Below the pieces are notes generated by a model. It did not search any database, was not told the origin of the DNA, and worked only from the letters and a program-made list of their open reading frames with translations. A program made the translations under genes and the position numbers. A DNA stretch of 64,000 nt from Branchinecta lynchi (lineage: Eukaryota > Arthropoda > Branchiopoda > Anostraca > Branchinectidae): NCBI GenBank assembly GCA_023053575.1, contig JAKZAP010000009.1, forward strand, positions 21,743,869-21,807,868. The letters run 5' to 3'. This document shows positions 1 to 64,000 of this stretch, in pieces; the first letter of the stretch is position 1, and the number at the start of each line of letters is the position of its first letter.

Positions 1-9
1 ACTTAGCAA

Positions 10-220
10 GGTCGTGTGATTGAGGACCCAACATAGGGTTTGATTGTCCCTACCCTAAGCCGTTTTATCAATCTAAACGCGACCGGCGCCTCGCTGGCCG
101 CTCGGCTGTATATATATATGTATTTAAATATACACTCACCGATAGGAATAAACTACAAATCTTCGTTTTCTGAGGTAAAATAGATCAAATGGGTGTGACA
201 TCTCGCTTGTATAGAGAGAT
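10..220. repeat. dispersed repeat, copy 1 (pairs with 38640-38815)
   Basis: Shares GTGATTGAG, GGTTTGATTG, GCTCGGCTGTATA, CACCGATAGGAAT and GGGTGTGAC in order with 38640-38815, just downstream of PWP1. Nothing coding is evident. Confidence 0.6.
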
Positions 221-732
221 TGCACCATACCCGACGAAAACGGACGGGATCGTAACGAAAAAATTTAACATTAGGAAGTATAGGACTTTCAACTTTGAAA
301 TTAAATTATCGGCGTTTTATCACTCCTTCTGAGCCAGGAATTTGCTGGAAATATTAATTGGGCTATTCCTTAACCGTATTTTTCTATTTTTGCAAAAGAG
401 TTTCCATGGAAGTAAGAGTTTGAAGGCGTCAAAGTTTGTAAACAAAGACGGAGTCTCGTCCTATTGGTCAATTATGACACATTTTTTCAAATCCGCGTCA
501 TCGTCGACCAATAGGATTCGAGACTCCGTTTTTGTGTTCAAACTCCCTAACTCAGAATGATAATAAGACGCCGATAATTTAATTTCAAAGTTGAAAGTCC
601 TATACCTCCCAATGTTAAATTGTTTTGTTATGATCCCGTGATGATGGAGTAGCAATATCCGTTTTCATCGGGTGGAGTGCAATCTGTCTATACTCTAAAT
701 ACTCTTTCAAACAAATTTGGAGCTAAGATAAT

Positions 733-1026
733 GAGCGTGTTCCACCCTTCTAACGATAGTTACTATTTCCGTTCCATCCTCACGAAAAGTTACTACGCTG
801 ACCGTTCCAACCTTGTCGGAATAGTAACTAATAGTTACTATTTGCTTACCATGCTCGGGAGCGTAGTAAGCGTAGTTACTACGCATCTCTGTAACGTGAT
901 TGGTCGGATTCGCCCCTGGCGTGAGATCCTGCTGGAAATAGAAAAATCGTTCCAGCCTTGACGGCAAAAAGCCAGAATTCGTGACATCATTCGTAGTAAC
1001 TACGGTAAGTAGGGTGGAACACGCTC
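733..1026. mobile_element. MITE family A, Harbinger-like
   Basis: Terminal inverted repeats GAGCGTGTTCCACCCT / AGGGTGGAACACGCTC, flanked by the 3-bp duplication AAT (730-732 and 1027-1029). The interior is a string of smaller palindromes of GTAGTAAC/GTTACTAC. Full copies recur at 1892, 13002, 61777 and 62502, with a remnant at 34640. The 3-bp duplication suggests the PIF/Harbinger superfamily. Confidence 0.8.
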
Positions 1027-1530
1027 AATGTGTTGTCCTCAGATGGAACACCAATTCCCCCTCTCCTCCCGTCTTACGTGCGTCGGTCCGAGAGGAATAC
1101 TGCCAATCAGTTTTCTCCGTATCCCGCTAATTCTTCTTGCCCGTTGTAGTTTCATCCCATTATTTATTTCTGGTCATTTCTTGTAACTTGATTGATTGAT
1201 TGTATGGAATTATGATATAATTTAGTTTAAACCAATCAAAAAGGAACAATAAGACTAGAACCGAACACCGGTGAGGAAAACCAGAGACAGCCCAGAGTGC
1301 AACGAACGCAGCTATTTTTTTTTGAATGTCGACGACGCGACGGTTAAAAAAAAAAATCGGCGCGGCTTTGGGATCTAGTTGTCCGTGTGAGAGCATGGTT
1401 AATGCCATTTTCTATTTAAAATAAACCACTTTTACTAATAGGTTTTAGTTATCCTTTAAACCAATTGGAATGGGCACATAATTAATTGTGACCCCAGATA
1501 TTTCTTTTACTAACTGCGAGTTTTTCATTA
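1027..1530. other. non-genic stretch with a repeat fragment
   Basis: No gene seen. A segment around 1255-1320 (CACCGGTGAGG ... AGAGACAGCCC ... GCAACGAACGCAGCTAT) is shared with 8600-8665. Confidence 0.5.
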
Positions 1531-1852
1531 GTTGTGTTTTTGCAGATACCATGGTATCTGATACCCCTGTCAAAAGGAGTTTTCGCAGTTACTGTCGTAT
1601 CTGGCCAGATACCGTGGTAACTGATCATGGTATCTGAAAAATTCATCCCAATTCCATCATCACTAACGGAAGAGTCTAGTTTTTATCAAATTGGTGGAAA
1701 AGATTTTGTGCCACTCTAGATCTCAGTGGATATCAGTATGTCGTTTTGGATGATTTTTAAAAGCGTAAATCCGAAAAATTTTGTTTTGGTAGAGCAAAAA
1801 CGACTAGTTGCAGATCCATTTACCGTGGTAACAGATACTGAACGCAACTATT
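1531..1852. mobile_element. MITE family B
   Basis: Rich in inverted GATACCATGGTATCTG and GTGGTAACTG motifs, beginning with TTTTTGCAGATACC. It resembles 7949-8356 and 54781-55163, which have the same ends and an interior with GCAAAAACGACTA. Superfamily not determined. Confidence 0.6.
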
Positions 1853-1891
1853 GTATCATAAAGGCAGGCCTTAAGGGCCAGTGGTGACTAT

Positions 1892-2196
1892 GAGCGTGTT
1901 CCACACTTCTAACAATAGTAACTATTACTTACTATTTTCGTTCCATCCTCTTAAAAAGTTACTACGCTGACCGTTCCAACCTTCTCGAAATAGTAACTAA
2001 TAGTAAATATTTGCTTACCACTCTAGGGAGAGTAGTAAGCGTGGTAACTACACATCTCTGTAACGTGATTGGTTGGATTCGCCCGTGTCATTATATTCTG
2101 CTGGAAAATAGAAAAATTGTTCCAGCCTTTACTGCAAAAAGCCAGAATTCGTTACGCCATGCGTAGTAACTACGGTAGGTAGGTTGGAACACGCTC
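1892..2196. mobile_element. MITE family A copy
   Basis: Ends GAGCGTGTTCCAC / GTTGGAACACGCTC with a perfect TAT duplication (1889-1891, 2197-2199). Confidence 0.8.
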
Positions 2197-2257
2197 TATG
2201 TGTTAGTTACATGTTTCAGTGTAAAATGAGGTTAAAAATATCTCATATTTATTTCAG

Positions 2258-2373
2258 TGATTTAGAAGAGGAAGAGGGTGAAGAGGGTCGTTCAAAAGAT
2301 GTTTCTACTGCCAAAGATGATGATGACGATATTGATGCCAAGTATAACATGGATGACTATGACGAGGAAGAAG
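2258..2373 (+). CDS. PWP1: PWP1 exon a (acidic region)
   Basis: Acceptor ATTTCAG ends at 2257 and donor GTATAA starts at 2374. It enters at codon position 3 and leaves in phase 1. It encodes an acidic stretch (LEEEEGEEG ... DDDDDID ... YNMDDYDEE), like the acidic region of PWP1 that contains the KYDEE-type motif. A MITE begins 12 bp downstream of the donor. Confidence 0.85.
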
Positions 2374-5300
2374 GTATAAGGCTTTGGTAGCGTTTCAGTG
2401 AAGTTCTTACAAGTTACGATGATAAGAGGAGGGGCGAGCGCCGTATTGTGGTAGTAGTTATCACGCTCTCTGGAACGAAAATACGTCATCACTCTTACGG
2501 GAGTTCCTGCAGAACCGTTAGTTATTATCACTTATGATGGTCGTGAGCATCATAAGTGTAAGGAACGAAAATAATAAGTGGGAGGAGCCAATTTACTTAT
2601 TACGGCGGGTTCTGGTACGGCAATTATAACACGAATAGTAACGATCGTAACTAATAATAAGTCGCTGGAACGCTACCTTTGACAAAATATCTGCCATGCT
2701 ATAAATACATATTAATAATAATAATGGAATGCATAAAATATGGAATTGCCCGGACAAAAATTCTTTCTCTTTCAACAAAATAACTCGTATTAATCTTATA
2801 TTATATACATATATTCAGTGTTTAAAATGGGGCCGAGCTAACGAGTTCATGTCCCTGACGGCCCCCCAGTGATTAAAATATATTGTCACGAAGTATTTTA
2901 GAAATTAAAGAACCTGAACCTAAACCTGGTGATTTCATTCTTCAATTAATCAATCAATTTTTTTCAACTGTAATAGCACGGGGCTGACACGGGCGGGAAT
3001 TGGAAAAAAAAACACTCATTAACAATACAATAAAACACAAAATAAGAAACAAAATAAATACGAAACTTTTTATTCTTTTTTATCTTTCACCTTATCTCTT
3101 GGTGCAGTTCGTAGATATCAGTCCATCAATCAGTCAATTTTATTTTCAACCCTAATAGCACATGGGCCGGAAAAATAAACACATATAGGCATATAAATAA
3201 ACCATATAGGCATGGGTGGTCTATCATGGTTCAAGACCAGACCTGTTCTACGTAATAAATCCAAAACCATATCTCTGGATAGTCAGGGTCCAGACTGCTA
3301 GCCAGCGGTCGGTACGGCTTCGTTCCTGCAGTCTTTTTGCCGAGGGAAGCAGGCAAGCTCAGCGGTTATTTCCGGTATGGCGAACATTGGCACGGGCCAG
3401 ATCAAAATAACACTAGGGTAGCGCCAAGACCTATGCTTTCCATGCTTTGCAAACGGGCCATACTCGTAGCGCCGCCCACTACGCTTGTAGCATTTAAAGC
3501 GAGAGAAACTTGCGGTTTTAGAAATTTCTAGGACAGCAAAGGTGGGGTCTGCACACAGCATGAAAACAATGGAGGCTGTATCATTTTTTTTCACAATTTT
3601 CGAAATATGAAGTTATCGGAGCCAGCTCCGGTGAATGACTTAATGAGTTTCGGTAGCGACGTCCTCTATCGCCAGTGGTGCTAGTATCGCTGCTATTAGA
3701 GTGTGTGTCAATTTTGTCAAGTCTTAGCGCTACTCTCTAGTGTTATTTTGCTCCGGCACGGACTGAGTAAAAGGCAAAAAACGTGAAATTTTACTAATTT
3801 TTGATGTGACGAATGAGGGGAGAAGACTAGAGCGAAATAACACCAGAGAGTAGCGCTAAGGCTACTACTCCAGAGGAGCGTTACATAAACAAAATAGTGT
3901 CTACCTCGTTAATCGCTTGATAAAAACATAGATAGGAGGGAGGTGTAACCAAGGTTTAGCCAGCTCCCTGGTGAAAGTATACCTTGGCTACAACTTTATT
4001 AGTTTAGCTATTTTATTTAATTGTTTACTTTTTATTTATTTATTTACAACCCATCAACTGGCCGAGGCCAAAAAAGACGGAGTATAGAAAAATACAAAAA
4101 ATAAATCAACAGGTAAACAGAGTAAACTTAAATACAAAAGAACAACAAAATCAGACTAAGCTTGAGTGAAATCCGTTTCAAGGGACTCGGCATTAGTAGT
4201 TTGTAGACCTCGTAAACTCGATCACTTTCAGACAGAGTAGGCTGTAAGCAGGGTGTTTGGCACTCCCACAATTTGCGCACTTCAAGGAGTTTGAGGTGCA
4301 CGCAAGGGTGGATTCGTGGCTCCCACCACACTTCGAGCATTTGACGTTGTTCATGCAGTCAGAGGCTAAGTGACCGAACTCTTGGCACTTGTAACAACGT
4401 GATTTTCGGTTTTTTTTTTCTTGATTAGCTAATTATCCCTCTAGGATGATGTGCGAGGGATAAATATAAATTCGGATATTTCGGTTGCACTTCCGGCAAA
4501 CCGTCCTCAGCGAAAAACAAAACAAAACTAAATCATAAAATCCACTACAATCACAACACATTTTATCTTTCGTTATTTTATTTTTATCTGCATCCGCACC
4601 GTTTTCTTCTGGTTTTTAGTTACATCTCGTCTTATTGTCTGTTGGTTCCGCATCGTTCTCCTGTTGTGATTGTGGTGGATTTTATAATTTAGTTTTGTTT
4701 TGTTTTCCGCTGAGGACGGTTTGCCGGAAGTGCAACCGAAATACCCGAATTTATATTTATCCCTCGCACATCATCCTAGAGGGATAATTAGCTGATCAAG
4801 AAAAAAACCCGAAAATCACGGTTTTCTATTTCTTTCGTAATGAATGGTCAGCTTGGCTTCAAACCTTATATACTTGTAACACCGCTTTGGGGCGTAGAAG
4901 TACTTGAATATTCGGAAGTAGTCGTAGTCAATATGAAAGCCCTCTTTCAAATTTCTCTCGAGATCTTCTTGGGTTTCAGAATAAATTTTGGCGGCGAGGG
5001 ACTTGCCGATCCTTGTTACACGAGTACAGCCAACCACGGTCTGTTGCACTTCAAGTTCCGAAACGGATCCAGGAGTTCCTTTACCAACACCGATAAATTT
5101 GTCTTCTTTTATTTCTCCATGGAAATGCTTTGCGATGATTTGTCGCCCGGCTTTCGAGCCAGTCTCCCTGCTGGGGACGTTATGTGAATATTGTTAAATA
5201 TGTATGTTTAAATAATAAAAGAACTTGAACTTGAACTTAAACTTGTGCTGACCACACCTTTTCCAATCACATTGTAGATCAGATGTTGTCCGACTTTGGC

Positions 5301-8300
5301 AATCTGGCCATGTACCACCGGAACGATGACGACCCCATCCTGAAAGCTGCAAAAGAGACTGCGACGGACAGGGACGCCTGGAGTGATGCATCCTCTGATG
5401 AAAATGATGAAGACTATGTATTGAAGGAAACAGATAACTTGATTCTTGTTGGACATGTGGAAGGAGACGAAGCTGTTCTGGAGATCCACGGTAAGCTTTT
5501 GGAAGTCTGCCAGACCATGGATTAATTTGTCGACTCGACAGTGTGAGATAGCTGTTATTCCTTAGTAGTAGTAGAACAGTTTTATTGAAAATAAATATTT
5601 TGTTTTCAGTACGGGGCTTGGGAGGCTGTGCTAACTTGTAGGAGATAAAAAAAAAAAAAACAAGAGAAGAGAGAGTAGGGAGAATGAGACCATGTACCGA
5701 TACCAAAACAGAAAAAATATTAACGAAAAACATTACCTTACGTGACCCCCAAACGACAAAACACAACAAACAAAAAATATATAAACAAACCTGAAAGAAA
5801 AATTTTCAGTTTCGAAGGTATGCCTGCTGAGCAACTCCATACGTAGATCCGACTTAAATTGGTTAAAATTACCTATTTCCTTAATACCTTTACTTAGTTT
5901 ATTCCACAGCTTGGAAGCTCTGTAAATAATGGAGAAGGAAGACCTTAAAGTCTAACTGAAAAGAGCTGAGATAGGGCAATCTACTTACACGTCACGTATT
6001 CACTTAAAGAGGCTCTAAGACTCGATGGAAATGCGTTACTTCCTTGCTCCGCTGTTCACGGATAATCGATTTTCGAATAGTGGAATTTTTCGTGTGATTT
6101 GTGGTACCTCTATGCGCTTTAATCTGTGTTGTATGCCTTACGACAAAGAAATCTGTTTTTTTTTTCTTCAGGCACTAAGCAGTCCTTACCGTACCAAGCT
6201 CACCACTGCCCACTGAACAGCCGCGTTGTTGATATTAAAAATTCCAGCGTCACGGTCGAATTTACGTTGTGGGACGACTGCAGATATTCTGAGCGTGATA
6301 ACTAGAGCAGATAGTGGAAAAAAAAAACTTTCTGCAGCCCCGTATCCAGGAATTTATTTGGGGGGGGGGGGTTGCCTGTGGGTCGGACAAAAGAGTACAA
6401 AAATGACATAGATCAGATGAACAAGCCTATAAAAATGATTATTTGTGTATGTTTCGGGGAGGGGGGGGGGGGGGTTAACCCCCTACTGGATACGGCCTTG
6501 CTTTGCAGAATCCAAATAATTCAATGTAGCCTACTCAGTTAAATGATAGAAAAACAAGTTGGCTTTCAGTTAAACTTTCAAGTATAACCGAATAGGGCTA
6601 AGATCCGTAACTCTAGTAACACTTATTTTTTAATTAAATAGGCATGAAAACCCGATAAAAATGCGTTACTCCGTTTGTCCACTATCCACAGATAATCGAT
6701 TTCATCGAATGAACTTATTCCCTCGGATTTGTGGTACCTCTATATGCTTTTCCCTCTATGCTTGAAATATATAACAACTACAAAGGTAAGCCATTGCAGA
6801 AAAATAATTCATATAACAAAAAGAAATAACTTATCATCACTTCCCTACTCTCATTAGAGGACGTACCTCGCCATTTTCCGAGCTTAGCGTGCATAACACA
6901 TTTAATTGCAGGTTTTCATTGAAATTCAAATTCTCGGCGTCTGGATGAATTTTGGGATGTCGTGCAAGCAGCGCACATTCTGAAGTTATTACGAGAGCCA
7001 CAGGTGAAAAAATATAGAATCTCATAGATGGGTCAAAATATTCAGTGTATTCATATATTAGATTTGAAAAGAATCTGCGTTTTCAGTTAAACTTGAGAAC
7101 TTGCGGGTGTTGTGGGGGGTTGAACCCAAGCTGACTCCGAATCATGTTTGACAGTGTAAAACGGATGCGTCAGCTGAATTTTATTAGAGCTATTATTCTT
7201 TTTGCTTGAGCCTGAAGATGACCCTTGCCAAGAAGGGCCGGAATAAATATTCCTTCAGAGATAACAAAACCGAAGTTGATCAGAATGCAGAAAAAAAACC
7301 TTTCCTTTCATCGTCCCAATCCCAATCTTGCAGTAAAAAACAGCCACCTTGTCAAAAATAAAATCTCAGGACTAGTTTTTTCCTACAGTGGTATTTAAAA
7401 GTAATTAGCCCGAATAAAATATTTAGAGTCGTTAGAAGCTTCAGTTATTTATTGCAGATTTGTTTCCTTCCCCGAAGTTGACTCTGAAGATTGACAGCCT
7501 GACGAGGACCCTTGCCAAGAAGGGCGGAAATATCGCTGCCAAAGTATCATCGCTGACATATCCGTTGTATGCATCATTTGAATATAAAGGCCGAAATATA
7601 GCTCAATAAAATTCAGCTGACGTATCCGTTTTTAATACTGGACTGTTTTGTACTAATTGGCATTACTTTTTGACTAATTTTTTTACTTCTTATTTTAAGT
7701 TTATAATGCCGAGGAAGAAGCCATGTACGTTCACCACGAAATCCTACTACCGGGCGCTCCAATCTGCGTGGAATGGCTGGATTTTGATCCCTCAGATCCT
7801 GCAGCTGGTAAGTCTCCGTAGTCAGCTGGTAAGTCTCCGTAGTCAGCTGGTAAGTCTACGTAGAACAGCTTACCTCTAAAGCTCCGCCCACATAAGTTGC
7901 GTTCTTTGTCACGGGAGTTCTCACCGGGGGTCTCCGATTATTGTTAGAAGGCGTTTTTGCAAACACCACGGTATCTGTTACCACGGTAACTGGATCTGCT
8001 ATTAGTCGTTTTTGCAGATACGGTATCTACGGTTGCTCTGCAAAAACGACAATTGCCCAAATTGCGTTTTTTGAAGTCATCACAAAAGGAAAACTGACAT
8101 CCGGTCACATCTCTAAGTGCCTAACTTTTTCCCACCAATTTGACAAAAATTCATGAAAAAGAGATGACTTTTTCAGACACAACGATCAGTCACTACGGTC
8201 GGACCGTGGTATCTGAATATCAGATACCACGCTAACTGGCTAGACACCACGATAACTGCAAAAACGCCTTTTCACCTTGGTATCAGATACGACGATATTC

Positions 8301-11300
8301 AAAAACGACTTTAGACCGTGTTAGCAGATACCATGGTATCTGCAAAAATGCAACTCTCATAAGGCGTTTTTGCATCCACCTGGTGACTATTCACAGGTCT
8401 TATAACCCCTTTTTGAACTAACTGGTGTCCGGTTTTATCTCACCGGTGCGGACTAACCAGAACGTGCTCGGAAGCCCGGCTTTTCCCGAGAAGTTAGCAA
8501 CTTTTCATCAATTGATGTGTTTCGCGCAAAACCCAGAGTTTATGCCCTTTTTGCACTCACCGGTGACTATTAACCACCGGTAGAAAACGCGTTGCAAGAG
8601 AAGAACCGGTCACCGGTGACAAAGCACTAGAGACAGCCCGGACTGCAACGAACGCAGCTATAATAATTTTTTTTAAATATGAGACCAAAGAAAAATACGC
8701 AATCAATAATATTTTATACAATGTTTGTACAGTAATGTAATATTTGAAACAAATTTTTGCTTTGCGTCCCTCTCCGAAATTCAAACAGGGAGTTATCAGC
8801 AAAATACAAAATTAAGAACTCCACCAAAAAATACATAAAATTGAAACAAGCGCTCGAGCAAGAGCTTTAAATGCTTGCGCGAACCAAATACTAACTCGAC
8901 TCGTGGTATAGATCTTAGTATTATGTTTAGTGCGTGTATATATTTTTCTTTAGTTTCTTTTCTTTTTCTTTATGTACTCAGCTGTTTCCCGTTTGTAAGC
9001 GGGCACAAATAAATATATAATTTAATGATTTAATTCAGTACAGTTTATTGGTAATCCCTCAAAAAACAGTGAACAAATGTTTTGAAAACATTTCAAACAT
9101 CCTGCCCTCTCAGCCCATGAAATTATTAGCCATTTTTTCATTCCTGAACCCGATTAATGTGCTTGTCACTGTGTTCAAATTTTAAGTCTATTTAGTGTGT
9201 TTTTATCTATATGAAAATAATGTTGTCATGTTTATTTACATTGTTTTGTTTAAGTGTTTTAATATGTATATTTTACTTTGTGTATTTTATTCATACTCCG
9301 CTGTTACGCATAAAGCGGGTCACAAATAAATACAAAAAAAGTGGAGGGCGTGTAGCCATAGTGAAGTAGTACAACAGAAGAAGAAAAAAAACAGACAACG
9401 CAAGTAGTAAAATTTTTACTGAACAGAACACAATTAAAATCAGAATTCACTCGAAGGGGGTAGACCACTGGTGGTTTAGATCAGGGGATAAATATTCTTT
9501 GAGCCCAAGCTGACTTTGAAACATCAGGGGTCTCACGAAGAGCGGGGAGGGGGCGCCGCCCCCGAATGTTGTCGTCCAGTCGGTAAAAACTAACCGAGTC
9601 GACGCGAAGCGCCACGATTTTTTTTAAGAACAGTCGATTTTTTTCTTGGAAACAGTCGATTTTTTTTGTAAGAACAGTCGGTTTCTCGTGAAAATAGTTG
9701 ATTTTTTTCTCAAAGTGCACCTGAACAGTGATGAACACACCATGTAGAATGCATTTACAGACATGGCCACGGAGAGCATTATTCTCCTGAGCGTGACGTT
9801 TTCAAAATAGGACTGTTCGTTTCTGGAGGTTCGCACATGCAGACTCCAAGACAAAAAGCGCAATTCATTCAAATCTTGTACAGCGCTGGCCGGACGTATT
9901 GGAATTTCTGCTAAATATACGTTTGGGCTTAATTGGTTAGAAAATATTCCAGAAGAAGGGTTGATTGGAGACATTTGTTCATTTCTAAAATTGTTCGGTA
10001 CTGAAATAAGGACAGATGCAAAATGGAGCAAAAATCAAAGCTTGGAAACACTATTTCGTATTTGGATTGGGTTTTCTGCAGGCAAATTTTAACGGAAGTC
10101 ATACAAATACGGATGAATTTCTCTGCCAAAAAGGAGTAACTGGTCCATGGCGGCAAATGCGTCAAAATTTTGGAATGAACAGTAAACTATTTGGACAATA
10201 AACATTATTTTGACAATAAACAGTTTTATCCAAAATGCTTGTGACGAGGACAGAAAACAGCAATCACATCCAGCCATTCACAAATACCTAATTGCTGTCA
10301 AAGTGCTCCAGCATTAGGGTATACACAGCATTAGTAAGTAAGTAAGTAATTTATTTGTAACCCGCAGTTTGGAAAAGCGGAGTAAATGAAAGAAAATAGA
10401 TAAAAGAGCTGGAAGCTCATATGGCACTTGTAAGGCTTGGTAAAAGGTTGAAAGTAGGAATATCACCGGAATTCCGGACACTCCCTACAGCTCTCCCCCC
10501 CCCCTCGGTACCCGAAATACGGTCCGACTCTGTCACTGATGCACCTAGGACTTGTGCCTCTACTTCCCACCACGTTTCATCCTGTTCGCTCCACTCTATG
10601 CGTGTCACAAGATATCCGGTTCTCCCCTCAGACCCCCCCCCCCAGTTCATCGGATCCGGTCCGGACTTGAAATGGGAAATGCTGAGACATGAGGTCTTTC
10701 AAGAAAACAAGTTTCATTAAGATCCGATTACCCATTCGAAAGTTATGTATGCTACTAATTTCCGGATTCCGCCCTCTCCCCTCCCCCTACGATAGTCAGA
10801 TCGGGCAAGTGACTGTTTCCAAGTTAATCTGGTCGGGTCCCTGAGATGCCTGCCAAGTTTTATCGTCCTAGCCCACCTGGAAGTACATTAACTACGGATC
10901 GCCGAAATTCCAGACCCCCCCCCTCCAACTCCCCCCACAGTGCTCGAATCCGGTCTAGTCCTGTCAGTGATGTATCTAGAGCGTGTGCTTGTTCTTCGCA
11001 CCAAGTTTCATCCCGATCACTCCACTCTGAGAGTTTCACACGATTTCCGGTTCTCCCCTCCGATTATCCCCCCCCCCCCAGATTCGTCGGATCCGGTTCG
11101 GACTTGAAATGAGACACGAGATCTTTCCAGATATCAAGTTTCGTTAAGATCCAATAACATTTTCGAAAGTTATGAATGTCCCTATTTTCCGGATTCCGCC
11201 CCCCCCCTTCCCCCCACGATGGTCGGATCGGGCAAGTGACTATTTCCAAGTTAGTTTGGTCGGGTCCCTCATTCGCCTGCCAAGTTTTATTGCCCTAGCC

Positions 11301-14300
11301 TACCTGGAAGTACATTAACTACGGATCGCCGGAATTCCGGAACCCCCCTCCAACTCCTCCCACAGTGTCCGAATCCGGTCCAATTAGTGATATATCTAGA
11401 GCTTGTGCTTGTTCTTACCACCAAGTTTCATCCCGATCGGTCCACTCTGAGAGTTTCACATGATTTCCGGTTCCTCCCCCCGACCCCCCCCCCCCCAAAT
11501 TCATCGGATCCGGTCCGGACTTGAAGTGAGACATCTGAGACACGAGATCTTTCCAGATATCAAGTTTCATTAAGATCCGATCGGCCGTTCGAAAGTTATG
11601 AATGTCCCTATTTTCCGGATCCCCCCCCCCCCTCCCCCCACGATGGTCGGATGGGGCAAGTGACTATTTCCAACTTCGTCTAATCGTGTCCGTATTTGAA
11701 ACTGAATATCCGAAATACTTGTCCTTGACACATGGTCAAGTTTCACGCATGTTCGATTACCCTTTCCAAAGTTATGCATTTTAATAGTTTCCGGATTTCC
11801 AATCCCTCCGCTCCCCCCACTATGATCGGATCTGGAAAGTGATTATTTCCTAGGTAATCTGGTTGGTTCCCTGGTATTCCTGCCAAGTTTCATTGTCCTA
11901 GCTTATGTGGAAGCGTTTCACGAGTTTTGTTTAGTTTAACCACTTGGTCTTACTTTAATCTTTGAACCATATCTGGTCCCGCATTCGCTCCCGAATACAT
12001 CAAGTCTTGGCGCAGTATTAGAGCGCTGGTTTTGCGACTCAGAGGTCTGTGGTTCGATCCCGCATTTGGGCAGCGCTCTTTTTGCTGCGTTTCGCCGCTT
12101 TTGCTTTATAGTTTCCTGGCTCCCGGATCCGGGGAAAGTCGGATTGGGGAAGTGATTATTTGTAAGTTGATCTGGTCGGGTCGATGTGCCTGCGAAGTTT
12201 CATTGTCTTAGCTTGTGTGGAAGTACCTTAACTCGCGATCACCGGACTAATCGGCCGACCGACCGACCGACGGAAAAGTGATAGGTACATGGCACTTGGC
12301 CGAAGGGCAGGTGCCATAAAAACACATAAACACACAGAAAAAGACATTTAATTTTCAATCTTCGGTCAGGAAGCACTAGATAACGTCGTGCGCTGGTTGG
12401 GCCCTGTTGTCCATGATTTTTTTATAGCGATGAGGAAACATCCAAAAGGGTACCATTTTCATATTGAATTTTGAACTTCTCCGTCAATGTATGGTTATGG
12501 CACAATTCCGACAAGTGGAGCAGGTGCTTTGCATATTCAAAATAACACGATATCATCTTTTAATCTCCTTCTTTCGCAGAACATGTGTGACACCAGAACG
12601 AAATAGTATTGAAGGAGTGCAGAAGGTGCTGTACAAATTTCCCAAAGCTTTACGATTATAGCGCCCCCGGTTGGGAACAATGCATCCGTAGGCGCATCTT
12701 AGACTATTGGAACACAACTGTAGGCTATCTTTGGCACAAGCTCGCCTAAGCAGGAAATTCTCTAATTAGTGTGTCAATATTCGTATCTCCTGCTTTGAAG
12801 TTTATTTTGGCATTTTTTCAGGAAACTTAGCAGCCGTCGGTGGCGTTTCACCTGTGATAGATATCTGGGACATTGACATTGTTGGCTGTCTGGAACCCGC
12901 CATGAGCCTGGGGAAGAAGGGAAAGAAAAAGAAGAAAATCCCGGGCTATGGTCATACTGACGCAGTATTGTCGCTGGCGTGGAATTCAAGCGCAAGGTAA
13001 TGAGCGTGTTCCATCCTACTTACCATAGTTACTACGCATTAGGTCACGAATTCTGGCTATTTCCGTCAAGGCTGGAACGACTTTTCTATTTTCCCGCAGA
13101 ACATCATACCACGGACGAATCCGACCAATCACGATTCAGAGATCCGTAGTTACTACGGCTACTACGCTCCCGAGCGTGGTAAGCAAATAGTTACTATTAG
13201 TTACTATTTCGAGAAGGTTGGAACGGTCAGCGTAGTAACTTTTGGTGAGGTTGGAACGTAAATAGTAACTAATAGTTACTATTGGTACGAGGGTGGAACA
13301 CGCTCAATGTGTGCGACGGGCCGTAATCGACCCGGGTCTCTGCGCAAGGAGATAATCTGGAAGAATTGGCTCGAGGCTCTTCTAGTGGAGCAGACAACGT
13401 CTTGATCAGAGTAAAATGACACTAGAGACTAGTGCCATGACTTGAAAAAAGTGATACATACTCGAAAAGCAGTTACACTAGCACCACTAGCGATAGTGAA
13501 CGTCCCTACTAAAGCTCAATCAGTGTATCACCAGTATCACCTCCGATAACTTCATATTCTGAACATAGCAAAAAAATGATCCAGCCTCCATTGCTTCCTT
13601 GGTGTGTGCAGACCGCACCTTCACTTTACTAGAAATTTCTGAACCCGAAAGTTTGTCTCGCTTTAAATTCCGCAAGCGTAGTAGGTGGCGCTATGAGTAT
13701 GGCCCGTTTGCAAAGAATGGAAAGCATAGGTATTGGCGCTACTCTCTAGTGTTATTAGGCTCTGGTCTTAATTGAAGGAGATTAAAGTTGTCTAGACGAC
13801 GAGGAAGTCGTTCGTCGTAGACGGCTGGTCTTGCCCTTTCAGCATTGATTCTACCCAGTAGCTCATACGGGTTGGGGGGGGGGGGGGGTAAGTTAAAGGT
13901 GAAGGAATCACCATCAGTCTTGAAAAACCTAGCCAGCAAGTGCAATGGGCGGTCCGGGAAAGCCACCCTGGTGCTTTCACTCACCCTTCCTGTCACCACC
14001 AGTATTAAAATATTTTAAAATACTGTAAGTCGAACAGTAAATAGTGCGAGGGGTCTTTTAATACAATCCTTGGGAGATGACGTCCCCCAGGTTTATATTA
14101 AAGGACCCCTCGCACTATTTACTGTTCGACTTATAGTATTTTAAAATATTTTAATACTTTAAAACTAGGCTGTGCTTTCAACAAACAACCCACTGTTTTG
14201 AGCCTTTTCCGAGACCCGTTGAGTTGTAGCGAAAACATAGACAAAATTTACATAACCGGTTTTTCTCATGGAAAAACTTCTCGCTGACAACCCTCGACAG

Positions 14301-17300
14301 CGTGACAGCCTACACATCGAAGGTAGCAAAACACGGCAATTGCGAAATCAGCGTGGTTTTGTTAGAGGGGTTAGAATATCCCGTAAGAAATTCGGGTCTC
14401 CGGGTTTAGAAATATATGGAGTGATTATGGAAGTATGTTGCGTTTGTATTATAAGTAAGACAGGTCCTTTAAGTACGGGAGGAATAACAGAAAAGGGTGA
14501 GCTCGTTAACGCCCTGCGATCTATCGTTTTAAAATTATTCAAAGCAGCATCCGACGAGACCTGGGAAGTGGGCTTTGGGTACATTGCTGCCGTCCTGCAA
14601 AACTTCCTACCAGATGAAGTAGTAAATGTGTCGACGGTTATTGCGTGCAGATTTAGATAGGTCGATATAAAGGGCAGTAAGGTCCTAGATAGTCGTAATT
14701 GGCAAGAAACTTTTGATTTGGAACCGGATTTTACAGTCTGAATTGGACCTCAGAGAAGCCCGCATACAACCGTGAATTGTATTCATAAATCATAGGTTTC
14801 AGTTGTAAATATATCCCTTGGTTGATCTTTTTAAGTGTAATGACATGTCCAGCACTATTTTTGTTTCTAAAAGATATCTGTGGATACATAAACCGAATTG
14901 TAATTTGCAATTGTAATTGCATCTTCTAAGATGTGAGCTTTAAGTTGTCACAATTAATCATAATATTCCGTATTTTATATTTTTTATGTTTGACAAATCG
15001 TTTAATTTTGTTACAAAGTTAAGAAGTCGCACAAGTTTAAAAATGAATTGTATACATCAATTATATGTGGTTTAAGTTGACAGTCCTATGTTGTCATGTT
15101 GTGAAACAGATATTCAGGAAAAAAGACGATGGTTGAATGATTGATTGATTGATTTGCCAATGATGACAGTCCTATGTTTCCATGTTGTGAAACAGATATT
15201 CAGGAATAAATACGATGATTGAATGGTTGATTGATTGATTTGCCAATGATGACAGTTCTATGTTATCATGCTGCGAAACAGATATTCAGGAATAAATACG
15301 ATGATTGATTCATTGATTTGCCAATGATGACAGTCCTATGTTACCATGTTGTGAAACAGATATTCAGGAATAAATACGATGATTGAATGGTTGATTGATT
15401 AATTTGCCAATGATGACAGTCCTATGTTATCATGCTGCGAAACAGATATTCAGGAATAAATACGATGATTGATTGACTGATTTGCCAATGATGACAGTCC
15501 TGTGTTATCATGTTGCGAAACAGCTATTTAGGAATACATACGATGATTGAATGATTGTATGATTGATTTGCCAATGATGACAGTCCTATGTTATCATGGT
15601 GTGAAACAGATATTCAGGAATAAATACGATGATTGAATGATTGATTGATTGATTTGCCAGTGACAGTCCTATGTTATCATGTTGTGAAACAAATATTCAG
15701 GAATAAATACGATGATTGATTGATTGATTTGCCAACGATGACAGTCCTATGTTATCATGTTGCAAAACAGCTATTTAGGAATACATACGATGATTGATTG
15801 ATTGATTGATTTGCCAATGATGACAGTCCTATGTTATCATGTTGTGAAACAGATATTCAGGAATAAATACGATGATTGAATGATTGATTGATTGATTTGC
15901 CAGTGATGACATTCCTATGTTATCATGTTGCGAAACAGCTATTTAGGAATACATACGATGATTGAATGATTGTATGATTGATTTGCCAATGATGACAGTC
16001 CTATGTTATCATGGTGTGAAACAGATATTCAGGAATAAATACGATGATTGAATGATGACAGTCCTATGTTATCATGGTGTGAAACAGATATTCAGGAATA
16101 AATACGATGATTGAATGATTGATTGATTGATTTGCCAGTGACAGTCCTATGTTATCATGTTGTGAAACAAATATTCAGGAATAAATACGATGATTGATTG
16201 ATTGATTTGCCAACTATGACAGTCCTATGTTATCATGTTGCAAAACAGCTATTTAGGAATACATACGATGATTGATTGATTGATTGATTTGCCAATGATG
16301 ACAGTCCTATGTTATCATGTTGTGAAACAGATATTCAGGAATAAATACGATGATTGAATGATTGATTGATTGATTTGCCAGTGATGACATTCCTATGTTA
16401 TCATGTTGTGAAACAAATATTCAGGAATAAATACGATGATTCATTGATTGATTTGCCAATGATGACAGTCCTCTGTTATCATGTTGCGAAACAGATATTC
16501 AGAAATAAATACGATGATTGAATGATTGATTGATTGATTTGCCAGTGATGACAGTCCTATGTTATTATGCTGCGAAACAGATATTCAGGAATAAATACGA
16601 TGATTGATTGACCGATTTGCCAATGATGACAGTCCTATGTTATCATGTTGCGAAACAGCTATTTAGGAATACATACGATGATTGAATGATTGTATGATTG
16701 ATTTGCCAATGATGACAGTCCTATGTTATCATGTTGTGAAACAAATATTCAGGAATAAATACGATGATTGATTGATTGATTTGCCAACGATGACAGTCCT
16801 ATGTTATCATGTTGCAAAACAGCTATTTAGGAATACATACGATGATTGATTGATTGATTGATTTGCCAATGATGACAGTCCTATGTTATCATGTTGTGAA
16901 ACAGATATTCAGGAATAAATACGATGATTGAATGATTGATTGATTGATTTGCCAGTGACAGTCCTATGTTATCATGTTGTGAAACAAATATTCAGGAATA
17001 AATACGATGATTGATTGATTGATTTGCCAACGATGACAGTCCTATGTTATCATGTTGCAAAACAGCTATTTAGGAATACATACGATGATTGATTGATTGA
17101 TTGATTTGCCAATGATGACAGTCCTATGTTATCATGTTGTGAAACAGATATTCAGGAATAAATACGATGATTGAATGATTGATTGATTGATTTGCCAGTG
17201 ATGACATTCCTATGTTATCATGTTGTGAAACAAATATTCAGGAATAAATACGATGATTCATTGATTGATTTGCCAATGATGACAGTCCTCTGTTATCATG

Positions 17301-20300
17301 TTGCGAAACAGATATTCAGAAATAAATACGATGATTGAATGATTGATTGATTGATTTGCCAGTGATGACAGTCCTATGTTATCATGCTGCGAAACAGATA
17401 TTCAGGAATAAATACGATGATTGATTGACTGATTTGCCAATGATGACAGTCCTATGTTATCATGTTGCGAAACAGCTATTTAGGAATACATACGATGATT
17501 GAATGATTGTATGATTGATTTGCCAATGATGACAGTCCTATGTTATCATGGTGTGAAACAGATATTCAGGAATAAATACGATGATTGAATGATTGATTGA
17601 TTGATTTGCCAGTAATGATATTCCTATGTTATCATGTTGTGAAACAAATATTCAGGAATAAATACGATGATTCATTGATTGATTTGCCAATGATGACAGT
17701 CCTCTGTTATCATGTTGCGAAACAGATATTCAGAAATAAATACGATGATTGAATGATTGATTGATTGATTTTCCAGTGATGACAGTCCTATGTTATCATG
17801 CTGCGAAACAGATATTCAGGAATAAATACGATGATTGAATGATTGATTGATTGATTTGCCAGTGATGACATTCCTATGTTATCATGTTGTGAAACAAATA
17901 TTCAGGAATAAATACGATGATTCATTGATTGATTTGCCAGTGATGACAGTCCTCTGTTATCATGTTGCGAAACAGATATTCAGAAATAAATACGATGATT
18001 GATTGATTGATTTGCCAATGATGTGGTATTTTTGCTCATTCTAGAAACGTGTTAGCCAGTGGATCCGCAGACAAGTCAGCCATTATCTGGGATCTGTCAT
18101 CCGGTCAGATTGTTCAGCAGGTGTCCAGTTTCAAATCCGATATACAGACTATGCAGTTCCATCCAACTGAGAAAGAACGCCTACTAACTGGATGCTGCGA
18201 TAAGTAAGTTTTGTCTTATAGGGCATATATTACTCAGACCACAATTTCTATTAAAGTATAACTGTAAAGCGAACTTATTTTTGCATCATTTAACTGAATA
18301 CTATGAGAGATTTGAAAACTATAAGCTTTATGCGTCCATGGGGAGTGTGTGGCTCCCCCTCCCTCAAAGCTTAAATTAAAACAAGTTAAACGTTCCTCCC
18401 TCCCTCTCTTTCTAGCTAGGATTAAGAGTAATAACTAGGGCCAACCTCCTGGAACAGTCCTACCCCTGCTCTCAGGGGCAAGAAGCAGTCTGCCTTCTCT
18501 CCCCTCTCGACTCACTCGATTGACTCGAACATGCTCGTTGACATAGTCCTCCCAGCAGGTTGACCTTCTAATAGGAAAACTAGATAGATGAATAAATAAG
18601 TTTCGATTGCCTATTTACTCTCTTACTGCACGCCAGCTTATACTCAGGCTTAGAAGATCCCTGTGTCCAGTGTCCAGTGGGAGTGTGTGATCCCACGTGA
18701 TCTTCAAGAAAGAAACGGAGAAAAGAGTAAGCTAACCTGCAGTAAGGGAGTAAGTAGACATAAAAAGTAGTGATATGCTTTTGGAATATTCCTACTCCTG
18801 CTCTTCACAGGAGAAAGAAGCAGTCTGCCTTCTATCCCCTCTCGACTCACTCAATCGTCCCGGGCAGGCTCGTTCACATAGTCTTTCCAAGAGAATATCA
18901 GTCTAAATGGTTTTACAAAAAACTGCATACAAGTTGCATTTTTTGGATTGTGTAAAGGGATTTTTTACTTTTTTCCACTATTTTCTCTACAATGACGTTC
19001 AGAATACGCAAAACTCTACTATGACGTGGAAAATTTGAATCTCAATCGAAACGCGGCTTTTTAGTGGCCAGAGATCATCTTGTGGAAGGTAGCTCACTGC
19101 GTGAAAACTTATTTTTCGTAAATCTTTTTCATCAAGCATACAACAAGCAAACGCGCATACGGGTAACACAAAATCGACAGGTAAATTCCACTATTTGAAA
19201 ATCGATTATTCGTGAATAGTGGAGCAACGAAATAACGCACTTTCGTCGGATCTTCAAGTCTCTTTAAGTGAATAAGTGATACGTACCTACACTGTCAGAA
19301 GTGTCATAACCGATAACACGAGGATGCCCGGTTTCAACAGATAATGCGTAACACCTTGCGTAAATGCGTAACAACACTTCGGATGTTATCTGTTGTTTTT
19401 AAAAATGTCATGCATGAAATGTTATGCATAACTGGCTTTGTTAGGAAGACCCAAAAAAGCATCTACTGACTTTATTCCACATGGTCATGATGTCGGAAAA
19501 CTCAGCAGATACTTTTTGGTGGTTTTCGGTTCTTCCTGATGGTAACGCTAGTGTTATCTGTTACGCATTGTCTGTTGAAATCGCGCATCCTCGTGTTATC
19601 TGTTATGAAACTTCTGGCAGTGTACTTTGTCTTATTTCAGCCATTTTCAGCTAAACTTTAATAACAATGATACACAAATAAATATTCCATTGGCCTCTCT
19701 AGCACTTCTGAAACAGTATTCAATTCAATTTAATTCACTTTATTTCCAAAAACGATACAACGGTCACGCAGATTTGGTGGTTCTCGTTCATATTAACACT
19801 AATTATATACAAAACATAATTCTACACTAGTTTGGATATAACAAAGACTTGTCAAACATAACCCAAAATATTCAAATCTATTTACAAATAATGAAGATAA
19901 TTTCGTAAACCACATTGGCCTGACATATCACAAAAAATCAACGAAGAAACCAACAAAAATGGGGTTCGTAAAGGCCAACGAATATACTGAAGTAAAAGGT
20001 GAATATTTCGGGAGGACACCCTTCTTCAGCGCAGACAGAAAATTTCGAGGAAAAGTGCCAAAACGAGGATGAAGATCAACCGCCAAGAAAACCAAAACAA
20101 AGCCGAAAACCAATAAGTAACCCAAAATTAAAACAAGATTGGAAGAATTGAAAGCTTCAAATAAGGACAGCGAGCCACTCACCATACCTACGAATAACAA
20201 CTACGAACACTGGTGATACAACTTAGTCTAGACCGACTAACCTGGATATGAATTAAACGTTTTCGGTAAGGTGTCAGCATCTGGGGGTACTGATCTCCGA

Positions 20301-23300
20301 TTATCTGCCCTCAGCAACGAAGCGGCTGGGCGCTAGCTAGCTCCAGGTATCCATTTGAAGCTTGGTCGACTTTGGCTTGTCTTAAAGGGTGACACACCAC
20401 CTAGACTCGAACTAGCGACCTTTCAGTCACGAGTTCGGCGCATTAACCATTCGGCTACGGACGTACTAGAAATACTGAATAGTGATCTCGCTTCAACAAA
20501 AATTCGTCTAAGCAGTCCCTTGATACTGATATCACAAATTGCATAACAAATAAGTACCTTCTAAAATATTAGTATTATTGTTATTTATCTGAATCCTTCA
20601 TAACTGAAGAGTAGTGTATAAAAAGAAACAACAACATGTCAATCAAACTCACACACACTCACCTTCGTATATCTTCCATCTACGTAATATCTTTGTTTAG
20701 ACATTACTGCCGAATTCGAATCCGAGCAGAACGGCCAAATGCAAATCCGGAACCGGATTTGCACTCTGTGATTTGTCTTTTTCTTTTGCAGATATGTGAG
20801 AGAGTTTGATTCAAGAGTACCAGATGTCATCAAAAAGTGGAAATTAGATTCTGATGTAGAGAAAGTTCAGTATGACCACTTCCGGCCCAATAACTGCTTG
20901 GTAAGTCTCGTGCCAAATATATTTGGTAAATTCATTATTTTTATCAGCAGAATTCAAAATAATAAGCCCCGCCGAAATAATACATAGAATTGAAACAAGT
21001 GCTACCGCAAGCGAGTGGCTGCCCACTCTCCACCACTTGGTTTACACCATGTTACGTCACCCATCCGCCACGCGCGCCACTCATCCGCCACGCGCGCTAC
21101 CCTCCCTCCTCTTGCTCAAAAATAGCTATTTTCTGCCTCGCGCGCCACCATTCCGCCACCCTTCCGCCACGCGCCACCTGCCCGCCTCTTGCTCAAATAT
21201 AGCTATTTTCTGCCTCGCGAGCCACCGTTCCGCCACGCTCGCTCGCTACCCGCCACCCGGTGTAGACCTTTTTCTTGAGTGGGTGACCCCTCGAGCGCAA
21301 GAGCTTTAAATGCTTGCGTAAACCATATACTAACTCCATTTGTCGTATAGATTTTAGCATTATGTTTAGTGCGTGTAGATATTTTCTTTAGTTTCTTTTC
21401 TTTTTTTTCGTTTTCTTTTTGTACTCCTTTTGCGAGCGGGCAAAAATACAGATATATATATTTTACTCCCGCTCAGTTGCGGGAATCGTCAAAGTGCACT
21501 TTTGTATAACAGTCCCTTGTATAACGCCACAAATTGTATAACAAATAAGTTATAAGTTGTACAACAAATATTATTTAACAAATTAATAGAGACGAAAGCC
21601 TTTTTGCTGCAGTTATATTATTATATTATTATTATTATAATTTCTTATAAGCTTCATTTTGAACCATGATTTTGCGACGAAAGACAGAGAGAGGGGTTTA
21701 TTCAAGAACAGGAAAATCTGCATACAGGACCTTTCATACCAGAGAATAAAACCTTTTGTTTATTTACGGACCTTAGGTCATTGTTATGAGTCTTGTTTAA
21801 GGCTCCTTAGAGTGGGCTCGCCTGTAAGGCCTAGTGTATGATGGGTGGTTTATAGCTTATTGTGGTTCGGTACGCAAACCTTAGTGTGAATCGATCGGGG
21901 GAGTCGACAATGAACCCGTGAAGTTTGCACGTGTAGTAGGCCACCAGACGCCCTAGGCTGTCCTGACTCCGATGACTGTATGACATTTACCAACTATGTC
22001 CGGCCTACTACACCCCTCGCTATAACATCAGGTTGAGAGTGCTTCTTCACATACAAATACAGTCGTCGTAACAAGGGGTTGCCAATTTAAATACAAGCAG
22101 TAATCATGAAACTTATACCCATCAAAGTTTATACAGAGAATACACACAAACTAATTTTGGAAGATTTATTCCAACAAAGTTTTCAACGGATATGTCAGCT
22201 ACGATTCTTCATCAGCGATATTTCGGCCCTTCTTGGCAAGGGTCCTCGTCAGGCTTTCAGTCCTCTTGTTCAACTTTGGGGAAAGAAACAAACCTGTAAA
22301 ACAGGTTTGATTTAAAACAGGTTTGATTTACAGGTTTGTTTCTTTCCCCAAAGTTGAACAAGAGGACTGAAAGCCTGACGAGGACCCTTGCCAAGAAGGG
22401 CCGAAATATCGCTGATGAAGAATCATAGCTGACATATCCGTTGAAAACTTTGTTGGAATAAATGTTTCAAAGTCAGCTTGGGCTCAAAGAATATTTAATT
22501 TTGGAAGAAAAACCACGTAAGTTCATATCGCTATAGTGGACAGCTAACTCAGAGCAAAACAACTCTTTGAGAGTACCGCGAAGACCTATCCTTCCCAAAA
22601 AAAATCCGCTAGGTGTCACGGCGGTCACACCGTATTTTCCTGCATAACTAAACTGTTGGCAAGAACCTACGCGGGGGGCCTGATCTTCAAAAAAACTCCT
22701 CAGCCACCTCTTGAGCCATCTAAGATGACGAGCAAGCCCTCTTCGACATGCGCAGTTTGCAACAAAAGGGTTACTTCTAACTCTATCTCATGTACTAAAT
22801 GCAAAAAGTACGTTCATGCTAAGTCAGCCAAACATTCGTGTGCAGACTACACAGTGAAGCAAAGACTAGAGGAAATAGCAAGTGGCGTGACTGAGTGGAA
22901 CTGCAATGCTTGTAAACTACGATCAAGGAGAAGCCCCAAAACAACCCCAAGAACACAACAGATGCCGGACAATGAGCTCTCAATGGACAGTGCTATACAA
23001 AACAGTAAGCTAGTGCAATCAGCTGCATGTATGCAAAGTGTCCCGATTGCGCGGTTGACTTACGTCACTCCCTGCACCACGCAAACTGGTCTTAGAACTG
23101 TTCGCTTCAAGAGTAAAGAACTATTTTCCTCCACACCGGCTGCGCCTGTCAAAACTAGAGACGAGGAATTGCTGTCGGATGAAAATTCCATCCAGGTATC
23201 GTCATATCCATTCATAACTTTAACAGGAAAAGAGGAAAATGTAGTAGAAGACGAGGGACTGTGTTGTGCTACACTGTCTTTAGTAAGGCCATCTACCGGA

Positions 23301-26300
23301 ACTACTGGAACTACAAGCAAACCCGGCAGATGGCGGACATGTGCTGAACAAGAAACAGAAAACAAGAAAGTAGAAGACGAGGGACTGTGTTGTGCTACAC
23401 TGTCTTTAGTAAGTCCATCTACCGGAATTAACAGCCGGACTGGAACCAAACTACGAAGGTGAATCAATGGAGTGGGATGCCGTTGGAACCACCCCGTTCT
23501 CCAGGCTTGGTGAAAACCGGAGGAGCACAAACTGCGACTCAGCCGATAATTTAACACCTTATAGAACAAATTCCAACACTCATCAATCCGGTCCAGAACG
23601 CGAAATAATTGAGGCCCAGCGGATCATGATTCAAAATTACAGTGCTTTACTAGCGGAGTCGCAACAGCTCCTACGGGATTCCGTCTTAGCCGGAGACGGT
23701 CCCCCGCCTGATAACACCATGGATGAAGACGGAGGAAAAGGTGAAACGACCTTTTTTGGATGTCTCTCAAAGCTGCTAGAATCGAGAGATGAAACCATAG
23801 CTCAGCTTAAACACGAAAACGAGGTACTTTCAAACAGAGTTCGAGAACTCCAGGATCAAGCTAAGTGTGCCAAGGATCAGTATTTAATCAGAAAGGTAGC
23901 TCGGATCTGCCCTAACTGCGAAACTGTTGGTTCAAAGGATCCCGATAACGCTATGATACCTTCCTCAGAAGTCTCTGATCCAGCACAAAAAGGTGCTATA
24001 ACAGTAAAAGCATACAGGGAAAAATGCATTTATTTTTTAAAAGGCCACTGCAAAAAAGGAAGTAAATGCACGTTCGTCCACCCAGCCGATATTCCCGAAG
24101 TCTGTGCTGACCATCTCCAAGCCGAAGGCTGTTCTGCGATGTCCATATGCCCTCAGCTCCATCCGGAAAAATGCCGGAAATACGAATTAGGCCAATGTAG
24201 ACGGGGGAAGACCTGCAAATACTTTCATAGCAATCGTCTCGCACAACAGCCACCACCGACCGATAACCGACAAGATAACAGAGCAGTACTAAATATAACC
24301 CGACCCACAACAACGATATGGCGCCCATGGCAGACAACTGAATCCTTCGAACCCAACCCCTCTAAGCAGCAGCGCCAATGTAAATTTTTCATGACAGAGA
24401 AGGGTTGCCGGCATGGAGATGCCTGCAAATACAATCATGTCTATTTTTCTGATAGAATAGCAGCCCCTGCAGTAGTCACTGACAATTTTTCCGCTCCAAA
24501 AAACGAGCAACATTGGAACAAAACACGCTGGCGTACAACCCGTACCTATATAAACTCCAAGTTCCACATGTTCAAAGCATAGCACTTCACCATTGGTGCG
24601 AACTACATAAGATCTACCAGCCCCCACGACAGAACCTCCCATCTAAAACGGACTCAAGGAAACTCGAAAACCCTGATCAAGTACTACCAACACCAATCTC
24701 TACTCAAACCACTGAACTTTTGCTTCCCTCAAAGGACATCTTATACCTTGAGCCGGGGTTGTACTCTCACAACGAAGAAAATCAATACAAGTCAACTACA
24801 CCACATGCAACAAGAAATGGTTCTTACCCGAAGTTTCTGCAAAATAAACCAGTTCTACACCGTGCAACATATAGTTTCCCAAGCATCATACTTTCTAACG
24901 TCCGGTCAGTGTGCAATAAAACCGAAGAGCTAAGCCAAATGTTAACTGATCATGCAGTAGATGTGGCGTGCCTCACTGAAACTTGGGCAGAAAATTCAAA
25001 CGTTCTACAAATAGATGGATATGATTGCATGATTTCCCCGAGAGTTGACGCCTCCGGCAACCCAGTAAAGCATGGAGGAGGTGTTGGATTTGTCTGTAGA
25101 AGTCAAATTCCCAAACGCATTGTCACTCCTCCGGTGAAAAAAGACTTTCGCTTAGAAGTCTTATGGGTCTGGACGAAGCCGCGGCACCTGCCTAAAACCG
25201 TGTCATCGCTCATATTCGGTATAGTCTATTATCCACCGAAAGGTCCATTTAGGAAACAGCTCATGGAGTACTTGCAGTTCAGTATTGACTACTTCAGAAG
25301 CAAATTTCCTTATGCTGGATTCGTAATCTGTGGCGATTTTAATGATATCGTACCCAAATGGATTGAAAAATCGATATCACTTCAGCAGGTCGTCAAAATT
25401 CCCACGCGTGAAAGTAAAACTTCGGACCTAATATTCACGTCAACGAGTGACTTCTACAACGACCCAACTGCGCTTCCCGCCCTGGGGATGAGCGACCACA
25501 TAACAGTTCTATGGAAGCCACATCAAAATACACCGATACCCCCAAAGAAAAAAATCACATATAGACCAACCTCAGACAAACAAACAACAGAACTAAAGCA
25601 AAAGCTAACTACACACAACTGGAGCAATCTCTACGGTCAGTCAAATGCTGATATGATGGCCAATGCATTTTGCACGACTACCAACGAAATATACAATGAA
25701 GTGTTTCCTGAGAAAACAATCCTTGTTAAAAATATCACGAAACCGTGGGTAACAAGCGAGATTAAGAGCTTAATTCGGGAAAGAGATGGTCTCTTCCAAA
25801 CAGGCGATATAACGAATGCAAAGAAGCTCCGCAACATCATCACGAAGAAGCTGAAACGATCAAGAAAGGATTATGGCAAAAAATCTGTAGGAAAATTACT
25901 GTCCACCCACCCTCGTAAATTTCACTCTTCTGTTCAACAGCTATTAGGGCGCGACAGGAAACACCTGGAAATTCTGGATGAAAAGGGTGATGCGATAACT
26001 GCCGAGAGCATAAACAAGCACTTTGCGGACATCTGCACTCAATTTCCCGGGCTCACTTCAATGCCTGAATTACCACCACTCACAGAAATACCCATAATAA
26101 AACCAGCCGAAGTTTCAGACGTCCTATCAAAGCTTGATTCCAGAAAAGCCACATATCCCGGTGAGATACCTATTCGGTTCGTGGTACACTGCGCAAACGA
26201 GCTGGCAACACCACTGACAGCGGTTTTCAATCAATCTCTGATAGAAGGTGTTTTCCCGAAGCACTTCAAACTGGCATATATTACTCCGATCCCCAAAAAG

Positions 26301-29300
26301 AAAAACGCTACATCTGTAAAGGATCTGAGACCCATCTCAAAAACTTCGGTATTCTCCAAAGTTTTTGAGCAATTTATTTATGACTGGCTTTACAGTGACA
26401 TCAAGGATAAGCTTGACCCGAGGCAATACGGGTTTCGCCCAGGTTGTAGTACAATACACTATTTGGTAAAATTCTTGCATGACATTCTCTGGCACCTTGA
26501 AGAAGAAGGAACATTTGTGGACACAATCATTGCCGACTTTGTTAAAGCGTTTGACTATTTGGACCATAACATCGTCGTGACGCAAGCCACCGAAATGGGA
26601 GCCAGACAGATCGTCACTCGAATGTTAGCAGAGTTTCTTACAAACAGAACACAGTGCGTAAAGCTAAGTCACGGCGAAACGTCGTCACTACTTGACATAA
26701 CGTATGGCGCAGCGCAGGGTAGCAAAATCGGACCATTAGCCTTCATAATGGTAATCAACAAATTGCTAGCTGAGTTCATGCACCGATACAAATATGCTGA
26801 TGACCTCAATGCCGCCTTACTCAGATCACTGGGGGACCCAGGGGGTGTGAACCCCGTGAAAAATCTCTTGGCAGATATTAATTCTCAGGCAATGGAAGCC
26901 AAGCTCACGCTTAGCCTGGAGAAGTCAGTCATCTTCCGAGTCAGCTTTCTGAAGCGAGAAATTCCCGAAGTTGGAGAAGTTGGGCTAACAATTGCCAAAT
27001 CTGTTAAAGTGTTGGGGGTGTTCTTTGACAACGACATGCGATGGACTACACATATGGCCTATCTTTATAAAATTGCCAATCAAGCACTTCGGTCTTTCAC
27101 TCTCCTGAGACGGTTTGGATTTCACAAGAAAAATCTCCTTATATGCTACCTGACATACGTCCGTCCACTACTCGAATATGGATGCCCGGTATGGAATGCT
27201 GGGATCACTCAAGAACAAAGCGACCGACTCGAAGTGTTTCAAAAGAGAGCCTGCAAAATAATTCTTGGATCAAATTACATCGATTACAAAAATAGCCTAA
27301 CAACACTCCAGTTGGTCACCTTGTCCGAAAGACGCCACCAGTTGGTAATGAACTTCGGGATGACGTGCCTAGCAAGTGAGCAGCACCGCGATATTTTACC
27401 TGCTTTCATTGCTCCAAGAACTGACAACCCAGCTACCCGGACATCCCAAAAAAACGCTGGGAAACAAAAACTAATTGCCCCACCAACTCACTCATCGGAC
27501 AGATACCTTAACTCATTTGTGCCATACTTTGTCAAATTTTATAATCAGCTACAGTGACATTTTGTAAATGCATCATTTAATTGTATATATAATTCGAGTG
27601 TATAAATTTGTTGACAATCCTACGCTATTTTTTGTGAAAACATAAATATTAAGGAAAATAAACATTGATTGATTGATTGATGCATCGAAAATGGGCCTCC
27701 GTCTCTTTGTTCGCGAGCAGTGGCGGACGTAGATTCTAGCCAGCGCTCGTTAACGATTGGTCAGAGCAAAATAATTCTGCTCTGTGATTGGTTGTATTTC
27801 GGTAGGGATGTTCGTATCCGCTAGTGGAGCTAGTGTTGCTGCAATTTGACTGTGTGTCACTTTTTCGAATTTCTCGCAGTACTCTCTAGAGTTCTTTTGC
27901 TCTGCACTAACTAAACTAAAAGCAAGGCTTCACCTTCCAGATATTTCGTCCCGGTTCCAGACAGCCGTTTCCGTCGAGACGGATCTGGAAGGTGAAGCCA
28001 GGCCAAAAACGTCTGGAAGTCCGGGGTGTTGGACACCCCAGATTCCGGATGTTTGGGAGGTAATCCATACGGCAGAATGGATTTTTATGAGTCTTTAGTT
28101 GTTTTTCCACAAGTTCATTTTCCAGCTTGGGCGGATTGAGCCTGAAGAGGACACTTGCCAAGAAGGGCCGAACTTTAGCTCTAATAAAATTTACCTCACT
28201 TGTCCGTTTTGCACCGTCAAAATAAATATTCTCGCCGTTCCCCGAGGACTCCTCGGGAATCGAAGGGAACGGTGAGAATAGACGGAATAAAAAAACGAGA
28301 ACACGGGGAATGCTTCCAAAATAGATTACGTTCAAAAAATAAATATGCAGTTGACGAAATTACTCTGGATCCACTTTATTTTTGGTTTTGTTTGTTCTGA
28401 TTGTTTTTTTTTATCAATTTTATATTGCACAAACACGAGCAAAAATTGATTCCCCTCTGAATCTGAAAGGGAGTCCATTTTGATGATAATCGGAGCATTC
28501 CCCGTCCGTGGGAACTCGCGAGAATTACGGAGAATGAGTCCCCAGGACAAAAAAAAATGCGGGGAGTGAGTCCCCGTGACAAACAAAAATGCGGGACTCC
28601 TCAAGTTGAGTCCTCGGGGAACGGTGAATACGCTTTTTGCAGGGAAGCACGGATTTGGTTGGTAAGCAAGTCCGCGAGTATTGAGAAGCGCTGCCGTCTT
28701 CCTCGGGGAAGCACTGTAGTGGAAAACTATTGTAGAGGAGGGTTTTCGCGAGCTGGAAAGCAAAGTTGGAATCACTTTCCAATGGTTTTCGCGCTACTTC
28801 GGAAAGTTGCGGAACTTTCCACACCGGTTTTTATGGCACCTGCCCTTCGGCCAAGTGCCATATAGCGATCGCAATTTCTGTCCGTCCGTCGGTCTGTCCA
28901 GGTTTTGCTAGTTCGGGCACTTCCACATAAGCTAGGACGATAAAACTTGGCAGGCATATCAGGGACCCCAAATGATTAAGTTGGAAATAATCACTTCCCC
29001 ATCCGAGCACCGTGGGGGGAGTGGAGGGAGGGGGAATCCCGAATCTTGAGGTATTTATAACTTTTGAACGGGTGATCGGACCTCGATGAAACTTGAGATT
29101 TGGATAGACCTCATGCCTCAGACAACCCACTTAAAATCTGGACCGGATCCAGTGACTTTTGGGTGGGGCTGGAGGGGGTACCGGAAATCTTGGGAAACGC
29201 TATGAGTGGAGGGATCGAGATGAAACTTGGTGGGAAGACACCTAGCAAACACTAGATACATCATTGACATAACCGAGCCGATTCGGGCACTGTGGGGGGA

Positions 29301-32300
29301 GTGGAGGGAGGGGGAATCCGGAATATTGAGGTATTTATAACTTTTGAACGGGTGATCGGATCTCGATGGAACTTGATATTTGGAAAGACCTCATGCCTCA
29401 GACGACCCACTTAATATCCGGACCGGATCCGGTGACTCTTTGGGGGAGCTGGAGGGGGGAACCGGAAATGTTGGAAAACGCTATGAGTGAAGGGATCGAG
29501 ATGAAACTTGGTGGGAAGAGACCTAGCAAACACTAGATACATCATTGACATAACCGAGCCGTGCCTACTCGTAACAAGTGCCATATGAGCTCGTAGCTCT
29601 TCTTGTGCTTTAGAAACCGAAAGGGCTTTCCCAGGAAGTGATTCCACGAGGTTAGTGGAAAGCTCCGCGGAAATTTGAAGGTTTTGGTGGGAATTTGAAA
29701 GGTGTGGAAACAGTCACTAATAAATAAATAAAAATGGCAAGCGTTATTAGGGTGACTTCGGTGGAATATATGAGAATCAAAGAACCGCTAAGTGAACCAT
29801 ACTTATTCGAAAAAGTTTGTAATTTAAAATTTTTCCGGCGATATCAGCTTTCCATGCGTTTCCGCGATCAGTCCATCGGGAAAGTGGAAGTTTATTCCGG
29901 GAATCGCTTTCCCACAGTTTTCGCGATTCGCGTCTCTCGCCGGAAAGGGATTCTGAGATCTCGCGAAAACCCTCCTTAGAAAGAATAAGCCCGGAAGCGG
30001 CCGAGAAGTGGATGTGCAGCTTGCAACAAAAACGAGGCTCAGTAGAGATATGCTTATTTGAACGTCGCCTAAGTACGGGCGATCGCCAAAGAAAAGACTA
30101 AAACCCATAGCAAGCAAAGAAAAGGCAATCTGGGAAGAATCTGAACAAGTATAAGAATAAGCCCGATGAAAGATTTATCGCAGAATAGTAGTTTGAAGTT
30201 GTACCAAAGAGTACTAGATTGGAAATTAAAGACAGAAAGGCATTATCTAATGGATCTTGTAGAATTCCACTGAGTCGGAAATCACGGAAGATCAAGAGAG
30301 CATGCAAAGTAATATTGGGAATGGGATATGAGGATTATGAAAAAAGCTTGGAGATCTTAAAGATCACGTCGTTAAGACGAAGCAGGCATATGCTTACGAT
30401 GAGATTTGGCACAAAAATACTAGGGTCCGAATTACATCGTGACATTTTGCCCGGGGTCTCCGAAAAAAGAAGTTTCCGAAACACAAGAATGACCGAAAAT
30501 CTCGCAGTGAATCAGAAGAAGCAACTAATTCGGAAAAGAAGTTTCCGAAACACAGGAATGACCAAAAATCTCGCAGTGAATCAGAAGAAGCAACTAATTC
30601 CTCCTCCAATACACTCATCCGAGCGTTACCTAAAGTCTTTTGTACCATAATTTATTAAACAGTTTAACAGTTCCTGGCTGCGGTATGCAATTTTGACTTG
30701 TTTTTGTTTATTTATGTAGTTTATTTACGAACTTGATTGTTTTATTTAGAAATTTTATACGAGATACGGTATGTTATTTTCACCTGACTTTTGTTTATTA
30801 ATGTAGTTTATTTATTGTTATAAGATAATTAATATTGACCTGTCGAGTTGATTGATATTGCTTGAAGTGTCTTTATTTGTATTGACATATCCAAAGCTAT
30901 TTTTATGTATTTAAAGATACTACGGATTAAACCATGATTTTATTTCAAGTTAAATATTTGATAACATGTCAAGTTCAAAAAGATTTCGAAAATGTGTACA
31001 CGTTATTTTGGTATGGGGGGTCTCGCCTTAGATACTTCTTCACCAGTAGGCCTATTTACAAAAAAAAATGTTACTTAGTAAGAAATTACTAAGAAAGCCT
31101 TAGGCCATGTTTGCACGCAATAAATACATAAATGAAGGAGTATAGCAAATATTTAGAATTAATAGCACAAAACAATAACAACGAAAAAAGACAACAGGCT
31201 TATCAAACAGTCTTACATATAAAATCTAGTTATATCACAGGTTTTATACTCCACCTGCCTTAGGCGGATCTTAAACATACACTGGACAGAAAGGGTGACA
31301 AACCTGGCGATTCGCCAGATACTCGCGAGACCCGATGAAGAATTTGTAGCCTGCGTAGTAGTATGGTAGTAGTACGAAAACGTTGCATGTAATACTATGT
31401 AATAGCAGAGAATACTATCATTTAATGTGCCTCAGACTGGTCCAATCTTATGTAGTAGTATCCAGTAGCATGGTGTCTTGCCATAGTAGAATCCAGTCTT
31501 GCTAATAGTAGCATAATAGTAGCATGCAGTAGCACGGTAGCCTTGAAGTAGTAGCATCGTTAGTACTACATGCTACTTTTTCGTACTACTTCATGGTACT
31601 ATTTTGAGATAAATTTTTCATCGGGGATGACAGTGCAACCCCTTATTGCTGACGTCATCAAGATCCGCCGCTGGAGGTGTCATTATGGGAAGAACCACAC
31701 TCCCCAACGCTATTCCAGGGGTTCCGACGAAGAGGGCGACCGAAGAACACTCTTCGCCGTACCTACCAGTCGGATCTTCACAATATCAGTGCATCTATCC
31801 ATCCCGGATGGGAAGATGTACGGGCAGCGGCCCTTATGAGAGACGACTGGCGACTCTTCTTGGATGCCCTGAGCGCCTCTGGAGGTGCAGTAGGAACTAA
31901 AGTCTAAGGTTTATAGTCCAAGTCTTCAGCAAATTGTCTAAAATAGGACGAACTGTCCCAGTGACGAATTGTTCTTTGAGGAATAGTCCGCGTGACCAAT
32001 TGTCATGTGACGAACTGTCCCTGTGGCTAACTTTCCGTGTGACGAATTGTCTGTGCCGATCCTAGTGATGAATTGTTATGTGACGAATTGTCCTTTGAGG
32101 AATAGTCCGCGTGACCAATTGTCATGTGACGAATTGTCCCTATGACCAACTCTCCGTGTGACGAATTGTCTGTGCCGATCCTAGTGATGAATTGTCCTGT
32201 GACCAATTGTTATGTGACGAATTGTCCGTGTGACGAATTATGTGACCAATTGTACTAGAATCTTTATTAGGGGGGTTTACCGGGTTTAATGGAAAAATTG

Positions 32301-35300
32301 CCACAATAGCAAAAGCTAAATAATAGGCAAGAAAAAGAAAATAAATAAACACACATTACTAACTAACACATCTAAACAATATACCATCAACAACAAAACT
32401 TAAGACAAAATACAGAAACAAATCAAGAACCGAATAGGCAAAAATAACAACAAACGTGAAATTTTATTAGTTATGAAAATAATTAGTGACAAGGGGGGAG
32501 AATGAATGGAGCCGACGTGCGGTACTTGATGCTGGAAACTGCTTGAGAAAATTTGAATGTCTCGTTGCGTAAGTCGGTTCATTGAGTTGTTCGGGAAGGA
32601 GGTGGCGGAATCCTGTTCGTTTAAAACGTCATATTTTCTTCAGGTGAGCACCGAGTCAGGGATGATATACTACTACGACACAAGGACAGAGAAACAACTG
32701 TGGCAGCTAAAAGCTCACGCCGAATCCTGTACAGGTATGTTTGCTTTTCCTGGGGAAATTAATATAATCCTAATAATATTAATATAATCCTCGCCTGTAC
32801 GGCTTTCTCAGGACTGTTAAAATTAAACCGAACGTCAGTCATGAGCCGGTCCATGCCCGCTTTATATTGATTTACGGTGTCAGAGTTCAAAGTGCTTTAA
32901 GGTTTTAAAGTTCAAAGTGCTTTAAGGAAAACGATTCAGATGGTGGACTTTTTTATTTTAAAATTTCACCTTCCAAAATGTATTTATTTATTAATGGAAA
33001 AAGAGGTTAAGCCGAAGCTTCTCTCCCTATCTCTAAATTGTGGGATTAGGAGAGATCAGCTATGATTTGGACAAAAAATGATTGGCTTGCTAAAACTCAA
33101 AAAGTTGTTAGTTGATTTTATTTGATGGTGCAAAACGGATACGTCAGCTGAATTTTATTGGAGCTATATTTCGGCCCTTCTTGGCAAGGGTCCTCTTCAG
33201 GCTCAAAACCGCTCAATTTGGAAAAACGAACTTGTGGAAAAAAAAAATCAGCTGACGTATCCGTTTTGCACCATCAAATATGATTCGCAGTCAGCTTGAG
33301 CTGAAGGAGTATTTATCCAGCAGATTTTGTTGTTGAGTACGGCAAATGGAAGTCTATCATATACTCTGCGTATCAGATTTTTTCCGATGTTGTAGTGCTG
33401 TTAGTTCGAGAGCAGAACGAGTCTTCCATAATGCCCCAATCATCTACCTCTGGGACATGATGGTGGGGTTCATTGGGACACCAGGTAATGATTTAAACAT
33501 GCAAAAAAATATAAAAAGAAACATAATAATAATAATAATAATAATTTATTTCTTACCCACAAATTCCAGAGGAAAAACAAGTAGAGTACAATAAAGAAAA
33601 AGAAAGGAAACAGATACTAAAATAACTAAACATACAAAAACACTAGCACATAAACAGGGGGGTAAGGGGGTGGTGCGGTGAAAACCGAAAGTATGAAAAT
33701 TGTTCAGAAAGGAGATAGAAATTGTAATTGCAGGTTTGTTTCCTTCCCCGAAGTTGAACCAGAGGATTGACAGCCTGACGAGGACCCTTGCCAAGAAGGG
33801 CCGAAATATCGCTGATGAAGAATCATAGCTGACGTATCCGTTGTAAATATTGTTTGAATAAATGTTTCAAAGTCAGCTTGGGCTCGAAGAATATTTATTT
33901 TTTATTATTTATGGGGTTTATTTGAAAAAATGCTAAGAACTACAAAGCCCTCCAGAAGTTTACACTTGTTAAGAAATTGATATTATTTACACGAGCAATA
34001 CTGGTGACAGAAATGGCCATCAAGCTTTAGTGGCACTAAGACAAAGTTGAAAAAAAAAAATGAGCTGAGTTGCAGAGCGAATGCATGAAAAACTTACGAG
34101 GAGGTCGACAAAATTTGTCGGCAACCGTTGTCTGTGTTTGGTTCGCGCGACTGATACCTCTGGTTATCACTACGGAAATATTCACCATGTAGCAATTGAG
34201 TTAATTTACAGACGGATGCAACTAGATGCAAGAGTAAAACCCAAATGCAATCTGGACTGCAGTAGATGTATTATTATATTATGTTTTATTCATCCACCAA
34301 AATTGATGATAACAAAATAAATGATTATAGAAGTACGCAAAAACAAGCCAACACTGAAGCAAACTCTAATACCAGAACAACTAAAAAAAAAACAAAAAAA
34401 CATATGGAAACGGCAAAGGCAGATCAAAAACCGCAAACAGTGAAAAATTTTTAAACATTAAGATTTTAACTAAAAATTTAAAAATAAAAAAAAGTCAATG
34501 AAGTAATTGAAAGCTCATGGAGGAAAGATGAGAAATTATGTTATGAATCAAAATTATTTTTGATTATCCTTGCAACTTACGTCTAAACTTTTCATGCTTT
34601 TTCAACATAATTTCAAGAGGGTTTTTTATACCCTAATACTACCGTACTAATAGTTACTATTGTTAGAAGGGTGGAACACGCTCGCTGTCAACCTTCAGCT
34701 CTGCTTGAAGTGGGACTAGGAAAACAGTTTCACTAGTCCCCTAGTGAGGTGGGACTAGGTTCATTGTTCCGCTTTTGATTTTGTGTTCTTTTCCAGCCCT
34801 CACCCTTAGCACTCAAGTACCTGGTATGCTTCTGAGTGGATCAGTGGACAAAACTTGTAAACTGTGGGACATATCGAACAGCACCCCACAGTTGGTTCAC
34901 GAACGGGACTTCAAAATCGGGTCCGTCTACTCCCTCGGCTGCTGTCCTGATGTCCCCTGGGCGTTCGCAATGGGGGGAGACAAGAGGAGCAAATCTTTCA
35001 ATGTCTGGGACTGTAGGGAGGTGCCGGACGGTAAGGGTTTCGATCATTTTGGAGTTGAGGTTGTAATACTCTTGATGGCTGAAGCTGCGGTCGATCTACA
35101 ACAAATAATCAGATAGAACCTCTGTCTTTGGTACCAAGCAGCGACTATGAATACCCCGACAAAACTGAGCGAACATTTAATGTAGCTTTTTACTGGTCTA
35201 CTCCACTTCGGTATTCGCCGTTGCTCATCGCAGAGAAAGAAAATGCAGGAGGCGTACTCCGCGTGCTGACCCGCTCTTGAGCGCGTCCAAAGAACCAATC

Positions 35301-38300
35301 AGCTTTGTCTTCTACTTTCCCTCAAGGTGGTTTCACAGCGATATAGCTAATTGTGGTGATAAAGAAACGTGATATGGCGCGAAGCTGCTCCGCTCGTTCG
35401 CAGCGGAAAAGGTACGGGGAAAGACTAGTACAGAGATAGTGAGACGGAGGTTCTATCTGACTATGCGCAGTGTGGCATTTTGGTCTAACTGCAGATCAAA
35501 ACTCACGTATTGAAAGAATCCAAAAACGCGCTCTCCATATTATCCATAAAGGCCCAAAAGTACCCTACTCCCTTCTTCTAAGAACGTACACAGTTGATAC
35601 ATTGGAGAAACGGAAACTGAACCTATGCCTCGAGATCGGTAAAAAACTTATTTCGCACCCCATCTACAATGAGTTTCTCCCTTCCCCATACAACAATGTA
35701 AGGGAAAGGCAAGAGCGAGCAGTCTCTACGAAGGTCCCAATATTCCAACCAGTAGCGGCCAAACACAGCCGTTACCAAAACAGTTTTATACCAAAGATTG
35801 TTGAAATTTTAAATAGCCTTTGACCATTTGTACGTGCTTTTAAGTGTTTATGTTATGACAGTACTCACCAATTTTGGTTTTGTAACCGTAAAAGTGTGAG
35901 TGAATAAATTACTATTCCATTCCATTCCATTCCAAGTGTTCTTGGTTCGATTTGAGTCCTCCTTGTCTCGATCGTGTCTTCTTGTTACTGCCTTGTTACG
36001 GCTTAAAGCCTTGTCAGGTGAATGACTAAACGGACAAGTGTCACAAATAAAACGAAATATACCCGAGACAGGACCGAAACTTGCTCCGAGATCTCTCGCC
36101 GTTCCCGGGGGAGTCAAAGAAAACGGCGAGCAGAGGGAGTGAGTCCACGCGGAATACATTGACAGAGAACGACGAGAACATAGGGAATATTTCAAAAATG
36201 GTTTTTGTTCGTAATTTGTTTTTTTCATGTGGTGGAATTAGTCTGGATTCGCTTCTTGTTTACTTACTTTCACAAATGTTTTTACTTAAAAAGATGCCTT
36301 TTGTCAAAATCAGTTTTAAACCAGAAACAAACTCAATATTGATTTCAGAATGTTCTATTAACCATCGCTAACATCTGTTTTTGAGAAAATTAAAACGCGA
36401 GAACCTCCCGAAACTGCGTCCCCTCCGAATCTGAAAGGGAGTCCTTTTTTGATGATGGTGATGATATTCGGAGCACTCCCCTTCCGTAGGGACTCGCGAT
36501 AATCCGAGGAGTGAGTCCCTGCGACAAACAAAAACGCGGGACTCCTCAGGATGAGTCGTCGGGGAACGGCGAGAATACGCCTCAATTCATCATTCAGGGC
36601 GTCCTGTCTGACAGCCCACTGACAATTGTCCGCTGACCGGACAAATAAAACGGTATTAAGGAGACAAAGGTAGTTAAATAAACGGCATTTGGCTAACAGG
36701 ACCGAGACAAGGATAAATCGAACGCGGCTTAACTGTCCTTGCCGATGCAAAATCGCCGTGTACTTAGCGGAAGAGCCGGAAGCGGCACCGCGGATGTCTG
36801 TCACCAAAGATCGCCGTGATTGACTGACACAGGATTTGAGTTTTGTGTCTTTAGGGCGTCGTTTTCTCGTTCTTCCTGAGGATTATTGGCGTGGTTTAGA
36901 CTTTCCATATAGATAAGAGTATGGTTAGGAACCCTCCGAGGCTATATGAAAAGAATGAAAACTATATGGAAAGAATGTAGTCATGTTTATTTACATTGTT
37001 TTGTTTGGTGTTTTAATATGTGTATTCTACTCATACTCCGCTGTTATCCAAAAAGTGGGTCACAAAAAAAAAAAAGATGAACATGACAAAAAAATGGGTG
37101 GGCGTTAATTGTAAAGGGAAAAAAAACGGGGATAAATACAACTCTCACTTCAGATTATTTGGTAACCAGTTCAACAGTAATTAGCTGAAATAATGGCGAC
37201 AAGAGTTTTTGTGGCAATAAGGGGATTAGGGAGGTTCTTATCTTTTCTCCTTTTTTGGATAGATAATATCAATCAGTAAATCATTTGTTATAAAAAACCG
37301 GGACAACGTGTAGTCGATGATTGGTTTCTATCGTTCTGGGAATAAGTATGAAATTATATGTATGTAAACTTGCAAATTAAATGCGTCGTAACGGTTTAGT
37401 GTACGTATAGCGTCCAATAATTTGTAACTAATGACTTCAGTTTACCGTACTAATTCGTTGTCTAATTACGTTTCTGACACTAAAACTAAAAAACACTACA
37501 TTACATTACATTCCTGAAATATAATTAATTAAAATATATTGGAGTCTGACTTCAAAATTCCGTTCAGCATAGATAGTCCTTCAGCCTAAGCTGACTGCGA
37601 ATCATGTTTGACGTTGCAAAACGGATGAGTCAGCTACATTTTATTAGAGCTATATTTCAGCACTCCTTGGCAAGGGTCCTCTTCAGGCTCCATTCTGTCA
37701 AGCGGGAAAATTAACTTGTGGAAAACTAATTAAAGATTCTTCATTAAATATCTTATTTTATGAACTTCTTTTCTGAAAATTGGTTGGGGTTAAAGCTGGT
37801 GCTGTGACTTACATTCGGGACAAGGCTGCTTTTTTTGTTGTTCGATTGGGTCGTCGGTCAGTCTTCAGTTCAGTTCAATATTTCATGTTACTCACCGGTG
37901 TAAGTTTAAAGGACCCGTCGCCCTATTTACTCTTCAACTTACAGTATTTTAAAATGTTTGAATACTTTAAAAATAGGCTGTGCTTTCAACAAGTAACCCA
38001 CGGTTTTTGCTGTTTTAAGCCTCTTCCGAAACCCGTTGACTTGTAGCGAAAACAGCGAAATAATTTACATAACCGGTTTTTGTGATGGAAAAACTTCTCG
38101 CAGACAACCGTCGACAGCGTGAAAAATCAGAAAAATCAGCGTGGTTTTGTTAGAGGGGTCGGAATGTACCGTACAGAATAGGGGTCTAGGGGTTTAGAAA
38201 TCCTTGGAGTGATTATGGAATTAGATTGCGAAAGAGTTATAGGTAAGACCGGTCAACTTTTTTTTCTGTAAAAAGTGTTCGATCCGGTGACATAGGGCAG

Positions 38301-38493
38301 TGAAAGAAACAGTTGGAATGGGCTTTTTTTTCTAGTTCGGAAACGGTTTGAATCTCGCCCTCTCTTGAAACCGACCTCCCTAACCTCACCTTCTCACGAA
38401 GCGACTGCAGCGACCAGCCAGGAGGCAGAAATGGAGGTCGAAGCATCACCGTCATCAAGTAAAAAGAAGAAGAAGAAGAAGCCTAAGGTTTGA
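2258..38493 (+). CDS. PWP1: PWP1 homologue, WD40 protein, nine exons, 5' end missing
   Basis: Exons 2258-2373, 5278-5490, 7700-7807, 12822-12996, 18045-18203, 20792-20900, 32644-32734, 34797-35030 and 38336-38493 have AG/GT borders and compatible phases. They join into 453 codons plus TGA. The product starts in an acidic stretch, has the conserved [20 protein letters not shown] segment, a lysine-rich linker (KKGKKKKK), WD40 blades ending in IWDID, IIWDL, REFDSR, YYDTR, KLWDIS and NVWDC, and a lysine tail. This order matches PWP1, a nucleolar/chromatin WD40 protein linked to rRNA transcription and ribosome assembly. The family is about 500 residues, so roughly 50-60 N-terminal residues are absent; I could not find that exon in 1-2257. 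No internal stop or frameshift is seen, so the gene looks functional. Introns are large and filled with transposons, most of them unrelated to its function. Confidence 0.93.
2386..2677. mobile_element. MITE family C next to a PWP1 donor
   Basis: Ends GGTAGCGTTTCAG / CTGGAACGCTACC, with a TTT duplication on both sides (2383-2385, 2678-2680). Interior has inverted CTTATTATTTTCGTTCC-type motifs. It begins 12 bp after the exon at 2373. Confidence 0.7.
2678..3397. other. non-genic, no recognised gene
   Basis: AT-rich intron sequence with A-rich runs near 3000-3060. I see no exon or complete element. Confidence 0.4.
3398..3755. mobile_element. hAT-like MITE family H
   Basis: Ends CAGATCAAAATAACACTAG / CTAGTGTTATTTTGCTCCG, flanked by GCACGGGC and GCACGGAC (7/8 match). 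358 bp, the same length as the copy at 13407-13764. The 8-bp duplication and CAG-type termini fit hAT. A further terminal fragment lies at about 3830-3870. Confidence 0.8.
4192..5193 (-). pseudogene. LINE ORF1 (gag-like, CCHC knuckles) split by an insertion
   Basis: Reading on the minus strand, 5193-4872 is an open frame with [11 protein letters not shown] and PKRCYK. The frame resumes at 4386-4192 with three zinc knuckles: [11 protein letters not shown] following [17 protein letters not shown] and [16 protein letters not shown], then a TAA stop. This is the nucleic-acid-binding ORF1 type of jockey/I-like LINEs. An insertion at 4397-4871, flanked by the 10-bp direct repeat ACTTGTAACA, separates the halves; without it the knuckle frame would be continuous. 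No reverse transcriptase follows, so it is a fragment. Confidence 0.75.
4397..4871. mobile_element. long-TIR element inserted in a LINE gag
   Basis: ACTTGTAACA occurs at 4387-4396 and 4872-4881 as a target duplication. Inside, arms 4399-4558 and 4662-4819 are inverted copies (GTGATTTTCGG ... CTAATTATCCCTCTAGG ... CTTCCGGCAAACCGTCCTC). Long inverted repeats plus a 9-10 bp duplication are typical of Mutator-like elements. About 50 bp between the right arm and the duplication are unexplained. Confidence 0.65.
5278..5490 (+). CDS. PWP1: PWP1 exon b
   Basis: Acceptor CATTGTAG, donor GTAAGC at 5491. Phase 1 in and out. It encodes [17 protein letters not shown] and the diagnostic DNLILVG ... LEIHG segment that precedes the WD40 propeller in PWP1. 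Confidence 0.92.
5491..6333. other. non-genic intron with a dispersed repeat
   Basis: A-rich run at 5646-5660. The segment 5985-6090 (TATTCACTTAAAGAG ... AATCGATTTTCGAATAGTGG) recurs at 6655-6760 and inverted at 19170-19285. No gene seen. Confidence 0.5.
6334..6500. mobile_element. short hAT-like element with G runs
   Basis: Inverted ends CAGCCCCGTATCCAG / CTGGATACGGCCTTG enclose two long G runs. Flanks share CTTT.TGCAG imperfectly. Probably a non-autonomous hAT-type element. Confidence 0.5.
6501..7130. other. non-genic intron
   Basis: Contains the second copy (6655-6760) of the repeat at 5985-6090. No gene recognised. Confidence 0.4.
7131..7262 (+). ncRNA. decayed hammerhead ribozyme element
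   Basis: A minus-oriented element tail (7131-7190, ACGGATGCGTCAGCTG) abuts a plus copy with TGAGCCTGAAGATGACCC and AAGAAGGGCC. CUGAAGA is intact (7212-7218), but the GAAA part reads GGAATAAA, so it is probably inactive. Confidence 0.45.
7487..7560 (+). ncRNA. hammerhead-type ribozyme, intact core
   Basis: CTGACGA at 7499-7505, stem II GGACCCTT / AAGGGC, GAAA at 7527-7530, then TATC. Predicted cleavage is after C7534. Helix I pairs GACAGC (7493-7498) with GCTGCC (7535-7540), 5 of 6 pairs. Minimal helix III (A-UA-U). It fits type I hammerheads of retrozymes and Penelope-like elements; activity is inferred. Confidence 0.6.
7700..7807 (+). CDS. PWP1: PWP1 exon c
   Basis: Acceptor TTTTAAG at 7693-7699. 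It encodes [19 protein letters not shown], then [10 protein letters not shown], matching the PWP1 HHDILL ... VEWLNFDP region. The first of three tandem GTAAGT donors (7808) must be used: reading on to the second donor meets TAG after four codons. Confidence 0.93.
7804..7864 (+). promoter_or_regulatory. triplicated 5' splice donor
   Basis: A 21-bp unit starting AGCTGGTAAGTCTCCG occurs three times in tandem (the third has ACG for CCG), each with a full GTAAGT donor. Only the first keeps the PWP1 frame open. The other two lie in the intron as decoy donors. Confidence 0.8.
7949..8356. mobile_element. MITE family B copy
   Basis: Ends GCGTTTTTGCAAACACCA / TGGTATCTGCAAAAATGC; the interior shares GGACCGTGGTATCTGAATAT with 54781-55163. 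Confidence 0.7.
8364..8660. repeat. CACCGGTGA-rich palindromic repeat
   Basis: Begins GGCGTTTTTGCATCCACC and has several inverted CACCGGTGA motifs. Its end (AGAGACAGCCC ... CGAACGCAGCTAT) is shared with 1255-1320. Probably another MITE, adjacent to the family B copy. Confidence 0.5.
8800..9335 (+). repeat. LINE 3' tails (5'-truncated copies)
   Basis: 8815-9025 (GCAAGAGCTTTAAATGCTTG ... GCGGGCACAAATAAATA) is repeated at 21290-21450. 9215-9335 (CATACTCCGCTGTTACGC ... GCGGGTCACAAATAAATA) recurs at 36965-37070. The same signature, inverted, is the 3' end of the LINE at 62925, so these are 3' stubs. Confidence 0.55.
9525..9735. mobile_element. fragment of G-run hAT-like family
   Basis: CAGGGGTCTCACGAAG start, GGGGGCGCCGCCCCC, CGACGCGAAGCGCCACGA and repeated AACAGTCGATTTTTTT match the 44299-44650 element in reverse order. 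The other end is missing. Confidence 0.5.
9736..10402. other. unassigned stretch with an open frame lacking ATG
   Basis: The + strand is open from about 9809 to a TAA near 10093 (about 95 codons). It includes [20 protein letters not shown] and [21 protein letters not shown] do not recognise it; it could be a retroelement remnant. A LINE 3' stub (TTTATTTGTAACCCGC) lies at 10338-10390. Confidence 0.3.
10403..12317 (-). repeat. hairpin-ended repeat family P, long copy
   Basis: Bounded by AGAGCTGGAAGCTCATATGG and a terminal hairpin (GGCACTTGGCCGAAGGGCAGGTGCC). The interior is about 430-bp units with poly-C runs, AAGTTTCATCC and GGATCCGGTCCGGACTTGA motifs, each twice to four times. Other copies: 28833-29602, 45391-46829, 49594-51000, 58079-58947. 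No protein is encoded. Possible Helitron-like element, unproven. Confidence 0.65.
12003..12070 (+). tRNA. tRNA-like sequence (Pol III boxes), probably pseudogene
   Basis: A box TGGCGCAGTAT and perfect B box GGTTCGATCC at normal spacing. The D stem GCGC/GCGC and the T stem pair; the anticodon loop would be TTTGCGA (UGC). The acceptor stem does not pair. It sits inside the family P repeat, so it is likely tRNA-derived rather than a working gene. Confidence 0.35.
12318..12821. other. non-genic intron
   Basis: I see no repeat partner or gene between the family P hairpin and the PWP1 exon. Confidence 0.4.
12822..12996 (+). CDS. PWP1: PWP1 exon d (first WD40 blade)
   Basis: Acceptor TTTTTTCAG, donor GTAATG at 12997. 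It encodes [20 protein letters not shown], then a Lys-rich linker and [14 protein letters not shown], the start of the propeller in PWP1. A MITE begins at intron position +6. Confidence 0.94.
13002..13305. mobile_element. MITE family A copy at intron position +6 of PWP1
   Basis: Ends GAGCGTGTTCCATCCT / GGGTGGAACACGCTC, with perfect AAT duplication (12999-13001, 13306-13308). The duplication is part of the splice donor GTAATG, whose last base is the first base of the MITE. Confidence 0.85.
13407..13764. mobile_element. hAT-like MITE family H copy
   Basis: Ends CAGAGTAAAATGACACTAG / CTAGTGTTATTAGGCTCTG; flanks GTCTTGAT and GTCTTAAT (7/8). 358 bp, in the opposite orientation to 3398-3755. Confidence 0.8.
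14001..14660. repeat. dispersed repeat beginning with a 60-bp-arm hairpin
   Basis: Arms 14001-14064 and 14096-14157 are inverted (AGTCGAACAGTAAATAGTGC ... AGGGGTC). The following 500 bp (GAGACCCGTTGAGTTGTAGC, ATGGAAAAACTTCTCGC) recur at 37901-38250 without the left arm. An open frame at 14268-14660 (130 codons) resembles no family I know and is disrupted in the other copy, so I treat it as non-coding. Confidence 0.55.
15078..18023 (+). repeat. minisatellite of about 36 units derived from a LINE 3' tail
   Basis: Units of about 82 bp (TGACAGTCCTATGTTATCAT ... GTGAAACAGATATTCAGG ... TGATTGATTGATTTGCCA) fill 2.9 kb. Unit variants (TATTTAGGAATACATA; AGAAATAAATACG) recur in blocks, showing higher-order duplication. 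The unit matches the terminal about 75 bp of the LINE ending at 27680 (TTGACAATCCTACGCTATTT ... TGATTGATTGATTGAT). Confidence 0.9.
18045..18203 (+). CDS. PWP1: PWP1 exon e (WD40)
   Basis: Acceptor TTGCTCATTCTAG, donor GTAAGT at 18204. It encodes [20 protein letters not shown] and [20 protein letters not shown], two classic WD40 strands. A 2.9 kb minisatellite ends about 22 bp upstream of the exon, so the branch point must lie in or next to the last repeat unit. Confidence 0.95.
18204..19289. other. non-genic intron with a 115-bp direct repeat
   Basis: 18447-18560 and 18778-18892 share GAAGCAGTCTGCCTTCT.TC and CCCTCTCGACTCACTC. 19170-19285 is the inverted copy of the 5985-6090 repeat. No gene seen. 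Confidence 0.5.
19290..19622. mobile_element. Tc1/mariner-like MITE
   Basis: Inverted ends of about 65 bp (CACTGTCAGAAGTGTCATAA ... CTTCTGGCAGTG), flanked by TA on both sides. No transposase. Confidence 0.75.
19623..20380. other. non-genic, partly retroelement-like
   Basis: TTCAATTCAATTTAATTCAC at 19720 resembles the minus-strand LINE 3' ends at 40709. A CTGAAGA ... CCCGAAATATTC segment (minus, 19998-20030) resembles a broken hammerhead. No gene supported. Confidence 0.35.
20280..20470 (-). mobile_element. tRNA-derived SINE-like sequence
   Basis: On the minus strand, A box TAGCCGAATGG (20447-20457) and B box AGTTCGAGTCT (20403-20413) have tRNA spacing, followed by a non-tRNA body to about 20280. 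Head and body fit a SINE; no second copy was found in the window. Confidence 0.4.
20792..20900 (+). CDS. PWP1: PWP1 exon f (WD40)
   Basis: Acceptor CTTTTGCAG, donor GTAAGT at 20901, leaves in phase 0. It encodes [18 protein letters not shown] and [15 protein letters not shown], aligning with the PWP1 blade that ends ...WNHFSPCHFL in vertebrates. Confidence 0.92.
20901..22163. other. intron with GC-rich tandem motifs and a LINE tail
   Basis: 21050-21260 repeats CTCGCGCGCCACC.TTCCGCCAC with AAATAGCTATTTTCTGC about twice. 21290-21450 is the LINE 3' stub shared with 8815-9025. 21941-22013 can form a hairpin (TGTAGTAGGCC / GGCCTACTACA). No gene seen. Confidence 0.45.
22200..22262 (-). ncRNA. hammerhead-type ribozyme, left arm
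   Basis: Minus strand: CTGACGA (22252-22246), stem II GGACCCTT / AAGGGCC, GAAA, TATC, predicted cleavage before G at 22216. Helix I AGC/GCT plus weaker pairs. Confidence 0.6.
22363..22430 (+). ncRNA. hammerhead-type ribozyme, right arm
   Basis: CTGACGA 22375-22381, stem II GGACCCTT / AAGGGCC, GAAATATC ending at 22410 (predicted cleavage), helix I AGC/GCT. Mirror copy of the left-arm ribozyme. Confidence 0.6.
22656..23462 (+). CDS. LINE ORF1 N-terminal part, PHD-like finger
   Basis: 268 codons. Residues about 33-88 form a PHD-like zinc finger (CAVC ... [11 protein letters not shown] ... C ... WNCNACK), the type seen in ORF1 of CR1/L2-group LINEs, likely nucleic-acid or chromatin binding. A 126-bp in-frame tandem duplication (23243-23368 and 23369 onward, [13 protein letters not shown] twice) lies near the C terminus. 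It ends at TGA 23460 and overlaps, by about 50 nt, an open +1 frame leading straight into the next ORF. The break is therefore either one indel or a programmed frameshift. The ATG is the first in frame and is not proven. Confidence 0.75.
   Translation: MARTYAGGLIFKKTPQPPLEPSKMTSKPSSTCAVCNKRVTSNSISCTKCKKYVHAKSAKHSCADYTVKQRLEEIASGVTEWNCNACKLRSRRSPKTTPRTQQMPDNELSMDSAIQNSKLVQSAACMQSVPIARLTYVTPCTTQTGLRTVRFKSKELFSSTPAAPVKTRDEELLSDENSIQVSSYPFITLTGKEENVVEDEGLCCATLSLVRPSTGTTGTTSKPGRWRTCAEQETENKKVEDEGLCCATLSLVSPSTGINSRTGTKLRR
23467..24582 (+). CDS. LINE ORF1 C-terminal part, coiled coil and four CCCH fingers
   Basis: 371 codons. A likely coiled coil ([20 protein letters not shown]) is followed by a CPNC segment and four CCCH zinc fingers: [58 protein letters not shown] and [20 protein letters not shown] (C-x7/8-C-x5-C-x3-H). 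CCCH fingers usually bind single-stranded RNA, so this should be the RNA-packaging half of ORF1. LINE ORF1 proteins more often carry CCHC knuckles. The ORF overlaps ORF2 by 70 nt. Its frame differs from the upstream PHD ORF; the two may be one protein. Confidence 0.8.
   Translation: MEWDAVGTTPFSRLGENRRSTNCDSADNLTPYRTNSNTHQSGPEREIIEAQRIMIQNYSALLAESQQLLRDSVLAGDGPPPDNTMDEDGGKGETTFFGCLSKLLESRDETIAQLKHENEVLSNRVRELQDQAKCAKDQYLIRKVARICPNCETVGSKDPDNAMIPSSEVSDPAQKGAITVKAYREKCIYFLKGHCKKGSKCTFVHPADIPEVCADHLQAEGCSAMSICPQLHPEKCRKYELGQCRRGKTCKYFHSNRLAQQPPPTDNRQDNRAVLNITRPTTTIWRPWQTTESFEPNPSKQQRQCKFFMTEKGCRHGDACKYNHVYFSDRIAAPAVVTDNFSAPKNEQHWNKTRWRTTRTYINSKFHMFKA
24513..27557 (+). CDS. LINE ORF2: AP-endonuclease and reverse transcriptase
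   Basis: 1014 codons, uninterrupted. Endonuclease at about 123-336: SNVRSV (N129), LTETW (E156), CGDFND (D275, N277), GMSDH (327-329). RT at about 580-830: [23 protein letters not shown] (motif A, D675), [17 protein letters not shown] (761-764), then a C-terminal domain ending [19 protein letters not shown]. All catalytic residues I can identify are present. It nicks target DNA and reverse-transcribes the element RNA. The start overlaps the previous ORF in another frame, so translation may need reinitiation or frameshifting; the first about 110 residues are not recognisable. Confidence 0.92.
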   Translation: MEQNTLAYNPYLYKLQVPHVQSIALHHWCELHKIYQPPRQNLPSKTDSRKLENPDQVLPTPISTQTTELLLPSKDILYLEPGLYSHNEENQYKSTTPHATRNGSYPKFLQNKPVLHRATYSFPSIILSNVRSVCNKTEELSQMLTDHAVDVACLTETWAENSNVLQIDGYDCMISPRVDASGNPVKHGGGVGFVCRSQIPKRIVTPPVKKDFRLEVLWVWTKPRHLPKTVSSLIFGIVYYPPKGPFRKQLMEYLQFSIDYFRSKFPYAGFVICGDFNDIVPKWIEKSISLQQVVKIPTRESKTSDLIFTSTSDFYNDPTALPALGMSDHITVLWKPHQNTPIPPKKKITYRPTSDKQTTELKQKLTTHNWSNLYGQSNADMMANAFCTTTNEIYNEVFPEKTILVKNITKPWVTSEIKSLIRERDGLFQTGDITNAKKLRNIITKKLKRSRKDYGKKSVGKLLSTHPRKFHSSVQQLLGRDRKHLEILDEKGDAITAESINKHFADICTQFPGLTSMPELPPLTEIPIIKPAEVSDVLSKLDSRKATYPGEIPIRFVVHCANELATPLTAVFNQSLIEGVFPKHFKLAYITPIPKKKNATSVKDLRPISKTSVFSKVFEQFIYDWLYSDIKDKLDPRQYGFRPGCSTIHYLVKFLHDILWHLEEEGTFVDTIIADFVKAFDYLDHNIVVTQATEMGARQIVTRMLAEFLTNRTQCVKLSHGETSSLLDITYGAAQGSKIGPLAFIMVINKLLAEFMHRYKYADDLNAALLRSLGDPGGVNPVKNLLADINSQAMEAKLTLSLEKSVIFRVSFLKREIPEVGEVGLTIAKSVKVLGVFFDNDMRWTTHMAYLYKIANQALRSFTLLRRFGFHKKNLLICYLTYVRPLLEYGCPVWNAGITQEQSDRLEVFQKRACKIILGSNYIDYKNSLTTLQLVTLSERRHQLVMNFGMTCLASEQHRDILPAFIAPRTDNPATRTSQKNAGKQKLIAPPTHSSDRYLNSFVPYFVKFYNQLQ
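27681..28129. other. non-genic with a truncated hAT MITE
   Basis: 27762-27904 has ends CAGAGCAAAATAA / TTCTTTTGCTCTG and the TCTCGCAGTACTCTCTAG motif of family H but is shortened; no duplication found. 27925-28000 holds an inverted pair (GGCTTCACCTTCCAGA / TCTGGAAGGTGAAGCC). Confidence 0.5.
28130..28210 (+). ncRNA. decayed hammerhead ribozyme element
   Basis: GAGCCTGAAGAGGAC ... AAGAAGGGCCGAAC TTTAGCTC: CUGAAGA and helix I (GAGC/GCTC) are kept, GAAA is GAAC. TCCGTTTTGCACC follows, as in the 33123 element. Confidence 0.5.
28225..28633 (-). mobile_element. MITE family D
   Basis: Ends ATTCTCGCCGTTCCCCGAGG / CCTCGGGGAACGGTGAATACG, with CCCCGAGGACTCCTCGGG-type palindromes. About 410 bp; related copies at 36092, 54209 and 58026. 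Confidence 0.7.
28737..29975. mobile_element. TIR element with a nested family P repeat
   Basis: Perfect 16-bp ends GGAGGGTTTTCGCGAG / CTCGCGAAAACCCTCC. Interior outside the insertion has inverted CGGAAAG.T and CTTTCC motifs. A family P repeat occupies 28833-29602. Confidence 0.65.
28833..29602 (+). repeat. hairpin-ended repeat family P
   Basis: Starts ATGGCACCTGCCCTTCGG with its hairpin, ends AAGTGCCATATGAGCTCGTA. Two internal units share GGGGGGAGTGGAGGGAGGGG and GATCGAGATGAAACTTGGTG. Confidence 0.65.
30255..30665 (+). pseudogene. LINE ORF2 C-terminal fragment
   Basis: Open frame with [48 protein letters not shown] and [12 protein letters not shown] matches the C terminus of the 24513 ORF2 but is diverged. 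A 66-bp tandem duplication ([20 protein letters not shown]) is internal. 5'-truncated copy. Confidence 0.8.
30666..31330. other. non-genic, probably LINE 3' UTR and intron
   Basis: AT-rich sequence with TTTATGTAGTTTATTTA twice (30712, 30800), likely the 3' UTR of the fragment upstream. No gene seen. Confidence 0.4.
31331..31624. mobile_element. MITE family E
   Basis: Ends CCCGATGAAGAATTTGTAGC / GATAAATTTTTCATCGGG with GA on both sides. The interior repeats GTAGTAGCAT.CAGTAGCA. Copies at 44097, 53508 and 60531; flanks are AT/AT and TT/TT at two of them, implying a 2-bp duplication without fixed sequence. Confidence 0.75.
31640..31907 (+). pseudogene. LINE (RTE-like) ORF2 C-terminal tail
   Basis: The frame at 31677 ends [20 protein letters not shown], then [20 protein letters not shown] and LDALSASGG before TAA. 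The GRPxxTWRRT ... A.DRxxWR.L pattern is the usual C terminus of RTE-type LINE polyproteins. Heavily 5'-truncated. Confidence 0.6.
31940..32265. repeat. minisatellite with GTGACGAATTGTCC core
   Basis: A 14-bp core recurs about 16 times in variants. A larger block of about 120 bp (TTTGAGGAATAGTCCGCGTG ... GTGCCGATCCTAGTGATGAA) is repeated about 2.5 times. Confidence 0.75.
32644..32734 (+). CDS. PWP1: PWP1 exon g (WD40)
   Basis: Acceptor TTTTCTTCAG, donor GTATGT at 32735. It encodes [20 protein letters not shown], then KAHAESCT, the counterpart of STDDGFVYNLDAR ... NAHNDEIS in PWP1. The preceding intron (11.7 kb) contains the near-complete LINE. Confidence 0.92.
33123..33276 (-). ncRNA. hammerhead ribozyme element inside a perfect 28-bp inverted repeat
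   Basis: 33123-33150 and 33249-33276 are exact reverse complements (TGATGGTGCAAAACGGATAC ...). Between them on the minus strand: CTGAAGA (33200-33194), stem II GGACCCTT / AAGGGCC, GAAATATA, predicted cleavage before GCTC at 33164. Helix I pairs GAGC with GCTC, extended by TT/AA with a bulge. Core intact. Confidence 0.65.
33277..33760. other. non-genic intron
   Basis: CAGTCAGCTTGAGCTGAAGG (33287) is the conserved end of the hammerhead elements. A LINE 3' stub (TTATTTCTTACCCACAAA) lies at 33525-33600. No PWP1-related exon. Confidence 0.4.
33761..33900 (+). ncRNA. hammerhead-type ribozyme, intact core
   Basis: CTGACGA 33775-33781, stem II GGACCCTT / AAGGGCC, GAAATATC ending 33810 (predicted cleavage), helix I ACAGC/GCTGA (4 pairs). 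Followed by the shared tail AAAGTCAGCTTGGGCTCGAA, as in the 22328-22500 copy. Confidence 0.65.
33901..34639. other. non-genic intron
   Basis: A-rich and AT-rich; I see no exon, RNA or element with recognisable ends. Confidence 0.4.
34640..34683. mobile_element. MITE family A remnant
   Basis: Only the right end survives: CTAATAGTTACTATTGTTAG then AAGGGTGGAACACGCTC. Confidence 0.6.
34797..35030 (+). CDS. PWP1: PWP1 exon h (last WD40 blades)
   Basis: Acceptor TTCTTTTCCAG, donor GTAAGG at 35031, phase 1 in and out. It encodes [35 protein letters not shown] and [12 protein letters not shown]. It matches the CCPD ... AFGGQK ... WDIS part of PWP1. Confidence 0.94.
35031..35460. other. non-genic intron
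   Basis: 35118-35460 has an internal inverted pair (AGAACCTCTGTCT at 35117, GGAGGTTCTATCTGA at 35446), so it may be a short element. No gene. Confidence 0.35.
35461..35933 (+). pseudogene. LINE ORF2 C-terminal fragment with (ATTCC)n tail
   Basis: Open frame [20 protein letters not shown], then [20 protein letters not shown], ending [17 protein letters not shown]. It resembles the C terminus of the RT at 42057-43748 (WHFGLTRDQ). Ends AATAAATTACTATTCC plus repeated ATTCC. A 5'-truncated insertion in the intron before the last PWP1 exon. Confidence 0.8.
36092..36581 (-). mobile_element. MITE family D copy
   Basis: CTCGCCGTTCCCGGGGGAGTC start and GGGGAACGGCGAGAATACGC end, interior CGAATCTGAAAGGGAGTCC shared with 28225 and 54209. 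Confidence 0.65.
36582..37559. other. non-genic intron
   Basis: 36975-37070 is a LINE 3' stub (ACTCCGCTGTTATCC ... GTGGGTCAC). 36600-36830 has CTGACAGCCCACTGACAATT but no partner I could find. No exon seen. Confidence 0.4.
37575..37710 (-). ncRNA. hammerhead element, stem II damaged
   Basis: Minus strand CTGAAGA (37686-37680) and GAAATATA with helix I GGAGC/GCTCT; stem II 3' side reads AAGGAGTGCT, so pairing is poor. Shared end TAAGCTGACTGCGAATCATG at 37588. Confidence 0.5.
37901..38250 (+). repeat. second copy of the 14001-14660 repeat
   Basis: Shares GTATTTTAAAAT, AAATAGGCTGTGCTTTCAAC, ACCGGTTTTTGTGATGGAAA and AATCAGCGTGGTTTTGTTAG with 14090-14460. It ends about 85 bp before the last PWP1 exon. 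Confidence 0.65.
38336..38493 (+). CDS. PWP1: PWP1 terminal exon
   Basis: Acceptor TTTTTTTCTAG ends at 38335. It encodes [12 protein letters not shown], a low-complexity Ser/Thr/Ala/Glu stretch and a [14 protein letters not shown] lysine tail, then TGA at 38491-38493. The F.xR start resembles the FGRR region of vertebrate PWP1; the tail is a likely nuclear/nucleolar signal. Confidence 0.85.
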
Positions 38494-38513
38494 GCTATAT
38501 AACGGAAACCGAA

Positions 38514-38519
38514 AATAAA
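38514..38519 (+). terminator. polyadenylation signal of PWP1
   Basis: AATAAA lies 21 bp after the PWP1 stop codon, implying a very short 3' UTR. Confidence 0.55.
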
Positions 38520-38639
38520 TTGTTAAAACTACCTGAATGTGAGAGAACGCTAAATTCCCAGTCCCGCGTCCGGAATTAAGGTGTCAACTGAATTGTAGCG
38601 GAATTCCATACAGTCGTGACGTAAACAGTGACGTCGAGT

Positions 38640-38815
38640 GATTGAGTACCTAACAAAGGATTTGATTGCCCCTAGGTCGTTTTATAAATGTAAAGGCGCT
38701 CGGCTGTATACATATATTAAAATACATATTCACCGATAGGAATTAACTACTATTTTTGTTTTCTAAGGTAAGATGGATCAAACGGGTGTGACGGCACGCT
38801 TGTATGGAATTCCGA
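38640..38815. repeat. dispersed repeat, copy 2 (pairs with 10-220)
   Basis: See 10-220; begins about 120 bp after the PWP1 polyadenylation signal. Same orientation as copy 1. Confidence 0.6.
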
Positions 38816-38862
38816 TGCAACTTAGTTTAGACCGGAATTCAGCCTAGTCCGCCTTCTGGGCG

Positions 38863-39413
38863 AATTTCGCCGTCTTTCTTCCAGAAACTGCACGAAATTC
38901 ATGACGTTTTGCCGTGTTCGGTTCGTAGAGGGAAGGACAAATCGCTCTCAGTCGGAGCCTAATTTAGGCTAATAATAAATGTGATTGCAGAACACGGTAA
39001 TTCAGCTGAGATCTGTTCTGGGGATATTGCAATAGTGTAGTATATTTCCAACTCACAAAATGTTTAACATAGAATAGGCGTACAGCTACAAGAGGGGAGG
39101 GGGATTTCGCCGTTTTTCTTCCAGAAACTGCACGATATTCGCGACGCTATGCCGCGTTCGGTTCGTAGAGGGAAGGACAAATCGCTCTCAGCCGGAGCTT
39201 AATTTAAGCAAATAAGATATTTGATGGCAGTACACGGTAATTGAGCTGAGATCTGTTCTAGGGATATTGCAATAGTATTGTATAATCGTAACCCACAAAA
39301 TGTTTTACACCAAAAGAAAGTGTAGCACAGATAATAGAAAACATGAAAAGAACCAAGACAACAGCAGAATAACTTACGAAACATAGAATAGGACTACAAC
39401 TATAGGAGGAGTA
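38863..39413. repeat. 240-bp tandem duplication
   Basis: ATTTCGCCGTCTTTCTTCCA at 38863 and ATTTCGCCGTTTTTCTTCCA at 39103 start two units sharing TTCGGTTCGTAGAGGGAAGG and GAGCTGAGATCTGTTCT. The second unit carries a short extra LINE-stub-like piece (39290-39380). Confidence 0.7.
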
Positions 39414-39577
39414 TCCAACCTCGAATTTATATGACCTCGAACTGGCCCGGTAAATTTCTGCGCAGTCAAAAACAGGTGCTGGGTGACTCGAGGCTTTCTT
39501 GACAGTTGGCCTTTTTAGGACTGGACTGAAATTTCCTTCCAACCTTTTTAGGCCCGGTTCGAGGTTGGGTACCCCAT
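39411..39577. mobile_element. short TIR element, family S
   Basis: Ends GGAGTATCCAACCTCGAATT / GGTTCGAGGTTGGGTACCCC. Related copies lie in both arms of the big foldback (47776-47960 and 48475-48665). Confidence 0.6.
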
Positions 39578-39764
39578 CCTGTAATATATTTGTAACCCAC
39601 AAACTGTTTTACAAAAAAAGAAAGTGGAGTAAAGATAATAGAAAGAAGAAAAGAACAAAGACAACTGAAGAACAACTTACGAAACATACAATAGGCCTAT
39701 AACTACAAATAAAAAAAAGTCTGGATACGGCAACAGACGTAGACTAGATATTCAAAACAATGCG

Positions 39765-39880
39765 TATGACGGATACGTCAGCTACGATGCTTTAGCAGCG
39801 ATGTTTCGGCCCTTCTTCGCAAGGGTCCTCGTCATGCTGTCAATGTTCAGATTCAACGTCGGGGAAGAAAAAACCCTGCA
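39765..39880 (-). ncRNA. decayed hammerhead element
   Basis: Minus strand ATGACGAGGACCC ... AAGAAGGGCCGAAACATCGCTG: the invariant C3 is A, so cleavage is unlikely; stem II and GAAA are kept. Confidence 0.5.
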
Positions 39881-40142
39881 ATAAATAAATCAGAGAATAA
39901 CATTTCTGGCGGAAATCAGTGTGCAATTCTTGCAGCCGTGACAAAACGTCGGTAGCTCCGTAAGATTTAATCGGAGCAAAATAACACTAGGAAGTAGCGT
40001 CAAGGCCTATGCTTTCCTTGCTTCGCAAACGGGTCATACTGATGCGCCGCCCACTACGCTTGCGACATTGAAAGCGAGACAGAATTGCGTATTTAGAAAT
40101 TCCTAGTAAACCTAAGATGTGGTCTGCACAAAGCGAAGAAAT

Positions 40143-41620
40143 AGGGGAAATTGTATCTACTTCTTTTTGGGATCCCAAAACGTAAGTGGAGGGATACCTA
40201 TGACATCGCAAAAGTTGTCCGCCCGTCCGTCTGTCCGTCTGTAAGCACGATAACTCTCGAAGGGAATGAGATATTCTGATGAAACTTCGTGTGAGGATTC
40301 GTTGGGTCGTCGGACCAGTCAAGTTCGTAGATGGGCCTTGTAGCCCTACTTTTAGGGGTGGGGGAGGGGGTTCAAATTAAGGTGCAAACAAAATATTTTG
40401 AAACAGCTAATTTGATATTATGGGGTAAGAAGACATGCTGAACATGATGGTGAAAACCATTTTGTCATCGGACAAGTAGTTCGCCCAGAATCCGGCCAAA
40501 ACCGGAAAGTTTGTTAAAAGTAAAAGTTTTATTTGAAGTTGATTAAATGTTCGATTTAGGGGTAAGAAGACATGCTCAGGACGATGGTGAAAACCATTTT
40601 CTCGACGGACAAGTAGTTCGCCTGGAATCCGGCCCAAACCGGGAAGTTTGTTAAAATTAAAAGTTTTATTTGGAGTTGATTAGATGTTCGATTTAGGGCA
40701 AGAAGACATTTCAATTCAATTTATTTTAAAAATTCCTTCACGGGCAAGCCGAACATTGGATTTTTCGTCATAAACATAATAACATCAACACCTTTGTCAT
40801 AATTTTGTCATAAATAATAAACTTATATACAATTCGAATCACTGTAAGTGATCATTTACAATTACACTTATATTAGAACTGAAATTCAAATCACTATAAC
40901 ATAAACAAGAGTTACAACGAATTATGCATTTCGACGAATGACGTCACATTAAACGTATGTAAGAACTAGGATTCAAACAATTATAAAATAAGCACGAATT
41001 ACGATGAATTATACATGGTGAACACTTATGTGAAACGAATTTCTACCTGGACATGTAGTTCCCCCCGAATCCAGCCAAAACCGGAAAATTGTTAGAAGCT
41101 TAAGTTTTATTTGTAGTTGATTAGATAACCGATTTAAGGGTAAGAAGAGATGCTAAATCCGTGTTTGACAATCATATTTTACCCGGAAATATAGTTCGAC
41201 CGGAATCCGGCTGGAGTCGGAAAACTTGTTATAAGTTAAATTTTTATTTGAAGTTGATTAGATGTTCATTATTGGGGAAAGAAGATACCCTGAGTTCGTT
41301 TTTGAGCTTTCTTTTTTCGCCGGACAAGTAGTTCTGGAGTTCGGCCGAAACCAGGAAATTGGCAGAAGTTGCAGGAAGTTATCGTCAAAACAGATATGAC
41401 TTAAGGGGTAAACACACATGCTGAATCCATATCTGAACTTGGTTTTCTCAGATGACTAGCTATTTTGCCTTAATCTGTTTCTGAATTTTAATTGTAAAAA
41501 TGTTCAAGGAGTCTGGCGATGACTCGATCTGTCTAAGACAAGACCCAGTTGTCTGGATCAGATATTGAATTTTTGGGATCCCATCGAAACCTTTGGTCTT
41601 GTTTTTGCTGTGTTCAGAAT
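40143..41620. repeat. family G repeat nested in the hAT MITE
   Basis: Begins GGGATCCCAAAACGTAAGTG and ends GGGATCCCATCGAAACC. Internal units of about 140 bp recur five or six times (GACAAGTAGTTCGCC..GAATCCGGCC; AAGTTTTATTTG.AGTTGATTA). Its parts also build the inner arms of the 45240-51139 foldback. It carries a LINE 3' stub at 40707-41032. Confidence 0.75.
40707..41032 (-). mobile_element. LINE 3' UTR stub
   Basis: About 320 bp nearly identical to 41750-42056, the 3' UTR of the LINE RT copy; truncated before any coding sequence. Confidence 0.8.
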
Positions 41621-41745
41621 ATGGAGTTATTGGAGCCAGCGTTGTTCCACGACCAATTGGGTGGACGTTCACTATCGCTACTTTTGCTAGTGTCGCTGCT
41701 ATTCGACTGTGTGTCACTTCTTCAAGTCTTGGCGCTACTCTCTAT

Positions 41746-43797
41746 ATATATATCAATTTATTTTTAAAATTCCTTCACGGGCAAGCCGAACATTGGATTT
41801 TTCGTCATAAACATAATAACATCAACACCTTTGTCATAATTTTGTCATAAATAATAAACTTATATACAATTCGAATCACTGTAAGTGATCATTTACAATT
41901 ACACTTATATTAGAACTGAAATTCAAATCACTATAACATAAACAAGAGTTACAACGAATTATGCATTTCGACGAATGACGTCACGTTAAACGTATGTAAG
42001 AACTAGGATTGAAACAATTATAAAATAAGCACGAATTACGATGAATTATACGAGAATCACGATGAGTTATACATTTCGACGAATGACGGTACGAAGCTTT
42101 TTCTGTATCGGTCATGAGATGCAGAAAGGGGATGTAACTTAGGAATCGGCTGCGAAACCATTCGCGCAGGTCTAGGCCTAACAGGTTCAAACTCAGGCGG
42201 GAAAATGTCTCGCAGACGAGGATTCTCAAGCGTCTTAACTCCAAATTTGAGGCACATTTTTTCCCGACGTTGGGCCAAAGATTCCAGCTTGAAACTCCGA
42301 AGAAGCTCAATGTATGGCACCTTTGGCGATTTGGAAGTAACAAGGAGGGCTCGGAATTGCAATCTCTCCAACGAATTCGACTGATCCCGTGTCAAACCGA
42401 AGTGCCATACCTGACAGCAATATTCTAAAGTGGGGCGGATAAAAGACAAGAAATTTTTTAAAAGGTGCTCGGTAGGGACACCGTAACGGGATAATAATTT
42501 TAGGGATCGGATTGCCATATTACCCTTTTTAAGCATGCTGTCCACTTGTTTGATCCATTTTAAGTCATGGGTAATATGGATTCCCAGTAACTTTATGTGT
42601 TTCACACACTGGGCAGTGGGGAGGGGAGGGTAAAAGTCCGGCATGCTTTTTAAAAATGATATAGTTAGCACCAACGATTTATCCATGTTGACGACCATGT
42701 CATCCATAGCTGCCTCATCACAGATATCATCGATGATAACCTTAGTACTGCTTTTAATATTTCTTCTGCACACTTCAAGCAGCGACAGGTCATCCACGAA
42801 TTTCCACCTATCTGCGAAAGAAAGTGCGAGCTCATTGACCATAACCAAAAAAAGAAGCGGTCCCAACAGAGTACCCTGGGGTACACCGCAAAAAATAGGT
42901 AAAATATCTGAAAATATCGTTTTGTACTTAGTTTGTTGTGTTCGGTTTGACAGAAATTGTGCAACAATTCGTACCAGAAACGGCTCAATTTTAAATTTAT
43001 TTAGGAGTTTGGCAATGAGCTTGCTGTGGTTAATTAAATCAAACGCTTTTTTTAGGTCTATAGCTATTAAATTAATCCATATATTTGGATTATCCAAATT
43101 CTTAAGTATTCTATCTAGCAAGCTAACTAAGTAATGTGCTGTTGATGTTTTTGGCAGGTTACCAAACTGCTTCGGGTCAACAAGTCTCAAAATTGTTTCT
43201 TTTAACCATGATGAAAGGAACTGTTCGTAAACTTTACTAAAAATAGGGGTCATAGTAATTGGGCGCACACCAGTAAAATCATTAGGGGAATCTTTTTTCG
43301 GAATAGGTGTCACATAACCATTTTTCCAAACTGACGGGTACTCACCTGATTCTGTTATTTTATTAAAAATATGTGAAAGGGGACTACTAATTTTCTCAGG
43401 GAAAGCTTTAATCAACTCAACGGGAATATCTACGGGTGTTACACTCGTTCTTTTAAGCCTCCTTAATTTTTTAGTTACTTCATCTTGGCTAATTTTAGGG
43501 AAATCAAAATCAGGTGGGATTTGGGGAATTTCTTCGTGGGGGAGGGGAGGGAGAGTTTGAACTATAGCAGCAAGGTGAGCATTTAATTTATTTGCCGTTT
43601 CCTGTTCACTTTCATTAAGGTTAAAATCAAGTCCCTTCTGAACCTTCCCCATCATTTTCTTCACTCCATTATACCATTTTCTAGGGTCAGACTTTAATAG
43701 TTTTTCAGTCTGATTTGCGTAGTGGTTTTTTGCGGCATTCCTCGTCATTTTGCGAATCTTATTTTTCAGTCGTTTTGCTTGGTCAGTCTTACCAGCT
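41746..43797 (-). mobile_element. 5'-truncated LINE nested in the hAT MITE
   Basis: 3' UTR at 41746-42056, RT-coding part to about 43797. Inserted at TACTCTCTA of the MITE end, whose last bases resume at 43798. Confidence 0.85.
42057..43748 (-). CDS. LINE reverse transcriptase, 5'-truncated ORF2
   Basis: 563 open codons. RT blocks: GYVTPIPKKDSPNDFTGVRP, AIDLKKAFDLINH (motif A), GVPQGTLLGPLLF, then FVDD where YADD/FADD is usual, NMDKSLVLTISF, and a C-terminal domain with VWHFGLTRDQ ending RYRKSFVPSFVEMYNSS. The frame may extend a little upstream of the Met at 43748. No endonuclease is present. Same broad group as the LINE at 22560 but a distinct lineage; closest relative in the window is the 35461 fragment. 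It retains an open frame despite truncation, so the insertion is recent. Confidence 0.88.
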   Translation of the reverse strand: MTRNAAKNHYANQTEKLLKSDPRKWYNGVKKMMGKVQKGLDFNLNESEQETANKLNAHLAAIVQTLPPLPHEEIPQIPPDFDFPKISQDEVTKKLRRLKRTSVTPVDIPVELIKAFPEKISSPLSHIFNKITESGEYPSVWKNGYVTPIPKKDSPNDFTGVRPITMTPIFSKVYEQFLSSWLKETILRLVDPKQFGNLPKTSTAHYLVSLLDRILKNLDNPNIWINLIAIDLKKAFDLINHSKLIAKLLNKFKIEPFLVRIVAQFLSNRTQQTKYKTIFSDILPIFCGVPQGTLLGPLLFLVMVNELALSFADRWKFVDDLSLLEVCRRNIKSSTKVIIDDICDEAAMDDMVVNMDKSLVLTISFLKSMPDFYPPLPTAQCVKHIKLLGIHITHDLKWIKQVDSMLKKGNMAIRSLKLLSRYGVPTEHLLKNFLSFIRPTLEYCCQVWHFGLTRDQSNSLERLQFRALLVTSKSPKVPYIELLRSFKLESLAQRREKMCLKFGVKTLENPRLRDIFPPEFEPVRPRPARMVSQPIPKLHPLSASHDRYRKSFVPSFVEMYNSS

Positions 43798-43859
43798 TAG
43801 TGTTATTTTGCTCTGGATTTAATGATCTTAGAATTACCGGTAATTCTTGCGGTTCGTTT

Positions 43860-43985
43860 TCCTAGCTTGAACTTGAAGAGGACCCTTGCCAAGAATGTCC
43901 GAAATACCGCTGGAATAAATTTCAGCTGACGTATCTGTTTAGCGCCACCGAGTGGGAATTGCAGTCAGTTGGGGCTGAAGGTACT
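43860..43985 (+). ncRNA. decayed hammerhead element
   Basis: TTGAAGAGGACCC ... AAGAATGTCCGAAATACCGCTG: C3 is T and stem II has mismatches. The shared GCAGTCAGTTGGGGCTGAAGG tail follows. Confidence 0.45.
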
Positions 43986-44096
43986 CTGGCTACTAACTTC
44001 ATACTAATACCCCCCTCCCCCCCCCCAAGGAGGCTTATGGTTTTATAATCAGTATTGGTCGCCGAGTTGATTGTGTTCGCTGATGATTCAGCTGAT

Positions 44097-44765
44097 CCCG
44101 ATGAAAAATTTGTAGCCTGCGTAGTAGTATGGTAGTAGTACGAAAAAGTTGCATGTAATACTATGTAATAGCAAAGAATACTATCATTTAATGTGTCCCG
44201 TACTGGTCCAATCTTAAGTAGTAGTATCCAGTAGCATCATGTCTTGCCATAGTAGCATCCAGTCTTGCTAATTTTAGCATATAGTAGTATGCAGTAACCA
44301 GAGCCGTTACTAGCCAAAATGTTTGGGGGGGGACGAGGGATTTACCGACTGATTGGTAATTTTTACCGACTTTTTCTGCAGAAAAAACGACTGTTTTCAA
44401 CAACCAAAATGACATTTTTGATAAAAATCGACTGATTTTCAGAAAAATCCACTGATTTTCAGAAAAAAACAACTATTTTGACGAAAAATCTAAAATTTTT
44501 CAGAAAAACCGACTGTTTTCATGAAAAAATCAACTGTTTTGACGAAAAATCGCGGCGCTTCGCGCCGCCTCGGTTATTTTCTACCGACTGGCCGACAGCA
44601 TTGGGGGGGGGGGGGGCGCGTTCCCCCCCCCCCCAGTCGTGACGCCCCTGGCAGTAACACGGCAGCCTTGACGTAGAAGCATGTAGTAGCATCAGTTAGT
44701 TAGTATTGCATGCTACTTTTTCGTACTACTTCATAGTACTATTTTGAGATAAATTTTTCATCGGG
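44097..44765. mobile_element. MITE family E, itself interrupted
   Basis: CCCGATGAAAAATTTGTAGC start, AATTTTTCATCGGG end, AT on both sides; removing it restores the tandem unit. A hAT element sits inside. Confidence 0.8.
44299..44650. mobile_element. hAT element with G/C runs
   Basis: Perfect 8-bp duplication GCAGTAAC (44291-44298, 44651-44658). Ends CAGAGCCGTTACTAG / AGTCGTGACGCCCCTG. Interior CCGACTG and repeated AAAAATCGACTG motifs and long G/C runs. No transposase. Confidence 0.88.
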
Positions 44766-45106
44766 ATGACCCCCCCCCCCCCATGGAGGCTTAGGGTTTT
44801 ATAATTAGTATTGGTGACCGAGTTGATGGTGTTCGCTTGATGATTCAACTGGTGTCCGAAAACCACAGCTGATGACCCCCCCCCCCCCCCCCCCCTGGAG
44901 GCTTAGGGTTTTATAATTAGTATTGGTGACCGAGTTGATGGTGTTCGCTTGATGATTCAACTGGTGTCCGAAAACCACAGCTGATGACCCCGTCCCCCCC
45001 CCCCCCCTCCTCCACAAGGAGGCTTATGGTTTCATAATCAGTATTGGTGTGTGAGTTGATTGTGTTTGCTGGTGATTTCAGCTTCAAACGTGTATGACAC
45101 AGTAGC

Positions 45107-45239
45107 CGTGCGGTATCGCATGGTAAGTACGTGATCGCATGGTAAGTGCGGTATCACATGGTAAGTGCGGTATCGCATGGTAAGTGCGGTATCGCATGGT
45201 AAGTGCGGTATCGCATGGTAAGTGCGGTATCACATGGTA
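45107..45239. repeat. 19-bp tandem repeat
   Basis: GCGGTATCGCATGGTAAGT repeated about seven times, directly abutting the left end of the foldback element. Confidence 0.85.
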
Positions 45240-48200
45240 AGCTTATCCGTCAAGGAAACAAAGTTCAAAATTTGATTCAGCATGTCTCCTTACCCCAGTA
45301 CCGGATCTCTAATCGATATTTAGTATGTTAAAAGCTGCAACGGCATGTCTCGATCTTTGCCGTATGCTGACTATATAAAAAAAAACAAGAGCTGTAAGCT
45401 CCTATGGCAATTGCAATCATATGTAGTAAGTAATAAACCAACAACAAAAAATTAAGGGGGCTGAAAATTTAACGTATGGTTTCACTTTAACTATAAAAAT
45501 AGGAGAGAAAAACAAGAAGGAAAACAAAAACTGGCAAGGCTGGGTCAGATGGAAGTAATGGTCAAAAGCATTTTTTTTTTTTCACTTTTTCGGTTAAGAT
45601 GCGCCAAACTTGCAAGGCTGGAGTCAGAGGATGGAAGTGATGGTCAAAAGTTTTTTTCACTTTTCGGTTGAAGGGTGCTAAAAACTAATTTCTAAGCAAA
45701 ATCCTTGAGGCAAAAATTATCATGTACTCATGGCGATCTTAAAAAAAGAAATTTTGCTTAAAAGTATTTTTTGTATTTTGTGGTTAAGATGAGTTCTTTA
45801 AGGAATGGTCGGATCGGAGAAGTAACGATGTCTAACCCAATAATGTCAAGTTTCTAATGCTCCAGTAAAGTTTTATCGTCTTAGCACATCGGGAATTACC
45901 TTGACTCACTATCACCGGAATTCCGCACCCCCCCCCCCCTACAGCCCCCCCCCCCCCTCGGTACCCGAATCCGATTCTGTCATTGATGCACCTAGGACTT
46001 GTGCCTGTACTCCCCACTATGTTTCATCCTGATCGCTCCACTCTATGAGTTTCATAAGATTTTCGGTTCTCCCCTCCAGCCTCCCCCCCCCCAGTTCATC
46101 GGATCCGGTCCGGAATTGAAATGGGACATCTGAGACATGAGACCTTTCAAGATATCGAGTTTCATTAAGATCCGATTCCCCATTAAAAAGTTATGCCTGC
46201 CACTAATTTCCGGATTCCGCCGTCGCCCCCTCCCCCCACGATGGTACGACGTGTGACCGTTTCCAAGTTAATCTGATCGGGTCCCTGATCTGCCTGCCAA
46301 GTTTTATCGTCTTAGCCCACCTGGAAGTACATCAACTACGGATCGCCGGAATTCCGGAACTCCCCCCACAGTGTCCGAATCCGGTTCAGTTTTGTCAGTT
46401 ATTTATATAGAGATTGTGCTTGTTCTTCCCACCAAGTTTCATCCCAATCGCTCCATTTTGAGAGTTTCACACTATTTCCGGTTCCCCTTCCAACTCCCCC
46501 CCCCCAGATTCATCGGATCCGGCCCGGACTTTAGATGAGACACCTGAGCCACGAATTCTTTCCAAATATCAAGTTTCATTAAGATCTGATCACCCGATCG
46601 AAAGTTATGCATGCACCTATTTTCTGGATTCCGCAACCTCCCCCTCCCCCCACGATGGTCGGATCGGGCAAGTGACAATTTCCAAGTTAGTTTGGCCGCG
46701 CCGCTAATATGCCTGCCAAGTTTCATCATCCTAGCACTTCTGGCAGTACCCTAACTCAAGATGAGTGGACCGACAGACCGAAAAGTGATCGGTATATGGC
46801 ACTTGAGCAAAGCTGCAAGTGCCATAACAAAAACTTTATACTGAATTTCCAATTTTGGCCGGATTCCGGGCCAACTACATGTTCGGCAAGAAAATAATTT
46901 TCGTTCAGATTCAGCATGTCTCCTTACCCCTAAATAAAACCATTGATCAGGTTCAGACTAAATTTTAACTTTTCACAAATTTTCGGGCGAATCAGTTATA
47001 CGGCAAGAAAATAAATTTCATTATTTGGGTCCAGCATTTGCCTAGACTTAAATCGAACCTCTAATCAACTTAAATCGAACCTCTAATCAACTTCAGATCA
47101 AACTTCTACTTTTCACAAATTTTCCGGGTTCGGGGTGAACTACATGTCTTGCGAGAAAATTTTCATATTCGGATGCAGCAATGTCACCACCGTTAGATCG
47201 ACTATCTCATTAGCTTTTAGAAACATTTTCCCCCTCATTTTGCAACTCCTCCTCCACCCCTAAATGTGGGGCTACAGTGCTCATCGTCGAACTTGGCCTG
47301 TACTTTAACCCAAATAGTCCTCATGCCAAGTTTTAATGAAATATCCAACCCCTTAGAGAATTATCGTGCTCTCAGACGGACGGACAACTTTTAAGAAATC
47401 ATAGGTATCCCGTCACTTACGTTTTGTGATCCCAGAAACACAATCATTCCTTTTGATTAAAGTGAAGAAAAATAAAAGAAAAAAACAATCGCAAGAAGTT
47501 TCACGAGCTTAGCCGGAAATCAGATATTGATCTTCGCTATCAGGGATGAGTTTGATTTGGCTGGTGATGCAATGAGCGATGTAGAGATAGGAAGTTTTCC
47601 GAAAGACACTTATCGTGCGTACGCGGTATTTGTGCAATTCTTGAGGTGAAGTAAGCACTTAAAGGTCAGCTCGCAGTAGATACAGTTTATGTTACAATAT
47701 TGTAACGTACCTGACTCCGTCGAAACTTTGTTGTCTTCTGCAGAAAGTACAAATCCGTCCCGGTTGTTTTACAGGAGGGGTATCCAATCTCGAATTTCTA
47801 TGACCTCGAGCTTGGCCTGAAAACCTTACAAGAAAATTTCTGTGCAGTCCAAAACAGGTCCTGTTTCACTCAAGGTTTCAACAGTTAGGGCCTTTTTAGG
47901 ACTGGAATAAAAAAAAATTCCAACCGTTTTAGGCCAGGTTCGAGCTTGGATACTCCTCTCGTGGCCGAGCGCGGTCATCCTTAAGTCTTTGGAAACACGC
48001 GGTAAACTGCATAGCCGGTCTTCTGACAAATTAGCTCCTTTGAAGCAGTAAGCGAAGATGATAGTTACAACAAGACCAAAGGTTTCGATGAGATCCCAAA
48101 AAATGCAATGTCTGATTAAAAGACACCAGGAAATTGGCAGAAGTGGCAGGAAGTTTTTGTCAAAACAGATATGACTTATAGGGCTAAACACACATGCTGA

Positions 48201-51139
48201 ATCCATATCTGAACTTGGTTTTCTCAGATGAGTAGCTATTTGGCCTTAATCAGTTTCTGAATGTTCGAGGAGTTTGGCGATGACTGGATCTTGCTAAGAC
48301 AAGACCCAGTTGTGTGGATCAGACATTGAATTTTTTGGGATCCCATCGAAACCTTTGGTCTTGTTGTAACTATCATCTTCGCTTACTGCTTCCAAGGAGC
48401 TAATTTGTCAGAAGACCGGCTATGCAGTTTACCGGGTGTTTCCAAAGACTTAAGGATGACCGCGCTTGGCTACGAGAGGGGTATCCGACCTCGAACCTGG
48501 CCTAAAACGGTTGGAATTTTTTTTATTCCAGTCCTAAAAAGGCCCTAACTGTCAAGAAGGAAACCTTGAGTGAAACAGGACCTGTTTTGGACTGCACAGA
48601 AATTTTCTTGTAAGGTTTTCAGGCCAAGCTCGAGGTCATACAAATTCGAGATTGGATACCCCCCCTGTAAAACAACCGGGACGGATTTGTACTTTCTGCA
48701 GCAGACAACAAAGTTTCGAAGGAGTCAGGTACGTTACAATATTGTAACAGAAACTGTATCTACTGCGAGCTGACCTTTAAGTGCTTACATCACCTCAAGA
48801 ATTGCACAAATACCGCGTACGCTCGATAAGTGTCTTTCGGAAAACTTCCTATCTCTACATCACTCATTGCATCACCAGCCAAATGAAACTCAGCCCTGAT
48901 AGCGAAGATCAATATCTGATTTCCGACTAAGCTCGTGAAACTTCTTGCGATTGTTTTTTTCTTTTATTTTTCTTCACTTTAATCAAAAGGAATGATTGTG
49001 TTTCTGGGATCACAAAACGTAAGTGACGGGATATCTATGATTTCTTAAAAGTTGTCCGTCCGTCTGAGAGCACGATAATTCTCTAAGGGGTTGGATATTT
49101 TATTAAAACTTGGCATGAGGACTATTTGGGTCAAAGTACAGGCCAAGTTCGAAGATGAGCTCTGTAGCCCCACATTTAGGGGTGTAGGAGGGGTTGCAAA
49201 ATAAGGTGAAAAATGTTTCTAAAAGCTAATGAGATAGTCGATCTAGCGGTGGTGACATTGCTGAATCTGGATATGAAAATTTTCTCGCAAGACAAGTAGT
49301 TCACCCCGAACCCGGAAAATTTGTGAAAAGTAAAAGTTTGATCTGAAGTTGATTAGAGGTTCGATTTAAGTCTAGGCAAATGCTGGACCCGAATAATGAA
49401 ATTTATTTTCTTGTCGTATAACTGATTCGCACGAAAATTTGTGAAAAGTTAAAATTTAATCTGAACCTGATTAGTGGTTTTATTTAGGGGTAAGCAGACA
49501 TGCTGAATCCGAACATGAAAATTATTTTCTTGCCGAACATGTAGTTGGCCCGGAATCCGGCAAAAACCGGAAATTCAATATAAAACTTTTGTTATGGCAC
49601 TTGCAGCTTCGCTCAAGTGCCATATACCGATGACTTTTCGGTTCGTCGGTCCACTCTTCTCGAGTTAGGGTACTTCCAGAAGTGCTAGGATGATGAAACT
49701 TGACAGGCATATCAGCGGCGTGACCAAACAAACTTGGAAATTGTCACTTACCCGATCCAACCATCGTGGGGGTGGGGGAGGTTGTGGAATCCAGAAAATA
49801 GGTGCCTGCCTAACTTTCGATCGGGTGATCGGATCTTAATGAAACTTGATATTTGGAAAGAACTCGTGGCTCAGATGTCTCATCTCAAGTCCGGGCCGGA
49901 TCCGATGAATCTGGGAGGGAGTTGGAAGGGGAACCGGAAATAGTGTGAAACTCTCAGAATGGAGCGATCTAGATGAAACTTGGTTGGAAGAACAAGCACA
50001 ATCTCTAGATAAATAAATGACAAAACTGAACCGGATTCGGACACTGTGGGGGGCGTTCCGGAATTCCGGCGATCCGTAGTTGACGTACTTTCAGGTGGGC
50101 TAAGACGATAAAACTTGGCAGGCAGATCAGGGACCCGATCAGATTAACTTGGAGACGGTCACACGCCCGATCTGACCATCGTGGGGGGAGGGGGAGACGA
50201 CGGAATCCGGAAGTTAGTGGCAGGCATAACTTTTGAACGGGTTATTGGATCTTAATGAAACTAGATATCTTGAAAGCCTCATGTCTCAGATGTCCCATTT
50301 CAATTCCGGGCCGGATCCGATGAACTGGGGGGGGGGGGAGGCTGTAGGGGAGAACCGGAAATCTTATGAAACGCTTAGAGTGGAACGATCAGGATGAAAC
50401 ATAGTGGGGACTACAGGCACAAGTCCTAGGTGCATCAGTGACAGAATCGGATTCGGGTACCGAAGGGGGGGGGGGGGGTGCAAGTGAGTCAAAGTACTTC
50501 CAGATGTGCTAAGACGAAAAAACTTTACTGGAGCATTATAATCGAGCATCGTCACTTCTCCGATCCGACCATTCTTTAAAGAACTCATCTTAACCACAAA
50601 ATACAAAAAATACTTTTAAGCAAAATTTCCTTTTTTAAGATCGCCATGAGTACATGATCATTTTTGCCTCAAGGATTTTGCTTAGAAATTAATTTTAGCA
50701 CCATTCAACCGAAAGTGAAAAAAAAAAATTTGACCATCACTTCCAGCCTATGAAGCCAGCCTTGCAAGTTTGGCGCATCTTAACCGAAAAAGTGAAAAGA
50801 AAATACTTTTGACCATTACTTCCATCTGACCCAGCCTTGCCAGTTTTTGTTTTCCTTCTTGATTTCTCTCTCCTAGTTTTATATTTAAAGTGAAACCATA
50901 TGTTAAATTTTCAGCCCCCTTCATTTTTTCTTGTTGGTTTATTACTTACCATATATGATTGCAAGTGCCATAGGAGCTTACAGCTCTTGTTTTTTTTATT
51001 TATGTAGTCAACATACGGCGAAGATCGAGACATGCTGTTGCAGCTTTTAACATACTAAATATCGGCTAGAGATCCGGTACTGGAATAAGGAGACATGCTG
51101 AATCAAATTTAGAACTTTGTTTCCTTGACGGATAAGCTG
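45240..51139. mobile_element. 5.9 kb foldback element
   Basis: Left arm 45240-48114 and right arm 48320-51139 are inverted copies, each about 2.8 kb, around a 205-bp centre. Matches run from AGCTTATCCGTCAAGG / CCTTGACGGATAAGCT at the outside to GGTTTCGATG.GATCCC at the inside. Each arm contains a whole family P repeat, a part of family G and a family S element. No coding sequence. The arms show scattered differences, so it is not an assembly mirror. Confidence 0.85.
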
Positions 51140-53264
51140 GCAAAATTTGCCAAACCTAGAAATTTGGATCGAAAGGTTCGCCTCTCAATGTTACCAGCTC
51201 TTTTGCTCTGCATGCAGTTCGCCGAGAGTATTCTACTGCTAAAAGGAGGAATTTGGTCAATTGGTCAAGTTGGACTGAAGTCGATTAGAGATGAAATGTT
51301 GGAGTAAATATGCATGCTGAATCCATGTCTGAACTTAGTTATAGGATATGATTTAAGGGTGTCTTTGCTTGGTGGAATTTGCGGCTTCCAGACTTCTTGG
51401 ATTGTACATCGGCGCAGATAATATGTAAAGTGTGTAGATTTATCGATGAAGGAGTAAAGTTTCGTGAGAATAGAAGTTGAATTTTTGTTATATTTTCTTT
51501 AATTTAGTTGCATAATTAGTGTATAGCCTGTTCATGTATATGGCCTCTGGCTTTAAATACAGATTATTATTATTATTATTATTATAGCAAAATGTTAAAG
51601 GGGTTTGGCGACGACAGAAATCTACAAGATTCTTTTGTCTGGGTCAAGTAGTCGAATAAATATTCAATATTTGCGACCACATCGAAACCTTTGTTCTTGT
51701 TTATCCCAGAACCAAGGTCCCCCGGACAATCTGGAAAATCTTCTCATCAAGCATCATCTTTCTTACGTTAGTTGCGTTTTTGATTTAAGTCTTCAAACCC
51801 AAACCGTTTTTGGTCGCCGGTCACAGTTCCTTTGTCCTTCAAACTTTGGCCGTCGAACTTCGTGAGCTACCAAGTTCGAAGTTTGCTGGAAACGTTGAAG
51901 CAACTGCGACCGGGAAAGGATCGCCGGAGTCGTAAAAACACAAATTAAAGCACAATGGACACTTCTAATGCTTTACTTTGTATTAAATGCTTCAGAAAAT
52001 AAACATTTCCGACTTCCTTTAGAAGGCGCCACGAAAATCGGCTGTTTTCTTGTTATCCCTTGTCTTCACCTCTCTGACATTTCGATGATCCAAATCTTAG
52101 GAGCTGGTATATCATGGCAGGAAATTCAAAAACTCCCAGCAATGCTTGATAGAAAAGGATATATTTGAGATGTCACCAAAGTCAAGCCGCAGAAAGTGCA
52201 TATTAAAAGTTTTTCTTTGTGGAATAGTTTTGTGAAGCTTGATTAACTTGCTTTATAAAATGTACCAGAATATACAATAAGCTTAAAAAAAATCTGAATT
52301 ATACAAGCTGATTTATGCATGGAATAAAGATCTACTAAGTATTATAAGAAACATCACTTTTCTTTGTCCAAGATATTAAATTGAGCATGTACTTGCCCAA
52401 AAAATTACGCTTTGAAATATCACAGAGAGGAAACTGTTGAAAAAGCTGCTGATCTAGGGGGTAAGCATTGTTCCTAGATTGTTACAGAGTGAGATTGGGG
52501 TAGTTTGATGTGCCCATTGAACTTTAAGCAAACGATGAACATCGACGGCGTTTCAAAGCGGAAATTAAGCAACCGGCTAAGCCAACGGCGAACAAAACTT
52601 CGATAAAAGACGCAACTATTACTTATTAGGTGCATACGTCGCACCCCTGGTACTATCTGGGCTTTTGTCTGGTCTTCTGTATTTTGTCGCCATCTGGTGG
52701 TGACGTCTCAGCGGAACCTGCATCCCGACCAGGCTCGATTAGTCCGACCTGGTGATGAATGACAAGACAACTATAACTTGGGAAACACTTTACAGTACTG
52801 AGGAGTCCACCAGTAGCAGTAAGGACCCTTTTGGCAAACAACGCAGCTTGTGCTAAGAATTGTCTCTGAAATAATCGCCAGTTACAGAACGCTAAAACGA
52901 TAGAAAATGCTAAAACGTGCAAAGCTAGGAATATCTCCTGGAGGATTTTGCGTACTTTAAGCATACCCTCCACACCACACATTAGAATACAATAGTGTTT
53001 ATTTAGCATCGAATGGGTCATACGCAGATTTTTGTAGACACGACAAACAAATATGTAAATGCATTGAAAACAAAGTGATCCTACTACACATAAATAAACT
53101 ATCTCCTAAACTATTCCCCCTCACATATTCTACCACCATTTTAATAACGTTGTCTTTGGTCGACGTCAAAATACCAGGGAAGAGCAACCCTCCCCCGAAC
53201 TGGTCCGGTAGAGGAGACTCCTGGCACTGCCGTTTTTGTTGAATAATTTATCTTCTTTTTTTAC
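51140..53264. other. non-genic, no recognised gene
   Basis: 51300-51700 carries degenerate family G sequence (ATGCTGAATCCATGTCTGAAC; ATCGAAACCTTTG). A TTA microsatellite is at 51566-51585. Short open frames at 51605-51865 and 51968-52168 have no recognisable domains or splice context. 52653-53190 also shows nothing I can name. Confidence 0.4.
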
Positions 53265-53479
53265 CAGAGGCTATAGCAAAAATGTTTTTTTTTGGGGGGG
53301 GGGGAGGTATTTACCGACTGGTCGGTCATTTTTACCGACCGTTATTGCAAAATAAACGACTGTTTTTAAGGAAAAATTAAACGTTTTTACAAAAAATCGT
53401 GGCGCTTCTCTTATTTTTACCGACTGGCTGACACATTGAAGGCGGGGGGGGGGGGGGCACCCAGTGCGTGGCGCCCCTG
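53265..53479. mobile_element. hAT element with G runs
   Basis: CAGAGGCTATAGCAAAAATG start, GTGGCGCCCCTG end, CCGACTGGTCGGT and CCGACTGGCTGACA inside; flanks TTTTTTAC / GTTTTAAC match 6/8. Short relative of 44299-44650. Confidence 0.65.
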
Positions 53480-53507
53480 GTTTTAACTCAAAGGCCTCTC
53501 GCGCATT

Positions 53508-53789
53508 CCCGATGAAAAATTTTATCTCAATATGTATGATGATATGATATATATGTATGAAGTTATACGAAAAAGTAGCATGCTGCACGAATATGCATCT
53601 ATGTCAAGGCTACCCTGTTACTGCATTCATGCTACTATTAGCAAAACTGGATGGTAGTGTAGCAAGACAGGATGCTACTGTATACTAACGCTTAAGATTT
53701 GCCTCATCTGAACACACATTAAATGATAGAATCCATTACTAGTACAAATCAATACATGCAACAACGTAGGCTACAAATTTTTCATCGGG
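53508..53789. mobile_element. MITE family E copy
   Basis: CCCGATGAAAAATTTTATCT start and AAATTTTTCATCGGG end, TT on both sides. Confidence 0.75.
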
Positions 53790-54208
53790 TTGGTTTTGAT
53801 CAAATTAAGCATTAACGATTCGTTCCGATGTGGCGTTTGCAACAAAATGATGCAACGTAGGTTTTCCCAGCTTTTTTGAAGGAAACGTAGTTTCCGAAAT
53901 AAACAGGATTTGCCGTGTCTTTGCCAGGAAAATTCCGGAAACGAGTCGTCAGAACAAACACGTGTGTCATTACTATTTCGTACATTTACTTAGTGATTAG
54001 ATAAAGGTGGGATGTGGTTCAAATTGGAACAGATACTGCGGCTTACTTAGTGAACCGTGTAGAAACCGAGTGGAACGAATAATAGCTTTAGTAGACAGTA
54101 TCTGGTGATCGAAAATGGTCAGAGCAGGAGTGGTATTTGGACTTGTTTGCGTCTGGAGCTGTAAGTCTATATTTTGTTGTTTACAAACAATAATGCAGTA
54201 AAAGATAA
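53790..54208. other. non-genic
   Basis: No gene or repeat partner recognised. Confidence 0.35.
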
Positions 54209-54613
54209 GGTGTATTCTCGCCGTTCCCCCAGGACCACTTGAGGAGTCCCTGCGTTTTTCTTTGTCCCGGGGACTCATTCCCCGTATTCTATTCCCCACG
54301 GTCGGGGAATGCTCGGATTATCACCACCATCATCAAAAAGGACTCCCTTTCAGATTCGGAGGGGCATCAGTTTTAGCTGGTGTTGGAGCAATATAAAATT
54401 AATTAGAAACAATCAGAATAAGCAAAACCAAAAATAAAGTGAATCCTGACGAATTACAATTGCATATTTTTTTTTTCGAACAAAATCCATTTTGGAAGCA
54501 TTCCCTGCGTTCTCGCTGTTTTTGTACGCGGAGTCCGCATGGAGTGACTCCGTCTATTTTCGCCGTTCGCTTCGATTCCCCGAGGAGCCCTCGGGGAACG
54601 GCGAGAATACGCC
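54209..54613 (+). mobile_element. MITE family D, most complete copy
   Basis: Ends GTGTATTCTCGCCGTTCCCC / GGGGAACGGCGAGAATACGCC. Interior CCCGGGGACTCATTCCCCG, AGATTCGGAGGGGCATCAG and ACGCGGAGTCCGCATGGAGT. 405 bp, non-coding. Confidence 0.75.
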
Positions 54614-54780
54614 TATACTGAATAGATATTGCGCGAACATATAGTGTGACAGTGCGGGATTTTTTGCGTACATTTCAATGGTCAGTGAAGTCGCCGGAAC
54701 TGTAGACTTGACAAATGGTCGCAAGGAGAAGGCGATAGTTCTCCCAAAGGATCAGATCTCGACTTTACATTCTATTATTT

Positions 54781-55163
54781 GCGTTTGCAGATACCCTTGT
54801 ATCTGTTACCACAGTAACTGAGCCTGCAATTAGTCGTTTTTGCAGTTACCGTGATATCTGATATAGGGTTGCTCTGCAAAAAACGACTATTGCCGGAATC
54901 GCACTTTTCTAAGTTATCCTAAAAGAAAAACTGATATCCAGTCACATCACTGAGTGACTTTTCCGATACCACGATCAGTTACCGCGGTCGGACCGTGGTA
55001 TCTGAATATCAGATACCACGATAACTGCAAAAACGCCTGTTGATCGTGGTATCAAATACCCCGGTAACTCGAAAACGACTTTACACCGTGGTATCAGATA
55101 CCCCAGTAATTCGAAAACGACTTTACACCGTGGTATCAGATACAATGGTATCTGTAAAAACGC
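54781..55163. mobile_element. MITE family B copy
   Basis: Ends GCGTTTGCAGATACC / GGTATCTGTAAAAACGC; a 54-bp block (CGAAAACGACTTTACACCGT) is tandemly duplicated near the right end. Confidence 0.7.
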
Positions 55164-55323
55164 AACTATTGCCTCAAAACAGCCGGCTTTAGTATGTTGC
55201 ATCCCTGAATGCTGATGAGATATAAAATCTGCCTCCTTTTCTATTGACTTCTGAGTCTTAATTGATTTCAGAAATGAATGGAGCATTCAGTAACGAACCT
55301 CTAACGAAATCGGCGCGTATGTA

Positions 55324-55480
55324 CACCGTAAAAAGTTTCTCGGAATAAGGATGCAGTAGTTGCTACTGGGATTAATCTTATCTCTACTGGGATAAGATTA
55401 ATCCGAATTAGGTTAATCTTACCTCAATAAAGACAAGATTAATCCCAGTAGCAAATACTGCAAGATTTCTTTTTACAGTA
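55324..55480. mobile_element. short mariner-like MITE
   Basis: Ends ACCGTAAAAAGTTTCT / AGATTTCTTTTTACAGT next to TA. An inner palindrome has TTGCTACTGGGATTAATCTT and its complement. Confidence 0.65.
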
Positions 55481-55559
55481 TAATTCACCATATATAATTA
55501 TACGTAATAATTTCACCACATACCTTTTTTTACTATCTCTATGTCACAAGTGTTGATAG

Positions 55560-55855
55560 ATAAGATAGATAATATTTAATTGCACAGAAAAGGCAAAAGG
55601 CCATGGCAACAAGATAAAAAGCGACCCTGGGGAATCTTGCCAGCCTCCTCGCATCATCAAACTGACGGCTACCACTCAGACTACACATCCATTTCTCATC
55701 AAACACCCTCACGCGTTCTACAAACACTTCATTACACACTTCCGTTCTCACATACCACACTTCCATTCTCATCTCCACACATTGGACAGGAGAAATACTG
55801 GCCACAACCTTCGGAAGAACTTCCAATATACTTTCTTCTTATCCCAAGCGGTTAA
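55560..55855 (-). repeat. possible non-LTR 3' end with GATA tail
   Basis: On the minus strand a 95-codon open frame runs into CAATTAAATATTATCTATCT and ends in a (GATA)n tract, like a LINE/SINE 3' end. No domain recognised. Confidence 0.3.
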
Positions 55856-55977
55856 CAGTCTGCCCTAAGACACCACATCAACTTTACTTCCTCCCTTTTT
55901 AAACGCACCTTGGAAAATGTTTCTTCCCCCCTCGCCATATTGAGACAATGGAGGACTTTCAAAAGGCACTGTCTAGG

Positions 55978-57320
55978 GAACCGGGAGCTGTACTGTATGT
56001 CCTACGGGCTACGGAACCGGTAGTTCTCACGGAAACCAAACCATATGAGCTACGATTGACGTCATTGATTGACGTCATTGAGTAACGGAAACTTGTATGT
56101 GCTGGCTCCCGTTCCGGTAGTAAGTGGAAATAGCTCACGGAAACTTCATCGCACCAGCTTCTCGTTCGGTAGTCTCACGGAATTGTGTACTCAGGAGCTA
56201 GGGAGCCGGTAGTTGATACCGAAAACTGTATGTAGTAGTAGTAGTAGTAGACAGGTTTAATAGAAAAACTTGGCAGCATCGCTGATTTGCGTTTCTTTAC
56301 AACAGATTCAAAATCAAACTACGTATAATGGGAGCTTGTGTTTCGGTAGTGTCTACGTGAAATATAGAACTCACGGAATAGTTTGCGTGAAAGCTAGGAT
56401 ACCGAGATTTTCACTGACTTGGAGAAAATAACATGGGAAAGAACAGCTCACGGATATGGCTATGGGCTAGGGTCCCCGTAGTGCCAAAAAATAAAAATAA
56501 TTTAACTGACGGACCCATGTCAGCGCAGACTAGGAAACCGGAATTGAGTATTTTTAACTCACGGAACCGAACTCCCATGGGCTAGGGTTCCAGTAGCGTA
56601 AAAGAAAAAAAAGAACTCGCGGAGACATGTCAATATGGACTTAAAAGAGACCGGTAGCAAATATTATCAACTCATGCGGTAAGAAGCACTACTGGAACCC
56701 TAGCCCATGGAAGTTGAATTATGTGAGCTGTACCGACTCGAAGTCCATAGTTGGGTTCCGTGAGTTAAAAATATTCACTTCCGGTTTCCTAGTCTGCACT
56801 GACCGAGTTCTACTTTTATTTTTTTTATTTTTTTTTTGAACTACCGGAACCCTAGCCCGTAGCCATCTGTGTCCGTGAGCTGGTCATTTTCAACCGAATA
56901 GTTCTTACTATCGGTACCTTAGCTCTCAATTGGTTCCGGTAGTGGATTTTTTCCCATCTTATTTTCTCTAAGTCAGTGAAAATCCCGGCATCCTAGCTCT
57001 CATCCAAACTATTCCGCGAGTTCTGTATTCCACGTAGACACTACCGGAACACAAGCTCCAATTATACAGTTTCCGGTATCAACTACCGGCTCCCTAGCTC
57101 CTGAGTACACAATTCCCTGAGACTACCGGACGAGAAGCTGGTGCGACGAAGTTTCCGTGAGCTATTTCCACTTACTACCGGAACGGGAGCCAGCACATAC
57201 AAGTTTCCGTTAGTCAATGACGTCAGATCCCGGAATCGCAGCTCATATGGTTTGGTTTCCGTGAGGACTACCGGTTCAGTAGCACGTAGGACACAAAGTA
57301 CGGCTTCGGGTTCCCTAGAC
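55978..57320. mobile_element. 1.3 kb foldback element
   Basis: Left arm about 55980-56650 and right arm about 56690-57320 are inverted (CTACGGAACCGGTAGTTCTC / AGGACTACCGGTTCAGTAGC; GGAGCTAGGGAGCCGGTAGT / ACTACCGGCTCCCTAGCTCC; CCATGGGCTAGGGTTCCAGT / TGGAACCCTAGCCCATGG). Arms are made of repeated CACGGAA/TTCCGTG and CGGTAGT motifs. A GTA microsatellite and about 80 bp of unrelated sequence sit at 56227-56310 in the left arm only. Confidence 0.8.
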
Positions 57321-58019
57321 CAGTGGTTCCCAATCGGTGGTACGCGTACCCAAAGGGGTACGCGTACCCAAAGGGGGACGCGAGACCCTTTCAAGGGGTA
57401 CGCGAAGGTATTAAAATCAGTTTAGCCTGTAGCTTCAAAATTTGCGTCACTCACTTTTGATTGCTAAAAGTCTAGTATTACCAGTAGAAGGCAGAGGCAC
57501 CAGTAGCCAAAATTGTGTTTTGGGGGGCATACCGGCTGGTTGGTATACTGGTTACTGACTGGTTGGTCATTTTTAACGAATTTTTCCAAAAATCATTGTT
57601 TTTGCGAAAAGTCGTGGCGCTTTTCTTTTTCCGTCTATGGCCGACCCCTTTGGTGGAAGGGTTGTTCCTAAACCGTACGTGACACCACTGATTATAAGCT
57701 GTTCAGGGTTACGAATTAATCCAACGAAAATGTTTGCGATGCAGCTTGATAAAGGCACGAAAGACATCAAAATCCAAACAGAGAAACAAGATGACTGGAC
57801 AAAATATTGCCGTTACCGAGTCCGTTAGTCACATCGAGCCGAGATTTGACAAAACTTTAGCAACAAAGCAGCCTCACTTGCCTAAGTTTTTTGTATATAA
57901 ATATGTATATATAACTAGCGATAATAAATATCTTCTCTTCACGTTCTGAAAACGGGGTACGCAAACTTTTCGACCCTTGATTAGGGGTACGCGGTTACGG
58001 AAAAGGTTGGGAACCACTG
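57321..58019. mobile_element. hAT non-autonomous element
   Basis: CAGTGGTTCCCAATCGG start and GGTTGGGAACCACTG end are the classic hAT termini. Flanks CCCTAGAC / CCCTAAGG match 6/8. GGGTACGCG direct repeats near the left end. A piece of the CCGACTGG family lies at 57505-57690. No transposase found. Confidence 0.82.
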
Positions 58020-58025
58020 CCCTAA

Positions 58026-59304
58026 GGCGTATTCTCGCCGTTCCCCGAGGACTCCAATTGAGGAGTCCCCGCGTTTTTATGGCACTTGCCTTCCGGCCAA
58101 GTGTCATATACCGATCACTTTTCTGTCGGTCGGTCCGGTGTTCGCGAGTTAGGGTACTTCCAGATGTGCTAGGATGAGGAAACTTGGTAGGCATATCAGG
58201 GACCCAACCAAACTGACTTGGAAATAGTCACTTTCCCGGTTTGACCATCGTGGGGGGGGGTTGGAGTGAGGGGAATCCGGAATATTGAGGCATGCGTAAC
58301 TTTTGATCGGGTGATCGGATCTGAATAAAACTTGATACGTAGGAACAACACATGCCTCACCTGTCCCGTTGTACTTCCGGAACGGACCCGCCAGCTGTCG
58401 GGGGAGTTGGAGTGGGGTACCGGAAATATCGTGACACGCTTTGAGTGGAAGGATCGGGATGAAACAAGCACAAATCCTTGATACATTGTCGACATAACCA
58501 GATCGGATCCGTGCACTGTGGGGGGGGAGGCTGGGTCCCGATTTTCCGGTTATCACGGGTTAGGGTACTTCCAGATGTGATAGGACGATGGAACTTGGCA
58601 GACTTATCAGGAACCCGACAAGGTTGACTTAAGAAAAGTCATTTCCCCGATCAGACCATCGGGGGGGGGGGCAGAGGGATGGGAAATCCGAGATCTTTAG
58701 GCAAGCATAACTTTCGAACGGGACATCAAATACAAACAAAATTTGACAGTCGGAAAGAGCTCGTGTCGCGGATATACCATTTCGTGTCAGGACCGGATCC
58801 GATAACTCGGGGGGGGGGGGGGAGATGATTGGATGGGTATCGAAAATCTCGGAACAAGCTTAGAGTGGTGGGACCGGGACAAATCTTAGCTTTTACCATT
58901 ACCTACTACCTATTCTTGCAAGTGCCATGTGAGTTTACAGCTCTTGTTCTTTGTCCCGGGGACTCACTCTCCGTATTCTCGCGATTCCGCACGGATGGGG
59001 AATGCTCCGATTATCATCACCATCATTAAATAGGACTCTCTTTCACGTTTAGATGGATAATCAGTTTTTGCTGGTAGTTACTTACTAGTTACTTAAAATT
59101 ACTTAAAAACAATCAGAATAAACAAAACCAAAAATAAAGTGGAGCAAGACTAATTTCGTCAACTGCATATTTATTTTTAGAAGAAAACTCGTCTTGGAAG
59201 CATTCTCCGTGTTCTCGTTGTTTTCCGGACGCGGAGTCCGCTTGGAGTGACTCCCTCTAATCTCGCCGTTCCCCGAGGAGTCCTCGGGGAACGACGAGAA
59301 TACG
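58026..59304 (+). mobile_element. MITE family D split by a family P repeat
   Basis: GGCGTATTCTCGCCGTTCCC start and GGGGAACGACGAGAATACG end. Family P occupies 58079-58947, between GCGTTTTT and CTTTGTCCCGGGGACTCA, which are adjacent in the 54209 copy. Confidence 0.78.
58079..58947 (+). repeat. hairpin-ended repeat family P inserted in MITE D
   Basis: Starts ATGGCACTTGCCTTCCGG with its hairpin; ends AAGTGCCATGTGAGTTTACA then GCTCTTG. Interior has two units with GGGGGGG tracts and CTAGGATGAGGAAACTTGGT. Its borders against the host MITE define the element ends. Confidence 0.75.
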
Positions 59305-59506
59305 AATAGTAAGGCAATTTTCTCGGAGGTTCGCTGCGCAAGCGGATTCAAAGGATGTCTATCAAGATCTATCAAGCTTTATTGTTGCTTTTTGTCTCTG
59401 TTTGAATGAAGTTAGTGTGATTGTAGGACGGATTAGAAATAGCCAACGACGCTATTAACAAACCGTTCAAAAAGGACAGTTGCAACACTCGATGACAATT
59501 AGCCAC

Positions 59507-60026
59507 TGGGATCGACTAAAAAGAGGGATCGACTAAAACCAGGAAGGGGCAAGAAAAGCAGGAAGGCATACTAAAACCAGGAAGGACATACTAAAAGAGG
59601 AAGGCTGTCGCCAGGTTCGCCGCACCGTTCCCTTCCTCTATTGGTATTCTTTGAGGGGTCGGCAAGCTTTCAAATTAAAAGTGCACCATCCCTTCCTCGT
59701 TTTAGTATCCTGACCTGGGTAGGCATTAAGTTCAGTCAGGGGTCGCAACTAGACAAATTGTAATTCCATTTCTCGTTCTGACGGTAGGCCACTAAAATCC
59801 TCCGAGTCCAGCGAGAGCGAGATGGTGAACTTTAGGTTTGAAAAGTTGCCGACCCCTCGAAGAATACTAAACAGAGGAAGGGCACGGTGCATCTTTTGAG
59901 TTTTTCGCAGCCTTGAATTCTGGTGACATCCTCCCTCGTTTTAGTATGCCCTTCCTGGTTTTAGTATGCCTTCCTGCTTTTCTCGCGTTCCCTTCCCTTC
60001 CTGGTTTTAATCGATCCCCTAAAAAG
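59507..60026. mobile_element. 0.5 kb foldback element
   Basis: GGGATCGACTAAAACCAGGA ... GGCATACTAAAACCAGGAAG on the left and TTAGTATGCCTTCCTGCTTT, CCTGGTTTTAATCGATCCC on the right. Inner arms TTCTTTGAGGGGTCGGCAAG / TTGCCGACCCCTCGAAGAAT. Confidence 0.65.
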
Positions 60027-60530
60027 AGGCACGGCAGAATACGAGTAATAAAAAGAGATTAACCAGTAGTAAAAGTAGACAAGTATGTGGGATTTCGTAA
60101 ATCCAGAGCCTAAAATAAGGCACGTTAGAACATTATTCCTGCCCCTCACTCTAAATCCTGAAAGGACCCTTTTAGTTTTCGCGCCTTCAGTTCAGTTCAG
60201 TTTTCAGTTTTATTAAATTCAAAATAAATGAACAAAATAAGTTTCGACCCCATGGCCCGTTACGTAGGGGTTAAAATCAAAATAATCAACAAATGAACGA
60301 GTCTCTTCACTCTTACAATAAAATAAAGAAAGAATATTGAAGAATTTGTTTTATTTTTACTTACCGCTCCATTCTCAAAGTTCACCTCCAGGTCCACGCC
60401 GATCTCGCACAATCACTAATTTCAACATATAAATAAATAACTAAATGAGCCTCTTTTCAGTACTCCTGCCGCCTACACTAAACGTGCCGTGCCGTGCCTC
60501 TTTCTGGTCGATCCCTTAGACACTGACTAA
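60027..60530. other. non-genic
   Basis: GAGGCACGGCA at 60025 and GTGCCGTGCCTCTTT at 60490 are inverted, so this may be a separate TIR element of about 490 bp. TTCAGTTCAGTTTTCAGTTT at 60185 resembles a retroelement end. No gene. Confidence 0.35.
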
Positions 60531-60761
60531 ACCTGATGAAAAATTATCTCAAAATAGTAGTATGAAGTTGTACGGAAAAGTAACATGCAATACCAACTGA
60601 TGCTACTATAGCAAGACTGGATGCTACTGGAGCAAGGCTGGATGCTACTGAATACTACTGCTTAAGATTAGCCCAGTGTGAGGCACATTAAATTAAAGTA
60701 TTCCTTACTAATGCACATCAATACATGCAACCTTTTCGTACAACTACACAGGCTACAATTT
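60531..60761. mobile_element. decayed MITE family E
   Basis: CCTGATGAAAAATTATCTC start and repeated GACTGGATGCTACTG; the right end is degenerate (GGCTACAATTTTTT). Confidence 0.55.
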
Positions 60762-61088
60762 TTTTTACAAAATTAAGGGGCGCTTCTTTTCAAAGTAAGG
60801 TTACATATGATCCCAGTCACCTTGGGTGTATGTTTGTGGTAGTGATATGTTTCTCCTGTGATAGTACAATCTGGTCTGAGCAAGTAAACATATCACTTGT
60901 CTCATCTGCTTTTTGTTTTCTGATTTTTTTCATACATTATTGTATCATCACTTGATATGTATTATTATTAATTTCCGTGACATGGGGATGTGAACTGGTT
61001 AGATGAATTTGCCTTTGGGCGGGATCAATGTTCCTATGGCCGGCTTCTACCAGACTATTATGGTGGTTTGCGAACTCTGTTCACAAGC

Positions 61089-61185
61089 CTCTCGGTAGCT
61101 CAAATGGTAAGAGCGCCTGCCTTGGAAGCAGGCGCCCAGCTGGCCTTGGAAGCAGAGGGTCCTGGGTTCAAATCCCGGCTGAGGA
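61089..61185 (+). tRNA. tRNA-like gene, anticodon UGG, with 24-nt intron or duplication
   Basis: D stem GCTC/GAGC, anticodon stem CCTGC/GCAGG around CTTGGAA, T arm CTGGG-TTCAAAT-CCCGG, acceptor 6 of 7 pairs including wobbles. Internal A box TAGCTCAAATGG and B box GGTTCAAATCC. 24 extra nt (61127-61150) start directly 3' of the base after the anticodon, the canonical intron site, and partly duplicate CCTTGGAAGCAG. Removing them gives a normal 5-nt variable loop. Sequence is not a typical animal tRNA-Pro, so it may be a tRNA-derived pseudogene. Confidence 0.5.
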
Positions 61186-61230
61186 AAACTTTTATCTTTC
61201 AGGTCACCACTTATAAAATGTTTTTTTCAG

Positions 61231-61487
61231 GTGTCCAGGCAGCCACGACTGTCGAGTTGTCAGAAAAGCAGTTGAAATCACGAACGGATCGGTATCGGGA
61301 AACATTAAAAACTTACTTTGTCCCATCACGTCATCCTGTGACGGGGGAAGAAAGCTGGCTATTTGCGAGAGTTGGAGTCACAGAATCACTACAGAATTCG
61401 ATTAAAGATATCAGTACAGCTCGAATGGTTCGGACGGAGTTTCAGTCGGAAGTAGCGGACCCAGAACGACCTAGCGTGCATGTGCCG
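61231..61487 (+). CDS. internal exon of an unrecognised gene
   Basis: An open segment has a strong acceptor (polypyrimidine run then CAG, ending 61230) and donor GTGAGT at 61488. It enters in phase 1, ends on a codon boundary and gives about 85 codons. Visible sequence includes VELSEKQLKSRTDRYRETLK, YFVPSRHPVTGEESWLFARV and TARMVRTEFQSEVADPERPS, with normal protein-like composition and no repeat match inside the window. I do not recognise the family. A tRNA-like sequence lies 45 bp upstream. No partner exon is evident, so this may be one exon of a long gene continuing beyond the window. Confidence 0.5.
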
Positions 61488-61776
61488 GTGAGTTTTTAAA
61501 AGCTACCTTTCGGATATTTGAGAAAAACTCTAATTTAGCGTTTTACGGACAAGAAATCCCGTCGAGTAATAAAGGAATTCCGGTCGACTCGAAAGGAATC
61601 TCGTCGGCGGCACTGGTAAAAAGACAAAAAAAAGTCTAGCTATCTTTTGAGAGCAGCAGTCATCAGTACTGATGTCATGAATGCTCTCAAAACATTTTTT
61701 GTATTGGCTAGTGAATTTATTTGTGTCAGATTTTCTGGTTTGAAGAATTTATTTTTTCCCACTGCGTGTAAACTTA

Positions 61777-62082
61777 GAGCGTGTTCCATCCTACTTACCG
61801 TAGTTACTACGCATGACGTCACGAATTCTTGCTTTTTTTTCGTCAAGGCTGGAACGATTTTTCTATTTTCCAGCAGGATATCATGCCATGGGCGAATCCG
61901 ACCAATCACGTTGCAGAGATGCGTAGTTACTACGCTTACCCCGCTTTCGAGCATGGTAAGCAAATAGTAATTATTAGTTACTATTTCGAGAAGGTTGGGA
62001 CGGTCAGCGTAGTAACTTTTCGTGAGGATGGAACGGAAATAGTAACTAATAGTAACTATTGTCAGAAGGGTGGAACACGCTC
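61777..62082. mobile_element. MITE family A copy
   Basis: GAGCGTGTTCCATCCTACTT start and AGGGTGGAACACGCTC end; flanks TTA / ATA differ. Confidence 0.75.
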
Positions 62083-62214
62083 ATAATCCGAGATTAATAA
62101 TCTGAGACCACCACATAATCCGAGATCACCGAGATTGGTCTCTTCAAGTTTTCATGTACTTGTAAACGCTGCATAAATAGCCAAGGCCGAAACACGGCAG
62201 TGACCCATGGGAAG

Positions 62215-62920
62215 AGTGAGAAACATCACCCGAACGAATCCTCATAGTTGACTCAAATTTAAACCAATCAACAGCGTTTGTTGCGGTGACGTTTCTGGCT
62301 CTTCGCTGGGCACACGGCGATTCCTCACCGGCACGAAGAGTTGGTCATCAAGAGTATTATTCATAGTTACTTTGAGTTTTCGCAATCCTGGTCACGTTTT
62401 GGAGCTAACCATTGAAAAACTACTGCAGTTTCGTCTTTAACTCCCGTCATCAGATTTATCATCATTTGCCGATTTCTGTCTTGGATACTCTTGATGACTA
62501 AGAGTGTGTTCCACCCTACTTACCGTAGTTACTACGCATGACGTCACGAACCCTGGCTTTTTGCCGTCAAGGCATTTTTCTATTTTCCGACTGAATATCA
62601 TGCCGCGGGCGAATCTGACCAATCTCGTTACAGAGATGCGTAGTTACCACGGTTACTACGCTCCCGAGCATGGTAAGCAAATAGTTACTATTTCGAGAAG
62701 GTTGGAATGGTTAGCGTAGTAACTTTTTACGAGGTTGTAACGAAAATAGTAACTAATAGTTACTATCGTTAGAAGGATGGAACACGCTCTATCTCTTCGT
62801 TCCGGTGAAGAATCGCCGTGTACTCAGCGAAGAGCCAGAAACTTCACGACATCAAACGTTGTTGATTGGTTTACGTAGGATTTGCATCAATCTAGAGGGT
62901 TCGTTTGGGTGACATTTAAT
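62215..62920. mobile_element. long-TIR element with nested MITE A
   Basis: Arms 62217-62345 and 62795-62918 are inverted (ACCAATCAACAGCGTTTGTT / AACGTTGTTGATTGGT; GTTTCTGGCTCTTCGCTG / CAGCGAAGAGCCAGAAAC; CACCCGAACGAATCC / GGTTCGTTTGGGTG). A family A MITE lies between them against the right arm. Confidence 0.65.
62502..62789. mobile_element. MITE family A copy, nested
   Basis: GAGTGTGTTCCACCCTACTT start, GGATGGAACACGCTC end, flanks TAA / TAT. Inserted in the element 62215-62920. Confidence 0.75.
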
Positions 62921-62924
62921 TTAA

Positions 62925-64000
62925 TTTATTTATCACCCACACAATACATGATGTAAATATGGTGGAGTAAGAATAAGTAAAAAACACAAACAAAGAAAAC
63001 GAAATATACAGAAAATCAACGAAACAAACGGATAAGACGGTGGTGAGGGGATAGGCGCGCATAAGCCGTACCGGAGAGTTTTCTGTGCAGTATCTCCAAC
63101 TTTAAAGTTATATCAGGAACTGAAAATCTGCTAACAAGAAACCGGTTTTTTGTCCAAGGTGGAAGATACAGAAGAAATTTGCAGAATTTGAAGTAATTTA
63201 TCCTGATTCTTTTTAAATTACCTTTCCTAAGAAGGGGGTAAAGACCTGAAGCATAAAGGACAGAATGATCACAGAAAGTAGAATAAAGTTTGGCCAGCGC
63301 ACGTCTGTTATACTTCCCTCGGTTTGCAACAATCTTTGCATAACCAAGCTGGATCTTTTTACTGATATCAGAAACAGTACGCTGACGCATATTCGAAAGA
63401 TTGTTAGTAATAGAGATACCAAGCCACCGGATACAATCTACAAGAGGGATAGTGAAATTTATCACAGTGAAGGGGTAGCAGTAGTACAATTATATGGAAG
63501 AAACTCACACTTATCTATATTAAGCGAAAGGCCAATATCAGAAAAAGCACCAGAAACTGTAGAAACCATTTGGGAAAGACCATTTTTGGAACGGCTGATC
63601 AAAAGCAAGTCATCAGCATACGCAAAGTAAGAAACATCCGCAAGACCAGAAAGGCAAGTACCTGAAATCTTAGCCAACATACTAGAAATACAAATCTTAA
63701 AAAGCGTAGGGGACAGAACGCCACCCTGCCTAACTCCTCTTCGTACCTTTATAATAGTGCCTGGTGCAGATTTTAGTTGAAGAAAAGAATTTCAACACCA
63801 AAACCTAAGGAGCATAATAACAGAAAGATTTATCCATGAATTGTAAAGAGAAAAAAGGAGCTGACTATGAACCACACTATCAAACGCTTTCGAAAGATCC
63901 AAAGCACAAATATAAAGACCATTTCCCTTGGAAGAATTATCAAGAAGTAAAGAAGACAGAATCCTATGCGCATGCTGACAACTCACCCCTGTTTTCAAGA
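62925..64000 (-). pseudogene. LINE reverse transcriptase, running off the window
   Basis: Minus strand. ALDLSKAFDSVVHSQL (motif A), an in-frame TGA near 63788, RRGVRQGGVLSPTLFKICIS, FAYADDLLLISR (catalytic YADD), LNIDKCEF, then a frame change near 63470 and DCIRWLGISI ... RALAKLYSTFCDHSVLYASG to a stop at 63016. 3' end TGTGGGTGATAAATAAATTA at 62925. A different LINE lineage from 22560 and 42057; its 3' end signature matches the many stubs in the window. One stop and one frameshift make it inactive; the 5' part is outside. Confidence 0.82.

Follow-up and report, generated by a model that had tools for sequence, protein, structure and literature searches.

Minimal hammerhead-like motifs in short, very probably Penelope-like repeat units of Branchinecta lynchi

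Introduction

Minimal type I hammerheads of Penelope-like elements (PLEs) were reportedly described by Cervera and de la Pena in 2014 and by Lunse et al. in 2017. In the available portion of PMC7761336, PLE hammerheads are described without helix III and their role in these elements as unknown, and the hammerheads of invertebrate retrozymes are reported to have a stable helix III. Retrozymes are reported at 170-400 nt (PMC7229834, in part), and dimeric eukaryotic hammerheads are said to need a palindromic stem III loop together with a tandem arrangement (PMC6466107, in part).

In the Adineta vaga Penelopes, pseudo-LTRs (pLTRs) of about 200 bp have an adjacent inverted pLTR and TSDs of 8, 9 or 10 bp; a 31-bp tail is optional on one inverted pLTR, and the first ORF codons lie within the pLTR (PMC3846280). 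Hammerheads are mentioned 0 times in the accessible part of that source. In PAc, the Poseidon element of Anolis carolinensis, the start of the ORF has a hammerhead close by, a tail of 30-40 bp is accounted for by two RT start sites, and both strands are cut and extended. Hammerhead mutants of PAc inserted normally in vitro, cleavage of its RNA required protein, and none of the RNA-seq reads started at the cleavage site (PMC11167929, in part).

Here we describe hammerhead-like motifs in a 64,000-nt stretch of the Branchinecta lynchi genome, called the window below, and compare them with copies elsewhere in the genome. Very probably, these loci are pLTRs that belong to Penelope-like retroelements; they occur as solo or truncated copies, as direct repeats and in head-to-head inversion. 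They are members of an already known kind of mobile element; these copies themselves are new and unusually well marked.

Results

Hammerhead-like motifs in the window

A 44-nt hammerhead-shaped motif occurs in ten copies, which form subfamilies A and B (Table 1). Scanning the window with a 39-nt motif, with at most 16 mismatches allowed, gave ten loci and one partial with 14 mismatches at 7565-7603. All of the roughly ten loci in two subfamilies proposed by an earlier, sequence-only reading were thereby recovered, with minus-strand coordinates that had been 6-10 nt off. The first base of CTGANGA lies at 7212, 7499, 22375, 28142, 33775 and 43873 on the plus strand, and at 22252, 33200, 37686 and 39835 on the minus strand (22252- and so on below).

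With the pattern CTGANGA-N(8-35)-GAAATAT, which was set after the copies had been seen, eight matches were found in the window against 0.07 expected, and none of 100 shuffles reached eight; hence, the motif set is not due to chance. Two of the eight matches lie outside the A/B family. One, at 20029- (candidate D), was dropped because it lacks helix I and has no partner in inverted orientation within 1 kb. The other, at 4510-, represents a third family, C, whose stems are wholly unlike those of A and B yet paired, with the same core and spacing; MAFFT did not align the C core with the A/B cores. Scans of viral and prokaryote contigs with the stem patterns gave 0 matches.

Table 1. Motifs, tails and paired units in the window
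Feature	Position	Strand	Remarks
Family C motif TTCG-CTGAGGA-stem II-GAAATATC-CGAA	4471..4514	-	Core and helices retained; stem II preceded by one extra C
Family C motif, second arm	4706..4749	+	Damaged: GAAATACC and one helix I pair
Head-to-head C pair, 51-nt tail on right arm only	4397..4871	.	Flanked by ACTTGTAACA (10 nt) at 4387-4396, 4872-4881
Mosaic of B and A units	7110..7640	.	Outer arms 7158-7185/7605-7632 inverted; tail on left arm only
Subfamily B motif	7208..7251	+	Decayed
Subfamily A motif	7495..7538	+	First stem II pair lost
Tail-only insertion, 35 nt	9488..9522	-	Flanks ATCAGGGG at 9480-9487, 9523-9530
Head-to-head A pair, tail on right arm only	22165..22495	.	Flanked by TAATTTTGGAAGA at 22152-22164, 22496-22508
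Subfamily A motif, left arm of inverted pair	22213..22256	-	One helix I mismatch
Subfamily A motif, right arm of inverted pair	22371..22414	+	One helix I mismatch
Optional 33-nt tail, A right arm	22463..22495	+	With preceding A: ATG TTT CAA AGT CAG CTT GGG CTC ...
Subfamily B motif, no tail	28138..28181	+	Decayed (GAAC)
Inverted B pair (B33)	33119..33315	.	Left arm: hammerhead, no tail; right arm: tail, cut off near cleavage site
Subfamily B motif	33161..33204	-	No loss in core or counted pairs; hammerhead is the MFE structure with natural flanks
Tail region, B right arm	33280..33315	+	Reads as 12 residues
A unit with tail carrying the 33771..33814 motif	33728-33895	+	168 nt
Subfamily A motif	33771..33814	+	No loss in core or counted pairs; predicted cleavage after 33810
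Subfamily B motif with tail	37647..37690	-	Core intact, one stem II mismatch
Subfamily A motif	39796..39839	-	Core base C3 changed
Subfamily B motif with tail (ATG lost)	43869..43912	+	Decayed

A, B and C have in common a helix I of 4 bp together with CUGANGA, 21 nt holding stem II, GAAA, UA and U-H. Six of the ten A/B copies retain every core base (7499, 22252-, 22375, 33200-, 33775, 37686-). The sequence-only reading was right about the five intact cores that it named and had placed the sixth, 37686- (as 37680), among the decayed copies, where its intact core and single stem II mismatch do not put it. The core together with all 12 counted pairs is intact in 33775 and 33200-, and a core base or pair is lost in the remaining eight. 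The full type I order (CUGANGA, GAAA and U-H with stems) is present in two of the ten copies and in both consensuses, and also in 4510- of family C if its extra C is disregarded. Helix I of 33775 is CAGC/GCUG, not the GACAGC/GCUGNC first proposed, and 22375 and 22252- have A.G in this helix.

A descriptor of the hammerhead form, set after A, B and C had been seen, matches 33775, 33200- and 4510-; in 200 Mb of Markov sequence, scanned on one strand, it had no match. Looser descriptors gave 10 chance matches per 40 Mb (4-bp helix I) or 0 (stem II of at least 6 and a 2-nt loop III).

The sequence-only reading had held that it would be refuted by the lack of a covariance-model match. The Rfam hammerhead models, searched with no positive control for minimal forms, gave no match at gathering score or at E<=10, which formally goes against that reading. 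We did not count this as fatal since PLE hammerheads are described without helix III (PMC7761336, in part). Strong Rfam "miRNA" matches at 22236-22391 and 33118-33280 correspond to long inverted repeats and were rejected. With 70-nt natural flanks, the MFE structure contains the hammerhead in B33200, roughly so in A7499 and B28142, and not in A33775, A22375 or A22252. For family C the hammerhead fold was obtained in a 56-nt piece only, the extra C pairing with G12, and was absent with longer flanks.

Genome-wide copies and helix variation

The exact 32-nt core, with N7 free, has 9,870 matches (4,947 + 4,923) in the 576-Mb genome, where the reversed pattern has 0 + 0. For the genome sample, 30 exact-core loci were fetched, 47 distinct copies were compared and 58 copies were scored for the tail box described below.

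The A and B consensuses differ in 4 of 44 columns; all these differences are hammerhead-allowed and one pair is compensatory. Random mutants with four substitutions kept the core and pairs in 1.2% of cases. Within the window alone, the A/B covariation is weak, as it consists of one pair and its score was matched by 68 of 500 shuffles. The compensatory helix I change noted earlier thus holds for one pair, for which a third type, A-U, was found in the genome sample. Of the 47 distinct copies, 22 have C-G as the outer pair of helix I, 12 have G-C, three A-U, two G-U and eight another combination. H17 is C in 28, A in 16, U in three and G in none; N7 is C, A or U, with G in one listed genome match. 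No compensatory type was seen in stem II among the 47 copies, most of which could not vary there because their selection required an exact match across stem II. The absence of G at H17, the helix I pair types and the comparison of A, B and C suggest that the form was under constraint while the families diverged.

AUAU is palindromic in six of the ten window copies and in both consensuses. When two motifs were cofolded other regions paired and no AUAU dimer was shown, so that the support for such a dimer comes by sequence only.

Two 3' ends and an optional tail

The motifs are carried by short units with two alternative 3' ends, and in A the difference is made by a 33-nt tail. The tail box is present in 23 of the 58 copies (0-3 mismatches) and absent in 35 (5-7 mismatches), none having 4. 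At the A/B ends of the window, six of 12 have the tail (0-2 mismatches) and six do not (6 mismatches, which is also what 3,000 random places gave most often). The "end motif" said earlier to be common to several copies is therefore present, as an optional tail that half of these ends lack. Units measure 134 nt, or 168 nt with tail, in A and 162 or 210 nt in C, where the tail is 51 nt.

Downstream of the first core base, a putative ATG follows at a distance of 87 nt in A, 81 nt in B and 130 nt in C. Five window tails that have an ATG of their own read MFQSQL... or MIRSQL..., as do tails in 12 of the 30 fetched loci. The C tail reads MNGQLGF, and the ATG is lost in 43873. The tail thus looks like the start of a putative ORF, the tails being too short to prove coding.

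In five of six comparisons among four copies, A units begin at a common 5' border, which precedes the core by 46-48 nt. Since this border lies upstream of the cleavage site, those templates were not cut before copying. It is a distinct possibility, which we lean against, that these are Penelope pLTRs whose hammerhead is inactive or protein-dependent, cleavage being no part of insertion. The position of the border fits this, as do the core bases or pairs lost in eight window copies and the behaviour of PAc, whose mutants insert normally, whose cut needs protein and for which RNA-seq ends were not found (PMC11167929, in part); the constraint suggested by H17, helix I and the three families argues against it.

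Head-to-head pairs, direct pairs and flanking repeats

Thirteen head-to-head combinations were seen in the genome sample, of which the 10 outermost were counted; three inner ones sharing an arm (L015, L022, L025; tail mismatches 6/7, 6/0 and 5/7) were left out. Nine of the 10 have one tailed and one tailless arm, and in L021 both arms are tailed. Window pairs B33 and C also obey this one-tail rule. Direct repeats of 13, 13, 13, 13, 11, 11, 9 and 7 nt flank eight of the 10 pairs, sitting at the predicted ends with right-hand offsets of 0-7 nt; they are missing in L003 and L021 (5 nt). Random places gave at least 7 nt in 145 of 3,000 cases and at least 9 nt in 28 of 3,000. In the window, flanking repeats were missing in seven of nine spans tested, including B33 and the mosaic of B and A units; in the control for these spans, 107 of 2,000 random places had at least 13 shared letters, 88 of them at the 19-nt maximum.

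These many inverted pairs, some with long near-perfect arms, might also be produced by a DNA transposon of foldback or MITE-like type, with a conserved hairpin and no ribozyme in its inverted repeats. We give this almost no credence: the flanking repeats have no fixed length (7-13 nt), the ends of the two arms differ, single and truncated copies exist, and the core occupies the hammerhead positions in A, B and C.

Direct unit pairs, 75-355 nt apart, occur in six of the 30 fetched loci (L005, L015, L021, L022, L024, L025), two of which are repeated by L016 and L023, and the window has one at 7212/7499. Together with the common 5' border of A units and their length, near that reported for retrozymes (PMC7229834, in part), they would suit retrozymes, i.e., short non-autonomous units whose tandem transcripts are hammerhead-cut, circularised and copied back in trans. 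However, no array of at least three direct units was seen among the fetched loci and in the window, helix III is minimal here and stable in invertebrate retrozymes (PMC7761336, in part), and the one-arm tail with a putative ORF start inside it is a Penelope feature. Because the carriers look like solo or inverted pLTRs including this ORF start, the retrozyme option of the sequence-only reading is not favoured, and we consider it very unlikely.

Search for a parent element

As the sequence-only reading had stated, no Penelope-type RT is visible: neither this RT nor GIY-YIG was found among 30 of 31 window ORFs of at least 120 aa, RVT_1 being present in two LINE ORFs only, and a regex scan gave nothing convincing. 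We therefore claim no autonomous element. No ORF body was seen between arms. Some copies have CR1-like LINE ORF2 sequences in their neighbourhood (24483-27557 +, 42057-43796 -). The idea of a ribozyme carried by a LINE was given up, the 3' end of the 24483-27557 LINE (ATTG repeats) having no self-BLAST match to the units. Protein matches of the LINE ORF2 include sea urchin, feather star and amphioxus proteins.

Discussion

The best reading of the motifs is that of predicted hammerhead ribozymes with minimal helix III of the Penelope kind. This part of the earlier reading has gained strength from a third family with the same core, from the choice of helix I pairs and H17 in genome copies, and from the pLTR-like anatomy of the insertions.

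What we observe is the motif, the pair of alternative 3' ends, the single tail per inverted pair and the flanking direct repeats. From these we infer that the RNA is cleaved, that hammerheads act as dimers and that a Penelope RT mobilises the units, by the following route. In a full unit, a minimal type I hammerhead would lie in a short leader, and the first ORF codons, which form the tail, would follow it. A transcript of one or more units would fold its hammerhead; two hammerheads may then pair via the self-complementary AUAU of helix III (GAA-AUAU-H) and be cut immediately 5' of GCUG or GCUC, the strand that enters helix I. The RT and endonuclease of the element would prime on nicked DNA at one of two RNA sites, at the ATG, leaving no tail, or 33 nt further in, leaving the tail. 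Head-to-head insertions with one tailed arm, one tailless arm and a target duplication could arise in this way. To account for the one-tail rule, we tentatively propose, while thinking it rather unlikely, that priming takes place on both strands of one DNA break at once, with a separate RNA and a different RT start site for each strand, and that the cDNAs are joined at their 5' ends, the hammerhead freeing or pairing the two template units. Head-to-head pairs may instead form by self-priming on an antisense template, with junction palindromes (PMC3846280, in part), and the A pair of the window does have a palindrome at its junction.

One genome thus offers 9,870 exact copies of one minimal core, in several sequence families and with clear insertion scars, so that ribozyme form and insertion outcome are comparable copy by copy. 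The tail rule connects the scars seen in the genome with the two RT start sites known from biochemical work on the Anolis element, and the thousands of copies make the paired-priming idea testable from sequence.

As in metazoan retrozymes (PMC7229834), the units are small, with type I hammerheads and, when present, TSDs; unlike them, they show no arrays, a minimal helix III, a tail and inverted pairs. With minimal PLE hammerheads (PMC7761336, PMC6466107) they share the conserved core, helices I and II, a palindromic helix III made of a closing A-U pair and a 2-nt loop, dispersed copies and pLTR location. They differ in the bulged A after two pairs of stem II in A/B, in the extra base before stem II in C, and in that no RT parent was found among the window ORFs and cleavage is predicted only. 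In common with the pLTRs of Adineta vaga are a short pLTR, head-to-head inversion, a one-arm tail of about 31 bp, a TSD of 8-10 bp and first ORF codons in the pLTR (here a putative ORF start), whereas no ORF body was seen between the arms here, and the units measure 134 or 168 nt in A and 162 or 210 nt in C. Two direct pLTRs and one inverted pLTR, described in Adineta vaga (PMC3846280), may be compared with L015. Finally, PAc and the units here have in common a hammerhead near the (putative) ORF start, tailed and tailless ends that two RT start sites (proposed here) would produce, and cutting and extension of both strands (likewise proposed here). In PAc the start codon lies inside the hammerhead; the putative ATG here lies 81-130 nt downstream of the first core base.

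Copies of the Motif and Their Surroundings

All ten hammerhead-like copies proposed in the sequence-only reading are present in the window. They align over 60 columns without gaps, and the alignment clearly separates the two subfamilies also claimed there, A and B (Table). Core bases are retained in six of the ten; the core and all 12 counted pairs are intact in two (33775 and 33200-), and the other eight carry 1-7 changes within 44 columns relative to their own subfamily consensus. In the 575,737,328 bases of the genome, the exact 32-nt core (N7 free) has 4,947 forward and 4,923 reverse matches, vs. none for the reversed-pattern control. Thirty loci of 3,032 bases each were taken from these matches, all within the first 2.03 Mb of one contig. 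The window is rich in copies relative to sampled stretches of other contigs: twenty 10-kb stretches of ten contigs hold six further copies at ≤9 mismatches, vs. ten in the 64-kb window.

Table. Coordinates of hammerhead-like units and neighboring features in the window
Feature	Position (strand)	Remarks
Subfamily A, first core base (CTGANGA)	7499, 22375, 33775 (+); 22252, 39835 (-)	
Subfamily B, first core base (CTGANGA)	7212, 28142, 43873 (+); 33200, 37686 (-)	
Family C	4510 (-)	TTCG-CTGAGGA-CGGTTTGCCGGAAGTGCAACC-GAAATATC-CGAA
Second C arm	4710 (+)	Damaged
C inverted pair	4397-4871	
Mosaic	7110-7640	
9501 fragment	9488-9522 (-)	Tail alone
A inverted pair (22-kb pair)	22165-22495	
B inverted pair (33 pair)	33119-33315	
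Core with short stem II	20003-20029 (-)	CTGAAGA-AGGGTGTCCTCCC-GAAATATT; no helix I or inverted partner; decayed or chance
CR1-like LINE	22548-27680 (+)	Apparently near-complete; overlapping open frames, the first starting 53 nt past the A inverted pair; zinc fingers (weak C1, CCCH); EN-RT frame of 1024 codons; 3' end of ATTG repeats
Second LINE RT frame	42057-43796 (-)	Broken off near the B43873 unit
Tandem array	14970-18049	78/86-nt spacing; 30 copies of 300-nt register
Direct repeats	10527-12182	About 425 nt, with shorter internal repeats; similar stretch near 46684
tRNA gene	61089-61186 (+)	48.9 bits; part of the anticodon arm is repeated in a 25-nt insertion that precedes the T arm
Open frame	34748-35116 (+)	Matches WD40 weakly; resembles an exon from a WD-repeat gene of the host

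Hammerhead Form, Covariation, and Folding

Of the 44 columns, four distinguish the A consensus from that of B: N7 (C/A), the predicted cleavage base H17 (C/A), and the two members of the outermost helix I pair, which is C-G in A and G-C in B. Each of these differences is permitted in a hammerhead; among random four-substitution mutants of the A consensus, 1.2% retain core and pairs. Between the consensuses the helix I change is compensatory at this one pair. Covariation is weak within the window alone: its score is matched or exceeded by 68 of 500 shuffles, and the percentage paired by 82 of 500. Window, loci and sample were pooled into 58 copies (47 distinct 60-mers), whose counts represent non-independent events because the copies are mutually related. 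Among the distinct sequences, outer helix I pairs are C-G (22), G-C (12), A-U (3), G-U (2) and other (8); H17 is C in 28, A in 16, U in 3 and never G; N7 is C in 27, A in 18 and U in 2. N7 is G in one genome match among those listed. No compensatory pair type was found in stem II of the same copies, most of which were selected by an exact match that included stem II. The proposed covariance-model check gave no match to any Rfam hammerhead model, in a search run without a published hammerhead of Penelope-like elements (PLEs) as positive control.

For the 60-nt A consensus the hammerhead is the minimum free energy structure, and the B consensus comes within 0.1 kcal/mol of it. Given their natural 70-nt flanks, B33200 takes a hammerhead fold and A7499 and B28142 approximately so; A33775, A22375, and A22252 pair elsewhere and give no hammerhead fold. 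Helix III is reduced to a minimum (GAA-A-UA-U-H), and six of the ten window copies have a self-complementary AUAU there. According to PMC6466107, a double hammerhead requires that the stem III loop be palindromic and, in eukaryotes, that the arrangement be tandem. Of the 30 fetched loci, six contain direct unit pairs, among them one locus with two exact cores 143 nt apart (L015, seen again as L016).

A Third Family

Family C has the A/B core and 21-nt spacing, with stems unrelated in sequence; MAFFT did not align its core with that of A/B. A descriptor defined only after A, B, and C had been seen matches the window at 33775, 33200-, and 4510-, and has no match in 200 Mb of Markov sequence. C 4510- carries an extra C ahead of stem II; in the RNAfold structure of a 56-nt piece this base is paired with the G of GAAA. 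Both C copies fold differently once the flanks are lengthened.

Unit Borders and the Optional Tail

Four A copies share a 5' border, placed 46-48 nt upstream of the core in five of six comparisons and 53-54 nt in the sixth; the same kind of comparison gave no clear 5' border for B. Units have two alternative 3' ends, the longer one carrying a tail. They measure 134 nt in A (168 nt with tail) and about 162 nt in C (about 210 nt with tail). Mismatches to the 13-nt tail box fall into two classes among the 58 copies: 0-3 in 23, 5-7 in 35, and 4 in none. The C box differs from that of A/B at 2 of 13 positions.

The repeat that flanks the 22-kb pair sets the length of the A tail at 33 nt. The B tail starts at the same place, before the TG of ATG, and its outer end is not fixed by any repeat. 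The C tail (51 nt) starts 19 nt before ATG. The reading is MFQSQLGL(E/K)EYL for A tails and MIRSQL... for B tails, in five window tails that have their own ATG and in 12 of the 30 exact-core loci; the tail of C is likewise readable as a short peptide (12 residues). The ATG is lost in the B43873 tail; the 9501 fragment has an ATG of which two bases fall within its flanking repeat.

Inverted Pairs and Target Duplications

Ten outermost head-to-head core pairs were drawn from loci, sample and window. One tailed and one tailless arm are found in nine; the exception, L021, has 0 and 3 tail box mismatches on its two arms. Flanking repeats at the predicted unit ends measure 13 nt at L012, L028, L038 and the 22-kb pair, 11 nt at L015 and L018, 9 nt at L022, 7 nt at L025, and only 5 nt at L003 and L021. 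At random places, repeats of at least 7 nt arose in 145 of 3,000 cases and of at least 9 nt in 28 of 3,000.

Within the window, the one-tail rule is also obeyed by the 33 pair, the C pair and the mosaic, whose tailless arm stops about 12 nt short of the usual end. The C pair has a 10-nt flanking repeat, and the window span test found none at the 33 pair or the mosaic. When nine window spans were tested at the outset, one showed a clear duplication and one a 7-nt match; the repeats of C and of the 9501 fragment were first spotted by eye and measured later, with random sampling that excluded the array at 14.9-18.2 kb.

Reading as Penelope Pseudo-LTRs

PMC3846280 describes a typical Penelope as an ORF between two pseudo-LTRs (pLTRs) with an adjacent inverted pLTR, head-to-head pairs being the most frequent arrangement. 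There, target duplications are short (9, 10, and 8 bp in examples), one inverted pLTR may end 3' in a 31-bp tail, and the pLTR contains the first 12 ORF codons, or 22 with the tail. For an Anolis Penelope, PMC11167929 reports that two adjacent RT start sites account for the tail and that both strands are cut and extended. Because of this anatomy and the ORF-like tails found here, the loci are read as solo, direct and inverted Penelope pLTRs.

The sequence-only reading, sound as observation and rightly read in the main, saw no Penelope RT. None was found in the window: RVT_1 is confined to two LINE ORFs (30 of 31 ORFs of at least 120 aa scanned), and a six-frame motif scan for Penelope RT gave nothing convincing. 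The units are not put forward as an autonomous Penelope.

Possible Mechanism and Role of Cleavage

The most likely route starts from the observed motif, two 3' ends, single tail per pair and duplications. Two-unit transcripts would cut through a dimeric hammerhead, and a Penelope RT, working at a nicked target, would copy the RNA beginning at either of two start sites. Head-to-head joints would then form by extension of both strands or by self-priming, with an antisense template. The latter is the view taken in PMC3846280, which points to junction palindromes; the junction of the 22-kb pair carries the palindrome CAAACCTGTAAAACAGGTTTG.

Cutting before copying is disfavored, because the 5' border common to A copies is upstream of the predicted cleavage site. 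Three B arms (right arm of the 33 pair; left and partial right arms at 7 kb) are truncated, with starts no more than about 12 nt from that site; this could reflect cutting or an RT halted by the hairpin. In the 22-kb pair, whose arms are 157 nt long, the ribozymes would be held in a long duplex.

Comparison with Known Elements

In PAc, the Poseidon-type Penelope of Anolis carolinensis, the hammerhead was dispensable for insertion and cut only with protein present, according to PMC11167929. Hammerheads without helix III or without loop contacts are described for PLEs and Terminons in PMC7761336. The kind of element found here is ordinary, but it comes with a very large number of new copies, a third family and a clear rule of one tail per pair, which can be tested within this genome.
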